NCBI RefSeq assembly: GCF_023277925.1
Contig: NZ_CP063832.1
Span: 372,001 to 436,000 of the forward strand
From: Pseudomonas entomophila
GTDB taxonomy: Bacteria; Pseudomonadota; Gammaproteobacteria; Pseudomonadales; Pseudomonadaceae
DNA: 64,000 nucleotides
Direction: 5' to 3'
Shown: in pieces, positions 1 to 64,000 of the stretch
How positions within the stretch are numbered: the stretch's first letter is position 1
Layout: each line of letters opens with the position of its first letter
Translations under genes and position numbers: made by a program
The notes under the pieces: model-generated
Told to the model about the DNA's origin: nothing
Seen by the model: the letters and a program-made list of their open reading frames with translations, nothing else
Databases searched by the model: none

Positions 1-1
1 G

Positions 2-760
2 CAGGTCGAGGTGCGCCCGGCGCTCACCCAGGTCGACGACCTGCTCTCTGAGATCGGCAAGCGCGTCGCCCAGGGCGAGCGGGTGCTGGCCACCACGCTG
101 ACGAAGCGCATGGCCGAGGACCTCACCGACTACCTGGCCGACCACGATGTGCGGGTACGTTACCTGCACTCGGACATCGACACCGTCGAGCGGGTCGAAA
201 TCATCCGTGACCTGCGCTTGGGCACCTTCGACGTGCTGGTGGGCATCAACCTGCTGCGCGAGGGGCTGGACATGCCCGAAGTGTCATTGGTGGCCATCCT
301 CGACGCTGACAAGGAAGGTTTCCTGCGTTCCGAGCGCTCGCTGATCCAGACTATCGGCCGCGCTGCACGTAACCTCAACGGCAAGGCGATCCTCTACGCC
401 GACAACATTACCGGTTCCATGCAGCGCGCCATCGACGAGACCGAGCGGCGGCGCGAGAAGCAGATCGCGTTCAACACGGCCAACGGCATCGTGCCCAAGG
501 GCGTGGTCAAAGATATTACCGACATCATGGAAGGTGCCACCGTGCCAGGTGCACGCAGCAAGAAGCGCAAGGGTATGGCCAAGGCGGCGGAGGAAGCCGG
601 GCGCTACGAGGTCGAGCTGCAGACGCCGGCGCAGATCACCAAGCGTATCAAGCAGTTGGAAGAGAAGATGTTCCAGTTTGCCCGCGACCTGGAGTTCGAG
701 GCCGCAGCGCAGTTGCGCGACGAGATCGGGCAGTTGCGTGAGCGTCTGATTACCAGTTGA
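2..760 (+). CDS. uvrB: UvrB, excinuclease ABC subunit B (5' part outside window)
   Basis: About 252 C-terminal codons are present; the gene enters from the left edge. UvrB is the damage-verifying helicase-like subunit of the UvrABC nucleotide-excision repair nuclease in the cytoplasm. Visible are the C-terminal RecA-like helicase lobe ([17 protein letters not shown] and motif [11 protein letters not shown]), the stretch [18 protein letters not shown] typical of UvrB, and the terminal UVR coiled-coil motif ([20 protein letters not shown], about the last 40 residues) that contacts UvrC. The stop TGA at 758-760 leaves a normal C-terminus. The gene converges with the efflux gene that follows, with a REP hairpin between them. 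Identification is secure. Confidence 0.97.
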
Positions 761-829
761 CTCACCCCTGGTTCTCCAGCGAGGCGGCCCTCATGGAATA
801 AACCGTTTCCATAGATTTGGCGCCACCTC

Positions 830-911
830 TGTAGGAGCTTTAGCCGCGATCACCCGCAAAGCGGGTGCCAGAAACCGCGTTGCCTGCATCGCAGCTAAAG
901 CCGCACCTACA
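830..911. repeat. Paired REP hairpin, GGCTTTAGCCGCGAT family
   Basis: Inverted arms read TGTAGGAGC-TTTAGCCGCGAT on the left and ATCGCAGCTAAAGCCGC(A)CCTACA on the right, with about 37 nt between. The left arm lacks a GG found in sister copies. It lies between the convergent uvrB and MFS genes. Same family as the repeats at 11281, 26629, 30394 and 60605. Confidence 0.8.
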
Positions 912-936
912 GCGAATCACCCAGGCAGATTACAAG

Positions 937-2493
937 TCAGTGCGCTTCCCCTGCCTTCAGCCCCTGCGGCAACTTCCTGGTTAGCAACATCGCCAACATG
1001 CTTACCGCCAAGCCGATCCCGACAAAATGAAAGGCATCGTTGTACGCCATGATCAGTGCTTGCTGATGAGTGATCTCGCTCAGCTTGCCCAGCGCCGCCG
1101 TGTCATTTCCCAACCGTTCGCCCAACTGCACCAACCGCTCCGCTACCTGCGGATTACTCGGCACCACCGCTTCGCGCAGGTAGTCGAAGTACACCTTGGT
1201 CCGCGCATCCAGCAACGTCGCCAACAGCGCGATGCCAATGGCGCCACCGAGGTTGCGCAGGATGTTGAACAGGCTCGATGCCGACCCTGCGTCTTGCGGT
1301 TGTATGAAGGCCGTGGCGATCAGCGAGATGGTCACCATGATCATGGGCTGACCGATGGCACGGATCACCTGGATCTGGTTGAACTGCGGCCCGGCGAAAT
1401 CCGGGTTGAGCACCCCCGAACTGAAACTGGCCAGGCCGAACAGGCAGAAGCCCAGGGCGCACAGTACTTTGGGCGGGATCACCTTCATCAGCAGCGGTAC
1501 CAGGGGGATCAGGAACAGCTGCGGCACACCCATCCACATGATCACCTCGCCGATCTGCAGGGCGTTGTAGCCCTGGATCTGCGCCAGGTACAACGGCAGC
1601 AGATAGATCGAGCCGTACAGTCCGACCCCCATGCCCAGGCTGGCGATGCTTGACAGGCCGAAGTTTCGGTTACCGAGGATGCGTAAGTTGATCAGCGGGT
1701 GAGGGCGGGAGAACTGCAGGATCACGAACAGGACCAGGCTGAGCAGGGCGACGGTGCCCAGGCCCACGATCAGGTTCGACTCCAGCCAGTCCTTGCGGTG
1801 ACCTTCCTCCAGAAAAACCTGGAGGCAACCCAGGCCTACACCCAGGCTGACGATGCCGGCGTAATCGGTGCTTTTCAGCAACTCCCAGTGGGCTTCTTTC
1901 TTTTCCAGCCCGTAGAGCAGGCCGGCGATCATCACCAGACCCGGCGGGATGTTGATGTAGAAAATGTACTCCCAGCCCCAGTTCTCGGTCAGCCAGCCGC
2001 CCAGGGTCGGGCCGATGGAGGGCGCGAAGGTGGCCGTCATGGCGAACATGGCCATGCCCTTGGCGCGATGGTGTTCGGGCAGCTTGATCAAGGTCAGGGT
2101 GAAGGCCAGAGGAATCAGCGCGCCACCGGTGAACCCCTGCAGGGCGCGGAACACGATCATGCTCTCCAGGTTCCAAGCCATCGAACACAGCAGCGATGAC
2201 AGCAGGAAGCCCAGCGAAACCCATACCGCCAGGCGTCGGGCCGAAAGCAGCTGCACCAGCCAGGCGGTCAGCGGGATCATGATGATCTCCGCCACCAGGT
2301 AGGAGGTGGAGATCCACGAGCCTTCCTCCAGGGTCGCCGACAGCGCGCCCTGGATGTCCTTGAGCGAAGAGTTGGTGATCTGGATATCCAGCACTGCCAT
2401 GAAGGCGCCGAGCATCACGCTCATCACCGCGATCCAGTCGCGCCGGGTCGGCTCGCCAGTGGGCCGCAGGAGCTGGTCACCGGTCATCCGCAT
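937..2493 (-). CDS. DHA2-family MFS drug exporter, EmrB-like
   Basis: A 518-residue integral inner-membrane protein, the usual size for 14-helix DHA2 proton antiporters such as EmrB. It has the family pattern near the N-terminus (VMLGAFMAVLDIQITNSSL), a helix-4/5 region with RALQGFTGGALIPLAFTL, and GPTLGGWLTENWGWEYIFYIN. Its start overlaps the 3' end of the membrane-fusion gene upstream by 17 bp, so the two are translationally coupled and very probably form a tripartite pump with an outer-membrane TolC-type channel encoded elsewhere. An alternative ATG lies two codons in. The substrate cannot be read from sequence; hydrophobic drugs or detergents are typical of the family. Confidence 0.9.
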   Translation of the reverse strand: MRMTGDQLLRPTGEPTRRDWIAVMSVMLGAFMAVLDIQITNSSLKDIQGALSATLEEGSWISTSYLVAEIIMIPLTAWLVQLLSARRLAVWVSLGFLLSSLLCSMAWNLESMIVFRALQGFTGGALIPLAFTLTLIKLPEHHRAKGMAMFAMTATFAPSIGPTLGGWLTENWGWEYIFYINIPPGLVMIAGLLYGLEKKEAHWELLKSTDYAGIVSLGVGLGCLQVFLEEGHRKDWLESNLIVGLGTVALLSLVLFVILQFSRPHPLINLRILGNRNFGLSSIASLGMGVGLYGSIYLLPLYLAQIQGYNALQIGEVIMWMGVPQLFLIPLVPLLMKVIPPKVLCALGFCLFGLASFSSGVLNPDFAGPQFNQIQVIRAIGQPMIMVTISLIATAFIQPQDAGSASSLFNILRNLGGAIGIALLATLLDARTKVYFDYLREAVVPSNPQVAERLVQLGERLGNDTAALGKLSEITHQQALIMAYNDAFHFVGIGLAVSMLAMLLTRKLPQGLKAGEAH

Positions 2494-3526
2494 CCCTATC
2501 GCGCAGGTCGACCGTGGCAGTGACCGACATGCCCGGGCGGATTCGACCGTGCAGCGGGTTATCGGCGGCGAAAGTCAGCTTGACGGGGATTCGCTGCACT
2601 ACCTTGGTGAAGTTGCCCGTGGCGTTGTCCGGGGGCAGCAGGCTGAACTGTGCGCCGGAGGCGGCGAACAGGCTGTTCACGCGGCCTTCGATCGGTGTGT
2701 CGGGGTAGCTGTCGAACACCAGCTCGGCGCGCTGGCCGGGGTGCATCCTGCCGATCTGCGTTTCCTTGAAGTTGGCCTGTACCCAGATGGCCTCGTCGGG
2801 GACGATCGACAACAGGTAGGCGCCGGCCTGCACCACCTGGCCATTGCGCGCACTGCGCTGGCCGATGGTGCCGCTGATCGGCGCGTGGATCTCGCAGCGG
2901 GTCAGGTTCAGTTCGGCCTGGGCCAGGTCGGCGCGGGCGTTGGCGATCTGTGCGTCCAGGCGCTTGAGCTCAGCGGTCAGGGCATCGATTTGCTGGCGCT
3001 GGCCCTTGAGGTCGGCCTGGGCCTTGTCGACCTGGGAACGGGCGACATGGCTGTCTGCCGAGAGGGTGGTGACCCGCTCTTCCGAGATGAAGCCGGGCTT
3101 GCGCAGGGCCTGGGCGCGGTTGAGGTCGAGCTGCGAGCGGTCGAGGGTAGCCTGGCTGGCGGCGACCTGGGCCTGGCCGGCGGCGATCAGGCTGCCTTGC
3201 TGGGTCAGGCGGCTCTGTGCCTGCACCCGTTCGGCCTCGCGGGTGGCCAGGGCGGCACGGGCGCGCTCGATAGCCAGTTCGAAATCGGCGGTTTCCAGGC
3301 GCACCAGCAGGTCACCCTTGCTGACGTGCTGGTTGTCATCCACCCGCACCTCATCGATACGTGCCCCCAGTTGGCTGGAAATGCGCGTGATCTCGCCCTG
3401 CACATAGGCGTTGTCGGTGCTTTCGTAGAAGCGCCCCTTGAAATACCAGTGGGCGAGGAAGCCAAGGCCGATGAGCAGCACCAGGGTGATGAAGATCAGC
3501 AGGCGACGTTTGAGTTGGGTGGGCAT
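2477..3526 (-). CDS. HlyD/EmrA-family membrane-fusion (periplasmic adaptor) protein
   Basis: A 349-residue adaptor. The chosen start gives MPTQLKRRLLIF followed by one N-terminal transmembrane helix (about residues 10-27). A longer reading frame upstream adds an unlikely 36-residue leader, so I place the start at 3526. After the helix come the first lipoyl half (GARIDEVRVDDNQHVSKGDLL), a long alpha-helical hairpin rich in A/Q/R (about residues 80-190), the second half-motif (IHAPISGTIGQRSARNGQVV) and a beta-barrel region. It bridges the MFS pump to an outer-membrane channel. It is transcribed divergently from gltX; the 143-bp gap should hold both promoters. No regulator sits beside the pair. 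Confidence 0.9.
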   Translation of the reverse strand: MPTQLKRRLLIFITLVLLIGLGFLAHWYFKGRFYESTDNAYVQGEITRISSQLGARIDEVRVDDNQHVSKGDLLVRLETADFELAIERARAALATREAERVQAQSRLTQQGSLIAAGQAQVAASQATLDRSQLDLNRAQALRKPGFISEERVTTLSADSHVARSQVDKAQADLKGQRQQIDALTAELKRLDAQIANARADLAQAELNLTRCEIHAPISGTIGQRSARNGQVVQAGAYLLSIVPDEAIWVQANFKETQIGRMHPGQRAELVFDSYPDTPIEGRVNSLFAASGAQFSLLPPDNATGNFTKVVQRIPVKLTFAADNPLHGRIRPGMSVTATVDLRDRDADDR

Positions 3527-3669
3527 GGGAGCCAAGGTTCCATAAATGTAAGCAAATTTAACAGCGGCAGCCGGCACCGTCACAAGTGACGATAGCGCCA
3601 TTGCTGGAGCCCGGTGCCCGCTCCCTGCTAACATCCAGCCTTTGTTTCAATCTTCGTTCGAGACTCCCA

Positions 3670-5151
3670 ATGACCACCGTTCGCACGCGTATCGCGCCAT
3701 CGCCCACTGGCGACCCCCATGTCGGCACCGCCTACATCGCCCTGTTCAACTACTGCTTCGCCAAGCAGCATGGCGGCGAATTCATCCTGCGGATCGAAGA
3801 CACCGACCAGTTGCGCTCCACCCGCGAGTCGGAGCAGCAGATCTTCGACGCCCTGCGTTGGCTCGGCATCGAGTGGAACGAAGGCCCTGATGTCGGCGGC
3901 CCGCATGGCCCGTACCGGCAGAGCGAGCGTGGCGAGATCTACGCCAGGTACGCCAAGGAGCTGGTCGACGCCGGCCACGCTTTCTACTGCTTCTGCACTG
4001 CCGAAGAGCTGGAGCAGATGCGCGCCGAGCAGATGGCTCGTGGCGAAACCCCCCGCTATGACGGCCGTGCCCTGCTGCTGAGCGACGAGGAAGTGCAGCG
4101 ACGCCTGGCTGCAGGCGAGCCGCACGTGATCCGCATGAAAGTACCGAGCGAAGGCATCTGCGTGGTGCCGGACATGCTCCGTGGCGATGTCGAGATCCCG
4201 TGGGACCGCATGGACATGCAGGTGCTGATGAAGAACGACGGCCTGCCGACGTACTTCCTGGCCAACGTGGTCGACGACCATCTGATGGGCATCACCCACG
4301 TGCTGCGTGGCGAAGAGTGGCTGCCATCCGCCCCCAAACTGATCAAACTGTATGAGTACTTCGGTTGGGAGCAGCCCAAGCTGTGCTATATGCCGCTGCT
4401 GCGCAACCCCGACAAGAGCAAGTTGTCGAAGCGCAAGAACCCGACCTCGGTGACTTTCTACGAGCGCATGGGTTTCATGCCTGAAGCCATGCTCAACTAC
4501 CTGGGGCGCATGGGGTGGTCGATGCCGGACGAGCGCGAGAAATTCTCGTTGGCGGAAATGGTCGAGCACTTCGACCTGTCGCGTATCTCCCTGGGCGGCC
4601 CGATCTTCGACATCGAGAAGCTCTCTTGGCTGAACGGCCAGTGGCTGCGCGAGCTGCCAGTCGAGGAATTTGCCGCGCGCGTACAGAAGTGGGCCTTCAA
4701 CAGCGACTACATGATGAAGATCGCCCCGCATGTGCAGGGCCGGGTCGAGACCTTCAGCCAGATCGCCCCGCTGGGTGGCTTCTTCTTCGAAGGCGCGCTC
4801 AAGCTCGATGCAAAACTGTTCGAGAGCAAGAAGCTGTCGGCCGACCAGGTACGCCAGGTGATGCAACTGATCCTGTGGAAGCTGGAAAGCCTGCGCCAGT
4901 GGGAAAAGGACCGCATCACTGGCTGCATCCAGGCCGTGGTCGAGTCGCTGGAGCTGAAGCTGCGTGATGCCATGCCGCTGATGTTCGCCGCGATTACTGG
5001 CCAGGCCAGCTCGGTGTCGGTGCTCGACGCCATGGAAATTCTCGGCCCGGACCTGACCCGCTACCGCCTGCGCCAGGCCATCGACCTGCTCGGTGGTGTG
5101 TCGAAGAAGGAAAACAAGGAGTGGGAGAAGCTGCTGGCGAACATCGCCTGA
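3670..5151 (+). CDS. gltX: Glutamyl-tRNA synthetase
   Basis: 493 residues, normal for bacterial GluRS. It charges tRNA-Glu with glutamate in the cytoplasm. The class I signatures are clear: the HIGH-type motif in [18 protein letters not shown] at the N-terminus and the KMSKS-type motif KLSKRKNP around residue 260. The start at 3670 ([14 protein letters not shown]) is chosen because it places the HIGH motif at the usual distance from the N-terminus; an in-frame upstream start at 3586 would add 28 non-conserved residues. The gene is followed within 400 bp by three tRNA-Glu genes, its own substrates. Confidence 0.98.
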
Positions 5152-5168
5152 TAGCGGCATTTCCTGCT

Positions 5169-5196
5169 TGTGGGAGCGGGCGAGCCCGCTCCCACA
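5169..5196. terminator. Perfect hairpin after gltX
   Basis: TGTGGGAGCGGGC, a 2-nt GA loop, then GCCCGCTCCCACA: a 13-bp perfect stem starting 17 nt after the gltX stop. No U-tract follows, so it may act as an mRNA 3'-end stabiliser or a short REP-type unit rather than a classic intrinsic terminator. Confidence 0.5.
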
Positions 5197-5281
5197 GGTC
5201 CGAGTAAGGCTGAAGTAGTAGGGCAGGGCGGTAAGTGATTGTTATCTGTGAAAAAAATTTTGAATATTTTCAAAAATTCGT

Positions 5282-5310
5282 TTGACAGCCCTGCAATCCG
5301 ATCTTAATAT
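5282..5310 (+). promoter_or_regulatory. Sigma70 promoter of the Ala/Glu tRNA cluster
   Basis: TTGACA at 5282-5287, exactly 17 nt, then TAATAT at 5305-5310: a near-perfect consensus. It is followed by a GC-rich discriminator (GCGCCCC), the kind linked to stringent control of stable-RNA promoters in enterobacteria. It is preceded by an A/T-rich stretch (5249-5280) that could act as an UP element. The first tRNA begins 76 nt downstream of the -10. Confidence 0.85.
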
Positions 5311-5385
5311 GCGCCCCGTCCACAGCGATGAACGAAAACGAAACGTCAGGCACCCAGCCAGCGCTTCGGTTCAAAGCGACATTGT

Positions 5386-5461
5386 GGGGCTATAGCTCAG
5401 CTGGGAGAGCGCCTGCATGGCATGCAGGAGGTCAGCGGTTCGATCCCGCTTAGCTCCACCA
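5386..5461 (+). tRNA. tRNA-Ala(GGC), copy 1
   Basis: 76 nt with encoded CCA. Acceptor GGGGCTA pairs with TAGCTCC; anticodon stem CCTGC/GCAGG encloses ATGGCAT, anticodon GGC (5419-5421). Identical to copies 2 and 3. Confidence 0.98.
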
Positions 5462-5533
5462 AATTCCGACTGATAGCCACGGCTGTCAGGCAAGGCCGGT
5501 TCCAGCAAGCGGGTCTTGAAGGTAAGAAGGTTC

Positions 5534-5609
5534 GTCCCCTTCGTCTAGTGGCCTAGGACACCGCCCTTTCACGGCGGTAACAGGGGTTCGAGTCCCCTAG
5601 GGGACGCCA
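5534..5609 (+). tRNA. tRNA-Glu(TTC), copy 1
   Basis: 76 nt with encoded CCA. Acceptor GTCCCCT pairs with AGGGGAC; anticodon stem CCGCC/GGCGG encloses CTTTCAC, anticodon TTC. It lies 72 nt after tRNA-Ala copy 1, in the same presumed transcript. Confidence 0.98.
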
Positions 5610-5658
5610 GTTTTGCACAAGCGATGTTTTAGTCGCTGGGCCGAGAGGCTAGAAATCC

Positions 5659-5734
5659 GGGGCTATAGCTCAGCTGGGAGAGCGCCTGCATGGCATGCAG
5701 GAGGTCAGCGGTTCGATCCCGCTTAGCTCCACCA
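5659..5734 (+). tRNA. tRNA-Ala(GGC), copy 2
   Basis: Identical 76-nt sequence to copy 1. It starts a second Ala-Glu unit 273 bp after the first. Confidence 0.98.
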
Positions 5735-5776
5735 ATTTTGCCGCGGTTCGTGAAAACGGATCGGCACGAAGGTTAC

Positions 5777-5852
5777 GTCCCCTTCGTCTAGTGGCCTAGG
5801 ACACCGCCCTTTCACGGCGGTAACAGGGGTTCGAGTCCCCTAGGGGACGCCA
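5777..5852 (+). tRNA. tRNA-Glu(TTC), copy 2
   Basis: Identical to copy 1. The Ala-Glu spacer here (42 nt) closely resembles that of unit 3 but not that of unit 1. Confidence 0.98.
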
Positions 5853-5877
5853 CTTTTACCCGCGTTTTGCGGGAGTT

Positions 5878-5913
5878 GAAAGGCTCATCACCAGATGTTG
5901 AGCCTTTTGTTTT
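5878..5913 (+). terminator. Terminator-like hairpin between tRNA units 2 and 3
   Basis: AAAGGCTCA, an 11-nt loop, TGAGCCTTT, then TGTTTT. It is preceded by a smaller hairpin CCCGC-GTTTT-GCGGG at 5859-5873. A closely related copy follows unit 3, so the terminator was duplicated with the tRNA pair. It may attenuate transcription of the third pair. Confidence 0.65.
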
Positions 5914-5917
5914 ACTC

Positions 5918-5993
5918 GGGGCTATAGCTCAGCTGGGAGAGCGCCTGCATGGCATGCAGGAGGTCAGCGGTTCGATCCCGCTTAGCTCCACCA
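5918..5993 (+). tRNA. tRNA-Ala(GGC), copy 3
   Basis: Identical to copies 1 and 2. It begins 259 bp after copy 2 and immediately after the internal terminator-like hairpin; I see no convincing promoter of its own. Confidence 0.98.
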
Positions 5994-6035
5994 ATTCCGC
6001 CACGGTTCGCGAAAGCGAACCGGCACGAAGGTCAA

Positions 6036-6111
6036 GTCCCCTTCGTCTAGTGGCCTAGGACACCGCCCTTTCACGGCGGTAACAGGGGTTCGAGTCCCCT
6101 AGGGGACGCCA
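6036..6111 (+). tRNA. tRNA-Glu(TTC), copy 3
   Basis: Identical to copies 1 and 2; the last tRNA of the array. Confidence 0.98.
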
Positions 6112-6139
6112 ATTTTTACCCGCGTTTTGCGGGACTTAT

Positions 6140-6177
6140 AAGGCTCATTCGATTATTGAATGGGCCTTTTGTTTTTT
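6140..6177 (+). terminator. Intrinsic terminator of the tRNA array
   Basis: AAGGCTCATTC, loop GATTATT, GAATGGGCCTT (one G-U pair), then TTGTTTTTT. This is the strong end of the cluster. Confidence 0.85.
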
Positions 6178-6236
6178 CTGCCCTAAAAACATTTTTCGAG
6201 CCCCTCTCAGCGAGTGCAAATAGTGCTTGCGATAAA

Positions 6237-6254
6237 ATATTATAAGCATAATAT
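6237..6254. promoter_or_regulatory. Probable operator of the TetR gene
   Basis: Perfect inverted repeat ATATTAT-AAGC-ATAATAT, with a third ATAATAT at 6262-6268, directly in front of the TetR-family start at 6281. Placement suggests autorepression; binding is inferred. Confidence 0.55.
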
Positions 6255-6280
6255 GTCGATCATAATATTTGAGGTGAGCC

Positions 6281-6820
6281 ATGAGCGACAAGAAGAGCAA
6301 GACCCGCGAGCGGATTCTCGAAGCCGCTCGCAGCGCCTTGATCCAGTACGGTCCGGCCGACCCGAGTGTCAGCCAGGTGATGGGCGCCGCGGGTTTGACG
6401 GTGGGGGGGTTCTACGCCCACTTCGACAGCAAGGACGAGCTCATGCTCGAGGCATTCCGGCAATTGCTGGGCGAGCGTCGTGGCTTGCTGGCCAAGGTCG
6501 ACCCAAGCCTGGATGGCACCGAGCGCCGGGTTCTGGCGGCTGCCTTCTACCTGTCACGCAAGCATCGCGACGCCGAGGTGCAGGCCTGCCCGATCCCTAG
6601 CGCGATTGGTGAAATGCAACGCTTGCCGCCAGCGTTTCGCGAGGTGCTGGCTGAACATATCGAGCTGATGACCGCGCAAATGGTCGACCGCCCCGAGGAC
6701 ATCGACAAGGCCCTGGCCGACTTCGCCCTGATGGTGGGTGGCCTGGCCGTGGCCCGGGCACTTGGGCCGAGTGAGCTGTCCGACCGTATCCTGCGTGCCG
6801 CCAAGTCGGCGGTGATCTGA
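6281..6820 (+). CDS. TetR/AcrR-family transcriptional regulator
   Basis: 179 residues. The N-terminal helix-turn-helix is clear: KTRERILEAARSALIQYG, then VSQVMGAAGLTVGGFYAHFDSKDELML, the most conserved part of the family. The C-terminal ligand domain is not specific enough to name an effector. The start is preceded by a GAGGTG ribosome site and by an AT-rich palindrome that probably serves as its own operator. It is followed after 27 bp by an alpha/beta hydrolase, so the two are likely co-transcribed and the hydrolase is the likely target. Effector unknown. Confidence 0.92.
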   Translation: MSDKKSKTRERILEAARSALIQYGPADPSVSQVMGAAGLTVGGFYAHFDSKDELMLEAFRQLLGERRGLLAKVDPSLDGTERRVLAAAFYLSRKHRDAEVQACPIPSAIGEMQRLPPAFREVLAEHIELMTAQMVDRPEDIDKALADFALMVGGLAVARALGPSELSDRILRAAKSAVI

Positions 6821-6847
6821 ACAACCTATCCCCTCTGGAGCAAGGCG

Positions 6848-7681
6848 ATGAGTACCCTGAGCTGGATTCGTGGCGTCAACGGCACCCTTGGCCACCTGGT
6901 CCCCGAGCATGTCGCCGGCAAGATGCGCCGGGCCTTCATGACCCCGCGCACGCTGCCGCCCAAGCCTTGGGAACTGCCGTTGCTGGCGCGGGCCGAGCGT
7001 ATCACTCTGCGCTTCGGGCTGTCGGCGCTGCGTTGGGGGCAGGGGCCGACCGTGCTGTTGATGCACGGTTGGGAAGGGCGGCCGACGCAGTTCGCTGCCT
7101 TGATCGAGACCCTGGTCGACGCCGGTTATACCGTGGTTTCACTGGAGGGGCCGGGCCACGGCCACTCGCCGGGCAACCAGGCCCATGTGGTGTTGTTTGC
7201 CCGCGCATTGCTCGAAGCTGCCGCCGAACTGCCGCCCTTGCGCGCGGTGGTCGGCCATTCCATGGGCGGCGCCAGCCTGATGTTGGCCTTGCAATGGGGT
7301 TTGCGCACCGAAGCGGCGGTGAGCATCGCCGCGCCGGCCCAATTGCTGGGCGTGCTGCGCGGATTTGCCCGGCATCTTGGTTTGCCGGCGCGCGCGCGTG
7401 CGGCGTTCATTCGCCAGGTAGAGCGGGATGTCGGCATCCAGGTGGCGCGCCTGGATGTCAGTGGTTACCAGTTGGACCTGCCGGGCCTGGTGGTACATGC
7501 CCAGGACGATACCCTGGTGGCGGCCAGCGAGGCACCGCTCATCCACAAGGCCTGGTTCGACAGTCGCCTGCTGATGCTGGAGGAGGGCGGCCACCTGCGT
7601 GTGCTGGCCGACCCACGCCTGGGCCAGGCGGTGCTGGAACTGCTGGCGCGCTCCACCCAGCGCGTGCGGCAAAGCGCCTGA
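6848..7681 (+). CDS. Alpha/beta-hydrolase fold protein
   Basis: 277 residues with no signal peptide, so cytoplasmic. The fold is shown by the oxyanion region LLMHGWEGRPTQF, the nucleophile elbow GHSMGG (Ser at about residue 140), the acidic residue in VVHAQDDTLV and the C-terminal catalytic His in LEEGGHLRVL. This is a complete catalytic triad for an esterase, lipase-like or thioester hydrolase. The substrate is unknown. Its position just after a TetR gene and before a hot-dog thioesterase hints at acyl-ester or acyl-CoA chemistry, which is only context. Confidence 0.85.
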   Translation: MSTLSWIRGVNGTLGHLVPEHVAGKMRRAFMTPRTLPPKPWELPLLARAERITLRFGLSALRWGQGPTVLLMHGWEGRPTQFAALIETLVDAGYTVVSLEGPGHGHSPGNQAHVVLFARALLEAAAELPPLRAVVGHSMGGASLMLALQWGLRTEAAVSIAAPAQLLGVLRGFARHLGLPARARAAFIRQVERDVGIQVARLDVSGYQLDLPGLVVHAQDDTLVAASEAPLIHKAWFDSRLLMLEEGGHLRVLADPRLGQAVLELLARSTQRVRQSA

Positions 7682-7728
7682 GCTTCCGTTACACTCTGCC
7701 CGTTCACCAATACCCTGTGGGAGCGGGC

Positions 7729-8163
7729 ATGAGCTGGGATCTGGCAGCACCATTCGTCATCGACCTGCGCGTCAGCAACGAGGACATCGACGGCCTCGGC
7801 CACGCCAACAATGCCGTCTACGTCACTTGGCTGGAGCGCTGTGCCTGGCGCCATTCGCAGCGCCTGGGGTTGGACCTGGCCGAATACCGGCGCCTGGACC
7901 GTGCCATGGCGGTGGTCCGCCACGAGATCGACTACCTGGCCGCGGCCTATGAGGACGACGAGCTGCAACTGGCCACCTGGATCATCGATTGGGACCAGCG
8001 CCTGCGCATGACCCGCCGTTTCCAGCTCAAGCGCCCGAGCGATGGCGTCACGCTGTTGCGCGCGCAGACCACCTTCGCCTGCATCGAGCTGTCCAGCGGC
8101 AAGCCCCGGCGCATGCCGGCGGAGTTCCTCGACGGATATGGCCCGGCGCTGATCGGCAACTGA
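7729..8163 (+). CDS. Hot-dog fold acyl-CoA thioesterase (4HBT family)
   Basis: 144 residues. The start at 7729 gives [15 protein letters not shown] and places the family signature [20 protein letters not shown] at residues 17-36, including the Asp/His/Asn/Tyr pattern of YbgC/FadM-like thioesterases. A longer open frame upstream has no such support. The likely role is hydrolysis of acyl-CoA thioesters in the cytoplasm; chain-length preference cannot be read. It follows the hydrolase after 47 bp and precedes dusC. Confidence 0.85.
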
Positions 8164-8215
8164 AACGTGGCGGTTTTTTGCTAGACTGCCGCCCTTTTCG
8201 TCCCGAGACACTTCC

Positions 8216-9187
8216 ATGCAAATTGCCCTGGCCCCGATGGAGGGGCTGGTCGACAACATCCTGCGCGACGTCCTGACCCGGGTGGGGGGCATCGACTGGT
8301 GCGTCACCGAGTTCATCCGCGTCTGCGACCGCCTGTTGCCGGAATCTTCGTTCGACAAGCTCGCACCGGAGCTGCGTCGCGGTGCGCGCACGGCGGCAGG
8401 CGTGCCAATGCGTGTGCAATTGCTCGGTTCGGACCCGGTATGCCTGGCCGAGAACGCTGTGCGGGCCTGCGAACTGGGTGCGCCGGTGATCGACCTGAAC
8501 TTCGGCTGCCCGGCCAAGACCGTGAACAAGTCCAGGGGTGGGGCGGTGCTGCTCAAGGAGCCGGAACTGCTGCACGCCATCGTGCGCGAAGTAAGGCGGC
8601 AGGTGCCGGCGCACATTCCGGTGACCGCCAAGATGCGCCTGGGCTTCGACAGTCCGGATGGCGCCCTGGACTGCGCCAGGGCGTTGGCCGAGGGCGGTGC
8701 CGAGCATCTTGTGGTGCATGCGCGGACCAAGGTCGAGGGCTACAAGCCGCCGGCGCACTGGGAGTGGGTGGCGCGGGTGCAGGACGTAGTCAAGGTGCCC
8801 GTGTTCGCCAATGGTGAGATCTGGACCGTGGATGACTGGCGGCGCTGCCGTGAGGTCAGCGGTGCCACGGACATCATGCTGGGGCGCGGGTTGGTTTCCC
8901 GGCCGGACCTGGCCTTGCAGATTGCGGCGGCCCGTGATGGCGTGGAGTACCAGCCAATGGCCTGGAACGATCTGTTGCCGCTGTTGCGCGAGTTCTGGCG
9001 CCAGGCCCAGGACAAGCTGTCGCCGCGTTATGCACCTGGGCGGATGAAGCAGTGGCTGGCCATGTTGACGCGTAGTTACCCCGAGGCGGTGGTGCTGTTC
9101 GCCGAACTGCGTCGCGAGGAGGATTGCCAGCGGATCAGTCGATTGTTCGACGGTGCGTTGCCGGTGCTTGAGGAGTGTGTCGCCTGA
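8216..9187 (+). CDS. dusC: tRNA-dihydrouridine(16) synthase
   Basis: 323 residues. An FMN-dependent TIM-barrel enzyme that reduces U16 in the D-loop of tRNAs. Signatures: N-terminal [17 protein letters not shown] (FMN-binding AP-MEG), the active-site Cys in [16 protein letters not shown] at about residue 100, and [10 protein letters not shown]. The N-terminal [12 protein letters not shown] and VTEFIRV are characteristic of the DusC branch rather than DusA or DusB. A -10-like TAGACT lies shortly upstream (about 8182), so it probably has its own promoter. Confidence 0.93.
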
Positions 9188-9229
9188 ACGGTTCGCATGG
9201 CGAGCCATGCAAAAATCTTTCTACCGCCC

Positions 9230-9255
9230 CTTGAAAGCCCATGGCCCGGCCATAT
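9230..9255 (+). promoter_or_regulatory. Sigma32 (RpoH) heat-shock promoter
   Basis: CTTGAAA at 9230-9236, 13 nt, then CCATAT at 9250-9255, matching the RpoH pattern CTTGAA-N(11-16)-CCCATNT well. It lies about 65 nt in front of the Hsp20 start. Confidence 0.8.
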
Positions 9256-9261
9256 CTCTTG

Positions 9262-9323
9262 AGTACGCGATGCCGAAGTCGGGTCGCGTAGTGACTTAAC
9301 TTGCTGAATCTCAGGAGTTCATG
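9262..9323 (+). ncRNA. ROSE-like RNA thermometer in the Hsp20 5' leader
   Basis: Two hairpins. The first pairs TACGCGA (9264-9270) with TCGCGTA (9284-9290) around a CCGA/TCGG core. The second, 9300-9317, is CTTGCTGA-ATC-TCAGGAG: it buries the AGGAG ribosome site against CTTGCT with one unpaired G, the diagnostic bulged-G arrangement of ROSE elements (anti-SD core U(U/C)GCU). It should melt at heat-shock temperature and release translation. Confidence 0.85.
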
Positions 9324-9773
9324 ACCATGACTACCGCTTTCTCTCTCGCACCGCTTTTCCGCAATTCCGTGGGTTTCGACCGTTTCAACGACCTGTTCGA
9401 AGCCGCCGCCCGTAACGAGGCCGGTAGCAGCTACCCGCCCTACAACGTGGAAAAGCACGGTGAAGACCACTATCGTATCGTGGTTGCCGCAGCCGGCTTC
9501 CAGGAGCAAGACCTCGACCTGCAGGTCGAGAAAGGCGTTTTGACCGTGATCGGCGGCAAGCGTGAAAACAACGGCGCGGCAGGGGTCACTTACCTGCACC
9601 AGGGCATCGCCCAGCGCGCCTTCAAGCTGTCGTTCCGGTTGGCTGACCATATCGAGGTCAAGGGCGCGGGCCTGGCCAACGGCTTGCTCAGCATCGAGCT
9701 GCTGCGTGTGGTGCCGGAAGAGGCCAAGGCCAAGCGCATCCCGATCAATGGCGACAAGCCAGCGCTGAACTGA
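9321..9773 (+). CDS. ibpA: Small heat-shock protein, Hsp20/IbpA type
   Basis: 150 residues: N-terminal arm MTTAFSLAPLFRNSVGFDRF, then an alpha-crystallin domain (about residues 35-130) with YPPYNVEKHGEDHYRIVVAAAGF and ANGLLSIELLRVVPEEAKAK. It is an ATP-independent holdase that binds unfolding proteins for DnaK/ClpB. An alternative ATG two codons in is possible; the AGGAG site at 9313-9317 fits 9321 best. Expression looks doubly heat-controlled, by an RpoH promoter and a ROSE leader. A strong terminator follows. Confidence 0.95.
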   Translation: MTMTTAFSLAPLFRNSVGFDRFNDLFEAAARNEAGSSYPPYNVEKHGEDHYRIVVAAAGFQEQDLDLQVEKGVLTVIGGKRENNGAAGVTYLHQGIAQRAFKLSFRLADHIEVKGAGLANGLLSIELLRVVPEEAKAKRIPINGDKPALN

Positions 9774-9793
9774 GTTCGACGGCATGAAAGCAA

Positions 9794-9816
9794 GGGCACC
9801 TTCGGGTGCCCTTTTT
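9794..9816 (+). terminator. Intrinsic terminator of ibpA
   Basis: GGGCACC-TTCG-GGTGCCC then TTTTT: a UUCG tetraloop with a 7-bp perfect stem. Confidence 0.92.
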
Positions 9817-9845
9817 GTATTTGCGCGACCCTGCTGTCCTCTGTA

Positions 9846-11279
9846 ATCGGATGGACTCGCCCCCGCCGAGGCATCACAGTGCCACGGTGGCGTTCTAAAA
9901 AGCCAACGGCAGCGAGGGCGAGACCATGAGCAAGCATAGGACGAAGCGCAATTCCCTGTCTTCCAACGATGTAACGCTTTGCCAACATCTGTCAGTCGAC
10001 CTGGCCAAGCAAGTCTTTCAGGTGGCCGGAGATGACGGTTCCGGGCGCGTCATCTACGAAGATCGAATCAAATCCCGTGAAGCCTTTCATGCGTTCCTGA
10101 CCAGGCTGCCACCCACCGTGACGGTCCTGATGGAAAGTGGCCCCGGCGCTCAAGCATGGGGGCGTTTGCTACAGGCGCAGGGAACGCCAGTCCGCATCCT
10201 GCCCGCGCAGCGAGTGGCGGAGCACCGCAGTGGTGCCAAGAACGATCGTAACGACGCCCATGCCATCTTGCGCGCAGGCCGGGATACCAGCATTGCTGCG
10301 GTGCCGATCAAGAGCACTGCCGCTTTGGCGATTCAAGCCTTACACCGCGCCCGCAGAGGCTATGTCAGGCGCCACACCGCGCTAGGCAACCAGATCCGCG
10401 GCCTGTTACTGGAACAGGGCGTCGCCCTGGCGCAAGGCGATTTAGCCGTCAGCCACGGTGTACCGCGCATTCTTGAAGATACGACTCAACCATTGCCAGA
10501 TCTGCTGCGTGAATTGCTCGATGAACTGCTCGCCGAATGGCGCTATCTGAGTGAGCGTATCGCCATCCTGACAGGACGGCTCGAAACAGCGGCGCAGGCC
10601 GACAAGGTCGCATGCCGCCTGATGACGATACGCGGTGTCGGCCCGATCATCGCCACAGCGATGCTGGCCAAGCAGCCTGAACCCTCGCGTTTCCCCAATG
10701 CTCGACAGTTTGCCGCTTACTTTGGCCTGGTGCCCGACCAGCACAGCAGTGGAAAGAAGGTCAGGCTAGGCAAGATGAGCAAGCGAGGTGACGGCTACCT
10801 GCGCAGCATGATGATCCAGGGTGCGCACGCGGTTCTTAGCCATTTGAAGCCTGATTCCGATCAGCCAGACGATCGCCGCCTCTTGCGATGGTTAACTCGA
10901 CTTGGTCGCAAGGAGGCGGCGATCAGACTGGCTAATCGAAATCTGCGCATCATCTGGGTGCTGCTACAAGGTGAGCAGGTCTACCAACGCCAACCGAACG
11001 ATCGTCAGGAGCCCGCCATGAGCCACTGACTTACGGTGTTACGCCACCGGGGTGCCGAGCGCCCCAGCCCCTGCTAGTGAACATCGACCCTAGGTAAGAC
11101 CGTCGCGGATTAATGCCTACGCTCCTACCGGCCCAAGAGGCCTAAATGTAATGGGCATGCTGCGAGCTCACCCCGATGTTGGCCAGAAGCACCAAGCTTC
11201 CTCGAATAGGCCTGATACATAGATGCAACCGGGTAACCTTGTTCGAAAAGCAGGTAGACAATGTAGGCGAGTCCATACA
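9846..11279 (+). mobile_element. IS110-family (IS1111-like) insertion sequence in a REP
   Basis: About 1.43 kb. Subterminal inverted repeats ATGGACTCGCC (9851-9861) and GGCGAGTCCAT (11266-11276), a few bases in from the ends, are the layout of the IS1111 branch. A second inverted pair, CGGTGGCGT (9885-9893) and ACGCCACCG (11041-11049), lies further in. The left flank ends CCTCTGTA and the right flank begins TAGGAGCGGCTTCAGCCGCG; joined they restore the REP sequence seen intact at 26624-26652. The exact ends are ambiguous by the shared TA. Confidence 0.85.
9926..11029 (+). CDS. IS110-family DEDD transposase
   Basis: 367 residues, intact. The N-terminal RuvC-like DEDD catalytic set is visible: D25 in LSVDLAKQ, E70 in LMESGPG, and D107/D110 in KNDRNDAHAI. 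The C-terminal Transposase_20 domain contains TIRGVGPIIATAML, FAAYFGLVPDQHSSG and RGDGYLRSMMIQGAH. The gene sits inside an element with inverted subterminal repeats. Some IS110 relatives use an RNA guide encoded in the untranslated ends, which fits the 250-nt non-coding stretch after this gene. No frameshift or internal stop, so it is potentially active. Confidence 0.95.
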   Translation: MSKHRTKRNSLSSNDVTLCQHLSVDLAKQVFQVAGDDGSGRVIYEDRIKSREAFHAFLTRLPPTVTVLMESGPGAQAWGRLLQAQGTPVRILPAQRVAEHRSGAKNDRNDAHAILRAGRDTSIAAVPIKSTAALAIQALHRARRGYVRRHTALGNQIRGLLLEQGVALAQGDLAVSHGVPRILEDTTQPLPDLLRELLDELLAEWRYLSERIAILTGRLETAAQADKVACRLMTIRGVGPIIATAMLAKQPEPSRFPNARQFAAYFGLVPDQHSSGKKVRLGKMSKRGDGYLRSMMIQGAHAVLSHLKPDSDQPDDRRLLRWLTRLGRKEAAIRLANRNLRIIWVLLQGEQVYQRQPNDRQEPAMSH

Positions 11280-11280
11280 T

Positions 11281-11359
11281 AGGAGCGGCTTCAGCCGCGA
11301 TGCAGGCGCCGCGGCCCTGGCACCCGCTTGCGCAGGTGATCGCGGCTGAAGCCGCTCCT
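11281..11359. repeat. Paired REP hairpin interrupted at its edge by the IS
   Basis: Perfect 21-bp arms: AGGAGCGGCTTCAGCCGCGA plus T at 11281-11301, and the complement at 11339-11359, separated by about 37 nt. It directly abuts the right end of the IS110-type element and is the element's target. Confidence 0.85.
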
Positions 11360-11391
11360 GCAGCGCGTGGTGCAGAGCTTCTGAAAGCATT

Positions 11392-14300
11392 TCAGTAGTC
11401 CGCCGGCGCCTCCAGCAGCATCTGGCGAAACTCCGTCAGCGGCAGCGGTCGGCTGTGCAAGTAGCCCTGGTACAGGTGGCAACCCAGCCGTTCCAGGAAC
11501 TCCAGCTGTTCGGTCAGTTCTACTCCCTCGGCGATCACCGCCAGTTCGAGGCTGCGTGCCATGGCCACGATGGCCCGGACGATTTCGGCGTCGTTGGGGT
11601 CGACCGGCGCATCGCGCACGAACGTCTGGTCGATCTTCAGCGCATCCACCGGCAGGCGCTTGAGGTAGGTAAGCGAGGAATAGCCGGTACCAAAGTCATC
11701 CATGGCGAAACTCACGCCGACGCGCTTGAGCTCGCGCATCTTGCTGATGGTGTCCTCGAGGTTCTGGATGACGATGCCTTCAGTGATTTCCAGGGTGAGC
11801 ATGCGCCGCGGCAGGCGATAGTCGTCGAGGCTGCGCAACACCCGCTCGACGAAGTCGTTCTGGCGAAACTGCCGGGGGCTGATATTGACGCACAGGCTGA
11901 AGTCGTCGGCGTCGATGAGGTTGTCTTCGAGCATGCGGGCGCAGGCGTCGCAGGCTTCGTCAAGGATCCAGCTGCCCACTTCGAGGATCAGGCCGCTCTC
12001 CTCAAGCACCTGGATGAACTGTGCCGGCGGTTGTTGACCCAGCTGCGGGTGATGCCAGCGCAGCAGTACTTCGGCGCCGACGATGCGGTTGTCGCGGGCG
12101 TCGACCTGGGGTTGGAAGTGCAGGGCCAGTTCGCCTCGGGCCAGGGCCAGGCGCAGGTCGTTCTCCATGCGCAGGCGTTCGCTGGCGGCCTTCTGCATGG
12201 TGCTGTGGAACAGTTGGGTGGTGTTGCGCCCGGAATCCTTGGCCCGATACAGGGCGATATCGGCGCGCTTGAGCAGGTCGGCGGGGGTCGCGCCGTGGTC
12301 GGGGATCAGCGCCACGCCGATACTGGGCGTCACTTGCAGGCGCTGCCCGTCCAGCGACATGGGTTCGGCCAGCAGCTCGCGCAGGGTGTCGGCCAGCTCG
12401 CGCACCTTGCTTTCGACCAGCTCGCGGCTGCCCTCCAGGCCACTGAGCAGTACCACGAACTCGTCGCCGCCCAGGCGCGCCACGGTGTCTTCCAGGCGCA
12501 CGCTGGCCTCCAGGCGGGCGGTGATGATCTTCAGCACGGTGTCGCCCACCGGGTGGCCAAGCGAGTCGTTGATGTGCTTGAAGTGGTCGAGGTCGAGGAA
12601 CAGCAGGGCGCCGCGCAGGTTGTGGCGCTTGAGCAGGGCGATCTGCTGGCTCAGGCGGTCCATCAGTAGCGCCCGGTTGGGCAGGTTGGTCAGCGGGTCG
12701 TGGTAGGCCAGGTGACGGATCTGCGCCTGGGCGTTCTTCAGCAGGCTGACATCGCGGGCGGTGAGCAGCAGGCAGTCGGTCTCGTTGAGGCTGATCGGCT
12801 CCACCGACACCTCGACGGTGAGGATGTCGCCGCGCTTGTTGCGCCCGAGCATTTCACGATGATGCACCCGGCCACGCTCGCGCAACTCGTTGAGCAGGGC
12901 CGCGCGCTGCTTGTCGTCGGCCCAGATGCCGATGTCGTAGACGCTGCGCCCCACCACCTCGGCGGCACTGTAGCCGGTCAGGCGGCAGAAGCCGTCGTTG
13001 ACTTCCAGGTAGCAGCCGCTCTGGCGCTCGGTGATGATGATGGCGTCGGGGCTGGAGTGAAAGGCCTTGGCGAACTTCTCTTCGCTGGCTTTCAGTGCTG
13101 CTTCGGCGCGTTGCTGCTGGGTGATGTCACGCAGCGTGGTGACGCTGCAGGGCTGGTTGTCGACGCTGATCAGGCGACTGGAAATCACGCAGGTCAGCGG
13201 TGTGCCATTGCGGTGATTGACCCCGACCGCGACGTTGCTCAGGGCCTGGTCACGGATGACTCGCTCGATGCGCTGGGCGCGTTCCGACGACTCGGCCCAT
13301 AGGCCGAGCTCTTCGGCGGTGCGGCCGATGACCTGATCGGTTTGCCAGCCGAAGGTCTGGCTGAAGGCCGGGTTGATCTCGATGAACTGGCCAGTGTCCT
13401 GGCGGGTCACGCAGATCGGGTCGGGGCTGACTTGGAACAGGCTGGCGAATTTCTCTTCGGAGGCGCTCAGGCGCTGTTCGCGTTCCACCTGGTCGGTGAT
13501 GTCGAGCAGGGTGCCCGCCATGCGCAGTGGGTTGCCCTGCTCGTCGCGGTACAGCCGTGCGCGGCTTTCGATAAAGCGTGTGGTGCCGTTTTCCAGCTGC
13601 ACCTGGTAAGTGATCTGGTAGTTGCCGGCCGGGCCCTCGCGCAGGCTGCGGTAGGCCTGGCGCATGACATTGCGCTCGTCTTCGGGCACGCCCTCGAAGA
13701 AGGCGTCGAAAGATTCGTGGAAGGGCACCGGGGCCAACCCGTGCAATTGCGCGGCGCGGGCCGAGCCATAGAGCATGCCGCTGGGGATGTGCCAGTCCCA
13801 GGTACCCAGCTGCGCCGAATCCAGGGCCAGGTCGAGGCGCTCCTGGCTATCCTTGAGTGCTTGTTCGGCGCGTTTGCGCTCGGTGGTGTCGACGAAGGTG
13901 CTGATCAGGAAGGTGACGCCTTCCAGTTCGATGCCCTGGGTGCACAGGATGCCGTCGTGGACCTTGCCGCTGGTGGCGCGGAACTGCACCTCCATGATCA
14001 GCGGCCCGCTGCCGGCGCGGGTGGCCTCCAGCACCTGGAAGCGTTGCTCGGGGTTGACCCACAGGCCCAGCTCCAGGCTGGTCTTGCCCACCACTTGCGC
14101 ACCCGGCCAGCCGAACATGTGCTCGAAATGCTGGTTGACCTCGAAGATCATGCCGTCCTGCCGGCGGGTGAGCAGGATGGCGTTGGGGCTGAGGTGGAAG
14201 AGGGTGGCGAAACGCTTTTCCGAGTTGATCAGCGCGGTTTCCCGCTCCCGCTGCCGGCTGATCTCGCGAATCACCCCGATCATCTGCGGGTGGCCGTTGG

Positions 14301-14688
14301 CGTCATGGGTCAGGCTACCGTTGATCTCCAGCCAGTGCACGCTGCCGTCGGCCCAGCGGATGCGGTGGCGCATGGCCTGCTCGACCGGTTCGCCATTGAC
14401 CACCGCCTGGAAGGCCTGGCGAGTGCGGGCGCGGTCCTCTTCCGGCAGCAGGTCGAGGTAGTCGATGTCGGCGGGCAGAGGGCGCTGCGGGTCGAAGCCG
14501 AACAATGCCTGGGTACCCCGCGACCAACTGACCCGGCCGCTGTCGATGTCCCACAACCAGGCGCCCAGGCGCGCGCCATTGAGGGCGGCCAGCAGTTGCG
14601 GCGCGTTCTGCCAGGCCTGTTCCGACTCCTGGGGATCGGCGGCGGGGATGCGTGGCAGACGCGGAAAGCGATTTGCTGATTTGGGCAT
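11392..14688 (-). CDS. Multi-PAS GGDEF/EAL cyclic-di-GMP enzyme
   Basis: 1098 residues from the start at 14688 (MPKSANRF, ribosome site AAAGG). An in-frame start at 14766 would overlap the LysR gene and adds 26 unlikely residues. In order: five PAS domains (for example GAWLWDIDSGRVSWS, LFHLSPNAILLTRR, LDSAQLGTWDWH, LFQVSPDPICVTR, AFHSSPDAIIITER), a GGDEF domain with intact RLGGDEF and an upstream RLED inhibitory site, then an EAL domain with AEVLLRWHHP, DDFGTGYSSL and DALKIDQTF. Both domains keep their key residues; EAL reads EVL, a tolerated variant. No transmembrane segment, so it is a cytoplasmic sensor. Whether synthase or phosphodiesterase activity dominates cannot be told. Confidence 0.92.
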   Translation of the reverse strand: MPKSANRFPRLPRIPAADPQESEQAWQNAPQLLAALNGARLGAWLWDIDSGRVSWSRGTQALFGFDPQRPLPADIDYLDLLPEEDRARTRQAFQAVVNGEPVEQAMRHRIRWADGSVHWLEINGSLTHDANGHPQMIGVIREISRQRERETALINSEKRFATLFHLSPNAILLTRRQDGMIFEVNQHFEHMFGWPGAQVVGKTSLELGLWVNPEQRFQVLEATRAGSGPLIMEVQFRATSGKVHDGILCTQGIELEGVTFLISTFVDTTERKRAEQALKDSQERLDLALDSAQLGTWDWHIPSGMLYGSARAAQLHGLAPVPFHESFDAFFEGVPEDERNVMRQAYRSLREGPAGNYQITYQVQLENGTTRFIESRARLYRDEQGNPLRMAGTLLDITDQVEREQRLSASEEKFASLFQVSPDPICVTRQDTGQFIEINPAFSQTFGWQTDQVIGRTAEELGLWAESSERAQRIERVIRDQALSNVAVGVNHRNGTPLTCVISSRLISVDNQPCSVTTLRDITQQQRAEAALKASEEKFAKAFHSSPDAIIITERQSGCYLEVNDGFCRLTGYSAAEVVGRSVYDIGIWADDKQRAALLNELRERGRVHHREMLGRNKRGDILTVEVSVEPISLNETDCLLLTARDVSLLKNAQAQIRHLAYHDPLTNLPNRALLMDRLSQQIALLKRHNLRGALLFLDLDHFKHINDSLGHPVGDTVLKIITARLEASVRLEDTVARLGGDEFVVLLSGLEGSRELVESKVRELADTLRELLAEPMSLDGQRLQVTPSIGVALIPDHGATPADLLKRADIALYRAKDSGRNTTQLFHSTMQKAASERLRMENDLRLALARGELALHFQPQVDARDNRIVGAEVLLRWHHPQLGQQPPAQFIQVLEESGLILEVGSWILDEACDACARMLEDNLIDADDFSLCVNISPRQFRQNDFVERVLRSLDDYRLPRRMLTLEITEGIVIQNLEDTISKMRELKRVGVSFAMDDFGTGYSSLTYLKRLPVDALKIDQTFVRDAPVDPNDAEIVRAIVAMARSLELAVIAEGVELTEQLEFLERLGCHLYQGYLHSRPLPLTEFRQMLLEAPADY

Positions 14689-14749
14689 CGGTACCAGACC
14701 TTTGGCGAAAAACGCGTCCTTGTGGATGTAACGCCGTGCAGACGACCGG

Positions 14750-15628
14750 TCAGGAGGACCCGGCATGGCTGTCGAGCAGGGCCATGAAGGCTCTGGCCGC
14801 GTTCGACAGCGTGCGTTCGGTATGCAGTATGTAGCCTAGCTGGCGTGACAGCTGTATGCCGGGCAGGGCGATGGGCGCGACCTGCTCATCGAGCATAGTA
14901 CGTGGTAGCACACTCCACGCCAGGCCGATGGAAACCATCATCTTGATGGTTTCCAGGTAGTTGGTGCTCATGGCGATGTTCGGTGTCAGGCCCTGGCTTT
15001 CGAACAGGCGCTGGACAATGTGGTGGGTGAAGGTATTGCCACCGGGAAAAACCGCCGGGTGGCGGGCGACATCGGCCAGGTCGACCTGGCCATTGCTGGC
15101 TAGGGGGTGTTCCGGCGCGGCCACGAAGTCCAGGGCGTCGTCCCAGACCGGGACGGCGCGGACCAGGTGGTGAGGCTCGGGAGCGAGGGTGATCACGGCG
15201 ATTTCCGCGCGGCCATGGAGAATTTCATCATAGGCCGCTTCTGAATCGAGGAACTGGATGTCCAGCGCCACCGACGGGTACTGGCGGGTGAAGGCGCGCA
15301 GCAGCGGGGGCAGACGGTGCAGGCCTATATGGTGGCTGGTGGCCAGGGTGAGACGACCGGTTACCTCGCCGGTCAGGTTGGTCAGGGCGCGGCGGGTGTC
15401 ATCCAGTACATTGAGGATCTGGTAGGCGCGAGGCAGCAGGGCCCGGCCAGCCTCGGTCAGGGTCACCTCGCGGCCCAGGCGGTCGAACAGGCGCACGTCC
15501 AGTTGCTGTTCGAGCCCGGCGATGCGCTTGCTGATGGCCGGCTGGGTCAGGTGCAGGCGTTCGCCGGCCCCGGAAAAGCTGCCGGTTTCGGCGATGGCGA
15601 TGAAAGCGCTGAGGTTGGCGAGATCCAT
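14750..15628 (-). CDS. LysR-type regulator beside leuCD
   Basis: 292 residues. The N-terminal winged helix (residues 1-60) has the family pattern SFSGAGERLHLTQPAISKRIAGLEQQLDVRLFDR, followed by a periplasmic-binding-like effector domain with PPLLRAFTRQYPSVALD. It is divergent from leuC across a 130-bp gap that contains a T-N11-A palindrome, the usual LysR-type operator layout. It may control leuC-leuD and its own gene; a leucine-pathway effector is a guess from position. Confidence 0.92.
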   Translation of the reverse strand: MDLANLSAFIAIAETGSFSGAGERLHLTQPAISKRIAGLEQQLDVRLFDRLGREVTLTEAGRALLPRAYQILNVLDDTRRALTNLTGEVTGRLTLATSHHIGLHRLPPLLRAFTRQYPSVALDIQFLDSEAAYDEILHGRAEIAVITLAPEPHHLVRAVPVWDDALDFVAAPEHPLASNGQVDLADVARHPAVFPGGNTFTHHIVQRLFESQGLTPNIAMSTNYLETIKMMVSIGLAWSVLPRTMLDEQVAPIALPGIQLSRQLGYILHTERTLSNAARAFMALLDSHAGSS

Positions 15629-15672
15629 CTTTCGGATTCCTGATGGTTATGCAAAGCATGAAAAATATGAAT

Positions 15673-15685
15673 TTGAGTTATTCAA
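15673..15685. promoter_or_regulatory. Possible LysR-type operator
   Basis: TTGAGTTATTCAA, an interrupted palindrome of the T-N11-A class, in the divergent gap between the LysR gene and leuC. A second short palindrome, ATGCAAAGCAT, lies at 15649-15659. Confidence 0.45.
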
Positions 15686-15758
15686 TCTATCGCCATAGGA
15701 TCGTCCGTACAAGCCAAGGGGTCTTTGGCATAGAAAGACGCTGATGAGGAACAGTCTG

Positions 15759-17192
15759 ATGGCTGGCAAAACGCTCTACGACAAACTCTGGGACGCCCAT
15801 GAGGTCAAGCGCCGCGACGACGGCTCGTCCTTGATCTACATCGATCGCCACATCATCCACGAAGTGACGTCGCCCCAGGCCTTCGAAGGCCTGCGCCTGG
15901 CCAGCCGCAAGCCATGGCGCATCGACGCCAACATCGCCACCCCTGACCACAACGTGCCGACCACGCCGGAGCGCAAGGGCGGTATCGAGGCCATCGTCGA
16001 CCAGGTGTCGCGCTTGCAGGTGCAGACCCTCGATGAGAACTGTGACGAATATGGCATCGTCGAATTCAAGATGAATGACGAGCGTCAAGGCATCGTCCAC
16101 GTCATCAGCCCCGAGCAAGGCGCTACCTTGCCGGGCATGACCGTGGTCTGCGGTGACTCGCACACTTCCACCCATGGTGCCTTCGGCGCCCTGGCTCATG
16201 GCATCGGCACTTCCGAGGTCGAGCACGTGCTCGCCACCCAGTGCCTGGTGGCCAAGAAAATGAAGAACATGCTGGTGCGTGTCGAGGGTGAGCTGCCGGC
16301 CGGCGTCACCGCCAAGGATATCGTGCTTGCCGTGATCGGCAAGATCGGCACAGCGGGTGGCAATGGCCATGCCATGGAGTTTGCCGGCAGCGCCATCCGC
16401 GCATTGTCGATGGAAGGCCGCATGACCATCTGCAACATGTCCATCGAAGCTGGCGCCCGAGTGGGCCTGGTGGCGGTCGATGACACCACCGTGAACTACG
16501 TCGAAGGCCGCCCCTACGCGCCCAAGGGCGAGCAGTGGAAGCAAGCCGTCGCCAGCTGGAAGGGCCTGGTGTCCGATGCGGATGCGGTGTTCGACACCGT
16601 GGTCGAGCTGGACGCCGCGCAGATCAAGCCGCAGGTCAGCTGGGGCACTTCGCCGGAGATGGTCCTGGCCGTCGACCAGCACGTGCCGGACCCGGCCGCC
16701 GAGCCTGACCTGATCAAGCGTGGCTCGATCGAGCGCGCGCTCAAGTACATGGGGTTGGCCGCCAACCAGGCGATCACCGACATCAAGCTCGACCGCGTGT
16801 TCATCGGCTCGTGCACCAACTCGCGCATCGAAGACCTGCGCGCCGCCGCCGAGATTGCCAAGGGCCGCAAGGTCGCCGCCAATGTCAAGCAGGCGCTGGT
16901 GGTGCCGGGCTCGGGCTTGGTCAAGGCTCAGGCCGAGCGCGAAGGGTTGGACAAGATTTTCATCGAGGCCGGTTTCGAATGGCGTGAGCCGGGCTGCTCG
17001 ATGTGCCTGGCGATGAACCCGGACCGCCTGGAGAGCGGCGAGCACTGCGCGTCCACCTCCAACCGTAACTTCGAGGGCCGCCAGGGCGCCGGTGGCCGCA
17101 CCCACCTGGTCAGCCCGGCCATGGCCGCCGCTGCCGCGGTGACCGGCCATTTCATTGATGTCCGCGAGTTGATCCAAGGGAGCGCAGCATGA
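15759..17192 (+). CDS. leuC: 3-isopropylmalate dehydratase, large subunit
   Basis: 477 residues. With LeuD it isomerises 2-isopropylmalate to 3-isopropylmalate in leucine synthesis. The aconitase-type [4Fe-4S] ligands are visible: one Cys in [16 protein letters not shown] and two in [32 protein letters not shown] and NRNFEGRQG are also diagnostic. The start is set at 15759 ([16 protein letters not shown]) behind a GAGGA site; an upstream in-frame ATG at 15744 would overlap that site. It overlaps leuD by 4 bp. Confidence 0.98.
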
Positions 17193-17833
17193 AAGCCTTC
17201 ACCCAGCACATCGGCTTGGTCGCGCCATTGGATCGTGCCAACGTCGACACCGACCAGATCATCCCCAAGCAGTTCCTGAAGTCGATCAAGCGCACCGGCT
17301 TCGGCCCGAACCTGTTCGACGAGTGGCGCTATCTTGACGTCGGCCAGCCTTACCAGGACAACAGCAAGCGCCCGTTGAACGAGGAGTTCGTGCTCAACCA
17401 TGCGCGTTACCAGGGTGCCAGCGTGTTGCTGGCCCGTGAGAACTTCGGCTGTGGTTCGAGCCGCGAGCACGCCCCCTGGGCGCTCGATGAGTATGGTTTC
17501 CGCAGCGTGATCGCCCCCAGCTTCGCCGATATCTTCTTCAACAACAGCTTCAAGAACGGCTTGTTGCCGATCATTCTCGACGCTGCCGAAGTCGACGAAT
17601 TGTTCAAGCAGGTCGAGGCCAACCCGGGCTACCAACTGACCATCGACCTCGAAGCCCAGGCGGTGACCCGCCCGGACGGCAAGGTGCTGAAATTCGAGAT
17701 CGACGCATTCCGCAAGCATTGCCTGCTCAACGGCCTGGACGATATTGGCCTCACGCTGCAGGACAGCGACGCGATCAAGGCGTTCGAGGGCAAGCACCGC
17801 GCCAGCCAGCCCTGGTTGTTCCGCGACGCTTGA
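17189..17833 (+). CDS. leuD: 3-isopropylmalate dehydratase, small subunit
   Basis: 214 residues, the swivel domain that completes the LeuCD active site. Signatures: [16 protein letters not shown] near the N-terminus and [16 protein letters not shown] at about residue 85. It is translationally coupled to leuC by an ATGA overlap. Confidence 0.98.
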
Positions 17834-17940
17834 GCGATTGCGGTTTGCCCAGCATCGCCTCGCGAATGTGAGCTACGATGCCGGGCCGGATTTTTCGGCG
17901 CACCGACAAGGCGCGCCGCTTGATTGGATACGAGGAAAGC

Positions 17941-19023
17941 ATGAGCAAGCAGATTCTGATTCTCCCAGGTGATGGCATCGGTCCGGAAATCATGGCCGAG
18001 GCGGTCAAGGTGCTGGAGCTGGCCAACGACAAGTTCCAGCTCGGCTTCAGCCTCGCCCACGACGTGATCGGTGGTGCGGCCATCGACAAGCATGGCGTGC
18101 CACTGGCCGACGAGACCCTCGAGCGTGCGCGCCAGGCCGATGCCGTGCTGCTGGGCGCCGTGGGCGGCCCGAAGTGGGACAAGATCGAGCGTGACATCCG
18201 CCCGGAGCGCGGCCTGCTGAAGATCCGCTCGCAACTGGGCCTGTTCGCCAACCTGCGCCCGGCGATCCTCTACCCGCAACTGGCCGATGCCTCGTCGCTC
18301 AAGCCCGAGATCGTCTCCGGCCTGGACATCCTCATCGTCCGCGAGCTCACCGGCGGCATCTACTTCGGCGCACCGCGCGGCCAGCGCGAGTTGGAAGGCG
18401 GCGAGCGCCAGGCCTACGACACCCTGCCGTACAGCGAAAGCGAAGTACGCCGTATCGCCCGCGTCGGTTTCGACATGGCCCGCGTGCGCGGCAAGAAACT
18501 GTGCTCGGTGGACAAGGCCAACGTCCTGGCTTCCAGTCAGTTGTGGCGCGAAGTGGTGGAAGAGGTGGCCAAGGACTATCCGGACGTCGAGCTGAGCCAC
18601 ATGTACGTCGACAATGCTGCCATGCAGCTGGTGCGCGCGCCCAAGCAGTTCGATGTGGTGGTGACCGACAACATGTTCGGCGACATCCTGTCGGATGAGG
18701 CTTCCATGCTCACCGGTTCCATCGGCATGCTGCCGTCGGCGTCGCTGGACGCCGATAACAAGGGCATGTACGAGCCCTGCCACGGTTCGGCGCCGGACAT
18801 CGCCGGGCAGGGCATCGCCAACCCACTGGCGACCATCCTCTCGGTGTCGATGATGCTGCGTTACAGCTTCAACCAGTCGGCCGCCGCCGAAGCCATCGAG
18901 CAGGCAGTCAGCCTGGTGCTGGACCAGGGCCTGCGCACCGGTGACATCTGGTCGGCCGGTTGCACCAAGGTCGGTACGCAGGAAATGGGCGACGCAGTAG
19001 TCGCAGCGCTGCGGAATCTGTAA
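17941..19023 (+). CDS. leuB: 3-isopropylmalate dehydrogenase
   Basis: 360 residues. An NAD-dependent beta-decarboxylating dehydrogenase giving 2-oxoisocaproate, the last pathway-specific step before transamination to leucine. Signatures: [18 protein letters not shown] at the N-terminus, [11 protein letters not shown], and the metal/substrate site [20 protein letters not shown]. The start at 17941 follows a GAGGA site; an upstream start at 17878 is unsupported. It follows leuD after 107 bp. Confidence 0.98.
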
Positions 19024-19033
19024 TCTCTCTGGC

Positions 19034-19059
19034 CCGCCACCAAAAATTCCCGGTGGCGG
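19034..19059 (+). terminator. Hairpin between leuB and asd
   Basis: CCGCCACC, a 10-nt loop, GGTGGCGG, with a short TTTT six nt later. Likely a weak terminator or processing hairpin separating leuB from asd. Confidence 0.4.
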
Positions 19060-19086
19060 CCCACTTTTAGCAAAGGTGTAGTTGCG

Positions 19087-20199
19087 ATGAAACGTGTAGG
19101 TCTGATCGGTTGGCGTGGAATGGTCGGTTCCGTGCTCATGCAGCGGATGCTCGAAGAGCAGGACTTCGACCTGATCGAGCCGGTGTTCTTCACCACCTCC
19201 AATGTCGGTGGTCAAGGCCCTGCCGTGGGCAAGGATATTGCCCCGCTGAAGGATGCCTACAGCATTGAAGAGCTCAAGACCCTCGACGTGATCCTGACCT
19301 GCCAGGGCGGCGACTACACCAACGAAGTCTTCCCCAAGCTGCGTGAAGCGGGCTGGCAGGGTTACTGGATCGACGCCGCCTCTTCGCTGCGCATGCAGGA
19401 TGACGCGGTGATCATCCTCGACCCGGTCAACCGCAAGGTCATCGACCAGCAGCTGGATGCCGGCACCAAGAACTACATTGGCGGCAACTGCACCGTCAGC
19501 CTGATGCTGATGGGCCTGGGCGGCTTGTTCGAAGCCGGCCTGGTCGAGTGGATGAGCGCCATGACCTACCAGGCGGCTTCGGGTGCCGGCGCGCAGAACA
19601 TGCGCGAGCTGATCAAGCAGATGGGCGGTATCCACGAGTCGGTCGCCGACGACCTGGCCAACCCGGCCAGTGCCATTCTCGACATCGACCGCAAGGTGGC
19701 CGAAGCCATGCGTGGCGAGGGCTTCCCGACCGAAAACTTCGGCGTACCGCTGGCCGGTAGCCTGATCCCGTGGATCGACAAGGAGCTGCCGAACGGGCAG
19801 AGCCGCGAAGAGTGGAAGGCCCAGGCCGAGACCAACAAGATCCTCGGGCGCTTCAAGAGCCCGATTCCGGTCGACGGTATCTGCGTGCGCATCGGCGCCA
19901 TGCGTTGCCACAGCCAGGCGCTGACCATCAAGTTGAACAAAGATGTACCAATGGCCGATATCGAAGGGCTGATCAGCCAGCATAACCCTTGGGTGAAGCT
20001 GGTCCCGAACCAGCGTGAGATCAGCATGCAGGAGCTGAGCCCGACCAATGTGACCGGGACGCTGAATGTTCCTGTCGGGCGGCTGCGCAAGCTGAACATG
20101 GGGTCGCAGTATCTTGGGGCCTTTACGGTGGGCGACCAACTGCTGTGGGGGGCGGCCGAGCCGCTTCGTCGGATGCTGCGGATTCTGCTGGAGCGGTGA
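19087..20199 (+). CDS. asd: Aspartate-semialdehyde dehydrogenase
   Basis: 370 residues, the Gram-negative class. It reduces aspartyl phosphate to aspartate semialdehyde, the branch point to lysine/diaminopimelate, threonine and methionine. Signatures: [18 protein letters not shown] (NADP site) and the catalytic Cys in [17 protein letters not shown] at about residue 135, plus [11 protein letters not shown]. It is followed by an intrinsic terminator. A distant paralogue without this Cys lies at 52030. Confidence 0.98.
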
Positions 20200-20231
20200 T
20201 TCGGCGTTGATTTGATGCTTGATTCGAGAAG

Positions 20232-20260
20232 CCCGTGCCTTGAGTGGTGCGGGTTTTTTT
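20232..20260 (+). terminator. Terminator of asd
   Basis: GCCCGTGCC, loop TTGAGT, GGTGCGGG then seven T. The stem uses two G-U pairs. Confidence 0.75.
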
Positions 20261-20329
20261 ATGGGTGGGTAATTGGGGGATGCTCTGGTTAGCTAGTTGG
20301 TTAGTTGGTTCTGGGGTATGTGGGCATAT

Positions 20330-20640
20330 CCGTTTGCTATGTAGACGCTGAATCACCTTTCCGCCCTTACGGCGGGTTACTTTGGTCTTGGCCAAAGTAA
20401 CCAAAGCCGCTCGCTCCATCATACGGCCCCTACGCTGCGCTCCGGGGTCCCTTCGCTCCGGCGCCTTCCGGGCCCGCGCGGCCTACGACTTGCTGCGCAA
20501 GTCTACATCTCGCGCCTTCGGCTAACGCCGAAGGGTGCTGCGCACCTGGCCCTCCAGACGCCTGCGCTCAGCCTCCTGAAGTCGCGAAGTTACGGGCGGC
20601 GCCTGGGCAGGCGCAGCTGTCGCTAGTTGACTGTTCTTGG
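20330..20640. repeat. GC-rich hairpin-laddered non-coding element
   Basis: No gene is visible between asd and the next CDS. This part carries a series of hairpins: CCGCC-CTTAC-GGCGG (about 20361-20375), then a perfect 11-bp stem GGTTACTTTGG/CCAAAGTAACC (20375-20402), and CTTCGGC-TAAC-GCCGAAG (about 20515-20532). I recall similar CCGCCCTTACGGCGGGTTAC blocks dispersed in many Pseudomonas genomes; the boundaries are approximate. Confidence 0.5.
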
Positions 20641-20652
20641 CCTTGAGTGCGT

Positions 20653-20722
20653 ATTCGCCGGCACAGCCGGCTCCTACAGGACGGTGCACACTCCATTGTA
20701 AGAGCCGGCTTTGCCGGCGAAT
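20653..20722. repeat. Paired REP hairpin, TTCGCCGGC family
   Basis: ATTCGCCGGCACAGCCGGCT... at 20653-20678 pairs with ...AGCCGGCTTTGCCGGCGAAT at 20698-20722, with minor mismatches. Confidence 0.75.
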
Positions 20723-20771
20723 CATCGGAACAAACAACCCATCCATCACAGTGTTACCCACACTCTGAAAA

Positions 20772-20803
20772 CCGAAGCCGAAGCCGAAGCCGAAGCCGAA
20801 GCC
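20772..20803. repeat. CCGAAG hexanucleotide tandem repeat
   Basis: Five perfect copies of CCGAAG plus CC, 39 bp before the start of the GFA gene. Its position inside the 5' leader makes copy-number variation a possible expression modifier. Confidence 0.9.
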
Positions 20804-20841
20804 TATACTCCCAATCCCTACCCCAGCATGGAACGCCCCAA

Positions 20842-21255
20842 ATGTCCCTGGAAAAAAAAGGCTCCTGCCTTTGCGGCAAAACCCACCTCAAGGCCATCGT
20901 CGACAACAACCAGATCAGCGCCTGCCACTGCAGCATGTGCCGCAAGTGGACCGGCGGCCCGCTGCTGGCCGTGCATTGCACCCAGCCCCCGCAGATCGAA
21001 GGCCCCGAGCCCAGTGTCTACGATTCGTCCCCCTGGGCCCAGCGTGGCTTTTGCGGCCACTGCGGCACCCACCTGTTCTATCGCGTGAAACAGAGCGATA
21101 TCTACATCCTGCCCATCGGCCTGCTGGACGACGACGAGGCCTGGGACTTCAACATGCAGATCTTCATCGACGAAAAACCCGCCTGGTACTGCTTCAAGAA
21201 CGAGACCCAGGAATTGACGGGCCAGCAAGCGTTCGAGCTGTTCACATCGCAATAG
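20842..21255 (+). CDS. GFA/CENP-V family zinc protein
   Basis: 137 residues. A glutathione-dependent formaldehyde-activating (GFA) fold protein: zinc-binding Cys pairs appear in GSCLCGKTHLKA and SACHCSMCRKWTGGP, with a further FCGHCGTHLFYR. These are the two zinc centres of the family. The start at 20842 (MSLEKKGSCLCG) is chosen because the longer frame upstream only translates the CCGAAG repeat. Most family members have no proven substrate; a thiol-adduct role is family knowledge, not seen here. Confidence 0.85.
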   Translation: MSLEKKGSCLCGKTHLKAIVDNNQISACHCSMCRKWTGGPLLAVHCTQPPQIEGPEPSVYDSSPWAQRGFCGHCGTHLFYRVKQSDIYILPIGLLDDDEAWDFNMQIFIDEKPAWYCFKNETQELTGQQAFELFTSQ

Positions 21256-21338
21256 AAAACACCCGGCACACTTGCCAAACCCCAGCATTCCTGAGAAAAC
21301 GGCGCCCTTTGTTTGAATGCCCCAGGGAGAATCCGATC

Positions 21339-21677
21339 ATGACCAGTGAACTGCACATCACCGACCTGCACGAAGGCGACGGCAAAACCGTGGTCAAGGG
21401 CGCGCTGATCACCACCCAGTACACCGGCTGGCTGGCCGACGGCAGCGAGTTCGACTCGTCCTGGTCGCGCGGCAAGCCGTTCCAGTGTGTGATCGGCACC
21501 GGCCGGGTGATCAAGGGCTGGGACCAGGGCCTGATGGGCATGCGCGTCGGTGGCAAGCGCAAGCTGCAGGTGCCCGCGCACCTGGGCTATGGCGAACGGA
21601 CCATGGGCAAGATTCCACCGAATTCAGACCTGACCTTCGAGATCGAACTGCTCGAAGTACTGACCCGCGACGATTGA
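21339..21677 (+). CDS. FKBP-type peptidyl-prolyl isomerase
   Basis: 112 residues, a single FKBP domain with no signal sequence, so cytoplasmic. Core motifs: ITTQYTGWLADGSEFDSSW, FQCVIGTGRVIKGWDQGLMG and AHLGYGERTMGKIPPNSDLTFE. The drug/proline pocket residues (Y, F, D, V, I, W) are in place, so it should be catalytically competent. It lies 83 bp after the GFA gene with its own GGGAGA site. Confidence 0.92.
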   Translation: MTSELHITDLHEGDGKTVVKGALITTQYTGWLADGSEFDSSWSRGKPFQCVIGTGRVIKGWDQGLMGMRVGGKRKLQVPAHLGYGERTMGKIPPNSDLTFEIELLEVLTRDD

Positions 21678-21889
21678 GCCCCTGCCACAAATCGGCAACA
21701 CGCGTGCGCTAACGTGGGCTTTGTCCATGGAACGGCATGTGCACTCATGGAGGAACCAAACGGGTTGAGGGCACTCTGACCCTCACTCGCTGCCACGGAT
21801 GGCATTCACGACAGGGAAGCCCTGCGGCCTCGGCCGCAGGGCGATGTGGCGGGGCATCCTGATCCTCCTTGTCACAAGAGCCTGTCCTG

Positions 21890-22549
21890 ATGAAGCTGCC
21901 AACTCTCCTGCGCCGTCCTCGCCACCTGCTTTTGAGTCTGGCGCTTGCTGCCGCAGCCGTGCCGCTGGCACTGGGTGTGGTCGAAAGCCACGAACAGGTG
22001 GACGGCACCCAGACACTGGTGTTCCTGCGCCACGCCGAAAAACCAGGCGAGGGGCTTGGGCAGTTGAACTGCCAGGGGCTTAACCGCGCCCTGGACTTGG
22101 CCACCTTGCTGCCGGAGCGCTTCGGCAAGGCCGACTACGTGTTCGCCGCCAACCCCTCGCGGCAGGTCGAAGAAGGCAGCCAGGACCAGAGCTACAGCTA
22201 CATTCGCCCGCTCATGACCATCACCCCCAGCGCCATCCGCCTGGGCCTGCCGGTGAACATCGACTACGGTGCCAACGACACCGACGACCTCGCCGAAGAG
22301 CTGCTGCGCGACAAGTACCGCAACGCCACGGTCTACACCGCCTGGTCCCATGGCTACCTCCCCGAACTCATCAATACCGTGGCCGGCAAGGCCCTCGGCG
22401 AGAAGCGGGTGATCACCGAAAACTGGAGCGGTGACGATTTCGACACGCTCTACGTGCTCACCCTGACCTGGCGCGACGGCAAGGCCAGCCTGCTCAGCCG
22501 CAACGTGCGCCAAGGGCTCGACCACGGTGCCCATGGCTGTCCGACCTGA
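21890..22549 (+). CDS. Histidine phosphatase superfamily protein, exported
   Basis: 219 residues from the ATG at 21890; a TTG seven codons earlier is less likely. The N-terminus has an export-type signal: arginines, then LLLSLALAAAAVPLALG (about residues 13-33). The phosphohistidine motif is present as VFLRHAEKPGEG and the second catalytic His probably in AWSHGYLPELI. This makes it a branch-2-like histidine phosphatase, probably periplasmic or membrane-tethered. Substrate unknown. I see no obvious functional link to its neighbours. Confidence 0.75.
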   Translation: MKLPTLLRRPRHLLLSLALAAAAVPLALGVVESHEQVDGTQTLVFLRHAEKPGEGLGQLNCQGLNRALDLATLLPERFGKADYVFAANPSRQVEEGSQDQSYSYIRPLMTITPSAIRLGLPVNIDYGANDTDDLAEELLRDKYRNATVYTAWSHGYLPELINTVAGKALGEKRVITENWSGDDFDTLYVLTLTWRDGKASLLSRNVRQGLDHGAHGCPT

Positions 22550-22594
22550 CCTGCTGCTACTGTCTCGGTCTGCAGACGTGGACAGGGATGTGCG

Positions 22595-23788
22595 ATGAGC
22601 CAGCGGGTGACAGTGATCGGTGGAGGGGTGGTCGGCCTGGCGACAGCCTACGCATTGGTGCGCGAAGGGCTGTCGGTCGACCTGATCGAGGCACGCGACA
22701 GCCTGGCCAGTGCCACCAGCTTCGCCAATGGCGGGCAGTTGTCCTATCGCTACGTGGCGCCGCTGGCCGATGCGGGCGTGCCCTGGCAGGCGCTTGGCTG
22801 GTTGTTGCAGGGTGATTCGCCGCTGCGCTTGCGGCTACGCATGGACCCTGCGCAGTGGCGATGGTTGGCGGCTTTTGTACTCGCGTGCCGACGTACCACA
22901 AACCAGCGCAATGCGGGCCATCTGCTGAACCTGGCCCTGGAAAGCCAGGCAGCCCTGGCGCGTTGGCGCGAAGACGATGGCCTGGAGGGCTTTGCCTGGC
23001 GGCGCAACGGCAAGCTGGTTGCCTTTCGTACACCAAAGGCCTTCGCCCACGGACGTGGTCATTTGCTTGACCCGCAGAGCCAGCAGGTACTGGCCGCTGT
23101 CGATCTGCGCAAGCTGGACCCGGCGTTGGCCGATGTGCCTTTTATCGGTGGGGTGTTCACGCCCGACGAGGAAGTCGCTGATTGCCACTTGTTCTGCCAG
23201 CGTCTGGCCGAGCGTCTGCGGGCGTCCGGTCTGTGCCGAATCTTGTTGGGCAGCCACGTTTCTCGGGTGATCACGCGTGATGACAGGGTGGTCGGGCTGG
23301 CGCTTGGGGGGGAACAACTGGATGTCGAACGCCTGGTGCTGTGCGCCGGTCACCGCAGCCCGGGGCTGCGGTTACCCGGGCTGACGCTGCCAGTCTACCC
23401 ACTGAAAGGCTACAGCCTGAGTGCCCCCATCACTGCCGCGCACCGGGCGCCGGAAGTCAGCATCACCGACTACGAACGCAAGATCGTCTATGCACGGCTT
23501 GACCAGAAACTGCGGGTGGCGGCGATGGTGGACATCGTCGGCTACGACGAATCGGTGGATGCTGGCCGGCTGCGCAGCATGCGCCGGCTGGCGGGCGAGA
23601 CGTTGCCGGGAGCCGCGGATTACAGCCAGGCAGTGGAATGGGCTGGGATGCGGCCGGCGACGCCGACCGGGGTGCCAATCATCGGTGCCACGGTGTACCG
23701 CAACCTGTGGGTGAACCTGGGGCATGGGGCGCTGGGGTTCACCCTGGCATGCGGCAGTGGCGAGCGATTGGCCAGGATGTTGTGTTGA
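22595..23788 (+). CDS. DadA-like FAD-dependent D-amino-acid dehydrogenase
   Basis: 397 residues of the DAO superfamily. The N-terminal FAD-binding motif is VIGGGVVGLATAYALVREG, followed by the DadA-typical SFANGGQLSYRYVAPLADAG; the C-terminal motif is GHGALGFTLACGSGERLA. It likely oxidises a D-amino acid or a related cyclic or secondary amine and feeds electrons to the respiratory chain. It is not the classic dadAX operon (no alanine racemase beside it), so the substrate is open. Confidence 0.82.
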   Translation: MSQRVTVIGGGVVGLATAYALVREGLSVDLIEARDSLASATSFANGGQLSYRYVAPLADAGVPWQALGWLLQGDSPLRLRLRMDPAQWRWLAAFVLACRRTTNQRNAGHLLNLALESQAALARWREDDGLEGFAWRRNGKLVAFRTPKAFAHGRGHLLDPQSQQVLAAVDLRKLDPALADVPFIGGVFTPDEEVADCHLFCQRLAERLRASGLCRILLGSHVSRVITRDDRVVGLALGGEQLDVERLVLCAGHRSPGLRLPGLTLPVYPLKGYSLSAPITAAHRAPEVSITDYERKIVYARLDQKLRVAAMVDIVGYDESVDAGRLRSMRRLAGETLPGAADYSQAVEWAGMRPATPTGVPIIGATVYRNLWVNLGHGALGFTLACGSGERLARMLC

Positions 23789-23790
23789 TT

Positions 23791-23884
23791 GTACCGGCCT
23801 CTTCGCCGGCAAAGCCGGCCCCTACAAGTTTGGCGCTTGTCGCAAGCCTGTAGGAGCCGGCTTTGCCGGCGAAGAGGCCGGTAC
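23791..23884. repeat. Paired REP hairpin, TTCGCCGGC family, long arms
   Basis: 36-nt arms (23791-23826 and 23849-23884) that begin GTACCGGCCTCTTCGCCGGC and end in its complement, with a single mismatch. It lies between converging genes and may serve as a bidirectional terminator. Confidence 0.85.
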
Positions 23885-23897
23885 CGTCAACCTTCAC

Positions 23898-24626
23898 TCA
23901 ACGCCCGAAGCGCATCGGCCAGCCCACCACTTTCTTCGCCCGTGGCGTGGCGTAGGTGCGCACCTTTGACGTGCTCAACCCCATCCGCACCAGCGATTCG
24001 GTGATAGTCACCGCCGCACTCACGCCATCGACCACCGGCACCCCGGTGCGCTGGCGAATCTGCTCATCGAGCCCGGCCATCCCGCCACAACCCAGGCAGA
24101 TCACCTCGGCCTTGTCCTCGCGCACGGCGCGCTCGGCCTGTTCGACGATGGCTTCCACTGCGCGCCGTGGGTCGGCCTCGAGTTCGAGTACCGCCAGCCC
24201 GCTGGCGCGCACCGAGGCGCAACGCTCGTACAGGCCGGACAGCCGCAGACGGTCCTCGATCAACGGCACGGTGCGGTCCAGGGTTGTCACCACCGAGTAG
24301 GCGTGCCCCAGGTACAGGGCGGTGCTGGCGGCTGCATCGGTGATGTCCACCACCGGTACGTCGAGCAACTCTTGCAGGCCCTCGCGGCCGTGCTCACCGT
24401 AGCCGGCCTGGATCACGGCGTCGTAGGGACCTTCATAGGCCAGCACCCGGTCCATCACGGCAATGGCGGCCAGGTAGCTCTCGAAGTTGCCCTCGACCGA
24501 CTCGGCCCCGAACCAGGGGGTCAGGCCGACGATCTCGGTTCCGGGCGCGGCGACGCTGCGCGCCTGCTCGGCGATGGCCTCGGTGATGGCTTCGGTGGTG
24601 TTGACGTTGGCAATCAGAATACGCAT
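23898..24626 (-). CDS. Asp/Glu/hydantoin racemase superfamily protein, one catalytic Cys
   Basis: 242 residues; the start at 24626 (MRILIANVNTT) follows an AGGGAGATG-type site. The fold is that of hydantoin/allantoin racemase: N-terminal RILIANVNTTEAIT and the second catalytic Cys in ICLGCGGMAGL (Cys180). At the first catalytic position, where racemases carry Cys in a CFGDPG-type motif, this protein reads AGYGEHG, with Gly75. It lies 17 bp after an NCS1 transporter gene on the same strand, so substrate uptake and conversion are probably coupled. Hydantoin/allantoin-type chemistry is likely; racemase activity is doubtful. Confidence 0.75.
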   Translation of the reverse strand: MRILIANVNTTEAITEAIAEQARSVAAPGTEIVGLTPWFGAESVEGNFESYLAAIAVMDRVLAYEGPYDAVIQAGYGEHGREGLQELLDVPVVDITDAAASTALYLGHAYSVVTTLDRTVPLIEDRLRLSGLYERCASVRASGLAVLELEADPRRAVEAIVEQAERAVREDKAEVICLGCGGMAGLDEQIRQRTGVPVVDGVSAAVTITESLVRMGLSTSKVRTYATPRAKKVVGWPMRFGR

Positions 24627-24643
24627 GGAACATCTCCCTGAAT

Positions 24644-26179
24644 TCAGTGGCTGCTGTGGTCGACGGCGATTGACTCGCCACTGACATCGGCGTACTGGCC
24701 GTGACGTGGCGTGATCAGTAGGTAAACGGCCGCGGCGATGCCAGCCCCGATCAGCCACGAGAACGGCGCCACGCCGTGGAAGTTGGGCACCAGGGCCAGG
24801 ATGATGGCCAGCAGGGCGGCGGGTATGAAAGCCGCCACCGCGCGCAGGTTGATGCCGCGGGTGTAGTGGTAGGCGCCGGCGGGGTTCTCGCTGTACAGCT
24901 CGGGCACGTTGATGCGGCCCCGGCGCAGCAGCCAGTAGTCGGCCATGATCACGCCGTACAGCGGGCCTAGCAGGGCGCCGAGGCCTGAGAGGAAGTACAC
25001 GATCACCAGCGGGCTGTTGTAGAGGTTCCACGGCAGGATTACCACCGCCAGGGTGGCGCTGATCAGGCCAGCGCGGCGGAAGTTCAGGTGGCGCGGCGCC
25101 AGGTTGCTCAGCACGAAGGCTGGGGCGACGAAGTTGGCCATGATGTTCACCGCCACGGTGACGATCAGGAAGGCCAGGCAGCCCAGCACCAGGAAGGCGG
25201 TGTTGGGGACGCTGGCGACGATCTGCGTGGGGCTGTCGATGATCTGGCCGTTGATCTGGAACTGCGCGCCGCACAGCACCACGGTGATCGCGGCGAACAC
25301 CAGAATGTTTACCGGCAGGCCCCAGAAATTGCCCACGCGGATGGTCTTGCGGCATGGCGCCGAGCGGGCGAAGTCGCAGAAGTTGAGCACCAGTGTGCCG
25401 TAGATCGCCAGCCACAGGGCGCCACCGGCGAAGATGTTGCGCCACATCTCGTAGCCGCTCAGTGGTTCGGTCACCGACCAGGCGATGCGCGCGTCGGCCT
25501 TGACGTACATGAACACCGCCAGGCTGGCTACCGTGAGCAGGATCACCGGGCCGGCGAACGCTTCATAGCGGCGCACCATTTCCATGCCGTAGGCGAGGAT
25601 CACCAGTTGCACCAGCCAGATGCCCACGAAGCACACCCAGCCCAGGCTCGACAGCCCGAGGATGCTGTCATGGTCATAGGCGGCCACCTGTGGCCACACG
25701 GCGGTCAGCAGCACGCGCAGCACCACCGAGGCGAGGTAGGTCTGGATACCGAACCAGGCGATGGCGATCACGGCGCGGATCAGTGCCGGGATCTGCGCGC
25801 CGTGGATGCCGAAGGCGATGCGGCTGATCACCGGGAACGGCACGCCGGTCTTCTGCCCCATGTAGCCGGACAGGTTCATGAAGCAGTACACCAGCGCCGC
25901 GCCGATCGCCAGGGACAGGAGGATCTGCCAACCGCCAAGCCCCAGGGCGAACAAGCCCATGGCGAAGGAGTAGTTGGCAATGTTGTGCACGTCGTTGGTC
26001 CACAGCGCGAAGATGCTGTAGCCACCCCAGCGCCGGCCTTCGAGCTTGGTCGGGGCGAGGTCGCGGTTGTGCAGACGGGGGCTCAGCTCGAGGTCGGTCG
26101 GGTGGCCTTCGAGTGGGGTGGGGGCGGGGTGGGTGCTGGCAACGGAAAGTTCAGGGGCAAGGTCGAGGCTGCTACTCAT
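24644..26179 (-). CDS. NCS1-family nucleobase/hydantoin/allantoin permease
   Basis: 511 residues, about 12 transmembrane segments, inner membrane. Family marks: RLHNRDLAPTKLEGRRWGGY and FALWTNDVHNIANYSFAMG at the N-terminus, and MADYWLLRRGRINVPELY near the C-terminus. NCS1 proteins import purines, pyrimidines, hydantoins or allantoin with sodium or protons. The start at 26179 has an AGGAG site 9 nt before it. Its upstream region carries the TTGTATACAA palindrome shared with the glyoxylate and urate genes, which supports a purine-derived substrate such as allantoin. Confidence 0.9.
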   Translation of the reverse strand: MSSSLDLAPELSVASTHPAPTPLEGHPTDLELSPRLHNRDLAPTKLEGRRWGGYSIFALWTNDVHNIANYSFAMGLFALGLGGWQILLSLAIGAALVYCFMNLSGYMGQKTGVPFPVISRIAFGIHGAQIPALIRAVIAIAWFGIQTYLASVVLRVLLTAVWPQVAAYDHDSILGLSSLGWVCFVGIWLVQLVILAYGMEMVRRYEAFAGPVILLTVASLAVFMYVKADARIAWSVTEPLSGYEMWRNIFAGGALWLAIYGTLVLNFCDFARSAPCRKTIRVGNFWGLPVNILVFAAITVVLCGAQFQINGQIIDSPTQIVASVPNTAFLVLGCLAFLIVTVAVNIMANFVAPAFVLSNLAPRHLNFRRAGLISATLAVVILPWNLYNSPLVIVYFLSGLGALLGPLYGVIMADYWLLRRGRINVPELYSENPAGAYHYTRGINLRAVAAFIPAALLAIILALVPNFHGVAPFSWLIGAGIAAAVYLLITPRHGQYADVSGESIAVDHSSH

Positions 26180-26628
26180 TCCGGCGGCTCCTGATGCGGT
26201 TGACTGCGATGAGCGGGCGCTGGCGCACGGGCTCGCCATCTCGTCGGTGCAGGCGTTGGCATCACTGGGTTCTGGGCGCGGCGGTCGCGGTTCGGGGCGA
26301 CGCTGCGGGTTATTGTGTATTTATGTTTTTATCAACTTGTATACAAAACGCGAACACACAAAAGCCAGTTCCATGCCATATGGAATCCAACTTTCTCTTT
26401 GCCATTACTTTGAATCTATTGATTAATTTTATAACTAGCTGAAATAGCGAAATTAAAAATTGACTGAATGAACAGTTTTTAATTTTTTGAAGGTCTTTTA
26501 GTTGATCGAGTGGTCAGATTTATGGGCGAGGAGTGTGTAACCTAATGGGGCATCATTTGGTAAAAGTGCACACAAAAACGGCACTTAAGGTGACATTTGT
26601 GTGTACAAGATGATTTGGCGAGACCTCT
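26180..26628. other. AT-rich non-coding leader/intergenic region
   Basis: No gene is visible. It contains the NCS1 promoter region with the 26337 operator and a markedly AT-rich stretch (26310-26600) unlike the surrounding DNA. Within it is AATTAAAAA ... TTTTTAATTTTTT (about 26451-26488), a weak terminator-like hairpin, and a half-site TGTACAAG at 26602-26609. Confidence 0.6.
26337..26346. promoter_or_regulatory. TTGTATACAA operator, NCS1 gene
   Basis: Perfect 10-bp palindrome in context CAACTTGTATACAAAACG, 157 nt upstream of the NCS1 start. One of five sites in the window; matches the FadR-subgroup GntR pattern T-N-GT-AT-AC-N-A. Confidence 0.7.
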
Positions 26629-26711
26629 GTAGGAGCGGCTTTAGCCGCGATCACGCGCGCAGCGGGTGCCAGAACCGTGTTGTTCGCATCGCGGCTAAAG
26701 CCGCTCCTACA
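26629..26711. repeat. Paired REP hairpin, GGCTTTAGCCGCGAT family, intact
   Basis: Perfect 24-bp arms at 26629-26652 and 26688-26711 around a 35-nt loop; preceded by GACCTC. This is the intact reference for the REP interrupted by the IS near 9.84/11.28 kb. Confidence 0.88.
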
Positions 26712-26746
26712 GGGCTGCGCCGTTGTTGCGGAATCTACAGGGCCGA

Positions 26747-27184
26747 TCACGCCATCGGCGGCAGGCGCCGTTTCACCGGGGACTTCTTGATGATTGCCGT
26801 ATTGGTTTCGGCCAGTACATTGAGGCGATCGAGCAGGGTGTCCAGTTGTTCCATCGAGCGCACATGCAGGCGGGCGATGAAGCAATCCTCGCCGGTGACC
26901 TTGTCGCACTCGGTGAACTCGGGAATGGCGACGATTTGCCGTTCCACCTCCTGCAACTGCCCAGGCAGCGGGCGGATGCGCACGATGGCCTGCAACTGGT
27001 AACCGAAGCTACGGGCATCGACCTCCACGGTGTAGCCGCACAGCACGCCGCGTTCCTCCAGGCGGCGCAAGCGCTCGCTGACGCTGGGCGCGGACAGCCC
27101 GCTGATCTGGGCCAGGGCCTTCAGCGAGCGGCGCGAGTCTTCCATCAGAGCATTGATCAGCAGTTGGTCGATAGCGTCGGTCAT
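26747..27184 (-). CDS. Lrp/AsnC-family transcriptional regulator
   Basis: 145 residues. N-terminal helix-turn-helix: DAIDQLLINALMEDSRRSLKA, then ISGLSAPSVSERLRRLEERGVL; C-terminal RAM effector domain with ECDKVTGEDCFIARLHV. The ATG at 27184 sits behind GAGGTG; a GTG two codons earlier overlaps that site and is rejected. It is divergent from an EamA exporter gene. Lrp-type regulators commonly control a neighbouring amino-acid exporter, which is the likely arrangement here. Confidence 0.93.
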   Translation of the reverse strand: MTDAIDQLLINALMEDSRRSLKALAQISGLSAPSVSERLRRLEERGVLCGYTVEVDARSFGYQLQAIVRIRPLPGQLQEVERQIVAIPEFTECDKVTGEDCFIARLHVRSMEQLDTLLDRLNVLAETNTAIIKKSPVKRRLPPMA

Positions 27185-27317
27185 GTTCACCTCGTTAGGC
27201 GATAGTCTCTATTTGCCTTGATAGTAAAGGTGATACCTGGAAAACACCTTCGCTATCCGCTGGATGGCTGCCTCCTGTCCTCCGCATACTGTGCCCATCA
27301 TCGACAGGAGGTGTGAG

Positions 27318-28217
27318 ATGGACAATTCGCTGCGCCGCGGTACCTTGGAAATGGTTGCCGCCATGCTGATCTCCGGGACCATCGGCTGGTTCGTGCTGGT
27401 GTCCGGGCAACCGGTGTTGGAGGTGGTGTTCTGGCGCTGCGTGTTCGGGGCCGGCACCTTGCTGCTGATCTGCGCGGCCATGGGCTTGCTCAAGCCCGGT
27501 GTGCTGACCCGCGCGACCTTCCTGCTGGCGGTGGCCAGTGGGGTGGCCATCGTTGGTAACTGGGTGCTGTTGTTCGCCTCCTACTCGCGGGCCTCCATCG
27601 CTATCGGCACGGCGGTGTACAACGTCCAGCCGTTTTTGCTGGTGGGGCTGGCGGCGTTGTTTCTCGGCGAAAAGATCACCCTACCCAAGCTGACCTGGCT
27701 GAGCGTGGCCTTCCTCGGCATGCTGGCCATCGTCAGCGCCCATGGCGCCGGGCAGGGCAGTGGCGGCGAGTACCTGCTGGGCATCGCCCTGGCCTTGGGC
27801 GCGGCGTTTCTCTATGCCGTGGCGGCGCTGATCATCAAGCGCCTGACAGGCACGCCACCGCACCTGATCGCGCTGGTCCAGGTGAGTACCGGTGTGTTGC
27901 TGCTGGCGCCCTGGGTGAAGCTGGGCGGGCTGCCGGACGAACTGCCGGCACTGGGCAGCCTGGTGACGCTGGGGATCGTGCATACAGGGTTAATGTATGT
28001 GTTGCTGTACAGCGCTATCCAGCGGCTACCCACGGCACTGACCGGCGCCTTGTCGTTCATCTACCCGATCGCGGCTATCCTGGTCGACTGGGTTGCCTTC
28101 GGCCATCGCCTGGCGCCACTGCAGTGGCTGGGCGTGGGGCTGATCCTGCTGGCGGCGGCGGGCATGCAGCAGGGCTGGTGGTTCCGGCGGTTCGCGGGGG
28201 CAGCACAGCAACGGTGA
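27318..28217 (+). CDS. EamA/DMT-family exporter
   Basis: 299 residues with ten predicted helices in two EamA halves (for example ATFLLAVASGVAIVGNWVLLF and LGIVHTGLMYVLLYSAIQRL). Members export amino acids and related metabolites across the inner membrane. The start at 27318 has an AGGAGGTG site. Divergent from the Lrp-type regulator, so an amino-acid substrate is plausible but not shown. Confidence 0.88.
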   Translation: MDNSLRRGTLEMVAAMLISGTIGWFVLVSGQPVLEVVFWRCVFGAGTLLLICAAMGLLKPGVLTRATFLLAVASGVAIVGNWVLLFASYSRASIAIGTAVYNVQPFLLVGLAALFLGEKITLPKLTWLSVAFLGMLAIVSAHGAGQGSGGEYLLGIALALGAAFLYAVAALIIKRLTGTPPHLIALVQVSTGVLLLAPWVKLGGLPDELPALGSLVTLGIVHTGLMYVLLYSAIQRLPTALTGALSFIYPIAAILVDWVAFGHRLAPLQWLGVGLILLAAAGMQQGWWFRRFAGAAQQR

Positions 28218-28273
28218 AGGTCAGTTGCGGGACAAGCGGTTAGAATGCCGCTTTTATCGAACCAAAGCCGAAC

Positions 28274-29203
28274 ATGACCTCAGCCATCGCCACCCTATCA
28301 CAGCACCTGCTCGCTGCCCTCGATCCCGCGCCCCAGGAAACCCGCCGCCTGTTCCATGGCCGTGGCCGTTGCTGGCCGGGGCTGGAACAGATCACCGTCG
28401 ACTGGTTGGATGGCGTGCTGTTGGTGGCGCTGTTCCGCGAACCGCCCGAAGGCCAGTTGGCCGAACTGGAGGAAATGCTCAAGGCCCTGGCGCAAGGCCC
28501 GCAGTGGACTGGCCAGGCCATTCTCCTGCAGCACCGCTACCTGCCCGACAGCCCCGGCCAATGGCTGCTGGGCGAGCCGTGCCAGCAGCGCGAGGTGGTC
28601 GAGGATGGGCTTAGGTACCTGCTCGACCTCGGCGTGCGGCAGAACAACGGCCTGTTCCTCGACATGCGCTATGGCCGTCGCTGGGTGCGCGAGCAGGCGG
28701 CGGGCAAGCGGGTGCTCAACCTGTTCGCCTACACCTGCGGTTTCTCTGTGGCGGCGATTGCTGGCGGCGCCGAGCAGGTAGTCAACCTGGACATGGCCAA
28801 GTCGGCGTTGTCCCGTGGCCGCGACAATCACAGGCTCAACGGCCATGACGCCTCGCGGGTCGCCTACCTGGGGCATGAGCTGTTCAAGTCGTGGGGCAAG
28901 GTGCGCAAGTATGGGCCGTATGACCTGATCATCATCGACCCGCCGACCTTCCAGCGTGGCAGCTTCGTGCTGACCCAGGACTACAGCAAGATCCTGCGGC
29001 GGTTGCCGGAGTTGTTGAGCGAGGGCGGGACGGTGCTGGCCTGTGTCAACGACCCGGGGATCGGGCCGCAGTTCCTGATCGAGGGCATGGCCGAGCAGGC
29101 GCCGGGGTTGGTGTTCGTCGAGCGGTTGGAGAACCCGCCGGAGTTTCCGGATGCCGACCCCGAGGGTGGGTTGAAGGCGTTGGTGTTCCGTTCGCAGGCT
29201 TGA
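28274..29203 (+). CDS. SAM-dependent methyltransferase, RlmI/RlmK-like
   Basis: 309 residues. The C-terminal two thirds is a Rossmann methyltransferase: motif I VLNLFAYTCGFSVAAIAGG, and motif IV IIIDPPTFQRGSF, the DPPTF form found in the RlmK half of E. coli RlmL and in RlmI. The preceding GLFLDMRYGRRWVRE is also typical of 23S rRNA m5C/m7G methyltransferases. The PUA/THUMP RNA-binding part is reduced or replaced. rRNA is the likely target; the modified base cannot be assigned. Confidence 0.82.
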   Translation: MTSAIATLSQHLLAALDPAPQETRRLFHGRGRCWPGLEQITVDWLDGVLLVALFREPPEGQLAELEEMLKALAQGPQWTGQAILLQHRYLPDSPGQWLLGEPCQQREVVEDGLRYLLDLGVRQNNGLFLDMRYGRRWVREQAAGKRVLNLFAYTCGFSVAAIAGGAEQVVNLDMAKSALSRGRDNHRLNGHDASRVAYLGHELFKSWGKVRKYGPYDLIIIDPPTFQRGSFVLTQDYSKILRRLPELLSEGGTVLACVNDPGIGPQFLIEGMAEQAPGLVFVERLENPPEFPDADPEGGLKALVFRSQA

Positions 29204-29209
29204 AATGCT

Positions 29210-29275
29210 GTTCGCCAGCAAGCTGGCTCCTACAGGAGATTGCGTGGGGCTGTAGGAACCGACTTGCTGGCGAAA
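29210..29275. repeat. Paired REP-like hairpin, degenerate
   Basis: GTTCGCCAGCAAGCTGGCTC... and ...AACCGACTTGCTGGCGAAA form an imperfect inverted repeat between converging genes. Confidence 0.7.
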
Positions 29276-29279
29276 GCGT

Positions 29280-30287
29280 TTACTTGTCGGTGTAGATCTG
29301 GTCGAACACGCCACCATCGTTGAAGTGGGTCTTCTGCACGGTGCGCCAGTCACCGAAGGTTTTCTCCACCGACAGGAAGTCGACTTTCGGGAAGCGGTCG
29401 GTGTATTTGGCCAGCACCGTGGCGTCACGCGGGCGCAGGTAGTTGTTGGCGGCGATCTCCTGGGCTTCGGGCGACCACAGGTACTTCAGGTACGCCTCGG
29501 CCACGGCCTGGGTGCCTTTCTTCGCCACCACCTTGTCGACCACGCTCACCGGCGGCTCGGCTTCGGCCGACACGCTCGGGTAGATCACTTCGAACTGGTC
29601 GCGGCCGAACTCGCGGGCGATCATCTCGGCTTCGTTCTCGAAGGTCACCAGCACGTCGCCGATCTGGTTGGTCATGAAGGTGGTGGTGGCGGCGCGGCCG
29701 CCGGTGTCCAGCACGGGCGCTTGCTTGAACAGCTTGCCGACGAAGTCGCGGGCCTTGCTTTCGTCACCGCCCTGCTTGAGCACGTAGCCCCAGGCCGACA
29801 GGTAGGTGTAGCGGCCGTTACCCGAGGTCTTGGGGTTGGGCACGATCACCTGCACGCCGTCCTTGAGCAGGTCGGGCCAGTCCTTCAGCGCCTTGGGGTT
29901 GCCCTTGCGCACGATGAACACGGTGGCCGAAGTGAACGGTGCGCTGTTGTTCGGCAGGCGCGTCACCCAGTTGTCTGGCACCAGCTTGCCATTGTCGGCC
30001 AGGGCGTTGATGTCGGTGGCCATGTTCATGGTGATCACGTCGGCCGGCAGGCCATCGATCACCGCGCGCGCCTGCTTGCTCGAGCCACCAAAGGACATCT
30101 GCACATTGACCTTCTCGTTGTGCTCTTTTTCCCAGTGTTTCTGGAAGGCCGGGTTGTAGTCCTTGTAGAAGTCGCGCATCACGTCGTAGGAGACGTTGAG
30201 CAGGGTGGGGGCGGCCTGGGCGAGGTTGCCCAGGGCCAGGCCCGCGGCCAGCAGCGAGGCGCTGAAAAGTTTTTTCACTGGGGGCAT
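29280..30287 (-). CDS. sbp: Sulfate ABC transporter substrate-binding protein
   Basis: 335 residues with a clear Sec signal peptide (KKLFSASLLAAGLALGNLAQA, cut before APTLLNVSYD). The mature protein has family landmarks LLNVSYDVMRDFYKDYNPAF, MSFGGSSKQARAV, NPKTSGNGRYTYLSAWGY and FGDWRTVQKTHF. It binds sulfate or thiosulfate in the periplasm for a CysTWA transporter. The cysTWA genes are not in the window, so this copy is solitary; it could serve a transporter elsewhere. Confidence 0.92.
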   Translation of the reverse strand: MPPVKKLFSASLLAAGLALGNLAQAAPTLLNVSYDVMRDFYKDYNPAFQKHWEKEHNEKVNVQMSFGGSSKQARAVIDGLPADVITMNMATDINALADNGKLVPDNWVTRLPNNSAPFTSATVFIVRKGNPKALKDWPDLLKDGVQVIVPNPKTSGNGRYTYLSAWGYVLKQGGDESKARDFVGKLFKQAPVLDTGGRAATTTFMTNQIGDVLVTFENEAEMIAREFGRDQFEVIYPSVSAEAEPPVSVVDKVVAKKGTQAVAEAYLKYLWSPEAQEIAANNYLRPRDATVLAKYTDRFPKVDFLSVEKTFGDWRTVQKTHFNDGGVFDQIYTDK

Positions 30288-30393
30288 TCCTTGTTCTGGT
30301 TCAAAGGGTTGGCGATTTGCCAGCGACTATAGCGGGTGGCTTTGCGCGGGTTAAAGAACAAAACGGTCTTTGGTTATGTCGTTGTCATCGCAG

Positions 30394-30467
30394 GCCCTCT
30401 CGCGGCTGAAGCCGCTCCTACAGGCATCACGAAAAACCTGTAGGAGCGGCTTCAGCCGCGAGAGGGC
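30394..30467. repeat. Paired REP hairpin with 31-bp perfect arms
   Basis: Arms 30394-30424 and 30437-30467 (starting GCCCTCTCGCGGCTGAAGCC) are perfectly complementary around a 12-nt loop. It lies upstream of sbp and just past the end of the ion-channel gene. Confidence 0.9.
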
Positions 30468-30481
30468 CGCTACAAGCACCT

Positions 30482-31303
30482 TCACTGCTTTGGAAATAAC
30501 GCATTACCACAACGCGAACAGAACGCTGCGCCATGTTCGTGGTGATGCTTGGCGCAGGTCGGGCAGTCGTGCTGCAGCTGTTCGCCGCGCAGGGCATTGG
30601 CCAGTTCGGCGGTGAAGATGCCGGTGGGCACGGCGATGATCGAGTAGCCAGTGATCATCACCAGTGACGACAGCACCTGCCCCAGCGGTGTCTTCGGCAC
30701 GATGTCGCCGAAGCCCACGGTGGTCAGGGTGACGATGGCCCAGTAGATGCCCTTGGGGATGCTGGTGAAGCCATGTTCCGGCCCTTCGATCACATACATC
30801 AGCGTGCCGAACACGGTGACCAGGGTCGACACGCTGACCAGGAACACGATGATCTTCTGCTTGCTGCCCTGCAGCGCCGCCAGCAGGTAATGCGCCTGTT
30901 TCAGGTAAGGGCTGAGCTTGAGCACGCGGAAGATCCGCAGCATGCGAATCACGCGGATCATCAGCAGGTACTGGGCGTCGCTGTAGTACAGGGCGATGAT
31001 GCCCGGCACGATGGCCAGCAGGTCCACCAGCCCATAGAAGCTGAAGGCGTAGCGCAGCGGTTTGGGCGAGCAGTACAGGCGGGTGATGTACTCGGCCAGG
31101 AAGATTGCCGTGAACCCCCATTCGATACCCGCCAGCAGCCCGGCGTAGTTGCGGTGCACATCGTCGATGCTGTCGAGGATCACCGTGACCAGGCTGGCCA
31201 GGATGATCAGCAGGAGGATCTTGTCGAAGCGTCTTCCAGCGACGGTGTCGGTCTGGAAGACGATGATGTAGAGCCGCTCGCGCAGGCTCGAAGGGTTGTC
31301 CAT
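30482..31303 (-). CDS. Voltage-gated-type K+ channel with C-terminal zinc ribbon
   Basis: 273 residues, six transmembrane segments plus pore. S4 is visible as RVIRMLRIFRVLKLSPY with regularly spaced arginines, and the K+ selectivity filter as TLTTVGFGDIVP (about residue 200). After S6 the protein ends in CPTCAKHHHEHGAAFCSRCGNALF, two CxxC pairs with a His-rich linker, a zinc-ribbon-like tail. Inner-membrane potassium channel is secure; the tail's role (assembly, metal or redox sensing) is unknown. Confidence 0.9.
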   Translation of the reverse strand: MDNPSSLRERLYIIVFQTDTVAGRRFDKILLLIILASLVTVILDSIDDVHRNYAGLLAGIEWGFTAIFLAEYITRLYCSPKPLRYAFSFYGLVDLLAIVPGIIALYYSDAQYLLMIRVIRMLRIFRVLKLSPYLKQAHYLLAALQGSKQKIIVFLVSVSTLVTVFGTLMYVIEGPEHGFTSIPKGIYWAIVTLTTVGFGDIVPKTPLGQVLSSLVMITGYSIIAVPTGIFTAELANALRGEQLQHDCPTCAKHHHEHGAAFCSRCGNALFPKQ

Positions 31304-31348
31304 GGGCGCGTTCCATCTTGAGGATGGGCAGAGCCTAGGGGCTGTGTT

Positions 31349-32224
31349 TCAGCTGTGCAAGCGAGGCGCGTTGCGGCGCTGGCTGAGGTGCAGCAGGTAG
31401 TTGCCCAGGTGCATCAACCAACAGGCGGTCACGAACGGTGCGGTCAGCCCGGCGATCGGCAACCAGTTGAACAGCGCTTGCAGCAGCAGCGCGCAGGCAA
31501 TCGCCAGCAGGGTCACCCAGGGCTTTTCGCCCTGGCGACTGAAGGCCAGCGCGGCCAGTGCCGCGTTGAAGCCGTACAGGCCCAGCCAGGCGCCCTGGGC
31601 TTCACCGGCCAACAGCGCGACGCCGCCGCCGATCGCCGAGCCGATCACCGCCCAGGTGGCGGCATACGGGTTGGCGAAGTACATACCGGCGACGATCAGC
31701 AAGCCGGCTATGGGCTTGTCGAGCAGGAAAATCTGCCCCACGCCACGCAGCAGAGCATACATCGGGTCGGCCTCGACGTAGCCGTTGGCTGTGGGTGTCG
31801 CCATCAGCAGGGTGATCCACCCCAGGAGCACGAAGGGCGCGGTGTAGGCGACCAGCAGCTTGCCGCCGTGCTTGCGCCATTGGTGGGTGAGCATGCTCGA
31901 CAGGCCGCCGGCGGCGATGATCAGTGGCGGCAGGATCGCCGACCAGGGCAGCACGGCGCTGATCAGCAGGCCGATCAGCACGCCGTTGTAGCAGTACAGC
32001 CCGGCCTGGCGGTCAGCACGGTCGTAGCCACGGCGCTGGGCGGTGAGCAGGCCGGCGAGGGCGCCGAGCAGGGCGCCGCCGACCAGGTCGGGGGCGGTCA
32101 GCAGGATGGCCAGCAGGCAGCACAGGCCGCACAACGGGTTGCGCAGCAGCAGCACCTGGCTGAAGCCGTTGAGCAGCGCCGTGGCCCAGTCGGGGCACGG
32201 GTTGACGAAATTCTTGGTGTACAT
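31349..32224 (-). CDS. Urea transporter (UT/Yut family)
   Basis: 291 residues, ten hydrophobic segments in two similar halves, the UT architecture. The halves are recognisable as LLLRNPLCGLCCLLAILL and the later GVGQIFLLDKPIAGLLIVAGMY, each with the L-x-x-P type selectivity region. It mediates facilitated urea passage across the inner membrane. It lies 145 bp downstream of pyk at the end of the glyoxylate-carboligase run, separated by a REP hairpin. Purine breakdown releases urea, so the placement makes metabolic sense; no urease is in view. Confidence 0.85.
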   Translation of the reverse strand: MYTKNFVNPCPDWATALLNGFSQVLLLRNPLCGLCCLLAILLTAPDLVGGALLGALAGLLTAQRRGYDRADRQAGLYCYNGVLIGLLISAVLPWSAILPPLIIAAGGLSSMLTHQWRKHGGKLLVAYTAPFVLLGWITLLMATPTANGYVEADPMYALLRGVGQIFLLDKPIAGLLIVAGMYFANPYAATWAVIGSAIGGGVALLAGEAQGAWLGLYGFNAALAALAFSRQGEKPWVTLLAIACALLLQALFNWLPIAGLTAPFVTACWLMHLGNYLLHLSQRRNAPRLHS

Positions 32225-32309
32225 GGGCAGTCAGTGAAGTGAGTGGAAGCGGTGGGCCTCTTCGGGCCTCGGGTTTCCCGCAGTGCAAAGGGGAGGGCTT
32301 TGCCCTCTC

Positions 32310-32362
32310 TTCGCCGGCAAGCCAGCTCCTACAGATTCATGCAGGAGCCGGCTTGCCGGCGA
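32310..32362. repeat. Paired REP hairpin, TTCGCCGGC family
   Basis: TTCGCCGGCAAGCCAGCTCC... at 32310-32334 pairs with GCAGGAGCCGGCTTGCCGGC at 32341. It lies directly after the pyk stop. Confidence 0.75.
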
Positions 32363-32368
32363 TCAGGG

Positions 32369-33784
32369 TCAGACCAACGTCTCGATCCGCAGCGTATTAG
32401 TCGAACCCGGTTTGCCGAAAGGCACACCGGCGGTGATCAGCAGCGTGTCGCCACGGCTGGCCATGCCTTGCGCCTGGGCGATCTCCAGCGCCGTGGAGAC
32501 CACCTCGTCGACCTGGCGCAGGCGGTCGTTGACCACCGAATGCACGCCCCAGGTCACGCTCAGGCGGCGTGCGGTGTTCAGGTTCGGCGTCAGGTTGAGG
32601 ATCGGCGCCCGTGGCCGCTCGCGGGCGGCGCGCAGGGTCGAAGCCCCCGACTCGCTGTAGTTGACCAGCACCGCCACCGGCAGGATGCCGCTGATACGGC
32701 GGATCGCGCAGCTGATGGCGTCGGACACCGTCGCCTCGGCCTTGGGCCGGCCGACGTCGAGCTGGGCCTGGTAGTCCGGGCCGTTCTCCACCTGGCGGAT
32801 GATCTTGCTCATCATCTGCACCGCTTCCAGCGGGTAGTCGCCCGAAGCCGTTTCGGCCGACAGCATCACCGCGTCCGCGCCTTCGGCCACGGCGTTGGCC
32901 ACGTCGGTGACTTCGGCGCGGGTCGGGGCCGGGGAGAAGCGCATCGACTCGAGCATCTGGGTGGCCACCACCACAGGTTTGCCCAGCTGGCGGCAGGTGC
33001 CGATGATGCGCTTCTGGATCTGCGGCACGCTTTCGGCGGGCACTTCCACGCCCAGGTCGCCACGGGCGACCATGATCGCGTCGGACAACTCGGCGATGGC
33101 TTGCAGTTGCTCGACCGCCGAAGGCTTCTCGATCTTGGCCATCAGGTAGGCGCGGTCGCCGATCAGTTGGCGGGCCTCGAGGATGTCTTCGGGGCGCTGC
33201 ACGAACGACAGGGCCACCCAGTCAACGCCCAGTTCCAGGCCGAACGTCAGGTCGCGGCGGTCCTTCTCGGTGAGCGGGGAGAGGTCCAGCACCGCCTGGG
33301 GCACGTTGACCCCCTTGCGGTCGGACAGCTCGCCACCGGCCAGCACTTCGGTATCGATGGCGTCGCTGTGCTTGGCGGTCACCCGCAGACGCAGCTTGCC
33401 GTCGTCCAGCAGCAGGTCCATGCCGGGCTCCAGCGCGGCGATGATTTCCGGGTGTGGCAGGTTGACCCGGCGGCTGTCGCCCGGGGCCTTGTCCAGGTCC
33501 AGGCGCAGGGCCTGGCCGCGTTGCAGTTGCACCTTGCTTTCGGCGAAGCGGCCGACGCGCAGTTTCGGGCCCTGCAAGTCCATGAGAATGCCCAATGGAT
33601 AGTTGAGCTGCTGCTCGACTTCGCGGATCCACTGGTAGCGCAGGGCGTGGTCGGCGTGTTCGCCGTGGCTGAAGTTGAGGCGGAAGATGTTCACCCCGGC
33701 TTCGACCAGTTGGCGGATGTCATCGATGCCTTTGATCGCAGGCCCGAGGGTGGCGAGGATTTTGACTTTTTTATCAGGCGTCAT
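32369..33784 (-). CDS. pyk: Pyruvate kinase
   Basis: 471 residues, normal length. It converts phosphoenolpyruvate and ADP to pyruvate and ATP. Signatures: TLGPAIKGIDDIRQLVEAGVNIFRLNFSHGEH, MAKIEKPSAVEQL (catalytic Lys), MVARGDLGVEVP and the MLSAETASGDYPLE region. It overlaps ttuD by 4 bp, so it is part of the glyoxylate operon and completes the route from glycerate to pyruvate. Confidence 0.97.
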   Translation of the reverse strand: MTPDKKVKILATLGPAIKGIDDIRQLVEAGVNIFRLNFSHGEHADHALRYQWIREVEQQLNYPLGILMDLQGPKLRVGRFAESKVQLQRGQALRLDLDKAPGDSRRVNLPHPEIIAALEPGMDLLLDDGKLRLRVTAKHSDAIDTEVLAGGELSDRKGVNVPQAVLDLSPLTEKDRRDLTFGLELGVDWVALSFVQRPEDILEARQLIGDRAYLMAKIEKPSAVEQLQAIAELSDAIMVARGDLGVEVPAESVPQIQKRIIGTCRQLGKPVVVATQMLESMRFSPAPTRAEVTDVANAVAEGADAVMLSAETASGDYPLEAVQMMSKIIRQVENGPDYQAQLDVGRPKAEATVSDAISCAIRRISGILPVAVLVNYSESGASTLRAARERPRAPILNLTPNLNTARRLSVTWGVHSVVNDRLRQVDEVVSTALEIAQAQGMASRGDTLLITAGVPFGKPGSTNTLRIETLV

Positions 33785-35055
33785 GATTGCGGGGTCTCGA
33801 GGATCAGGATGGCGCGGAAGTCGTTGACGTTGGTGCGGGTCGGCTCGGTGACGATCAGCGCATCGAGCGCCTCGAAGTAGCCATAGCCGTTGTTGTTGTC
33901 CAGCTCGTCGCTGGCCGACAGGCCCAGGGCCTCGGCGCGGGCGTAGCTGGCCGGGGTCATGAAGGCGCCGGCGTTGTCTTCCGAGCCATCGATACCGTCG
34001 GTATCACCAGCCAGGGCATACACGCCCGGCAGGCCCTTGAGGCTTTCGGTGAGGCTGAGCAGGAACTCGGCATTGCGCCCGCCACGGCCGTTGCCGCGCA
34101 CGGTGACGGTGGTCTCGCCACCGGACAGGATCACGCAGGGCGCCTTCAGCGGCTGGCCGTGCAGGACGATCTGCCGAGCGATGCCGGCGTGCACCTTCGC
34201 CACCTCGCGGGACTCGCCTTCCAGGTCGCCGAGGATCAGCGGGCTGAAGCCGGCCTGGCGGGCTTTCACCGCAGCGGCCTCCAGCGACTGCTGGGGCTTG
34301 GCAATGAGCTGGAAGTGGCTGCGGGCGAGGGCGGGGTCGTCGGCCTTGACGGTTTCGGAGGCCGGGTTGTTCAGCCAGTCGATGACCGCTTTCGGCGCTT
34401 CGATGTTGTAGCGCTTGAGGATCGCCAGGGCCTCGGCCGACGTGCTCGGGTCGGCCACGGTGGGGCCGGAGGCGATGACGGTGGCCAGGTCGCCGGGCAC
34501 ATCGGAAATCGCATAGGTGTAGACCGTGGCCGGCCAGCAGGCCTTGGCCAGGCGACCGCCCTTGATCGCCGAGAGGTGCTTGCGCACGCAGTTCATCTCG
34601 CCGATGGTGGCCCCGGACTTGAGCAGGGCCTTGTTGACCTGCTGCTTGTCGGCCAGGGTCAGGCCGTCGGCGGGCAGCGCCAGCAGCGCAGAGCCGCCAC
34701 CGGAGAGCAGGAAGATGACGCGGTCGTCTTCGCTCAGGTTGCCGACCAGCGCCAGCACGCGCTTGGCCACAGCCAGGCCGGCGGCATCGGGGACCGGGTG
34801 GGCGGCTTCGACCACCTCGATTTTCTGGCAGCTGGCACCATGGCCGTAGCGGGTGACCACCAGGCCGGAGACTTCGCCTTGCCAGCTCTTCTCGACCACT
34901 TCGGCCATGGCGGCGGCGGCCTTGCCGGCACCAATGACGATGACCCGGCCGCTGCGATCGGCGGGTAGGTAGGGTTCCAGCACCTGGCGGGGGTGGGCGG
35001 CGGCGATGGCTGTGTCGAACAGCTCGCGCAGGAGTTCTTGTGGATCGACCGACAT
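33781..35055 (-). CDS. ttuD: Glycerate 2-kinase / MOFRL-family (TtuD)
   Basis: 424 residues. The start at 35055 (MSVDPQELLRELFDTAI) is preferred; a longer frame to 35196 reads through a region with no conservation. Marks: IVIGAGKAAAAMAEVVEKSW, the loop LLSGGGSALLALPADGLTL, and the MOFRL C-terminus with ILSGGETTVTVRGNGRGGRN and ALAGDTDGIDGSEDNAGAF. Older literature calls TtuD hydroxypyruvate reductase; the domain family is glycerate 2-kinase. In this operon it phosphorylates glycerate from GlxR to 2-phosphoglycerate. The ATGA overlap with pyk couples translation. Confidence 0.9.
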   Translation of the reverse strand: MSVDPQELLRELFDTAIAAAHPRQVLEPYLPADRSGRVIVIGAGKAAAAMAEVVEKSWQGEVSGLVVTRYGHGASCQKIEVVEAAHPVPDAAGLAVAKRVLALVGNLSEDDRVIFLLSGGGSALLALPADGLTLADKQQVNKALLKSGATIGEMNCVRKHLSAIKGGRLAKACWPATVYTYAISDVPGDLATVIASGPTVADPSTSAEALAILKRYNIEAPKAVIDWLNNPASETVKADDPALARSHFQLIAKPQQSLEAAAVKARQAGFSPLILGDLEGESREVAKVHAGIARQIVLHGQPLKAPCVILSGGETTVTVRGNGRGGRNAEFLLSLTESLKGLPGVYALAGDTDGIDGSEDNAGAFMTPASYARAEALGLSASDELDNNNGYGYFEALDALIVTEPTRTNVNDFRAILILETPQS

Positions 35056-35194
35056 GGCAGGCTCCCAAAGTTCTTGTTGTTCTGCAGAATCGAAAACGCC
35101 CCTGGAACTGCCTCCGTGCAGGCCGAACCAGGGGCGGGTGTTGCTCGGTGCCACCTTATGGACCTGTGGTTGCAGGTTCATGGGTGTTGGCCGC

Positions 35195-35268
35195 ATCGCG
35201 GATGAATCCGCTCCTACAGGCCATTCATTGCGATCGGATCAACCTGTAGGAGCGGATTCATCCGCGAA
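35195..35268. repeat. Paired REP hairpin, GGATTCATCCGCGA variant
   Basis: ATCGCGGATGAATCCGCTCC... (35195-35220) pairs with ...GAGCGGATTCATCCGCGAA (35243-35268). It separates glxR from ttuD and may cause differential operon expression. Confidence 0.8.
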
Positions 35269-35282
35269 GGGCTGGTACAGGT

Positions 35283-36176
35283 TTACTTATCGTCGCGGAT
35301 CGAGAAGTTGGCCATGTGTTCCAGGCCCTTGATCAGCGCCGAGTGGTCCCAGTTGCCGCCACCCAATGCCACGCAGGTGCTGAACACTTGCTGGGCGTTG
35401 GAGGTGTTGGGCAGGTTGATGCCCAGCTCCTTGGCACCTTGCAGGGCCAGGTTCAGGTCCTTCTGGTGCAGGTTGATGCGGAAGCCCGGGTCGAAGGTGC
35501 CCTTGATCATGCGCTCGGCGTGCACTTCGAGGATCTTCGACGAGGCGAAGCCGCCCATCAGCGCCTCACGCACCTTGGCCGGGTCGGCGCCGTTCTTGGC
35601 GGCGAACAGCAGCGCTTCGCCGACGGCCTGGATGTTCAGGGCGACGATGATCTGGTTGGCGACCTTGGCGGTCTGGCCGTCACCGTTGCCACCGACGCGG
35701 GTGATGTTCTTGCCCATGGCTTCGAACAGCGGCAGGGCGCGCTCGAAGGCTTTCGGGCAGCCACCGACCATGATGCTCAGGGTCGCGGCCTTGGCGCCGA
35801 CTTCACCACCGGAGACCGGGGCGTCCAGATAGGCAGCGCCGGTGGCCTTGATCTTCTCGGCGAAGGCCTTGGTCGCGGTAGGGGAGATCGAGCTCATGTC
35901 GATCACCACCTTGTTCGGGCCGACACCTTCGACGACACCATTCTCACCGAACAGCACGCTTTCGACCTGCGGGGTGTCCGGCACCATGACGATGATGAAC
36001 TCAGCTTCCTGGGCCACTTCCTTCGGGTTGGCCAGGGCGACGGCGCCGGCGGCGATCAGGTCGGCCGGGGCGGCGTCGTGGTGGGTGGAAACGAAGATGC
36101 TGTGACCTGCTTTTTGCAGGTTCTGGGCCATGGGCTTGCCCATGATGCCGGTGCCGAGGAAACCGATTTTAGCCAT
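35283..36176 (-). CDS. glxR: Tartronate semialdehyde reductase (2-hydroxy-3-oxopropionate reductase)
   Basis: 297 residues of the beta-hydroxyacid dehydrogenase family. N-terminal NADP-binding KIGFLGTGIMGKPMAQNL, substrate motif DAPVSGGEVGAKAATL and the catalytic Lys in GDGQTAKVANQIIVALNI (about residue 170). It reduces tartronate semialdehyde, made by Gcl, to glycerate. It lies between hyi and ttuD on the same strand. Confidence 0.95.
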   Translation of the reverse strand: MAKIGFLGTGIMGKPMAQNLQKAGHSIFVSTHHDAAPADLIAAGAVALANPKEVAQEAEFIIVMVPDTPQVESVLFGENGVVEGVGPNKVVIDMSSISPTATKAFAEKIKATGAAYLDAPVSGGEVGAKAATLSIMVGGCPKAFERALPLFEAMGKNITRVGGNGDGQTAKVANQIIVALNIQAVGEALLFAAKNGADPAKVREALMGGFASSKILEVHAERMIKGTFDPGFRINLHQKDLNLALQGAKELGINLPNTSNAQQVFSTCVALGGGNWDHSALIKGLEHMANFSIRDDK

Positions 36177-36227
36177 GAGAGTTCTGCCTCTTGTACTTGT
36201 TTGCGGGCGGCAGGCTTGCGAGCTCCC

Positions 36228-36300
36228 TGCAGGAGCCGGCCTTGCCGGCGAATCGATGTTTCGGTGTGGTCCCTGTTCGCCGGCAAAGCCGGCTCCTACA
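36228..36300. repeat. Paired REP hairpin, TTCGCCGGC family
   Basis: TGCAGGAGCCGGCCTTGCCGG... and TGTTCGCCGGCAAAGCCGGC... form facing arms in the hyi-glxR spacer, an intra-operon REP. Confidence 0.78.
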
Positions 36301-36310
36301 AGGGGAAGGA

Positions 36311-37093
36311 TCAGATTGCGTTGTGCGTCTTCAACCAGCCCAGGCCGGCTTCAGTGGTGGTCTTGGGCTTGTATTCCGCGCCCACCCAGCCCTGGTAGCC
36401 GATGCGGTCCAGGTGCTCGAACAGGAAGCGGTAGTTGATCTCGCCGGTGCCCGGCTCGTGACGGCCTGGGTTGTCGGCCAATTGCACGTGGTTGATCAGC
36501 TTGAGGTTGGTTTCCAGGGTGCGGGCCAGGTCACCTTCCATGATCTGCATGTGGTAGATGTCGTACTGCAGGAACAGGTTGTCGCTGCCGACCTCGGCCT
36601 GGATCTCCAGGGCCTGCTTGGTGGTGTTCAGGTAGAAGCCGGGGATATCGCGGGTGTTGATCATTTCCATGACCAGGCGGATCCCGGCGGCCTCGAGCTT
36701 GTCGGCGGCGTAGCGCAGGTTTTCCACGAAGGTCTTGCGCACCGTGGCGCAGTCCAGGCCTTCGGGGCGGATGCCGGCCAGGGCGTTGACCTGGGTGTTG
36801 CCCAGCACCTTGGCGTACTCGATGGCCTTGTCGACACCGGCGCGGAATTCTTCGATGCGGTCGGGGTGGCAGGTGATGCCACGCTCACCTTTGGACCAAT
36901 CGCCCGCGGGCAAGTTGAACAGCACTTGCGTCAGGCCATGGGCCTCGAGCTGCTGCTTGATCTCGGTGGCGTTGAAATCGTACGGGAAGAGGTATTCGAC
37001 ACCGCTGAAGCCAGCGTCGGCGGCGGCCTTGAAGCGGGCCAGGAAGTCCTGTTCGGTGAACAGCATGGACAGGTTGGCGGCGAAGCGAGGCAT
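36311..37093 (-). CDS. hyi: Hydroxypyruvate isomerase
   Basis: 260 residues, TIM-barrel of the xylose-isomerase-like (AP_endonuc_2) superfamily. Typical stretches are PRFAANLSMLFTEQDFLARF, GFSGVEYLFPYDFNATEI and LEHLDRIGYQGWVGAEYKP; metal-ligand acidic residues occur in VMEMINTRDIPGF and the following beta-strands. It interconverts hydroxypyruvate and tartronate semialdehyde. It follows gcl after 54 bp, the standard order. Confidence 0.95.
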   Translation of the reverse strand: MPRFAANLSMLFTEQDFLARFKAAADAGFSGVEYLFPYDFNATEIKQQLEAHGLTQVLFNLPAGDWSKGERGITCHPDRIEEFRAGVDKAIEYAKVLGNTQVNALAGIRPEGLDCATVRKTFVENLRYAADKLEAAGIRLVMEMINTRDIPGFYLNTTKQALEIQAEVGSDNLFLQYDIYHMQIMEGDLARTLETNLKLINHVQLADNPGRHEPGTGEINYRFLFEHLDRIGYQGWVGAEYKPKTTTEAGLGWLKTHNAI

Positions 37094-37147
37094 AAGTCGT
37101 CTCCTTGCGTTGAAGACCCCCGCGCGAGGCGCGGGGGCGTCAGGCGA

Positions 37148-38923
37148 TCAGTCCAGCAGCGAGATGGCGGTTGGCGCGTCGTTACCCACCAGGGCGAGGT
37201 CTTCGAACTCGTTGACCGCGTTGATCTCGGTGCCCATGGAAATGTTGGTCACGCGCTCGAGAATAACTTCGACCACCACCGGTACGCGGAACTCTTCGGC
37301 CATCTTCTGCGCCTTGAGCAGGGCAGGGGCGATGTCGGCCGGTTCGAACACACGGATGGCCTTGCAACCCAGGCCTTCGACCACGGCGACGTGGTCGACG
37401 CCATAGGTGGCGGCGTCGGTGGCGTTGATGTTCTCGAAGGCCAGTTGTACACAGTAATCCATGTCGAAGCCACGCTGGGCCTGGCGGATCAGGCCGAGGT
37501 AGGCGTTGTTCACCAACACGTGGACATACGGCAGGTTGAACTGCGCGCCCACCGCCAGCTCTTCGATCATGAACTGGAAGTCGTAGTCACCCGAGAGCGC
37601 GACGACCTTGCGCTTCGGATCGGCCTTGACCACGCCCAGCGCGGCCGGGATGGTCCAGCCCAGCGGGCCGGCCTGGCCGCAGTTGATCCAGTGGCGTGGC
37701 TTGTACACGTGCAGGAACTGCGCGCCGGCGATCTGCGACAAACCGATGGTGCTGACGTAGCAGGTGTCCTTGCCGAATACCTGGTTCATCTCCTCGTACA
37801 CGCGCTGCGGCTTGACCGGCACGTTGTCGAAGTGGGTCTTGCGCTGCAGGGTGGCCTTGCGCTGCTGGCAGTCTTCCAGCCAGGCCTTGCGGCACTTGAG
37901 CTTGCCTGCGGCTTTCCACTCGCGGGCGACTTCGAGGAACACGTCCAGTGCCTTGCCGGCATCGGAAACGATACCCAGGTCAGGGGTGAACACGCGGCCG
38001 ATCTGGGTCGGTTCGATGTCCACGTGCACGAACTTGCGGCCTTCGGTGTAGACGTCGACCGAGCCGGTGTGGCGGTTGGCCCAGCGGTTGCCGATACCGA
38101 ACACCAGGTCGGACTTGAGCAGGGTGGCGTTGCCGTAGCGGTGCGAGGTCTGCAGGCCGACCATGCCGACCATCAACTCGTGATCATCCGGGATGGTGCC
38201 CCAGCCCATCAGGGTCGGGATCACCGGCACGCCGGTCAGTTCGGCGAACTCGACCAGTTTGTCGCTGGCGTCGGCGTTGATGATGCCGCCGCCAGCCACC
38301 AGCAGTGGGCGTTCGGCGTCATTGAGCAGGGCCAGGGCTTTTTCGGCCTGCACGCGAGTGGCGGACGGCTTGTGCACCGGCAGCGGCTCGTAGGCGTCGA
38401 TGTCGAATTCGATCTCGGCCATCTGCACGTCGAACGGCAGGTCGATCAGCACTGGGCCTGGGCGGCCAGTGCGCATTTCATAGAAGGCTTTCTGGAAGGC
38501 GTAAGGCACCTGGCCGGGTTCCAGGACGGTGGTGGCCCACTTGGTGACCGGCTTGACGATGCTGGTGATGTCGACGGCCTGGAAGTCTTCCTTGTGCAGG
38601 CGGGCGCGTGGCGCCTGGCCGGTGATGCAGAGGATCGGGATGGAGTCGGCGCAGGCGCTGTACAGGCCGGTGACCATGTCGGTGCCGGCAGGGCCGGAGG
38701 TGCCGATGCACACACCGATATTGCCCGGGTTGGCGCGGGTGTAGCCCTCGGCCATGTGCGAGGCGCCTTCGACGTGGCGAGCGAGGACGTGATCGATGCC
38801 ACCGACTTTCTTCAGGGCCGAGTACAGCGGGTTGATGGCGGCCCCCGGAATGCCGAACGCGGTATCTACACCTTCACGGCGCATGACCAGAACGGCTGCA
38901 TCGATTGCTCTCATTTTGCTCAT
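37148..38923 (-). CDS. gcl: Glyoxylate carboligase
   Basis: 591 residues. A thiamine-diphosphate and FAD-binding enzyme that condenses two glyoxylates into tartronate semialdehyde with loss of CO2. Marks: [36 protein letters not shown] (N-terminal PYR domain; note the Val in place of the usual catalytic Glu is a known feature of Gcl), and the ThDP motif [21 protein letters not shown]. First gene of a gcl-hyi-glxR-ttuD-pyk run. A TTGTATACAA palindrome lies only 25 nt upstream of its start. Confidence 0.97.
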
Positions 38924-38948
38924 GGTTTGTGCCTCATCGATTTTGTAA

Positions 38949-38958
38949 TTGTATACAA
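38949..38958. promoter_or_regulatory. TTGTATACAA operator, gcl
   Basis: Perfect palindrome, 25 nt upstream of the gcl ATG. This close to the start, it is positioned for repression. Confidence 0.78.
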
Positions 38959-39088
38959 CTTGCGTTGCGGCAGAGTGTATTCATGCTCGGCGCAAAAGGT
39001 CAATCCATTTTCGTCGGAGGGTTTGACTAATCGGTCATGCCCAGGAAAGGCGTCATTTCGTCGCACTCGCCATGAATGCGTCAAAAAA

Positions 39089-39098
39089 TTGTATACAA
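39089..39098. promoter_or_regulatory. TTGTATACAA operator, GlcG-like gene
   Basis: Perfect palindrome in context AAAAAATTGTATACAAAACG, 82 nt upstream of the GlcG-like start. With 38949 it brackets the divergent promoter region. Confidence 0.75.
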
Positions 39099-39180
39099 AA
39101 CGTGCCTTCGTTGTGTTCTATTCTGTCTATCGGTTTTCAACTGCCCTCAGGGCTTCTCACAACAAGAAGAGGACCTTTCC

Positions 39181-39621
39181 ATGAACGCATTGACCCTGAA
39201 AGTCGCCGTTGGCGTGGTGAATGCCGCGCTGGCCGCAGGCCGCAAGATCAACGCCGCGCCATTGACGGTGGCGGTGCTGGACGCTGGCGGGCACCTGCTG
39301 GCGCTGCAACGGGAGGACGGCGCCAGCCTGCTGAGGCCCGAGGTGGCCATCGGCAAGGCCTGGGGCGCGGTGGCCCTGGGCAAGGGTTCACGCCTGCTGG
39401 CGCTGGATTCGCAGCAGCGGCCAGCGTTCTACGCCGCGCTGAATGGGTTGGGTGAGCGGCCGGTGGTGCCGGTGCCGGGTGGGGTGCTGATCCGTGATCA
39501 GGAGGGCAAGGTGTTGGGTTCGGTGGGGATCAGCGGGGATACGTCGGACATCGACGAGCAGTGCGCGATCAATGCGATCGAGGCAGTGGGGCTGACGGCG
39601 GATGCCGGGGTGGCGGCTTAA
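39181..39621 (+). CDS. GlcG/HbpS-like (DUF336) protein
   Basis: 146 residues, no signal peptide. The GlcG fold is shown by LTVAVLDAGGHLLALQREDGAS, IGKAWGAVALGKGSR and VPGGVLIRDQEGKVLGSVGISGD with the conserved DEQCA motif near the C-terminus. The start at 39181 sits behind AAGAGGA. Relatives bind heme or flavin-like ligands or are linked to glycolate/glyoxylate genes; no enzymatic role is proven. It is divergent from gcl and shares the same palindromic operator, so a glyoxylate-pathway accessory role is likely. Confidence 0.85.
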   Translation: MNALTLKVAVGVVNAALAAGRKINAAPLTVAVLDAGGHLLALQREDGASLLRPEVAIGKAWGAVALGKGSRLLALDSQQRPAFYAALNGLGERPVVPVPGGVLIRDQEGKVLGSVGISGDTSDIDEQCAINAIEAVGLTADAGVAA

Positions 39622-39652
39622 GGGTCGATGCATTGGGGCCGCGATGCGGCCC

Positions 39653-39700
39653 ATCGCCGGCAAGCCGGCTCCTCCTGCAGGAGCCGGCTTGCTGGCGAAT
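39653..39700. repeat. REP palindrome, TTCGCCGGC family
   Basis: ATCGCCGGCAAGCCGGCTCC meets its near complement AGGAGCCGGCTTGCTGGCGA head to head with almost no loop, between convergent genes. Confidence 0.8.
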
Positions 39701-39708
39701 TGGCCTGG

Positions 39709-40320
39709 TCAGGCGGCTTCGGGCTCGCAGCCCTTCAATACCAGGCGGATGATGGTCTGCGCCGCCGCGTCGTAATCACTGTCGGCCAGCTTCGCCTTGC
39801 CGGTCACCACGGCGATCTGCCAGTCGAAATCGGCGTACGTTTGCGTCGCCGCCCAGATGCTGAACATCAGGTGATGCGGGTCGACGTTGGCGATCTGCCC
39901 GCGCTCGATCCAGCGCTGGATGCACTCGATGTTGTGCCGGGCCTGTTCGTTGAGTTGCTCCACCTGGCTGGGCGAAAGGTGCGGCGCGCCGTGCATGATC
40001 TCGCTGGCGAACACTTTCGAAGCGTGGGGCAGGTCGCGGGAGATGCGGATCTTCGAGCGAATGTACGAACTCAGCACTTCCTTGGGGTCGCCGTCGGCGT
40101 TGAACGGCGTCGAGGCCTGCATGATCGGCGCGATGATGCTCTCGAGCACCTCGCGGTAGAGATTTTCCTTCGACTTGAAGTAGTAATACACGTTGGGCTT
40201 GGGCAGGCCGGCCTTGGCCGCGATATCGCTGGTCTTGGTGGCGGCGAAGCCCTTGTCGGCGAATTCTTCACTGGCCGCGCGCAGGATCAGTTCCTTGTTG
40301 CGCTCGCGAATGGTGCTCAT
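39709..40320 (-). CDS. TetR-family regulator, RutR-like
   Basis: 203 residues. N-terminal helix-turn-helix IRERNKELILRAASEEFADKGFAATKTSDIAAKAG followed by LPKPNVYYYFKSKENLYREVL; the C-terminal domain contains HASKVFASEIMHGAPHLS and WAATQTYADFDWQIA, which resemble RutR-type regulators of nucleobase metabolism. The start at 40320 is chosen; the longer frame has no support. It sits beside the glyoxylate/purine genes and is a candidate regulator of them, although the TTGTATACAA boxes look like GntR rather than TetR sites. Confidence 0.85.
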   Translation of the reverse strand: MSTIRERNKELILRAASEEFADKGFAATKTSDIAAKAGLPKPNVYYYFKSKENLYREVLESIIAPIMQASTPFNADGDPKEVLSSYIRSKIRISRDLPHASKVFASEIMHGAPHLSPSQVEQLNEQARHNIECIQRWIERGQIANVDPHHLMFSIWAATQTYADFDWQIAVVTGKAKLADSDYDAAAQTIIRLVLKGCEPEAA

Positions 40321-40453
40321 TGTCGGGGATCTTCCTCGTGTCTGGCCGCCCTCCAAGAGGGATCGCGCATGGTAGCACCGCCCCGGACGGGCGCTCAAGG
40401 CAGCGACTTTGCGCTAGAATCCGGGCCTTTCACCCCACTGGATACAGGCAAAC

Positions 40454-41368
40454 ATGGCAGGAAGCAGTCTACTGGTACTGATCGACGATATCGCCACGGT
40501 ACTCGACGATGTCTCGGTAATGACCAAGGTCGCGGCAAAGAAGACCGCGGGGGTGCTGGGCGACGACCTGGCGCTCAATGCCCAGCAGGTCACCGGCGTG
40601 CGCGCCGACCGGGAGATTCCGGTGGTCTGGGCGGTGGCCAAGGGCTCGCTGCTGAACAAGGCGATCCTGGTGCCGGCGGCGCTGCTGATCAGTGCCTTCA
40701 TCCCCTGGGCGGTGATCCCGCTGCTGATGGTCGGTGGCGCCTACCTGTGCTTCGAAGGCTTCGAGAAGCTGGCGCACAAGTTCTTGCACAGCAAGGAAGA
40801 AGACGAGGCGCAGCACGAGGCGCGCAAGGAGGCCTTGGCCGACGCCAATATCGACCTGGTGGCGTATGAGAAAAGCAAGATCAAGGGCGCGGTGCGCACC
40901 GACTTCATTCTTTCAGCAGAAATCATCGCCATCACCCTGGGCATCGTGGCCGACGCGCCATTGAGCCAGCAGATCGTCGTGCTGTCGGGCATCGCCATCG
41001 TCATGACCATCGGTGTCTATGGCCTGGTGGGCGGTATCGTCAAGCTTGATGACCTCGGGCTGTGGATGACCAAGAAATCCTCGGGCCTGGCCCGCGCCAT
41101 CGGTGGCGGCATCCTGCGTGCCGCGCCGTACATGATGAAGGGCCTGTCGGTGATCGGTACCGCCGCCATGTTCCTGGTCGGTGGCGGCATCCTGGTCCAC
41201 GGTATCGCGCCGTTGCACCATGCCATCGAGGCGTTCGCCGATGGGCGCGGCGGGGCGCTGACCGGGGCCGTGCTCAACGGTGTTGCCGGTGTGGTGGCTG
41301 GCGCCGTTGTGCTGGCCGTGGTTACCGTGGTGGGCAAACTGTGGCGGGTTGTGCGACCTACTCGTTGA
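40454..41368 (+). CDS. DUF808 (YedI-like) membrane protein
   Basis: 304 residues with several transmembrane segments (for example [20 protein letters not shown] and [18 protein letters not shown]). N-terminal [40 protein letters not shown] is the DUF808 hallmark. Function unknown in all relatives I know. Single gene with its own RBS, bounded by REP elements. Confidence 0.9.
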
Positions 41369-41380
41369 GGCGGGTAGATC

Positions 41381-41448
41381 GGTTCGCCGGCAAGCCGGCT
41401 CCTACAGGTGTTGCGTGATCCTTGTAGGAGCCGGCTTGCCGGCGAACC
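41381..41448. repeat. Paired REP hairpin, TTCGCCGGC family, perfect arms
   Basis: 26-bp perfect arms (41381-41406 and 41423-41448) starting GGTTCGCCGGCAAGCCGGCT, between convergent genes. Confidence 0.88.
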
Positions 41449-41465
41449 GCCCTTGAAGCAAGGCT

Positions 41466-43409
41466 TCAAGGGCTGGCAGCGACACCTTTCTCTTCCGGCT
41501 TCCACGCCAGCAGCCCTTGGCTGAACCCGTGGGCAGCGCTCTGGTAATAGGCGATCGCCCGGCGTACCAACGGGTTGTCTTCATTCACGTTCGTCTCGCG
41601 ACTATTGCCCAGCGCATCTTCATGCACGCGCAGGCCACCACGTGGGCTGAGGATCGCCAGGTCCTTGCCGTCGAACAGCCCCAGGTGCTGGTAATTGCCA
41701 ATCAGCACTCGTGGCGGCAACACGTCGTCGCGCAGCAGGTCGCGACCAAAGAACGTCGAGGTGTAGCTCAGGTTGAGCAAGCCGAGCAGGGTTGGCGCCA
41801 GGTCGATCTGGCTGGCCAGTTTCGGGTTCTCTCGCGGCTCGATCATTTTCGGTGCGTAGATCCACAGCGGGATCTGGTAGTTATTGACCGGCAGGTCTTC
41901 CTTGCCGGCGCTGCCTGCGGTGTGGTCGGCGACAAACACGAACAGGGTGTTGTCGAACCAGGGCTTTTCTTTAGCCTGGCGCAGGAACTGGGCGATGGCA
42001 TAGTCGGTGTATTTCACCGCGCCCTCGCGCCCGTCGCCTGATGGGATGTCGATACGACCGTCGGGGTAGGTGTACGGGCGGTGGTTGGAGGTGGTCATCA
42101 GTTGCAGGAAGAACGGCTTCTGCGCGGCGTGGTCGGTGTCGGCCAGCTTGATCGCCTGGCGATACAGGTCTTCATCCGCCATGCCCCAGGCATTCTTGAA
42201 GCTGATTTCGTTCTCGTCGACGCTGCTCTGGTCGACGATGCGGTAGCCGTTGCCGCTGAAGAAGGCGTTCATGTTGTCGAAGTAGCCACGCCCACCGTAG
42301 ACGTACACCGCGTCATAGCCGACCGCCGTCAACTGTTGGCCGAGGCTGGCATAGCCGCTTTCGCGGCCGATGCGCTTGACGATCGAGCGGCCCGGGGTGG
42401 GCGGGATCGACAGGGTGATGGCCTCCAGGCCGCGGTCGGTACGGGTGCCGGTGGCGTAGAAGTTGTTGAAGTACAGGCTCTGGGCGCGCAGTGCGTCGAG
42501 GTTGGGCGTGAGGTTTTCGGGGTGACCGTTGCTGCCCATGTACTTGGCGCTGAAGCTTTCGATGGTCACCAGGATGATGTTCGGCTTGCGCAATTCCCCG
42601 CTGGCGCTGATGTGGCGGCGGATGTCCTGGGCCTCGTGGGCTTCGAAGCGGGCGTTGGTGGCGGCCAGCTCCTGGCGCATCTGCGTGCCGACCGCGTCCG
42701 CGCCAAGGCTGGCGTAGAACTGGGTGTAGTCCAGTTCGTTGTTGCGGAAGGCGGCGAAGAACTGGTACGGGCCGTTGCTGACCAGTTCGCGTTGGTAGGC
42801 GTTGCCGCCCTGGCCGCGAGGGAACTGCTGATCGATCACCAGCACCGACACCACGCTCAAACCCGCCAGCACGCAGAGGCCCGCCAGGCGCTGGCGGCCG
42901 GTGAGCGCGGGGGCGGCGAGGGCATGGGTCAGCGGCCTGCGCAGCAGCAGAGTGACCAGCAGCGCCACCACCGCCAGGCTACCGAGCAGCATGGGCAGCG
43001 GGTAGGACTCGCGAATGTTGTCCAGGACTTCCTTGGAGTACACCAGGTAGTCCACGGCGATGAAGTTGAAGCGCACGCCGAACTCGTCCCAGAACAGCCA
43101 CTCGGCCACCGCGACGAACAGCATCAGGAACAGGCTGGCCGCCAGCACGCCCTGCAGCAGCCAGCGGTGGGCGCGGGTGCGCCACAGCGGTGTCGGGCAG
43201 AGTGCCAGATACAGGCCCAGTGGCATTGAGGCATAGGCGAGGAAACTCAGGTCATACAGCGCGCCACCGAGGAACACGGCCAGGTAGTTGCCGCTGAACT
43301 CGTCGGCATGGGCTGCCAGCAGGATCACGCGGGTCAAAAGGAAAATGCCGAACCAGGTCGAGCAGAGTAACAGCAGGAAACGCCAGGGCGCGGCGAGCGG
43401 GGTACGCAT
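41466..43409 (-). CDS. LTA-synthase-family sulfatase-fold membrane protein
   Basis: 647 residues: five N-terminal transmembrane helices (to about residue 200), then a periplasmic alkaline-phosphatase/sulfatase domain. Catalytic marks: metal Glu in ILVTIESFSAKYMGS, the nucleophile Thr in ATGTRTDRGLEAI, and metal ligands in FVFVADHTAGS. Gram-negative relatives transfer phosphoglycerol or phosphoethanolamine to envelope glycans. Whether this one is a transferase (OpgB-like) or a hydrolase is open. It is a single gene preceded by an AT-rich leader. Confidence 0.85.
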   Translation of the reverse strand: MRTPLAAPWRFLLLLCSTWFGIFLLTRVILLAAHADEFSGNYLAVFLGGALYDLSFLAYASMPLGLYLALCPTPLWRTRAHRWLLQGVLAASLFLMLFVAVAEWLFWDEFGVRFNFIAVDYLVYSKEVLDNIRESYPLPMLLGSLAVVALLVTLLLRRPLTHALAAPALTGRQRLAGLCVLAGLSVVSVLVIDQQFPRGQGGNAYQRELVSNGPYQFFAAFRNNELDYTQFYASLGADAVGTQMRQELAATNARFEAHEAQDIRRHISASGELRKPNIILVTIESFSAKYMGSNGHPENLTPNLDALRAQSLYFNNFYATGTRTDRGLEAITLSIPPTPGRSIVKRIGRESGYASLGQQLTAVGYDAVYVYGGRGYFDNMNAFFSGNGYRIVDQSSVDENEISFKNAWGMADEDLYRQAIKLADTDHAAQKPFFLQLMTTSNHRPYTYPDGRIDIPSGDGREGAVKYTDYAIAQFLRQAKEKPWFDNTLFVFVADHTAGSAGKEDLPVNNYQIPLWIYAPKMIEPRENPKLASQIDLAPTLLGLLNLSYTSTFFGRDLLRDDVLPPRVLIGNYQHLGLFDGKDLAILSPRGGLRVHEDALGNSRETNVNEDNPLVRRAIAYYQSAAHGFSQGLLAWKPEEKGVAASP

Positions 43410-43560
43410 GAAATTGGCCTATGTCCATATTGGGTTTTGAAAGCCAAGCAGACTAAAGGGCCAGTTGCAAAAAAAATGTCAAAATTTTGCAGGCTGTAGG
43501 TGGATGTCGACTTTAATAGTGCTAATTATTTATTTTTGGAACTGTATCGGGGAGGCAATC

Positions 43561-43869
43561 ATGTTCGGCCAAGTTCTGACTTACGACGCTTATCACTTGG
43601 CGCTGTATCTGCTCACGGCGCTGGCTTGGGGCATGCTGGGGGTGCGCTTTCTGCTGCTCGACCTATCTAGTACGGCCTTGCTCAGGTGCTTTGCGATGTT
43701 CGGGGCAGCGATGATGATCAACGCCGGAATGCTGATGCTCGATATCCGAAGAGTGCTTGAACACCATCAGGTTGAGTTGCTACTGGTGGTGCTGGGAGGT
43801 TTGTTGCCTGGTGCGTTGATGTTGATTTTCAAGGCAAGTTCTACGCTAAGTAAGAGGTCGCCTATTTAG
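43561..43869 (+). CDS. Small membrane protein of unknown function
   Basis: 102 residues, three hydrophobic segments (YHLALYLLTALAWGMLGVRF, CFAMFGAAMMINAGMLML and LLLVVLGGLLPGALMLIF). The start at 43561 follows GGGGAGG, a strong ribosome site; a longer frame from 43465 would run through an AT-rich leader. I do not recognise a family. It stands alone and ends 28 bp before a perfect bidirectional terminator. Confidence 0.7.
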   Translation: MFGQVLTYDAYHLALYLLTALAWGMLGVRFLLLDLSSTALLRCFAMFGAAMMINAGMLMLDIRRVLEHHQVELLLVVLGGLLPGALMLIFKASSTLSKRSPI

Positions 43870-43897
43870 CTGTAGGTTAATTCTTACAATTTTGAAA

Positions 43898-43927
43898 GAA
43901 ACAGCGCCTTCCGGAAGGCGCTGTTTC
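43898..43927. terminator. Bidirectional terminator, 30-bp palindrome
   Basis: GAAACAGCGCCTTCC followed immediately by its complement, flanked by A-rich and T-rich ends, between the convergent small membrane gene and the first Tsx gene. Confidence 0.88.
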
Positions 43928-43936
43928 GTTTCACGA

Positions 43937-44719
43937 TCAGAAGTGAACTTTGACCAGCAAGCTTGCGGTGTTCTGGTCGGTGGTGAAACCGTCGCTGTCC
44001 TTGATGCCGTACTTGTTCTTCCAGTAGTCGTACTCGATACCCACGTACAACTGCTTCTCGCCCAGGTGCAGGGCCTTGCCCAGGTCGTACTTGATCTGCG
44101 GGTTGAAGTGCAGGTTGGCCTGGTAGGTACCCCGACGGTTCTCGTCGTTGTCCACCACCCAGTCCATGAAGCCGTCGATCAGCACGTCGGACGAGCCCAC
44201 GGGGATGGTGTAGGACCAGACCGGGGTGATCTGCCAGACATTGTCACCCGGGCGGCTGCCGTCGGTGGTGCGCTGGTAGAAGTTCAGCTGGAAGTAGTCG
44301 AAGCCGGGGATGGCCAGGTCGAAACCGGGGCCGATCAGGTACGACTCGGTGTCACCCTCGCCGAACTCGTAGGTCATCGCCAGCAGCACGTCCTTTACCG
44401 GGCCGAACTCGAGCTTCTGGTCGAAGATCTTGCCGAACGACAGGCGCGGGCTGATCTCGCCGTAGTAGGTGTTGGGGCCGTTGTTGGCGTCCTTCTTGCC
44501 CTGGTAGAAGATCTTGTCGACGAAGATGAAGTTGTCGCCGTACTTCCACGCATCGGCGTGCTCGAAGGTGAAGGTCTGCTGGGTCTCGGGGTTGACCTTG
44601 AAGTTCTTGCCCCACAGGTAGGTCAGGCTGTTGTTCTGCCATTGCAGCAGGTCGCCGGCTTGGCTGGCACCGCAGGCCAGCAGGCCGCCGGCGAGGATCA
44701 GGCTATTGATGGTACGCAT
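43937..44719 (-). CDS. Tsx/OmpK-family outer-membrane channel, paralogue 1
   Basis: 260 residues with signal peptide (MRTINSLILAGGLLACGASQA, cut before GDLLQW). The mature protein is an amphipathic beta-barrel ending in VKVHF with a terminal Phe, the outer-membrane insertion signal. NSLTYLWGKNFKVNPETQQT and KDVLLAMTYEFGEGD mark the nucleoside-specific channel (Tsx) family. A close paralogue lies 350 bp away. Both are next to the purine permease and urate genes, so nucleoside, nucleobase or urate uptake across the outer membrane is likely. Confidence 0.88.
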   Translation of the reverse strand: MRTINSLILAGGLLACGASQAGDLLQWQNNSLTYLWGKNFKVNPETQQTFTFEHADAWKYGDNFIFVDKIFYQGKKDANNGPNTYYGEISPRLSFGKIFDQKLEFGPVKDVLLAMTYEFGEGDTESYLIGPGFDLAIPGFDYFQLNFYQRTTDGSRPGDNVWQITPVWSYTIPVGSSDVLIDGFMDWVVDNDENRRGTYQANLHFNPQIKYDLGKALHLGEKQLYVGIEYDYWKNKYGIKDSDGFTTDQNTASLLVKVHF

Positions 44720-45070
44720 TGCGTGTGTCGCTCCCTTGATTTGGATCTGTTGTCAGCGCTCGGGCGCTATTCTTGTCTTTTGAGTCAGCTTTTTTCGATT
44801 GGCCACAGCTGTTTGGCAAGAGCTGCGCCAACTTTTCCGCGTTGGGCACAACCATCCTGCTCGACGTCTTTCTGAACGGATGAAAAGGGTGTCTCAGGCT
44901 GGCAACACGTTGGCCAACCGCCCGAATTCATTGACTGAGCGGTCAGTAAACGCGGGCAGGATCCGTCCTGCCCTGATCGAGGGGGCGCGCAGATTACTGG
45001 CTTGCGCGCTGTACCTCAAGTGCTCCGTCCTGGAGCACGGTGCTGCAAAGTTGGGCATTCGGTCAGGTTA
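44720..45070. other. Non-coding spacer between the two Tsx genes
   Basis: No gene is visible. It holds a palindrome ACTGA-GCGG-TCAGT (44934-44947), a hairpin GGGCAGGA-TCCG-TCCTGCCC (44954-44973) and GTGCTCC-GTCCT-GGAGCAC (45020-45038). The first two are candidate regulatory or terminator elements for the leftward Tsx gene. Confidence 0.5.
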
Positions 45071-45856
45071 TCAGAAATGCACTTTGACCAGCGCGCTGGC
45101 GACGCTCTGATTGCTGTCCAGGTTGCCGCGGCTGTCGATGCCGTACTTGTCTTTCCAGTAGCTGTACTCGAAGCCCACGTAGAGCTGCTTGGCGCCCAGG
45201 TTCAGGGCCTTGCCCAGGTCGTACTTGACCTGTGGGTTGAAGTGCAGGTTGGCGTGGTAGGTGCCGCGACGGGTCTGGTCGTTGTCGGTCACCCAATCCA
45301 TGTAGCCGTCGATCAGGATGTCCGACCTGCCCACGGGAATGGTGTACGACCAACCGGGGGTGATCTGCCAGACGTTGTCGCCTGGGCGGCTGCCCTCGGT
45401 GTTGCGCAGGTAGAAGTTCAGGGTGAAGTAGTTGAAGCCGGGGATGTCCAGGTCGAAGCCGGGGCCGATCAGGTAGGCCTCGTTGTCGCCCTCGCCACGC
45501 TCGTAGGTCATGGCCAGCAGCACATCCTTGACCGGGCCGAAGGCCAGCTTGCGTTCGAAGATCTTGCCGAACGACAGGCGCGGGCTGAATTCGCCGTAGT
45601 AGGTGGTGACGCCTTTGCCGGGGTCGGCCTTGCCGTTGTAGAAGATCTTGTCGACGAACAGGAAGGTGTCGCCGTACTTCCACTTGTTGGCATGCTCGAA
45701 GGTGACGGTCTGCTGGATGTCGGGGTTGATCTTGAAATCCTTGCCGTACAGGTAGGTCAGGCTTTCGCCGTGCCATTGCAGCCATTCGCCGGCGTGGGAG
45801 GGGAGGGTGGCCAGCAGGCTGCTGCCCAGCAGAACGGACGTGGTGATGCGCTTCAT
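45071..45856 (-). CDS. Tsx/OmpK-family outer-membrane channel, paralogue 2
   Basis: 261 residues; the start at 45856 gives the signal peptide MKRITTSVLLGSSLLATLPSHA (cut before GEWLQW), then a barrel ending in VKVHF. It shares long identical stretches with paralogue 1 (YLYGKDFKINPD, SPRLSFGKIF, SRPGDNVWQITP), so the pair is a tandem duplication. It is the gene nearest the NCS2 permease (142 bp), suggesting co-regulated uptake. Confidence 0.88.
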   Translation of the reverse strand: MKRITTSVLLGSSLLATLPSHAGEWLQWHGESLTYLYGKDFKINPDIQQTVTFEHANKWKYGDTFLFVDKIFYNGKADPGKGVTTYYGEFSPRLSFGKIFERKLAFGPVKDVLLAMTYERGEGDNEAYLIGPGFDLDIPGFNYFTLNFYLRNTEGSRPGDNVWQITPGWSYTIPVGRSDILIDGYMDWVTDNDQTRRGTYHANLHFNPQVKYDLGKALNLGAKQLYVGFEYSYWKDKYGIDSRGNLDSNQSVASALVKVHF

Positions 45857-45998
45857 GTTGTGGTTCCCGGACTTATTGTTTTTGTTTGGGGCTTTTTCGG
45901 CGCGCAGGCGCCCCGGGCGGCCCATTCCGGCGGGCCGACGGTCAAGCGGTTGCTGCTTGTCGGATGTTGGGGCGGCACTTGAGTGCCGCCCCGGTCAC

Positions 45999-47354
45999 TC
46001 AATGCGGGTGACAGGCTTCGTTGTGCACGGCGCGCTCGGCGCCGCCGAGGATGTTGAACAACAGGTTCAGCACCAGTGCGCTGAGGGTGGCCATGGCGAT
46101 GCCGCTGTGGGTGATGGGCTCCATCCACTGTGGCATCTGTGCGAAGAACTCCGGACGGACCACAGGGATCAGGCCGAAGCCGACACTGACTGCGACCAGC
46201 AGCTGGTTGCGACGGTCGGAGATGTCCGCCTCCTGGAGGATCTTGATCCCGGTGGCGGTGACCATGCCGAACATGGCGATGGACGCGCCACCCAGGACTG
46301 CGGGCGGGATCGAGGCAATCAGGAAGGCCGCCTTGGGCAGCAGGCTGAGCAGGATCAGCAGGGCGCCGGCCATGACGGTGACGTAGCGGCAGCGCACCCC
46401 GGTCATCTGCACCAGCCCGATGTTCTGGGCGAACGAGGAGTGGGTGAAGGTGTTGAAAAAGCCGGCGATGAACGACGCGCCAGCGTCGCACAGCAGGCCA
46501 CGACGCAGCATCCCAGGCGTTACTTCACGGTCGGTCACCTTGCCCAGGGCGAGGAACATGCCGGTGGACTCGACGAAGATAATCACCACCACCAGGCACA
46601 TCGACAGGATCGGTGCCAGGCTGAAGGTCGGCATGCCGAAGTGCAGGGGGGTGACCACCTGCAGCCACGGTGCCTCGCTCAGGCCCGACAGGTCGACCAT
46701 GCCGATGGAGCCGGCGAGCACGTAGCCCAGGCCCATGCCCACCAGTACCGACACATTGACCCAGAAACCGCGCATGAAGCGGTTGATCAACAGGATCACC
46801 GCCAGCACCAGGCCGGCCACCATCAGGTAGATCGGCGCGCCGAAGGCCTGCGCTTCTTGGCCGCCACCGGCCCAGTTGACCGCTACCGGGAACAGCGACA
46901 AGCCAATGGAGGTGATGACCGTGCCGGTCACCAGCGGCGGGAAGAAACGCACGACCTTGGACATGAACGGCGCGATCAGCATGCCGAAGAAGCCGGCCGC
47001 GATGGTCGCGCCGAAGATCCCCTGCAAACCGACGCCAGGCATGCCGGCCATGGCCACCATGCTGCCGACCGCCGCGAAGCTGGCGCCCATCATGACGGGC
47101 ATGCGGATGCCCACGGGGCCGATACCGAAGGATTGGATGATGGTGGCAACGCCAGCGACCAGCAGGTCGGCGTTGATCAGGAAGGCGACTTCTTCGCGGG
47201 ACAGGCCCGCCGCCTGGCCGATGATCAGGGGCACCGCGATGGCGCCACCGTACATCAGCAGAACGTGTTGCAGACCCACCAGGATCAGTTGGAACAAGGG
47301 CAGGGGCTGTCGCGGCGGCGCAACGGGGATGTACGCCTTGCGTGACTCGGACAT
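45999..47354 (-). CDS. NCS2-family purine permease (xanthine/urate type)
   Basis: 451 residues, 14 transmembrane segments, inner membrane. Marks: QLILVGLQHVLLMYGGAIAVPLIIGQAAGLS at the N-terminus, and the substrate-binding TM8-10 region LVVVIIFVESTGMFLALGKVTDRE plus NTFTHSSFAQNIGLVQMTGV (the QNxGLVxxTG motif). The NSSFAQNIG arrangement fits proton-coupled xanthine or urate carriers. It lies downstream of puuD on the same strand, so urate or xanthine is the likely cargo. Confidence 0.92.
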   Translation of the reverse strand: MSESRKAYIPVAPPRQPLPLFQLILVGLQHVLLMYGGAIAVPLIIGQAAGLSREEVAFLINADLLVAGVATIIQSFGIGPVGIRMPVMMGASFAAVGSMVAMAGMPGVGLQGIFGATIAAGFFGMLIAPFMSKVVRFFPPLVTGTVITSIGLSLFPVAVNWAGGGQEAQAFGAPIYLMVAGLVLAVILLINRFMRGFWVNVSVLVGMGLGYVLAGSIGMVDLSGLSEAPWLQVVTPLHFGMPTFSLAPILSMCLVVVIIFVESTGMFLALGKVTDREVTPGMLRRGLLCDAGASFIAGFFNTFTHSSFAQNIGLVQMTGVRCRYVTVMAGALLILLSLLPKAAFLIASIPPAVLGGASIAMFGMVTATGIKILQEADISDRRNQLLVAVSVGFGLIPVVRPEFFAQMPQWMEPITHSGIAMATLSALVLNLLFNILGGAERAVHNEACHPH

Positions 47355-47399
47355 GCAGCACCTCGAGTTTTGTTTTTATTCTCGGATCCAAGCGTCGGC

Positions 47400-47443
47400 C
47401 TTCGGCGGCGGGCCCTGCAGGAAAGCCCTGGGTGCCGCCGAAG
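47400..47443 (-). promoter_or_regulatory. Stem-loop in the puuD-NCS2 spacer
   Basis: CTTCGGCGGC (47400-47409) pairs perfectly with GCCGCCGAAG (47434-47443) around a 24-nt loop that itself contains GGGC/GCCC. No U-tract follows on the minus strand, so it is a leader structure or processing site rather than a clear terminator. Confidence 0.45.
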
Positions 47444-47506
47444 TCCTAGCTCGATGCTTGCAACGTACTACTTACAGCTTGACGTCTTGAAAACGGGGTG
47501 TCGCGA

Positions 47507-48826
47507 TCAGTTGACCCGCGCACCAGCGGCGATCCAGTCGCCGACCAGCTTGCGTTCTTCGACGGTCATCTGAGTGATGTTGCCCAGCGGCATGATCTGG
47601 CTGGCGACAGCCTGCGCCTGGATGCGCGCGGCCTGGGCCTGGATCTGCTGTGGGGTATCGAACATCACGCCGGCCGGGGCGGCGCTGAACAGTGGGCTGG
47701 TCGGTTTGGCCGAATGGCACACGGTGCAGCGTTCCTGGATGACGTCGTGGATTTTGTCGAAGCTGCCAGTGGCCGCTTGGGCCGTGGCCTGGACGGGTTG
47801 CGCGGCAGGTGCCTCGGCAGGCTTGGCGGCTTCCTCGGCGCGCAGTTCGGCAGCGGTCTTGCCACCCACGGCGGTAGCCGGCAGCGGCTGGTACTCGACC
47901 TTCGCGGCAGCCTGCTCAGGGGCGGTTGGCAGCGGTTTCGGACCGGTCACGTAGGCCAGGCAGATCATCGCCAGGGCACCGACAGGCAGGGTCCATGCGT
48001 ATTTGTTGCTGTCGTGGCGGGTGTTGAAGTAGTGACGGATCAGTACCGCGGCCACTGCGATCCCGGCCAGGATCAGCCAGTTGTACTGGCTGCCGTAGGT
48101 GCTCGGGAAGTGGTTGCTGATCATGATGAACAGCACCGGCAGGGTGAAGTAGTTGTTATGGCGCGAACGCAGCAGGCCCTTGGCCGGCAGTACCGGGTCC
48201 GGGGTCTGGTTGTTCTCGATGGCCGCCACCAGTTGGCGCTGGGCCGGCATGATGATGCGGAACACGTTACCCACCATGATGGTGCCGATGATCGCGCCGG
48301 TGTGCAGGTAGGCGCCGCGGCCGCTGAACACCAGGCTGAAGCCCCAGCAGGCGGCGATGATCAGCACGAACAGCACGGCGCCGAGCAGGGCCGGCTTCTT
48401 GCCCAGGGGCGAGTCGCAGAGGAAGTCGTAGATGAACCAGCCGGCAATCAGCGAGCCGATACCGATAGCCACGCCCTCGGCACCGCTCAGGGTGCTGCCC
48501 GGTGCCAGCAGGTAAAGCGCAGGGTTCCAGTAGAACACCACGCACAGCAGGGCAATACCGGACATCCAGGTGAAGTAGGCCTCCCATTTGAACCAGTGCA
48601 GGTTCTCGGGCATTTTCGGGGGCGCCAGCTTGTATTTTTCCAGGTGGTAGATGCCGCCACCGTGGATGGCCCAGAGGTCACCCGACAACCCATCGCGCGG
48701 GTTGCTTCGGTTCAGGTGGTTCTCCAGCCAGACAAAATAGAACGATGCACCGATCCAGGCCACGCCGGTGATCATGTGAACCCAGCGAATGCTCAGGTTC
48801 AGCCATTCGTGAAGGTGTGCTTCCAC
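47507..48826 (-). CDS. puuD: Urate hydroxylase (cofactor-independent PuuD), cytochrome-c-fused
   Basis: 439 residues. Roughly residues 1-280 form an eight-helix membrane domain (starting LHEWLNLSIRWVHMITGVAWIGASFYFVWLENHL); the C-terminal 150 residues carry a soluble cytochrome c domain with the heme motif CTVCHS and a distal Met in ASQIMPLGNITQMT. PuuD oxidises urate to 5-hydroxyisourate and passes electrons through the heme to the respiratory chain, replacing oxygen-dependent uricase. The product is the substrate of uraH at 51320. First-step gene of the urate cluster. Confidence 0.95.
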   Translation of the reverse strand: MEAHLHEWLNLSIRWVHMITGVAWIGASFYFVWLENHLNRSNPRDGLSGDLWAIHGGGIYHLEKYKLAPPKMPENLHWFKWEAYFTWMSGIALLCVVFYWNPALYLLAPGSTLSGAEGVAIGIGSLIAGWFIYDFLCDSPLGKKPALLGAVLFVLIIAACWGFSLVFSGRGAYLHTGAIIGTIMVGNVFRIIMPAQRQLVAAIENNQTPDPVLPAKGLLRSRHNNYFTLPVLFIMISNHFPSTYGSQYNWLILAGIAVAAVLIRHYFNTRHDSNKYAWTLPVGALAMICLAYVTGPKPLPTAPEQAAAKVEYQPLPATAVGGKTAAELRAEEAAKPAEAPAAQPVQATAQAATGSFDKIHDVIQERCTVCHSAKPTSPLFSAAPAGVMFDTPQQIQAQAARIQAQAVASQIMPLGNITQMTVEERKLVGDWIAAGARVN

Positions 48827-48871
48827 AGTATGTACCTCTCGCCAGTCACCCTTTTGATGACCGACCCTTTC

Positions 48872-49375
48872 TTATTGGTGGGGATTGAGGACCAACATCT
48901 GTTCCTCGGGGAAGTAATGCTCATCGCAGTTGTTGCCGGAACCACTGCGATCAACCACCAGGAAGTCATCCCGCTTTTCGATCGTCAGCACCGGGTGGTG
49001 CCAGACGCCGCGATGGTAATTAATGCCCTGCCTGCCATTACTGCGGAAGGCTCGGACCAAGCCTGATACAGGTGCATCGCCAACGGGCGCGACCACGATC
49101 AGAAAGGGGTTGCCGAGCAGCGGGATGAAAGCCTGGCTGCCCAGCGGATGGCGTTCCAGCATGCGCACGGTCAACGGCATCTCCAGCGCGTCGGCGCGGA
49201 AGATGCTGATGATCGCCTTGTCCTCGGGCTCGGCGGTCTCGACCGTGGCGAGCTTGTGGAAGCGCATGGTCGAGCCGTTGTTGATCATGAAGTGGTCGCT
49301 GCCATCGGTTTCGATCACGTCACCGAACGGGGCGAAGGCTTCTTTGGTCAGGGGCTCGATCATCAGGGTGCGCAT
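48872..49375 (-). CDS. allA: Ureidoglycolate lyase
   Basis: 167 residues. Start at 49375 (MRTLMIEPLTKEAFAPFGDVIE); a longer open frame to 49453 adds 26 residues without conservation. Cupin-like family marks: GSTMRFHKLATVE, RHPLGSQAFIPL, and NYHRGVWHHPVLTI, where the His residues form the active site. It splits ureidoglycolate into glyoxylate and urea. Glyoxylate feeds Gcl at 37148. Directly upstream of puuD in the same direction. Confidence 0.95.
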   Translation of the reverse strand: MRTLMIEPLTKEAFAPFGDVIETDGSDHFMINNGSTMRFHKLATVETAEPEDKAIISIFRADALEMPLTVRMLERHPLGSQAFIPLLGNPFLIVVAPVGDAPVSGLVRAFRSNGRQGINYHRGVWHHPVLTIEKRDDFLVVDRSGSGNNCDEHYFPEEQMLVLNPHQ

Positions 49376-49477
49376 GCGGTTATCTCTTCTGTGTTCGTTG
49401 TTCTTGAAATAGGGTGGGCTGTCTTGCCCCGGCAGGCCCTGGGTGTCATGCACTCGGGCCAGGCCGGGCGACTGCCC

Positions 49478-49993
49478 TCAAAGCTGCAGCAGGCGGAACA
49501 GCGCGATCAGGTTGATCTGCGCCAGGGCTTCCTTGAATTCGGTGTCTTTGTCGTTGTGGATGCGCTTTTCGAAGGCGGCGAGGATCTGGTGCCGGTTGCT
49601 GCCCTTGACCGCCATGATGAACGGGAACTGGAACTTGGCCTTGTACGCATCGTTCAGCGCGGTGAAACGAGCGAACTCTTCGGCGGTGCACTGGTGGATG
49701 CCGGCACCGGCTTGCTCGTTGGTGCTCGACTCGGTCAGCTCACCCTGGATGGCGGCTTTGCCGGCGAGGTCCGGGTGCGCGTTGATCAGTGCCAGCTGGT
49801 CCGCCTGGTTGGCGCTGAGCAGGATGTCGCTCATGCGCTGGTGCAGCGCCTCGATCTCGTCCAGCTCGGCCAGTTGCCCCAGGTCATGGGCTTTTTCGGC
49901 GACCCACGGCGAGTGCTCGTAGATATCGGCGAAAGCCTCGACGAAGGCGGCGCGGTCCAGGGTGGAGGGCTTGAGGGTGTTGAAAGCGGTCAT
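49478..49993 (-). CDS. uraD: OHCU decarboxylase
   Basis: 171 residues. It decarboxylates 2-oxo-4-hydroxy-4-carboxy-5-ureidoimidazoline to S-allantoin, third step from urate. Family marks: DIYEHSPWVAEKA with the catalytic-site His, NAHPDLAGKAA (HPDLAG is diagnostic), and FQFPFIMAVKGSNRHQILAAFE. The start codon overlaps the puuE stop by one base (TGATG). Sits between puuE and allA, leaving a 102-bp gap to allA. Confidence 0.96.
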   Translation of the reverse strand: MTAFNTLKPSTLDRAAFVEAFADIYEHSPWVAEKAHDLGQLAELDEIEALHQRMSDILLSANQADQLALINAHPDLAGKAAIQGELTESSTNEQAGAGIHQCTAEEFARFTALNDAYKAKFQFPFIMAVKGSNRHQILAAFEKRIHNDKDTEFKEALAQINLIALFRLLQL

Positions 49994-50919
49994 CAGGCGT
50001 TCTCTTTCTTGTACGGGTGGGTGGCGTGCCAGTGGCGGGCGATATCCACGCGACGGGCGAACCAGACCTGCTCGTGGCTCTTGGCGTAGTCGACGAAACG
50101 CTTGAGCGCGGCCAGGCGCGCCGGGCGGCCGACCAGGCGGCAGTGAAGGCCGATCGACAGCATTTTCGGGGCGTCGGCACCTTCGGCGTAGAGCACGTCG
50201 AAGGCGTCTTTCAGGTATTGGTAGAACTGCTCGCCGCAGTTGAAGCCCTGTACCTGGGTGAAGCGCATGTCGTTGGTGTCCAGGGTGTAGGGGATCACCA
50301 AGTGTGGCTTGCCGGTCGGGTTGTTCGGCTCCCAGTAGGGCAGGTCGTCGTCGTAGGTGTCGCTGTCGTAGAGGAAGCCGCCTTCCTCCATCACCAGGCG
50401 TCGAGTGTTCGGGCCGGTGCGACCGGTGTACCAGCCCAGCGGGCGTTCGCCGGTGATCTCGGTGAGAATGCGGATGGCTTCGAGCATGTGCTCGCGCTCC
50501 TGCGCCTCGTCCATGTTCTGGTAGTCGATCCAGCGGTAGCCGTGGCTGCAGATCTCATGGCCCGCCTGGGCCATGGCACGGATCACGTCGGGGTGGCGCT
50601 GGGCGGCCATGGCCACGGCGAAGATGGTCAGCGGCACGCCGCTGTCCTTGAACAGCTTGAGCAGGCGCCAGACGCCGGCGCGGCTGCCGTACTCGTAGAG
50701 CGACTCCATGCTCATGTTGCGCTGGCCCTGGAGCGGTTGGGCGGCGACCATTTCGGAGAGGAAGGCTTCGGATTCCTTGTCGCCGTGCAGGATGTTGCGC
50801 TCGCCACCTTCCTCGTAGTTGAGCACGAAGGACAGTGCAATGCGGGCATTCCCCGGCCATTGCGGATGAGGTGGGTTGTTGCCGTAACCGATCAGGTCGC
50901 GAGGGTAGTCAGCGCTCAC
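49993..50919 (-). CDS. puuE: Allantoinase, PuuE (polysaccharide-deacetylase fold)
   Basis: 308 residues. Not the amidohydrolase-type allantoinase but the NodB-fold, cofactor-independent PuuE. Marks: DYPRDLIGYGNNPPHPQWPGNARIALSFVLNYEEGGE, the EYGSRAGVWRLLKLF loop, and GHEICSHGYRWIDYQ. It opens the allantoin ring to allantoate. First gene of the leftward uraD-allA-puuD run, with a TTGTATACAA palindrome 76 nt upstream. Confidence 0.96.
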   Translation of the reverse strand: MSADYPRDLIGYGNNPPHPQWPGNARIALSFVLNYEEGGERNILHGDKESEAFLSEMVAAQPLQGQRNMSMESLYEYGSRAGVWRLLKLFKDSGVPLTIFAVAMAAQRHPDVIRAMAQAGHEICSHGYRWIDYQNMDEAQEREHMLEAIRILTEITGERPLGWYTGRTGPNTRRLVMEEGGFLYDSDTYDDDLPYWEPNNPTGKPHLVIPYTLDTNDMRFTQVQGFNCGEQFYQYLKDAFDVLYAEGADAPKMLSIGLHCRLVGRPARLAALKRFVDYAKSHEQVWFARRVDIARHWHATHPYKKENA

Positions 50920-50995
50920 TGCAGTCTTCCTTCTTGTACGTGAATGCGGGTGGTGGGCGGGCCGCGTCGGGATGTCGCACCACCGGATGGGCTGA

Positions 50996-51005
50996 TTGTA
51001 TACAA
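50996..51005. promoter_or_regulatory. TTGTATACAA operator, puuE
   Basis: Perfect palindrome 76 nt upstream of puuE. Read in the direction of transcription it is AAGTTGTATACAAT, the same flanking bases as at gcl. Confidence 0.75.
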
Positions 51006-51200
51006 CTTATCAATTCTTTTGTAAGTCTGTTTTTCCGCATTTCTTCCCATTTGTCGCCTTGGAATGGCTTGCAAGAAACTTGCCCGTTTGGTCAGTTAAT
51101 GACAGGGGCGTCTTTACCCGGCCTGAGTTTGCGACTGCTGGGCCTTATATAAGAGGGTGAGCGTGGGTCAGTCGGCGGTCAGGCGGGTTGGCTCAAAAAA

Positions 51201-51210
51201 TTGTGTACAA
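51201..51210. promoter_or_regulatory. TTGTGTACAA operator, uraH
   Basis: One-base variant of the palindrome in the context AAAAAATTGTGTACAATTTA, 109 nt upstream of uraH. Its flank AAAAAATTGT matches the site at 39089. Confidence 0.65.
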
Positions 51211-51319
51211 TTTATCGCTAAACTGTCTTAATGGCGCCATTCCCGCGCACCGTTGGCCTTGCCGCCCGGTAGGTGCCGTGTATTTTTTGCCCACGCATAC
51301 GACAAGAGGCGACTAGCAA

Positions 51320-51673
51320 ATGGGACGTTTGACCACACACGTACTGGATGCCGCTCACGGCTGCCCGGGCAGCTCGATCAAGGTCGAGCTGTACCGTGTC
51401 GAAGACCAGCAGCTGGAGCTGCTGAACACCGCCCTGACCAACAGCGATGGCCGCGTCGACGCGCCGCTGCTGCAGGGTGAGGATTATCGTACCGGCGTGT
51501 ACCAACTGCAGTTCAGCGCGGGCGACTACTACCGTGCCCGCGGTGTGAAACTGCCGGGTACCGCGTTCCTCGACGTTGTCGTGTTGCGCTTTGGTATCGA
51601 CCAGAACCAAGAGCACTACCACGTGCCGCTGCTGATCTCGCCGTACAGTTACTCGACCTATCGTGGAAGCTAG
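51320..51673 (+). CDS. uraH: 5-hydroxyisourate hydrolase (transthyretin-like)
   Basis: 117 residues, single transthyretin domain. Signatures: LTTHVLDAAHGCPGSSIKVELY at the N-terminus (catalytic His) and the C-terminal tetrapeptide YRGS preceded by SPYSYST, which distinguishes HIU hydrolases from transthyretin. It hydrolyses PuuD's product to OHCU. Divergent from puuE and followed by an intrinsic terminator. Confidence 0.96.
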   Translation: MGRLTTHVLDAAHGCPGSSIKVELYRVEDQQLELLNTALTNSDGRVDAPLLQGEDYRTGVYQLQFSAGDYYRARGVKLPGTAFLDVVVLRFGIDQNQEHYHVPLLISPYSYSTYRGS

Positions 51674-51704
51674 TTGGTCGCTAGAAGAATCTTCGTAGGT
51701 CCTT

Positions 51705-51734
51705 GCCCGCTCTCACACTGGCGGGCTTTTTTTT
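51705..51734 (+). terminator. Terminator of uraH
   Basis: GCCCGC, 10-nt loop, GCGGGC, then TTTTTTTT. Confidence 0.9.
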
Positions 51735-51763
51735 GCCTGGGTATCTCTTCTTTGTGGCCAAGC

Positions 51764-51870
51764 CTTTCAAGGTGTTCGACGTCAGAGGTGCAGCGCGTAT
51801 GAGACCGAGCGCCGCCCGCGCGGCGCTCGGTCTCAATACCGCTACGGCTTCCCGGCGAACACCTTGAAAG
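51764..51870. repeat. Nested inverted repeat (possible MITE or long REP unit)
   Basis: Outer perfect arms CTTTCAAGGTGTTCG (51764-51778) and complement (51856-51870) enclose a second perfect 16-bp hairpin TGAGACCGAGCGCCGC / complement (51800-51815, 51820-51835) with a 4-nt loop, and partly matching AGCG/CGCT flanks. No gene is visible in the 51735-52029 stretch. Confidence 0.75.
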
Positions 51871-52029
51871 CGCTGCGTTGTATGTCATCTTCGTCTCAAG
51901 GGCCCAGCAAATTCCCCTCGGCAGCAATCAATGCTGCTCGCTTCACCAGAAACCTCTTCCGGGTACCCAGCGCCCTACAATCCAAGTAAAGTGCCGCCCC
52001 CCGCCGTACCCGCAGAAGGAACCGAAGCC

Positions 52030-53034
52030 ATGACCACCCCCCTAGACATCGCCGTCGTCGGCGCCACCGGCACCGTCGGTGAAACCCTCGTGCAGATCCT
52101 CGAGGAGCTGGCATTCCCGGTGGCCACCTTGCACCTGCTGGCCAGCATGGAATCAGCCGGCAGCAACGTCATGTTCGCCGGCAAGAAACTGCGGGTGCGC
52201 GAAGTGGACAGTTTCGATTTCACTCAGGTAAAGCTGGCGTTCTTCGCCGCCAGCTCGGCAGTCAGCCGCAGCTTCGCACCGAAGGCGCAAGCAGCCGGTT
52301 GCGCTGTCATCGATCTGTCGGGTGCCCTGGAAGGTGCCAGGGCAGTGGTTCCCGAAGCGAATGGCGAGCGGGTGGCGGACCTGGCGATGCCAGCGCTGAT
52401 CACCAGCCCCAGCTCGGGTGCCGTGGCCCTGGCCGTGGCGTTGGCACCGCTGAAGGCGTTGCTGGATATCGAGCGGGTACAGGTAAACGCCTGCCTGGCC
52501 GTGTCGGCGCAGGGCAGGGAAGCGGTCAACGAGCTGGCGCGGCAGACCGCCGAACTGCTCAACGCTCGGCCATTGGAGCCGCGTTTCTTCGACCGCCAAG
52601 TGGCGTTCAATGTGTTGCCGCAGGTGGGGGCGCACGACGAGCAAGGCTATACGGCTGTCGAGCGACGCCTGGTGACCGAACTGCGCCAATTGCTGGGCAT
52701 GCCCCAACTGAAGATTTCCGTGACCTGCATTCAAGTCCCGGTGTTTTTCGGCGATAGCTTCAGTGTGGCGGTGCAGAGCCGTCGTCCGGTCGACCTGGAC
52801 GCGGTCAACGCGGCGCTGGAGACGGCCGACGGCCTCGAACTGGTCGAGCCAGGCGACTATCCGACCCCGGTGGGTGACGCAGTGGGCCAGGACGTGGTCT
52901 ATGTTGGTCGTGTACGCCGTGGCGTCGACGAGGATGAGCAGCTCAACCTCTGGCTGACCACCGACAATGTGCGCAAGGGCGCGGCGCTGAACGCCGTGCA
53001 GGTGGCGCAATTGTTGATTAAACACATGGCGTAA
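52030..53034 (+). CDS. usg: Usg-type Asd paralogue, probably non-catalytic
   Basis: 334 residues. Fold of the aspartate-semialdehyde dehydrogenase family: NADP motif DIAVVGATGTVGETLVQIL and a dehydrogenase core. Where functional Asd has the nucleophile in an NC(S/T) motif, this protein reads TSPSSGAVALAVALAPL with no Cys. The start at 52030 follows AAGGA. It is the first gene of the conserved fimV-truA-trpF-accD-folC block. Its job is unknown; it should not replace Asd at 19087. Confidence 0.88.
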   Translation: MTTPLDIAVVGATGTVGETLVQILEELAFPVATLHLLASMESAGSNVMFAGKKLRVREVDSFDFTQVKLAFFAASSAVSRSFAPKAQAAGCAVIDLSGALEGARAVVPEANGERVADLAMPALITSPSSGAVALAVALAPLKALLDIERVQVNACLAVSAQGREAVNELARQTAELLNARPLEPRFFDRQVAFNVLPQVGAHDEQGYTAVERRLVTELRQLLGMPQLKISVTCIQVPVFFGDSFSVAVQSRRPVDLDAVNAALETADGLELVEPGDYPTPVGDAVGQDVVYVGRVRRGVDEDEQLNLWLTTDNVRKGAALNAVQVAQLLIKHMA

Positions 53035-53105
53035 AAGATACTGCGAGCAATTTTGTCCTACACCGCGACTGGGTTTTCGGGACCGTTCATACAAGGGAAG
53101 AGTTC

Positions 53106-55787
53106 ATGCTTCGAATTCGCAAACTGGTTCTGGCCATCGCGGCAGCCTCGGCGCTGTCGTCCGGCGTGGCGAATGCCCTGGGGTTGGGGGAGCTGACCCT
53201 CAAGTCGGCGCAGAACCAGCCGTTGGATGCCGAGATCGAACTGCTCGATGTGCGCGACCTTACCGCCGCGGAAATGGCGCCCAGCCTGGCGTCGCCGGAA
53301 GATTTCGCCAAGGCCGGGGTGCCGCTGCCGGCCTACCTCGAAGACCTCACCTTCACACCGGTGCTCACCCCCAACGGCAAGAGTGTGCTGCGGGTCACCT
53401 CCAGCAAGCCGTTGCCGGAGCCGGTGGTCAAGTTCCTGGTCCAGGTCATGTGGCCACAGGGGCGCTTGCTGCGCGACTACAGCGTGCTGCTCGACCAGGC
53501 GCAGGCCCAGGGTAGCCAGCCGACCCAGGCCAACATCAACCCGGCGGTGAGCGCGGGCAGCTACACCACCAAGCGCCGTGACACGCTCTGGCAGATCGCC
53601 GCGCGCAACACCCATGGCGGTTCGGTCCAGCAGACCATGCTGGCAATCCAGGCGTTGAACCCCGATGCTTTCATCGGTAACAACATCAACCAGCTCAAGA
53701 TTGGGCAAGTCCTGCGCCTGCCCGACCAGCAGCAGATCCAGAACATTCCCCGCCCAGAGGCCAACCGCGAAGTCGCCGAGCAGTACGCCGCCTGGCGCGA
53801 GGGGCGTCGCCTGGGGCCGCGTGCCCGCCAGCTGGATGCCACCCGTCGTGGCGAGGCTGGTGCCGCGCCTGCGCGTATCGCCCAGGGCGATAACCTGCGC
53901 CTGGTCTCCCCAGGCGGCAAGGGGGCTGCCGGTGAAACCAAGGCGCTCAACGACAAGCTGGCCGTTGCCCAGGAAAGCCTCGACACCAGTCGTCGCGACA
54001 ACGACGAGCTCAAGAGCCGCATGGTCGACCTGCAGAGCCAGTTGGACAAGCTGCAGCGTCTGATCCAGCTGAAGAACGACCAGTTGGCACGCCTCGAGGC
54101 GCAGGGCGCAGCGCAGCCTGAACTGCCCGCCGCCTTGCCCGGCGAGCCAGCCCCGGCACCGGCTCAGCCAGCGGTCAACGCCCAGTTGACCCCAGCCGAG
54201 CCAGTGGTGACCCCGGCACCTGCCGCAGTCGATACCGCCCCCGCGCCAGCGCCGGTCGACGAGGCCCCGGTCGCCGAAGAACCGGGCATGCTCGACCAGT
54301 TGCTGGGTAACCCGCTGCTGCTGGGGCTGGTTGCCGGGTCCGCGTTCCTGGTCTTGCTGCTGTTGCTGTTGCTCCTGGCACGCAAACGCAAGGCTCAGCA
54401 GGAAGCCGAGAAGCACCTGCGCATGGCTCGGGCGTTGTCTGAGGAAGGCGAGCGTGGTCCGGACCTGGACCTGCCGCCAAGCAGTTTCGAAGGGCTGGAC
54501 GTTTCGGCGCCCAGCGTAACCCTGTCGCCTGCCGTCGTGGCCGCTTCGGCCGCTGCCGCCACCGCTGCGGAGAAGCCGCTGCCGGCGGTCGCGACCGAGC
54601 CAGCCCGGGATCCGCGTGCTGCGTTGTTCGCCGAGGTCGATGAAAGCATCGCGCGTGGCCGCCTCAACCATGCCGCCGATCTGCTCGAGGCTGCCGTGGC
54701 GTCAGAGCCGCAGCGCAGTGACCTGCGCCTGAAATTGATGGAAGTCTATGCCCGCCAGGGTGACCAGACCGCTTTCGCCGATCAGGAGCGCAAACTGGCG
54801 CCCAGCGACACCAGCCAGGCCGAGGTCGCCTCGCTCAAGGAGCGTTATCCCGGCATGCTCGGGGTTGCGGCCGTAGCCGCAGGCGCTGCTGGCGCGGCAG
54901 CTCTGGCCGCGGAGCTGGACGAGCAGTACGTCCAGGAACTGCTGCAGGACCAGGAGCCGCCAGCGCCGGTGGTAGAGCCCGAGCCAGAGCCGCTGGTTGA
55001 GCCTGCTCCGGAGCCTGAGCCCGCTGCGTCGCTCGAACCCGAGTTGGAATCCGAACTGTCACAGGCGCCCGAACAGGATGACCTCGATAGCGCCTTCGAC
55101 CTGAGCCTGGGCGACGATCTGCCGGCCGACGAGCCGCTCGACCTGCCGGTGCTGGACGATACCGCTCCACTGGAAGCCGTGCTCGAAGCTGAAGCTGAAG
55201 CGGCGCCGGTCGCCGAGACCGATGCCGACGATGACTTCGAGGCGTTGCTGGCACAGGCGCAGGCTCAGCCGGAGCCGCAGAGCGTCGACGACCTCGCCGA
55301 ATTTGACCTCGACGTCGGTGAACCTGCTGCCCCGGCCAGCACCGAGGAAGCACCGGTGGACGTGGCGGCCGAACTCGCGGCTTTCGACGCCATTCCGGAA
55401 TTCGACCCGATCTCCGAGCTGGAGCTGCCGGACGACTTCGACCTGTCGCTGTCCCTGGACGACGACTCGCCGGCGGCGAAGAATTTCGCTTCGGAGCTGG
55501 ATGACGTCAACGCCGAGCTCGATAAGCTGTCGCAGAATCTCGAGTCGCCGTCGCTGGAGCCGCAGTTCACTGCCGAGGACGCGGCCCAGGAGCCTGCGCC
55601 GCTGGACGACCTGGACTTCGACTTCTTCTCCGGTGCCGACGAAGTGGCCACCAAGCTCGACCTGGCCCGCGCCTACATCGACATGGGTGACCACCAGGGC
55701 GCCCGCGACATCCTCGACGAGGTGGTCAAGGATGGCGATGACAGCCAGCGCCAGGAAGCCAACGAGATGCTCTCGCGCCTGGTCTGA
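53106..55787 (+). CDS. fimV: FimV, inner-membrane peptidoglycan-binding hub protein
   Basis: 893 residues. Signal sequence MLRIRKLVLAIAAASALSSG; a periplasmic FimV N-domain with LGLGELTLKSAQNQPLDAEI; a LysM domain (about residues 155-205, YTTKRRDTLWQIAARNTHGG to LKIGQVLRLPD); a coiled coil (about 280-335); one transmembrane helix (about 400-425, LLLGLVAGSAFLVLLLLLLL); a long acidic cytoplasmic linker rich in E, P and A; and a C-terminal TPR-like FimV domain (TKLDLARAYIDMGDHQGARD). In Pseudomonas it organises type IV pili and polarity. The very acidic, proline/alanine-rich linker is normal for the family. Confidence 0.95.
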   Translation: MLRIRKLVLAIAAASALSSGVANALGLGELTLKSAQNQPLDAEIELLDVRDLTAAEMAPSLASPEDFAKAGVPLPAYLEDLTFTPVLTPNGKSVLRVTSSKPLPEPVVKFLVQVMWPQGRLLRDYSVLLDQAQAQGSQPTQANINPAVSAGSYTTKRRDTLWQIAARNTHGGSVQQTMLAIQALNPDAFIGNNINQLKIGQVLRLPDQQQIQNIPRPEANREVAEQYAAWREGRRLGPRARQLDATRRGEAGAAPARIAQGDNLRLVSPGGKGAAGETKALNDKLAVAQESLDTSRRDNDELKSRMVDLQSQLDKLQRLIQLKNDQLARLEAQGAAQPELPAALPGEPAPAPAQPAVNAQLTPAEPVVTPAPAAVDTAPAPAPVDEAPVAEEPGMLDQLLGNPLLLGLVAGSAFLVLLLLLLLLARKRKAQQEAEKHLRMARALSEEGERGPDLDLPPSSFEGLDVSAPSVTLSPAVVAASAAAATAAEKPLPAVATEPARDPRAALFAEVDESIARGRLNHAADLLEAAVASEPQRSDLRLKLMEVYARQGDQTAFADQERKLAPSDTSQAEVASLKERYPGMLGVAAVAAGAAGAAALAAELDEQYVQELLQDQEPPAPVVEPEPEPLVEPAPEPEPAASLEPELESELSQAPEQDDLDSAFDLSLGDDLPADEPLDLPVLDDTAPLEAVLEAEAEAAPVAETDADDDFEALLAQAQAQPEPQSVDDLAEFDLDVGEPAAPASTEEAPVDVAAELAAFDAIPEFDPISELELPDDFDLSLSLDDDSPAAKNFASELDDVNAELDKLSQNLESPSLEPQFTAEDAAQEPAPLDDLDFDFFSGADEVATKLDLARAYIDMGDHQGARDILDEVVKDGDDSQRQEANEMLSRLV

Positions 55788-55800
55788 CGCAGCGTTACAC

Positions 55801-55869
55801 ATCGCGGGGCAAGGCCGCTCCCGCCGGTCTCTTTCGGAGGCAGGCGGGGCAGCGGGCTTGCCCCGCGAT
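55801..55869. repeat. Paired REP-like hairpin after fimV
   Basis: ATCGCGGGGCAAGGCCGCTC... and ...GCAGCGGGCTTGCCCCGCGAT form opposing arms between fimV and truA. Confidence 0.7.
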
Positions 55870-55937
55870 CATTTCGGCCCTTGCGTGGTTTGCCGGTATA
55901 CTGCCCGCCTTTCGTTTCATCATCAGGTTTACCGCTC

Positions 55938-56792
55938 TTGGACATCATCGACAGCGCCGCCACCGAATCGGCGGCCGAAGGCTACACCCGCATCGCCCTG
56001 GGCGTGGAATACAAGGGCTCGCGCTATCGCGGCTGGCAGCGCCAGGCCAGTGGCGTGCCCAGTGTTCAGCAGGCCCTGGAGCAAGCACTGTCGAAGGTAG
56101 CCAACGAGCCGATCTCGGTGGTGTGCGCGGGTCGCACCGATGCCGGTGTGCACGGTTGCGGGCAGATCGTGCATTTCGACACCCGCGCGGTGCGCGACGA
56201 ACGCGCCTGGACCCTGGGCACCAACTTCAACCTGCCCCACGACATCAGCGTGGTCTGGTCCGCGCCCATGCCGGCGCATTTCCACGCCCGCTTCAAGGCC
56301 ACGGCGCGGCGCTACCGCTATGTGATCTACAACGATCCCATTCGCCCGGCACATCTGGCCGAAGAGGTGACCTGGAACCACCGGCCATTGGATGTGGCGC
56401 GCATGGCCGAGGCTGCGCAGTATTTGCTCGGCACCCATGACTTCAGCGCCTTCCGCGCCAGCCAGTGCCAGGCCAAGTCGCCGATCAAGCATATCCATCA
56501 CCTGCGCGTCACCCGGCACGGCCAGATGATCGTGCTGGATGTACGCGCCACCGCGTTCCTGCATCACATGGTGCGCAACATCGCCGGCGTGCTGATGACC
56601 ATCGGTGCCGGCGAGCGGCCGGTGGAGTGGGCTCGCGAGGTGCTGGAGGGGCGAAACCGTCGGGAAGGCGGGGTGACGGCCCACCCGTACGGCCTGTACC
56701 TGGTCCAGGTGGAGTACCCGCAAGAGTACGCATTGCCACAGCGTTACATCGGCCCACACTTTCTTACCGGCTACGAGGCCCTGGCAGACTGA
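55938..56792 (+). CDS. truA: tRNA pseudouridine(38-40) synthase
   Basis: 284 residues from a TTG start at 55938 (LDIIDSAATESAAEGYTRIALGVEYKGSRYRGWQRQ). No ATG exists before the conserved YTRIALGVEYKG core; another TTG lies 19 codons further upstream. The catalytic Asp is in VVCAGRTDAGVHGCGQ. It converts uridines 38-40 of the anticodon arm to pseudouridine. Start uncertain between the two TTG codons. Confidence 0.93.
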   Translation: MDIIDSAATESAAEGYTRIALGVEYKGSRYRGWQRQASGVPSVQQALEQALSKVANEPISVVCAGRTDAGVHGCGQIVHFDTRAVRDERAWTLGTNFNLPHDISVVWSAPMPAHFHARFKATARRYRYVIYNDPIRPAHLAEEVTWNHRPLDVARMAEAAQYLLGTHDFSAFRASQCQAKSPIKHIHHLRVTRHGQMIVLDVRATAFLHHMVRNIAGVLMTIGAGERPVEWAREVLEGRNRREGGVTAHPYGLYLVQVEYPQEYALPQRYIGPHFLTGYEALAD

Positions 56793-56852
56793 CGGGTCAA
56801 AAGCCATTTGCTAACATCGGGCCTTTCGCCGATCACTCAAGGTTCGTCCTCC

Positions 56853-57473
56853 ATGAACAACGTGCGCAGCAAGATCTGCGGGATTACCCGCTTAGAGGAC
56901 GCCCTGGCGGCTGTCGCGGCCGGTGCCGATGCCATCGGCTTCGTCTTCTATGCGAAGAGCCCGCGCGCGGTGGATGTGCGCCAGGCTCGGGCAATCATCT
57001 CGCAACTGCCGCCGTTCGTGACCACCGTGGGGCTGTTCGTCAATGCCAGCCGTTGCGAGCTCAACGAGATCCTCGAAGTGGTTCCGCTGGACCTGCTACA
57101 GTTCCACGGCGATGAAACCCCGGCCGACTGCGAGGGGTATCACCGGCCCTGGATCAAGGCCCTGCGCGTGCGCCCCGGTGACGATCTGGAGGCTGCTTGC
57201 AAACACTACGCCGGTGCCAGCGGCATCCTGTTGGACGCCTATGTAGCGGGTGTGCCGGGAGGAACCGGAGAGTCCTTCGACTGGTCATTGATTCCGCAGC
57301 GCCTGAGCAAACCGATCATTCTTGCCGGAGGCCTGTCGGCCGACAATGTCGCCGAGGCCATCCGCCAGGTGCGTCCGTATGCGGTGGATGTCAGTGGCGG
57401 TGTGGAACAGCAAAAGGGCATCAAGGACGCCGCGAAGATCGAGGCTTTCATGCGTGCGGTGAGGCAGGCGTGA
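56853..57473 (+). CDS. trpF: Phosphoribosylanthranilate isomerase
   Basis: 206 residues, TIM barrel. Marks: [26 protein letters not shown] with the general-base Cys, [10 protein letters not shown], and the phosphate site [17 protein letters not shown] and [15 protein letters not shown]. It catalyses the third step of tryptophan synthesis. The start at 56853 is fixed by [10 protein letters not shown]. Confidence 0.97.
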
Positions 57474-57701
57474 GGGCGGATGTGACGGCTGGCCGCGCGC
57501 CATCGTCCATAGCTTTCGCAGCCCGATGCTGCCAGGCCATGAGGCCGGCCCAGGCATCGGCGTAAAAAAATTGGAGATGGGGTGGTGCGTGGCGAACCCA
57601 TGGCCGGCCTGTCGTCGTTTCACAGCAGAATTTGAGCTCAAGGGCAGGGGTGGGGCCGGTAAGTCCAGGCCCGCCGCCCGCCGATACTGGAGAGAGAAAG
57701 C

Positions 57702-58595
57702 ATGAGCAACTGGTTGGTAGACAAACTGATCCCTTCGATCATGCGTTCCGAGGTGAAGAAGAGTTCGGTGCCCGAAGGCCTGTGGCACAAGTGCCCGTCC
57801 TGCGAAGCCGTGCTGTACCGCCCGGAGCTGGAAAAGACCCTCGACGTCTGCCCCAAGTGCAACCACCACATGCGCATCGGCGCACGTGCGCGCATCGACA
57901 TCTTCCTCGACAAGGACGGCCGCGCCGAGCTGGGCGCCGACCTGGAGCCAGTCGACCGCCTGAAGTTCCGTGACGGCAAGAAATACAAGGACCGCCTGAC
58001 CGCCGCCCAGAAACAGACCGGCGAGAAAGATGCGCTGATCTCCATGAGCGGCAACCTGATGGGCCTGCCGGTCGTGGTCAGCGCCTTCGAGTTCTCCTTC
58101 ATGGGCGGCTCGATGGGCGCCATCGTCGGTGAGCGCTTCGTACGCGCTGCCAACTACGCCTTGGAAAACCGCTGCCCAATGATCTGCTTCTCCGCCTCCG
58201 GTGGCGCGCGCATGCAGGAAGCGCTGATCTCGCTGATGCAGATGGCCAAGACCTCCGCCGTGCTGGCGCGCCTGCGCGAAGAAGGCATTCCGTTCATCTC
58301 GGTGCTGACCGATCCGGTCTACGGCGGTGTCTCCGCCAGCTTGGCCATGCTTGGCGACGTGATCGTCGGTGAGCCCAAGGCGCTGATCGGCTTCGCCGGC
58401 CCGCGCGTGATCGAACAGACCGTGCGCGAGAAACTGCCAGAAGGCTTCCAGCGCAGCGAGTTCCTGCTGGAACACGGTGCCATCGATCTGATCATCTCCC
58501 GTGACGAACTGCGTCCGCGCCTGGCTCGCCTGTTGGCGCAGATGACCGGCCAGCCCACGCCGGAAGCCGCCAAAGAAGTCGCTGCGGTCGCGTGA
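57702..58595 (+). CDS. accD: Acetyl-CoA carboxylase carboxyltransferase, beta subunit
   Basis: 297 residues. It transfers the carboxyl group from biotin to acetyl-CoA, first committed step of fatty acid synthesis, together with AccA. N-terminal zinc ribbon CPSC ... CPKC (about residues 27-49), then the crotonase-fold core with [18 protein letters not shown] and [20 protein letters not shown]. It overlaps folC by one base (TGATG). Confidence 0.98.
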
Positions 58596-59902
58596 TGAGC
58601 CAGCGTTCCCTGGGCGACTGGCTCGCCTACCTCGAGCAGCTGCATCCTTCGGCCATCGACATGGGGCTGGAGCGCTCGCAGCAGGTGCTTGCGGGCCTGG
58701 GCCTGGGCAAGCTGGCGCCTCGCGTGGTGACGGTCACTGGCACCAATGGCAAGGGTTCGACCTGCGCCTTCGTGGCTACGCTGCTGCGCGCCCAGGGGCT
58801 CAAGGTGGGGGTTTACAGTTCGCCACATCTGCTGCGCTACAACGAGCGTGTGCTTATCGACGGTGTCGAGGCTGGCGATGAGCAGTTGTGCGAGGCCTTC
58901 ACCGCTGTCGAGGCGGCGCGTGGCGAGATTTCGCTGACCTATTTCGAGATGGGGACCCTCGCGGCGTTTTGGCTGTTCAAGCAGTCCGAGCTGGATGCCG
59001 TGGTGCTTGAAGTCGGCCTGGGTGGCCGACTGGACGCGGTCAACCTGGTGGATGCCGATGTTTCACTGGTTACCAGCATCGGTGTCGATCATGCCGATTA
59101 CCTGGGTGATACCCGTGAGTCGGTTGCCTTCGAAAAGGCCGGCATCTTCCGTCAGGGCAAGCCTGCGTTGTGTGGTGATCTCGATCCGCCGCAACCCTTG
59201 CTTGAAAGGGCGCGTGAGTTGGCTTGCCCGTTTTTCCTGAGGGGTCGAGATTTCGACCTGGTCAGCACCGACAATCACTGGCAATGGCGCGGCAGCCGGC
59301 CGGACGGCTCCGTCGTCGAGCTGCGTGACCTGCCGCTGCTCGACCTGCCCATGGAAAACGCGGCGCTCGCCCTGCAGGCCTTCTTGCTCATGGATGTATC
59401 TTGGGACGAGGCGCGGGTGCGCCAGGCATTGCTGGATACCCGCATCACTGGCCGTCTCGACAGGCGAGTGCTGCACTTTGCCGGTCGGCGCGTGGAACTG
59501 TTGCTGGATGTTGGCCACAACCCGCATGCTGCGCAATACTTGGCGCGCCGCCTGGCGGCGCGGCCTGTAAAAGGGCGACGCCTGGCAGTCTTCGGCCTGC
59601 TTGCCGACAAAGACCTGGGCGGTGTGCTTGCGCCATTGCACGGGCTGGTCGATGGCTGGGCGGTCGCCCCCCTGGCCACGCCGCGCAGCCGTCCGGCCGC
59701 AGAACTGGTCGATGCCTTGACGAACCTCGGTGCGTCGGTGAAGTCTTACACCTGCGTCGATGCGGCCTTGGAAGGGCAGTGTGCGCAGGCGACGGCGGAT
59801 GATCAGGTCCTGCTGTTCGGTTCGTTTTTCTGCGTCGGCGAGGCCCTGGCCTGGCTTGAACGTCAGGCCCTCGAGGATGGAGTAGATGGCAGTGCTGGAT
59901 AA
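58595..59902 (+). CDS. folC: Dihydrofolate synthase / folylpolyglutamate synthase
   Basis: 435 residues. It adds glutamate to dihydropteroate and to tetrahydrofolate. Marks: P-loop VTVTGTNGKGSTCAFVATLL, VYSSPHLLRYNERVLIDG, and VLEVGLGGRLDAVNLVDADVSL. The ATG at 58595 is preferred over a GTG at 58592, as it gives stop-start coupling with accD. The final 17 bp overlap dedD. Confidence 0.97.
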   Translation: MSQRSLGDWLAYLEQLHPSAIDMGLERSQQVLAGLGLGKLAPRVVTVTGTNGKGSTCAFVATLLRAQGLKVGVYSSPHLLRYNERVLIDGVEAGDEQLCEAFTAVEAARGEISLTYFEMGTLAAFWLFKQSELDAVVLEVGLGGRLDAVNLVDADVSLVTSIGVDHADYLGDTRESVAFEKAGIFRQGKPALCGDLDPPQPLLERARELACPFFLRGRDFDLVSTDNHWQWRGSRPDGSVVELRDLPLLDLPMENAALALQAFLLMDVSWDEARVRQALLDTRITGRLDRRVLHFAGRRVELLLDVGHNPHAAQYLARRLAARPVKGRRLAVFGLLADKDLGGVLAPLHGLVDGWAVAPLATPRSRPAAELVDALTNLGASVKSYTCVDAALEGQCAQATADDQVLLFGSFFCVGEALAWLERQALEDGVDGSAG

Positions 59903-60566
59903 AGGGATGAAGCAGCGCATGGTGGGTGCGCTGGTGCTGGTGGCGCTGGCGGTGATCTTCCTGCCGATGTTGTTCACCCGTGAGGACGAGATGCGCCAGG
60001 TGCGTGTCGAGGCGCCGGAGGCGCCGGCCATGCCAAGCCTGCCCCAGGTGCAGGTCGAGCCTGTGGCGGTGCCGGAGCCACAGCCGTTGCCGGACCCTGG
60101 CGAGCAGCCACCCATGGTAGTCAATGAGTCCACGGCGCCGGTGACTGCGCCAAGCCAGCCGATCGCTCCCGCGCCAGCCGTGCCGGCAGTTCAGCCCAAG
60201 CCACAAACGCCGGTGCCGACACCCGCGGTGCCGAAGGTCGAGCCTCGCCCGGCGCCTGCACCGACGGTGGCGCCTGCTGTGTCGGTGGCCAAGCCTGCCG
60301 CGCCATCGAAGATCGATGCCAACGGCCTGCCGGTGAGCTGGTCGATCCAGCTGGCCAGCCTGTCGAATCGGGCTGGGGCCGAAAACCTGCAGAAGACCCT
60401 CCGTAGCAAGGGCTACAACGCCTACATCCGTTCGGCGGATGGCATGAACCGGGTATTCGTCGGGCCGTTGATCGAGCGGGCGGAAGCCGAGCGCTTGCGC
60501 GATGTGATCAATCGCCAGCAGAACCTCAAAGGCATCGTGGTGCGTTTCCAGCCGGAGCGCGGTTAG
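59886..60566 (+). CDS. dedD: DedD-like SPOR-domain division protein
   Basis: 226 residues: short cytoplasmic N-terminus, one transmembrane helix (MVGALVLVALAVIFLPMLF, about residues 12-30), a long Pro/Ala/Val periplasmic linker (to about 145), and a C-terminal SPOR domain (SWSIQLASLSNRAGAENLQK through RVFVGPLIERAEAERLR). SPOR domains bind denuded septal peptidoglycan. Overlaps folC by 17 bp. Confidence 0.93.
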   Translation: MAVLDKGMKQRMVGALVLVALAVIFLPMLFTREDEMRQVRVEAPEAPAMPSLPQVQVEPVAVPEPQPLPDPGEQPPMVVNESTAPVTAPSQPIAPAPAVPAVQPKPQTPVPTPAVPKVEPRPAPAPTVAPAVSVAKPAAPSKIDANGLPVSWSIQLASLSNRAGAENLQKTLRSKGYNAYIRSADGMNRVFVGPLIERAEAERLRDVINRQQNLKGIVVRFQPERG

Positions 60567-60604
60567 CAACTGTCGCTTTGATCCATTGATCTTTTGCGAA
60601 TTCT

Positions 60605-60690
60605 AGTAGGAGCGGCTTTAGCCGCGATCATCCGCGAAACGGGTGCCCGGCACCGCGTTGCCTGCATCGCGGCTAAAGCCGCTCCTGCAG
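60605..60690. repeat. Paired REP hairpin, GGCTTTAGCCGCGAT family
   Basis: TAGGAGCGGCTTTAGCCGCG... (60607-60628) pairs with ATCGCGGCTAAAGCCGCTCC... (60666-60689), in the dedD-cvpA gap. A TAAAAT element at 60788-60793 is a -10 candidate for cvpA. Confidence 0.82.
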
Positions 60691-60824
60691 AGAATGCTGC
60701 ATTTTCAAACCTGCAAAGCTGTCCCTGGAGTCAGCCTGCAGCCCTTCAAACTCCTGACATTCCGCTTACCCCAAGCCCTTCGCTCTGGTAAAATGCGCCG
60801 CCTCAAACGTCGGCAGGCAGCACC

Positions 60825-61379
60825 GTGGCATTTACCTGGGTTGATTGGGCGATCATCGCGATCGTCGCCATTTCCTCACTGATCAGTCTCAAGCGCGGCT
60901 TCGTCAAGGAGGCCTTGTCCCTGCTCATCTGGATTGTCGCCGGCGCGGTGGCCTGGATGTTCGGCGGCTCGCTCTCGCAGTATCTGGAAAGCTATATCCA
61001 GACTCCGTCCGCGCGGGTCATCGCCGGCTGTGCCATTCTTTTCGTCGCCACGCTTCTGGTCGGGGCGATGCTCAACTTCCTCATTGGCGAGCTGATTCGC
61101 GTGACAGGTTTGTCCGGCACCGATCGCTTCCTCGGCATGGCCTTTGGCGCCGCGCGCGGGGGCTTGCTGGTGGTGGTGGCCGTCGGGCTGCTCAGCCTGG
61201 GGCCGGTGCAACAGGATCCGTGGTGGCAGGAATCGCGCCTGATACCACAATTTCTATTGGTAGCCGATTGGTCGAAGAACCTCATACTCGGGTTTGGCGG
61301 CCAGTGGATGTCCAGTGGGGTCAGCGCACCCGTTGACCTTCCGTTCAAGGAGCAGCTGCTCGGGCCGAGCAAGCCCTGA
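60825..61379 (+). CDS. cvpA: CvpA-family inner-membrane protein
   Basis: 184 residues from a GTG start at 60825 (MAFTWVDWAIIAIVAISSLISL), with four transmembrane segments. The conserved ISLKRGFVKEALSLLIWIVA and the middle GLSGTDRFLGMAFGAARG are typical of CvpA. It is required in E. coli for colicin V export and for envelope stress tolerance; its molecular role is unclear. It lies immediately upstream of purF, as in many gammaproteobacteria. Confidence 0.93.
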   Translation: MAFTWVDWAIIAIVAISSLISLKRGFVKEALSLLIWIVAGAVAWMFGGSLSQYLESYIQTPSARVIAGCAILFVATLLVGAMLNFLIGELIRVTGLSGTDRFLGMAFGAARGGLLVVVAVGLLSLGPVQQDPWWQESRLIPQFLLVADWSKNLILGFGGQWMSSGVSAPVDLPFKEQLLGPSKP

Positions 61380-61421
61380 GCGCTCTTCACTCAAGTTTCA
61401 TCAAAGTAGGGGTTGCGTCGC

Positions 61422-62927
61422 ATGTGTGGCATCGTCGGTATCGTCGGTAAGTCGAACGTCAATCAGGCGCTGTATGACGCGCTTACGGTCCTCCAGCACC
61501 GCGGCCAGGACGCTGCCGGTATCGTGACCAGCCATGACGGCCGGTTGTTCCTGCGCAAGGATAACGGCCTGGTGCGCGACGTTTTCCAGCAGCGCCACAT
61601 GCAGCGCCTGGTCGGCAGCATCGGTATCGGTCACGTGCGCTATCCGACCGCCGGTAGCTCCACCTCGGCCGAGGCCCAGCCGTTCTACGTCAACTCGCCC
61701 TATGGCATCACCCTGGCGCACAACGGCAACCTGACCAACGTCGAGCAGTTGGCCAAGGAGATCTACGAGTCCGACCTGCGCCACGTCAACACCAACTCCG
61801 ACTCCGAAGTGCTGCTGAACGTGTTCGCCCACGAGCTGGCCGTGCGCGGCAAGCTGCAACCCACCGAAGAGGACGTGTTCGCCGCGGTCTCTCATGTGCA
61901 CAGCCGTTGCGTGGGTGGTTATGCCGTGGTGGCGATGATCACCGGCTACGGGATCGTCGGCTTCCGCGACCCTAACGGTATCCGCCCAGTGGTCTTCGGC
62001 CAGCGTCATACCGACGAAGGCGTCGAGTACATGATCGCCTCGGAAAGCGTCGCCCTGGACGTGCTCGGCTTCACCCTGATCCGCGACCTGGCACCAGGCG
62101 AAGCGGTGTACATCACCGAAGAAGGCCAGATGTTCACCAAGCAGTGCGCCGAGAACCCGAAGCTTCAGCCGTGCATCTTCGAGCATGTGTACCTGGCCCG
62201 CCCGGACTCGATCATCGACGGCGTTTCGGTGTACAAGGCGCGCCTGCGCATGGGCGAGAAGCTGGCCGAGAAGATCCAGCGCGAACGCCCGGAACACGAC
62301 ATCGACGTGGTCATCCCGATCCCCGACACCAGCCGCACTGCCGCACTGGAGTTGGCCAACCACCTAGGCGTCAAGTTCCGCGAAGGCTTCGTCAAGAACC
62401 GCTACATCGGCCGTACCTTCATCATGCCCGGCCAGGCCGCGCGCAAAAAATCGGTGCGCCAGAAGCTCAACGCCATCGAGCTGGAATTCCGCGGCAAGAA
62501 CGTGATGCTGGTGGACGACTCGATCGTGCGCGGCACCACCTGCAAGCAGATCATCCAGATGGCCCGCGAAGCCGGCGCCAAGAACGTCTATTTCTGTTCC
62601 GCAGCCCCTGCGGTGCGCTACCCCAACGTCTACGGCATCGACATGCCGAGCGCTCACGAACTGATCGCCCACAACCGTACCACCGAACAGGTGGCCGAGT
62701 TGATCGGCGCCGACTGGCTGGTCTACCAGGACCTGCCGGACCTGATCGAATCGGTCGGTGGCGGCAAGATCAAGATCGAGCACTTCGATTGCGCGGTGTT
62801 CAACGGTGAGTACGTCACCGGCGACATCGACGAAGCCTACCTCGATCGCATCGAGCAGGCCCGTAACGACCTGGCCAAGGTGAAAACCCAGGCCGTCAGC
62901 GCGATCATCGACCTCTACAACAACTGA
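61422..62927 (+). CDS. purF: Amidophosphoribosyltransferase
   Basis: 501 residues. Start at 61422 ([21 protein letters not shown]) leaves Cys2 as the N-terminal nucleophile of the glutamine amidotransferase domain after Met removal; three codons upstream there is an in-frame alternative that would block this. The PRPP-binding motif [17 protein letters not shown] is in the C-terminal half. First committed step of purine synthesis. Confidence 0.98.
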
Positions 62928-62942
62928 TTTGGGAGCGACGGC

Positions 62943-64000
62943 ATGACCGAACAATGGGATGCCGGTCGACTGGACAGTGACCTCGAGGGTGTCGGTTTCG
63001 ACACCCTGGCGGTGCGCGCCGGTCAGAACCGCACGCCGGAGGCCGAGCACAGCGAAGCGCTGTTCCTGACCTCCAGTTACGTCTTCCGCACAGCCGCCGA
63101 CGCCGCTGCGCGCTTTGCCGGCGAAACGCCAGGCAACGTCTATTCGCGTTACACCAACCCGACTGTGCGCGCCTTCGAAGAGCGCCTGGCGGCGATGGAA
63201 GGTGCCGAGCAGGCCGTGGCTACCTCCACCGGCATGTCGGCGCTGCTCGCCGTGGTGATGTCGCTGTGCAGTGCCGGTGACCATGTGTTGGTGTCGCAAA
63301 GTGTATTTGGCTCGACCATCAGTCTGTTCGAGAAGTACTTCAAGCGTTTCGGTGTGCAGGTGGACTATGTGCCGCTGGCCGACCTGGGCGGCTGGGAGCA
63401 GGCCATCAGAACCAACACCAAGCTGCTGGTCGTCGAGTCGCCATCCAACCCGCTGGCCGAGCTGGTGGATATCCCGGCGCTGGCTGAAATTGCCCATGCC
63501 CGTGGTGCCATGCTGGTGGTGGACAACTGCTTCAGCACGCCGGCGTTGCAGCAGCCGCTCAAGCTTGGCGCCGACATCGTGTTCCATTCCGCTACCAAGT
63601 TCATCGACGGCCAGGGCCGTTGCATGGGGGGTGTGGTGGCTGGGCGTAGCGAGCAGATGAAGGAAGTCGTGGGCTTCTTGCGCACCGCCGGCCCGACCCT
63701 CAGCCCGTTCAATGCCTGGATTTTCACCAAGGGCCTGGAAACGCTCAAACTGCGCATGCGTGCGCACTGCGAGAGCGCCCAGGCGCTGGCTGAATGGCTG
63801 GAGTGCCAGGACGGGGTGGAGAAGGTGCATTACGCCGGCTTGCCCAGCCACCCGCAGCACGAACTGGCCAAGCGTCAGATGAGCGGCTTTGGTGCAGTGG
63901 TCAGCTTCGAGGTCAAGGGGGGCAAGGAGGGCGCCTGGCGCTTTATCGATGCCACTCGGGTCATCTCGATCACCACTAACCTGGGTGACAGCAAGACCAC
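62943..64000 (+). CDS. metZ: O-succinylhomoserine sulfhydrylase (3' part outside window)
   Basis: About 352 codons are present; the gene runs off the right edge. A PLP-dependent Cys/Met metabolism enzyme: MTEQWDAGRLDSDLEGVGFD, FDTLAVRAGQNRTPE, VYSRYTNPTVRAFEERLA and the Schiff-base Lys in FHSATKFIDGQGR (about residue 215). It makes homocysteine directly from O-succinylhomoserine and sulfide, the direct sulfhydrylation route used by Pseudomonas. It starts 15 bp after purF. Confidence 0.95.
   Translation, partial: MTEQWDAGRLDSDLEGVGFDTLAVRAGQNRTPEAEHSEALFLTSSYVFRTAADAAARFAGETPGNVYSRYTNPTVRAFEERLAAMEGAEQAVATSTGMSALLAVVMSLCSAGDHVLVSQSVFGSTISLFEKYFKRFGVQVDYVPLADLGGWEQAIRTNTKLLVVESPSNPLAELVDIPALAEIAHARGAMLVVDNCFSTPALQQPLKLGADIVFHSATKFIDGQGRCMGGVVAGRSEQMKEVVGFLRTAGPTLSPFNAWIFTKGLETLKLRMRAHCESAQALAEWLECQDGVEKVHYAGLPSHPQHELAKRQMSGFGAVVSFEVKGGKEGAWRFIDATRVISITTNLGDSKT

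Follow-up and report, generated by a model that had tools for sequence, protein, structure and literature searches.

A short palindrome found in several promoter gaps of this locus raises the question of whether genes of purine uptake, urate breakdown and glyoxylate use share a single regulator and, if so, which one. In the window (the whole 64,000-nt stretch of DNA analyzed), TTGTATACAA is present in four exact copies and its variant TTGTGTACAA in one, all five residing in promoter gaps (Table 1), at the positions given by the sequence-only reading. The four exact copies compare with a mean of 0.00 in shuffled DNA, and the five copies with at most one mismatch compare with a mean of 0.25 and a largest count of 2 (100 dinucleotide shuffles in each case). 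A search of the whole window returned no further exact or one-mismatch copies; at this stringency the earlier statement that gene interiors lack the box holds, but at two mismatches it does not, as the copy TTGTACACAG at 37445 is inside gcl. The recurring flanks noticed earlier are real as well: the sites at 39089 and 51201 have AAAAAATTGT in common, whereas those of gcl and puuE share AAGTTGTATACAAT (minus strand). Among the matches listed in a literature search for the string TTGTATACAA, none was on this subject.

Table 1. Predicted operator boxes and associated genes in the window (positions are those of the window)
Feature	Position	Strand	Remarks
Operator box TTGTATACAA (predicted)	26337..26346		98 bp from NCS1 ORF start
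NCS1 permease, allantoin permease-like	24644..26239	-	NCBIfam allantoin permease model 277 bits, below the 620-bit cut-off
Allantoin racemase	23898..24641	-	Directly 3' of NCS1; PDB 5lfd 'Allantoin racemase', 448.7 bits
Operator box TTGTATACAA (predicted)	38949..38958		26 bp from gcl start
gcl, glyoxylate carboligase	37148..38923	-	
hyi	36311-37093		After gcl
glxR	35283-36176		After hyi
Glycerate kinase-like	33781-35196		After glxR
Pyruvate kinase	32369-33784		After glycerate kinase-like gene
Operator box TTGTATACAA (predicted)	39089..39098		83 bp from start assumed for GlcG-like gene
GlcG/HbpS-like protein	39181..39621	+	PF03928; solved relatives include EfgA, E 6e-11
Operator box TTGTATACAA (predicted)	50996..51005		Upstream of puuE
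puuE, allantoinase	49993..50919	-	Heads same-strand run
uraD	49478-49993		puuE run, same strand
allA	48872-49453		puuE run, same strand
PuuD, membrane urate oxidase	47507..48826	-	C-terminal CTVCH haem-c motif, residue 367
pbuX-type permease	45999-47354		puuE run, same strand
Tsx-like	45071-45925 and 43937-44719		puuE run, same strand
Operator variant TTGTGTACAA (predicted)	51201..51210		Upstream of uraH
uraH, hydroxyisourate hydrolase	51320..51673	+	

The NCS1 gene, originally taken for a purine-base transporter, is better read as a gene of allantoin uptake, since the gene next to it gives a strong match to an allantoin racemase of solved structure. A promoter scan revealed one promoter-like hexamer pair just upstream of the gcl box (0.3 expected); the scans at NCS1 and puuE–uraH gave no matches.

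Across the 5.76-Mb genome, 10 exact copies were counted vs. none for the reversed control, which contradicts the idea that the motif is common at random, named beforehand as one way in which the proposal could fail. The one-mismatch class is not enriched genome-wide (23 copies less the 10 exact ones leave 13, vs. 16 in the control), and such copies were rejected as general members of the regulon. Hence, the variant at 51201 rests on conservation, not on rarity: both TTGTATACAA and TTGTGTACAA are present in the puuE–uraH gaps of 55/55 loci holding both genes. The tie of the box to purine and glyoxylate genes is true of all five sites in the window, but genome-wide the box is not confined to them: of the six exact copies outside the window, one is situated at a xanthine-type permease gene and five lack an obvious purine gene.

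The sequence-only reading postulated a single regulon under a GntR regulator of the FadR subfamily (FCD type) encoded outside the window, and it advised looking for such a gene carrying the same box. Genome comparison strongly supports this proposal, and such a gene, the candidate regulator, was found at G000:C1:508698-509453 (L022:3199-3957), about 85 kb from uraH. Its product harbors the GntR (PF00392, 62.4 bits) and FCD (PF07729, 84.2 bits) domains, both above the cut-off, and TTGTGTACAA is present in its own promoter gap, shared with a divergent permease gene; in this genome, the regulator has only a permease gene beside it. The AlphaFold model of the regulator (mean pLDDT 67.7; low for the wHTH and the two termini) displays six helices in residues 90-221, where pLDDT is mostly >75, in agreement with the C-terminal domain typical of the FadR subfamily, which is all-helical, has six or seven helices and spans 150-170 residues. 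The operator consensus of this subfamily is TKGT/ACMA, with two to three bases separating GT from AC (PMC4494728), and the box, TTGT-AT-ACAA, fits these half-sites, as the sequence-only reading had surmised.

The box accompanies the same genes in related genomes. In the P. putida group, TTGTATACAA or TTGTGTACAA was located 44-217 bp upstream of the regulator in 80/80 regulator loci, of which 55 have puuE and uraH no more than 10 kb away (some of the remaining 25 run into a contig end), and a second set of relatives had the box at the regulator in 29/30 loci. The gcl gap contains two boxes in 24 of the 29 orthologue loci and one box in 2/29; the exact box is found at NCS1 in 19/21 orthologues (at least 74% identity) and a box precedes the third, xanthine-type permease gene outside the window in 25/26 loci. 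Same-genus genomes possessing the regulator contain on average 7.5 exact boxes (n=31) vs. 0.4 in those lacking it (n=5), the reversed control giving 0.42 over 36 genomes and the comparison ignoring phylogeny. Some order-level relatives without a close homologue of the regulator have up to 6 boxes, with a mean of 2.0 (control 1.7).

Collectively, the boxes, their retention at a recurring set of genes, the copy in the gap ahead of the regulator gene and the joint occurrence of regulator and box, all read from sequence, suggest that a single GntR repressor with an FCD domain, of the same kind as UgmR/GclR, very probably uses the boxes as its operators. A dimer of the repressor would occupy each palindrome and block transcription of puuE-uraD-allA-puuD-permease, uraH and gcl-hyi-glxR (perhaps also of the glycerate kinase and pyruvate kinase genes), as well as of the GlcG-like gene, the NCS1 permease–allantoin racemase pair and two more permease genes outside the window. 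If urate frees the repressor, as literature on P. aeruginosa would have it, then urate would turn on its own oxidation, the uptake of allantoin and purines, and the disposal of the end product, glyoxylate.

Joint control of this kind has a counterpart in Escherichia coli, where one repressor, AllR, joins the allantoin and glyoxylate genes as proposed here; AllR differs in belonging to the IclR family and in using another operator. A predicted operator common to gcl and to the allantoin/urate cluster is present in our case. In P. aeruginosa, UgmR (PA1520) has been reported to bind upstream of gcl and PA1513-PA1518 and to repress them, the repression being relieved by uric acid, which fits the earlier idea of a purine-pathway metabolite as the inducer; gcl is also induced by allantoin there, by a route thought not to involve UgmR (PMC12694930). 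The likeness comprises a GntR-family repressor over gcl and allantoin clusters and a similar clustered gene set, and a urate inducer would fit; the differences are the 85 kb separating the regulator from uraH and the boxes at the NCS1–racemase pair, the GlcG-like gene, the third permease and azurin. In P. putida, loss of GclR (PP_4283), likewise a GntR repressor of gcl, frees this gene (PMC9206389, PMC11166783); GclR of KT2440 is encoded 12 kb upstream of the gcl cluster and is connected to xanthine metabolism (PMC13357446), and P. putida-group loci with such a layout were encountered. An E130* allele of gclR is reported in PMC9206389, and both GclR and the regulator described here have E at residue 130, a weak agreement. 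A putative orthology to PA1520/PP_4283 is drawn from gene order, domain type and published description; of the 120 homologues listed out of 1520, none is named PA1520, UgmR, PP_4283 or GclR.

Thus, the regulon is already known in kind. Possibly new are the operator sequence with its footprints; the candidate members represented by the allantoin-permease-like/allantoin-racemase pair, the GlcG-like gene and the third permease; and the boxes that precede azurin and, in a smaller number of genomes, fliK/ccm, hemE, lpd/cfa and a VOC gene. Passages on GclR describe it for ethylene glycol use, with no operator or wider regulon given in them, and TTGTRTACAA is a concrete candidate operator for this repressor, whose loss lets P. 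putida grow on ethylene glycol. Its deletion is predicted to release also allantoin uptake and racemization, three permeases and the GlcG-like protein.

The sites away from purine genes allow for more than one explanation. The exact box before azurin was seen in 17 genomes, four azurin loci lack it, and the fluorescens-type azurin–LOG gaps have a box at another offset (the gap alignment misplaced these boxes, which were read by position, not by column). The LOG gene is a less likely target, since the box was found in 0/11 LOG loci without azurin. PuuD bears a haem-c motif, so the urate repressor may also tune electron transfer: with the same operator at azurin in many genomes and at ccm/hemE in a few, urate would induce the enzyme together with its maturation and electron-draining parts. 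Control by the urate repressor of such support for urate oxidation (azurin, ccm, hemE) is deemed rather improbable. Should the azurin and ccm sites prove to be true targets, azurin, whose physiological role was called poorly understood in a 2026 abstract (PMC13413535), would gain a testable job in purine oxidation; among the literature matches listed, none joins azurin with urate oxidase, uric acid, GntR or gclR. The gene beside cfa in L019, considered as a soluble transhydrogenase, was rejected as such (345.6 against a cut-off of 465) and is a dihydrolipoyl dehydrogenase by NCBIfam (550 bits, cut-off 408.8), which leaves one redox piece fewer and makes the electron-transfer reading less probable. 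Genus-wide membership of hemE was rejected, too: the box is present in 3/30 loci (this genome and two near relatives), where 78% of the entire region is invariant and two other invariant runs are longer than that of the box. The copies of TTGTACACAA in L023, flanked by ccoP- and ccoN-like genes, and in L025, next to a molybdopterin oxidoreductase gene, are candidates only.

The main rival for azurin and the other non-purine sites is a paralogue (L353:7326-8006) that has a further FCD gene and a dicarboxylate symporter gene next to it: two FCD regulators would use the box, and some sites, chiefly the non-purine ones, would belong to the second. This is a possibility of some substance, if a doubtful one. 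The paralogue is 47% identical to the urate repressor and shares with it the recognition-helix motif VSRTxIRR (the other 8 FCD proteins of the genome have R-E-A), and 17/17 genomes with the exact azurin box encode a second match of 42-51% identity, not necessarily this paralogue. A second GntR of P. aeruginosa, PA0120, which has a site at gcl according to SELEX data (PMC12694930), may, as a guess, be its equivalent. However, the 10 kb on either side of the paralogue gene contain no box, whether exact or with one mismatch, G023 combines 9 boxes with a second match of only 37%, and three genomes without the exact azurin box (G007, G009, G015) nonetheless have a match of 49-51%. A widespread AT-rich palindrome with a chance link to purine genes would explain the 5/10 genomic copies away from them and the unremarkable one-mismatch class, but has next to no probability given the reversed control and the retention of the box before the same genes across the genus. 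As implausible is a role of the boxes as structured DNA or RNA: a palindrome that is perfect over 10 bases could self-pair, but it has no loop, its distance to the start codons in the window varies from 26 to about 110 bp, it fits the FadR-subfamily consensus and its count tracks a GntR gene.

Comparison of loci also revealed two natural rewirings of the proposed operators of the urate repressor. The gcl box is absent from 3/29 loci (L149-L151), where a LysR gene stands opposite gcl; the boxes at puuE–uraH and at the regulator are retained in G020, one of the genomes concerned. The layout is like that of the TtdR-controlled gcl cluster of P. umsongensis GO16, with gcl beside a LysR gene and the GntR gene elsewhere (PMC13357446), and differs from the window, where gcl is boxed. 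The NCS1 box, in turn, is missing from 2/21 loci, which have TTGCATACAA in its place and another FCD-GntR gene adjoining.

The sequence-only reading had placed a 10-base palindromic box, TTGTATACAA, upstream of four purine and glyoxylate genes of the window and a one-base variant, TTGTGTACAA, upstream of uraH; all five sites proved to be exactly as described. Throughout the genome (one contig, C1, of 5,755,740 bases, in which the window spans positions 372001–436000), the exact box was found in 10 places vs. none for the reversed motif used as a control, so the motif is not common at random. With up to one mismatch allowed, 23 places were found vs. 16 for the control; box near-matches, as a general class, are background, and hence TTGTGTACAA at uraH must be judged by its conservation. 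A near-copy of the box, GTGTGTACAA, is located at window position 26599, ~260 bp from the NCS1 box.

A FadR-type GntR gene carrying the same box had been anticipated outside the window, and such a gene is present there (see the table), one of ten FCD-domain matches encoded in the genome, with TTGTGTACAA in the gap separating it from a divergent xanthine/uracil-family permease gene. Its product and that of Pseudomonas entomophila COR5 (L043) are 100% identical, which suggests a P. putida-group pseudomonad close to that species. The AlphaFold model of the regulator (37 rather similar sequences) has six C-terminal helices after the wHTH, a predicted architecture that fits the FCD type; the low confidence in the wHTH precludes any claim on DNA contacts. 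At least 540 relatives were confirmed in named genomes, and the analysis continued with the best 80 loci: TTGTATACAA or TTGTGTACAA resides 44–217 bp upstream of the regulator in all 80, and puuE and uraH share its locus in 55, so the regulator is the usual neighbor of the puuE–uraH cluster. In all 55 of these loci, among the best 80 of at least 540, the divergent gap has TTGTATACAA nearer puuE and TTGTGTACAA nearer uraH. In the genome under study, the regulator is 85 kb distant from this cluster; in G025, a compared genome, it is on a separate contig.

Positions of the boxes and FCD-type GntR genes (C1, contig of the genome under study, G000; other G numbers, compared genomes; L numbers, fetched loci)
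Feature	Position	Description
NCS1 box	window 26337	TTGTATACAA
gcl box	window 38949	TTGTATACAA
GlcG-like gene box	window 39089	TTGTATACAA
puuE box	window 50996	TTGTATACAA
uraH box	window 51201	TTGTGTACAA
Regulator gene	C1:508698-509453	FCD-domain match
Regulator box	C1:508485	TTGTGTACAA
Azurin/LOG box	L018:5903 (G000:C1:3737402)	exact, between azurin and LOG-type gene
Paralogue (FCD-GntR)	L353:7326-8006 (G000:C1:615325-616005)	beside second FCD gene and dicarboxylate symporter
Site in place of NCS1 box, G007	L355:3462	TTGCATACAA
Site in place of NCS1 box, G015	L356:4195	TTGCATACAA

Conservation was assessed in 57 genomes including the one under study, 36 of them of the same genus. A regulator ortholog (a match with ≥80% identity, split in two pieces in G034) was found in 31 of the 36; these 31 possess 7.5 exact boxes on average (range 1–11), vs. 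0, 0, 0, 1, and 1 in the five genomes lacking it (G001, G013, G014, G026, and G028; Mann–Whitney p = 0.0005, the genomes being treated as independent and their relatedness ignored). The reversed control averaged 0.42 over the 36 genomes; in 21 order-level relatives, the box mean was 2.0 (max 6) vs. 1.7 (max 8) for the control. The box accompanies the regulator in 29 of 30 loci; L242 is the exception, where the regulator directly follows uraH and the closest boxes are those in the puuE–uraH gap. The gap between gcl and the GlcG-like gene, whose boxes are conserved together, contains two exact boxes in 24 of 29 loci, one in 2, and none in 3 (of 30 loci, L152 with 34% identity was left out as a non-ortholog). 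The box precedes NCS1 in 19 of 21 loci (nine of 30 with ≤43% identity were left out, including L180, where the box is present) and the third, xanthine-type permease outside the window (L021) in 25 of 26 (four of 30 with ≤45% identity were left out).

In the boxed units, puuE, uraD, allA, PuuD, a pbuX-type permease, and two Tsx-like proteins are encoded in one run, uraH being divergent; hyi, glxR, and the genes for a glycerate kinase-like protein and pyruvate kinase come after gcl. The protein downstream of NCS1 matches the solved "Allantoin racemase" 5lfd (448.7 bits), so the pair is best read as mediating allantoin uptake and racemization; the NCS1 substrate is putative, since the protein scored 277 bits against the curated allantoin-permease model (cut-off 620). 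The GlcG-like protein belongs to the HbpS family and has EfgA among its solved relatives.

Taken together, the boxes very probably constitute one regulon under a UgmR/GclR-type repressor. As described in the covered parts of the sources, the GntR regulator UgmR (PA1520) binds upstream of gcl and PA1513-PA1518 and represses both; uric acid relieves this repression, whereas allantoin does not, and SELEX sites at gcl were also reported for PA0120 and PA3782 (PMC12694930). GclR of P. putida (PP_4283), likewise a GntR regulator, represses gcl (PMC9206389, PMC11166783); its gene lies 12 kb upstream of the gcl cluster and has a link to xanthine metabolism (PMC13357446). The regulon therefore belongs to an already known kind. 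No operator sequence for it was found in the portions of the literature covered, although one may still be in print. Overall, the regulon is well supported and mostly known; the analysis adds a concrete predicted operator and one surprising, testable extension.

Certain loci are rewired and serve as natural controls. In the three loci without the gcl box (G012, G020, and G022), gcl diverges from a gene whose product has LysR HTH and substrate-binding domains; the boxes at puuE–uraH and the regulator persist in G020, as does the third-permease box in G012. This arrangement matches P. umsongensis, where, according to the part of the report covered, TtdR, of the LysR type, is encoded ahead of gcl, and growth was unaffected when an 89%-identical GntR gene was deleted (PMC13357446). 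In the two loci without the NCS1 box, TTGCATACAA takes its place, and another GntR-FCD gene (34–36% identity to the repressor) adjoins NCS1, a possible operator/regulator switch of the NCS1–allantoin racemase pair. In G026 (L354), a more distant NCS1 and racemase likewise flank an FCD gene.

The part possibly new is represented by the five exact boxes elsewhere in the genome: at azurin/LOG, fliK/ccmA, hemE, lpd (dihydrolipoyl dehydrogenase)/cfa, and a VOC-family gene. The first tracks azurin: where azurin adjoins LOG (19 of 30 LOG loci), the box is exact in 15, has one mismatch in 2, and is absent in 2 (L298, L312), and none of the 11 LOG loci without azurin has it. Two more azurin loci (G003, G017) with the box were both found via the box itself. 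Its offset differs in P. fluorescens-type genomes, where it may have been gained independently. The fliK/ccmA gap contains the exact box in 4 of 30 ccmA loci, and 2 others carry a one-mismatch copy at a different offset. Among the four, 36% of the columns of the region are invariant, and no invariant stretch is longer than the 22 bases made up by the box and its flank. This stretch extends, however, to what appears to be the start of fliK, two bases away from the box; fliK may therefore be the gene controlled, or may itself account for the conservation. The box was found at hemE in 3 of 30 loci and 23–31 bp upstream of the VOC-family match in 4 of 5 orthologs (≥75% identity). In the five genomes with all exact boxes listed (G003, G007, G015, G017, and G034; 41 boxes), 26 are at purine, glyoxylate, and regulator genes, 6 at azurin, lpd/cfa, or fliK/ccm (lpd/cfa in two genomes besides the one under study), 8 elsewhere, unmatched to its box genes, and 1 was left unsorted. 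Two exact boxes, L243:1569 (G015) and L254:1596 (G007), lie in seemingly matching stretches, apparently within coding sequence.

It is conceivable, albeit unlikely, that the urate repressor also sets the supply of cytochromes and electron carriers for PuuD. This idea stems from the azurin, ccm, and hemE boxes, the CTVCH motif of the window's PuuD, and a report whose covered part suggests that PuuD oxidizes urate via cytochrome c and describes impaired purine use in ccmC mutants of Sinorhizobium meliloti (PMC4562309). It is weakened by the restriction of the hemE and ccm sites to a few genomes and by lpd, cfa, and the VOC gene, which have no clear place in it. It would also suffer if the azurin sites belong to the paralogue, as they may: repressor and paralogue have similar recognition helices, with the same unusual R-R. 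A further putative site, TTGTACACAA, lies in a cbb3 oxidase cluster at L023:3039 (G000:C1:544738), with the ccoP-like gene on one side and the ccoN-like gene on the other.
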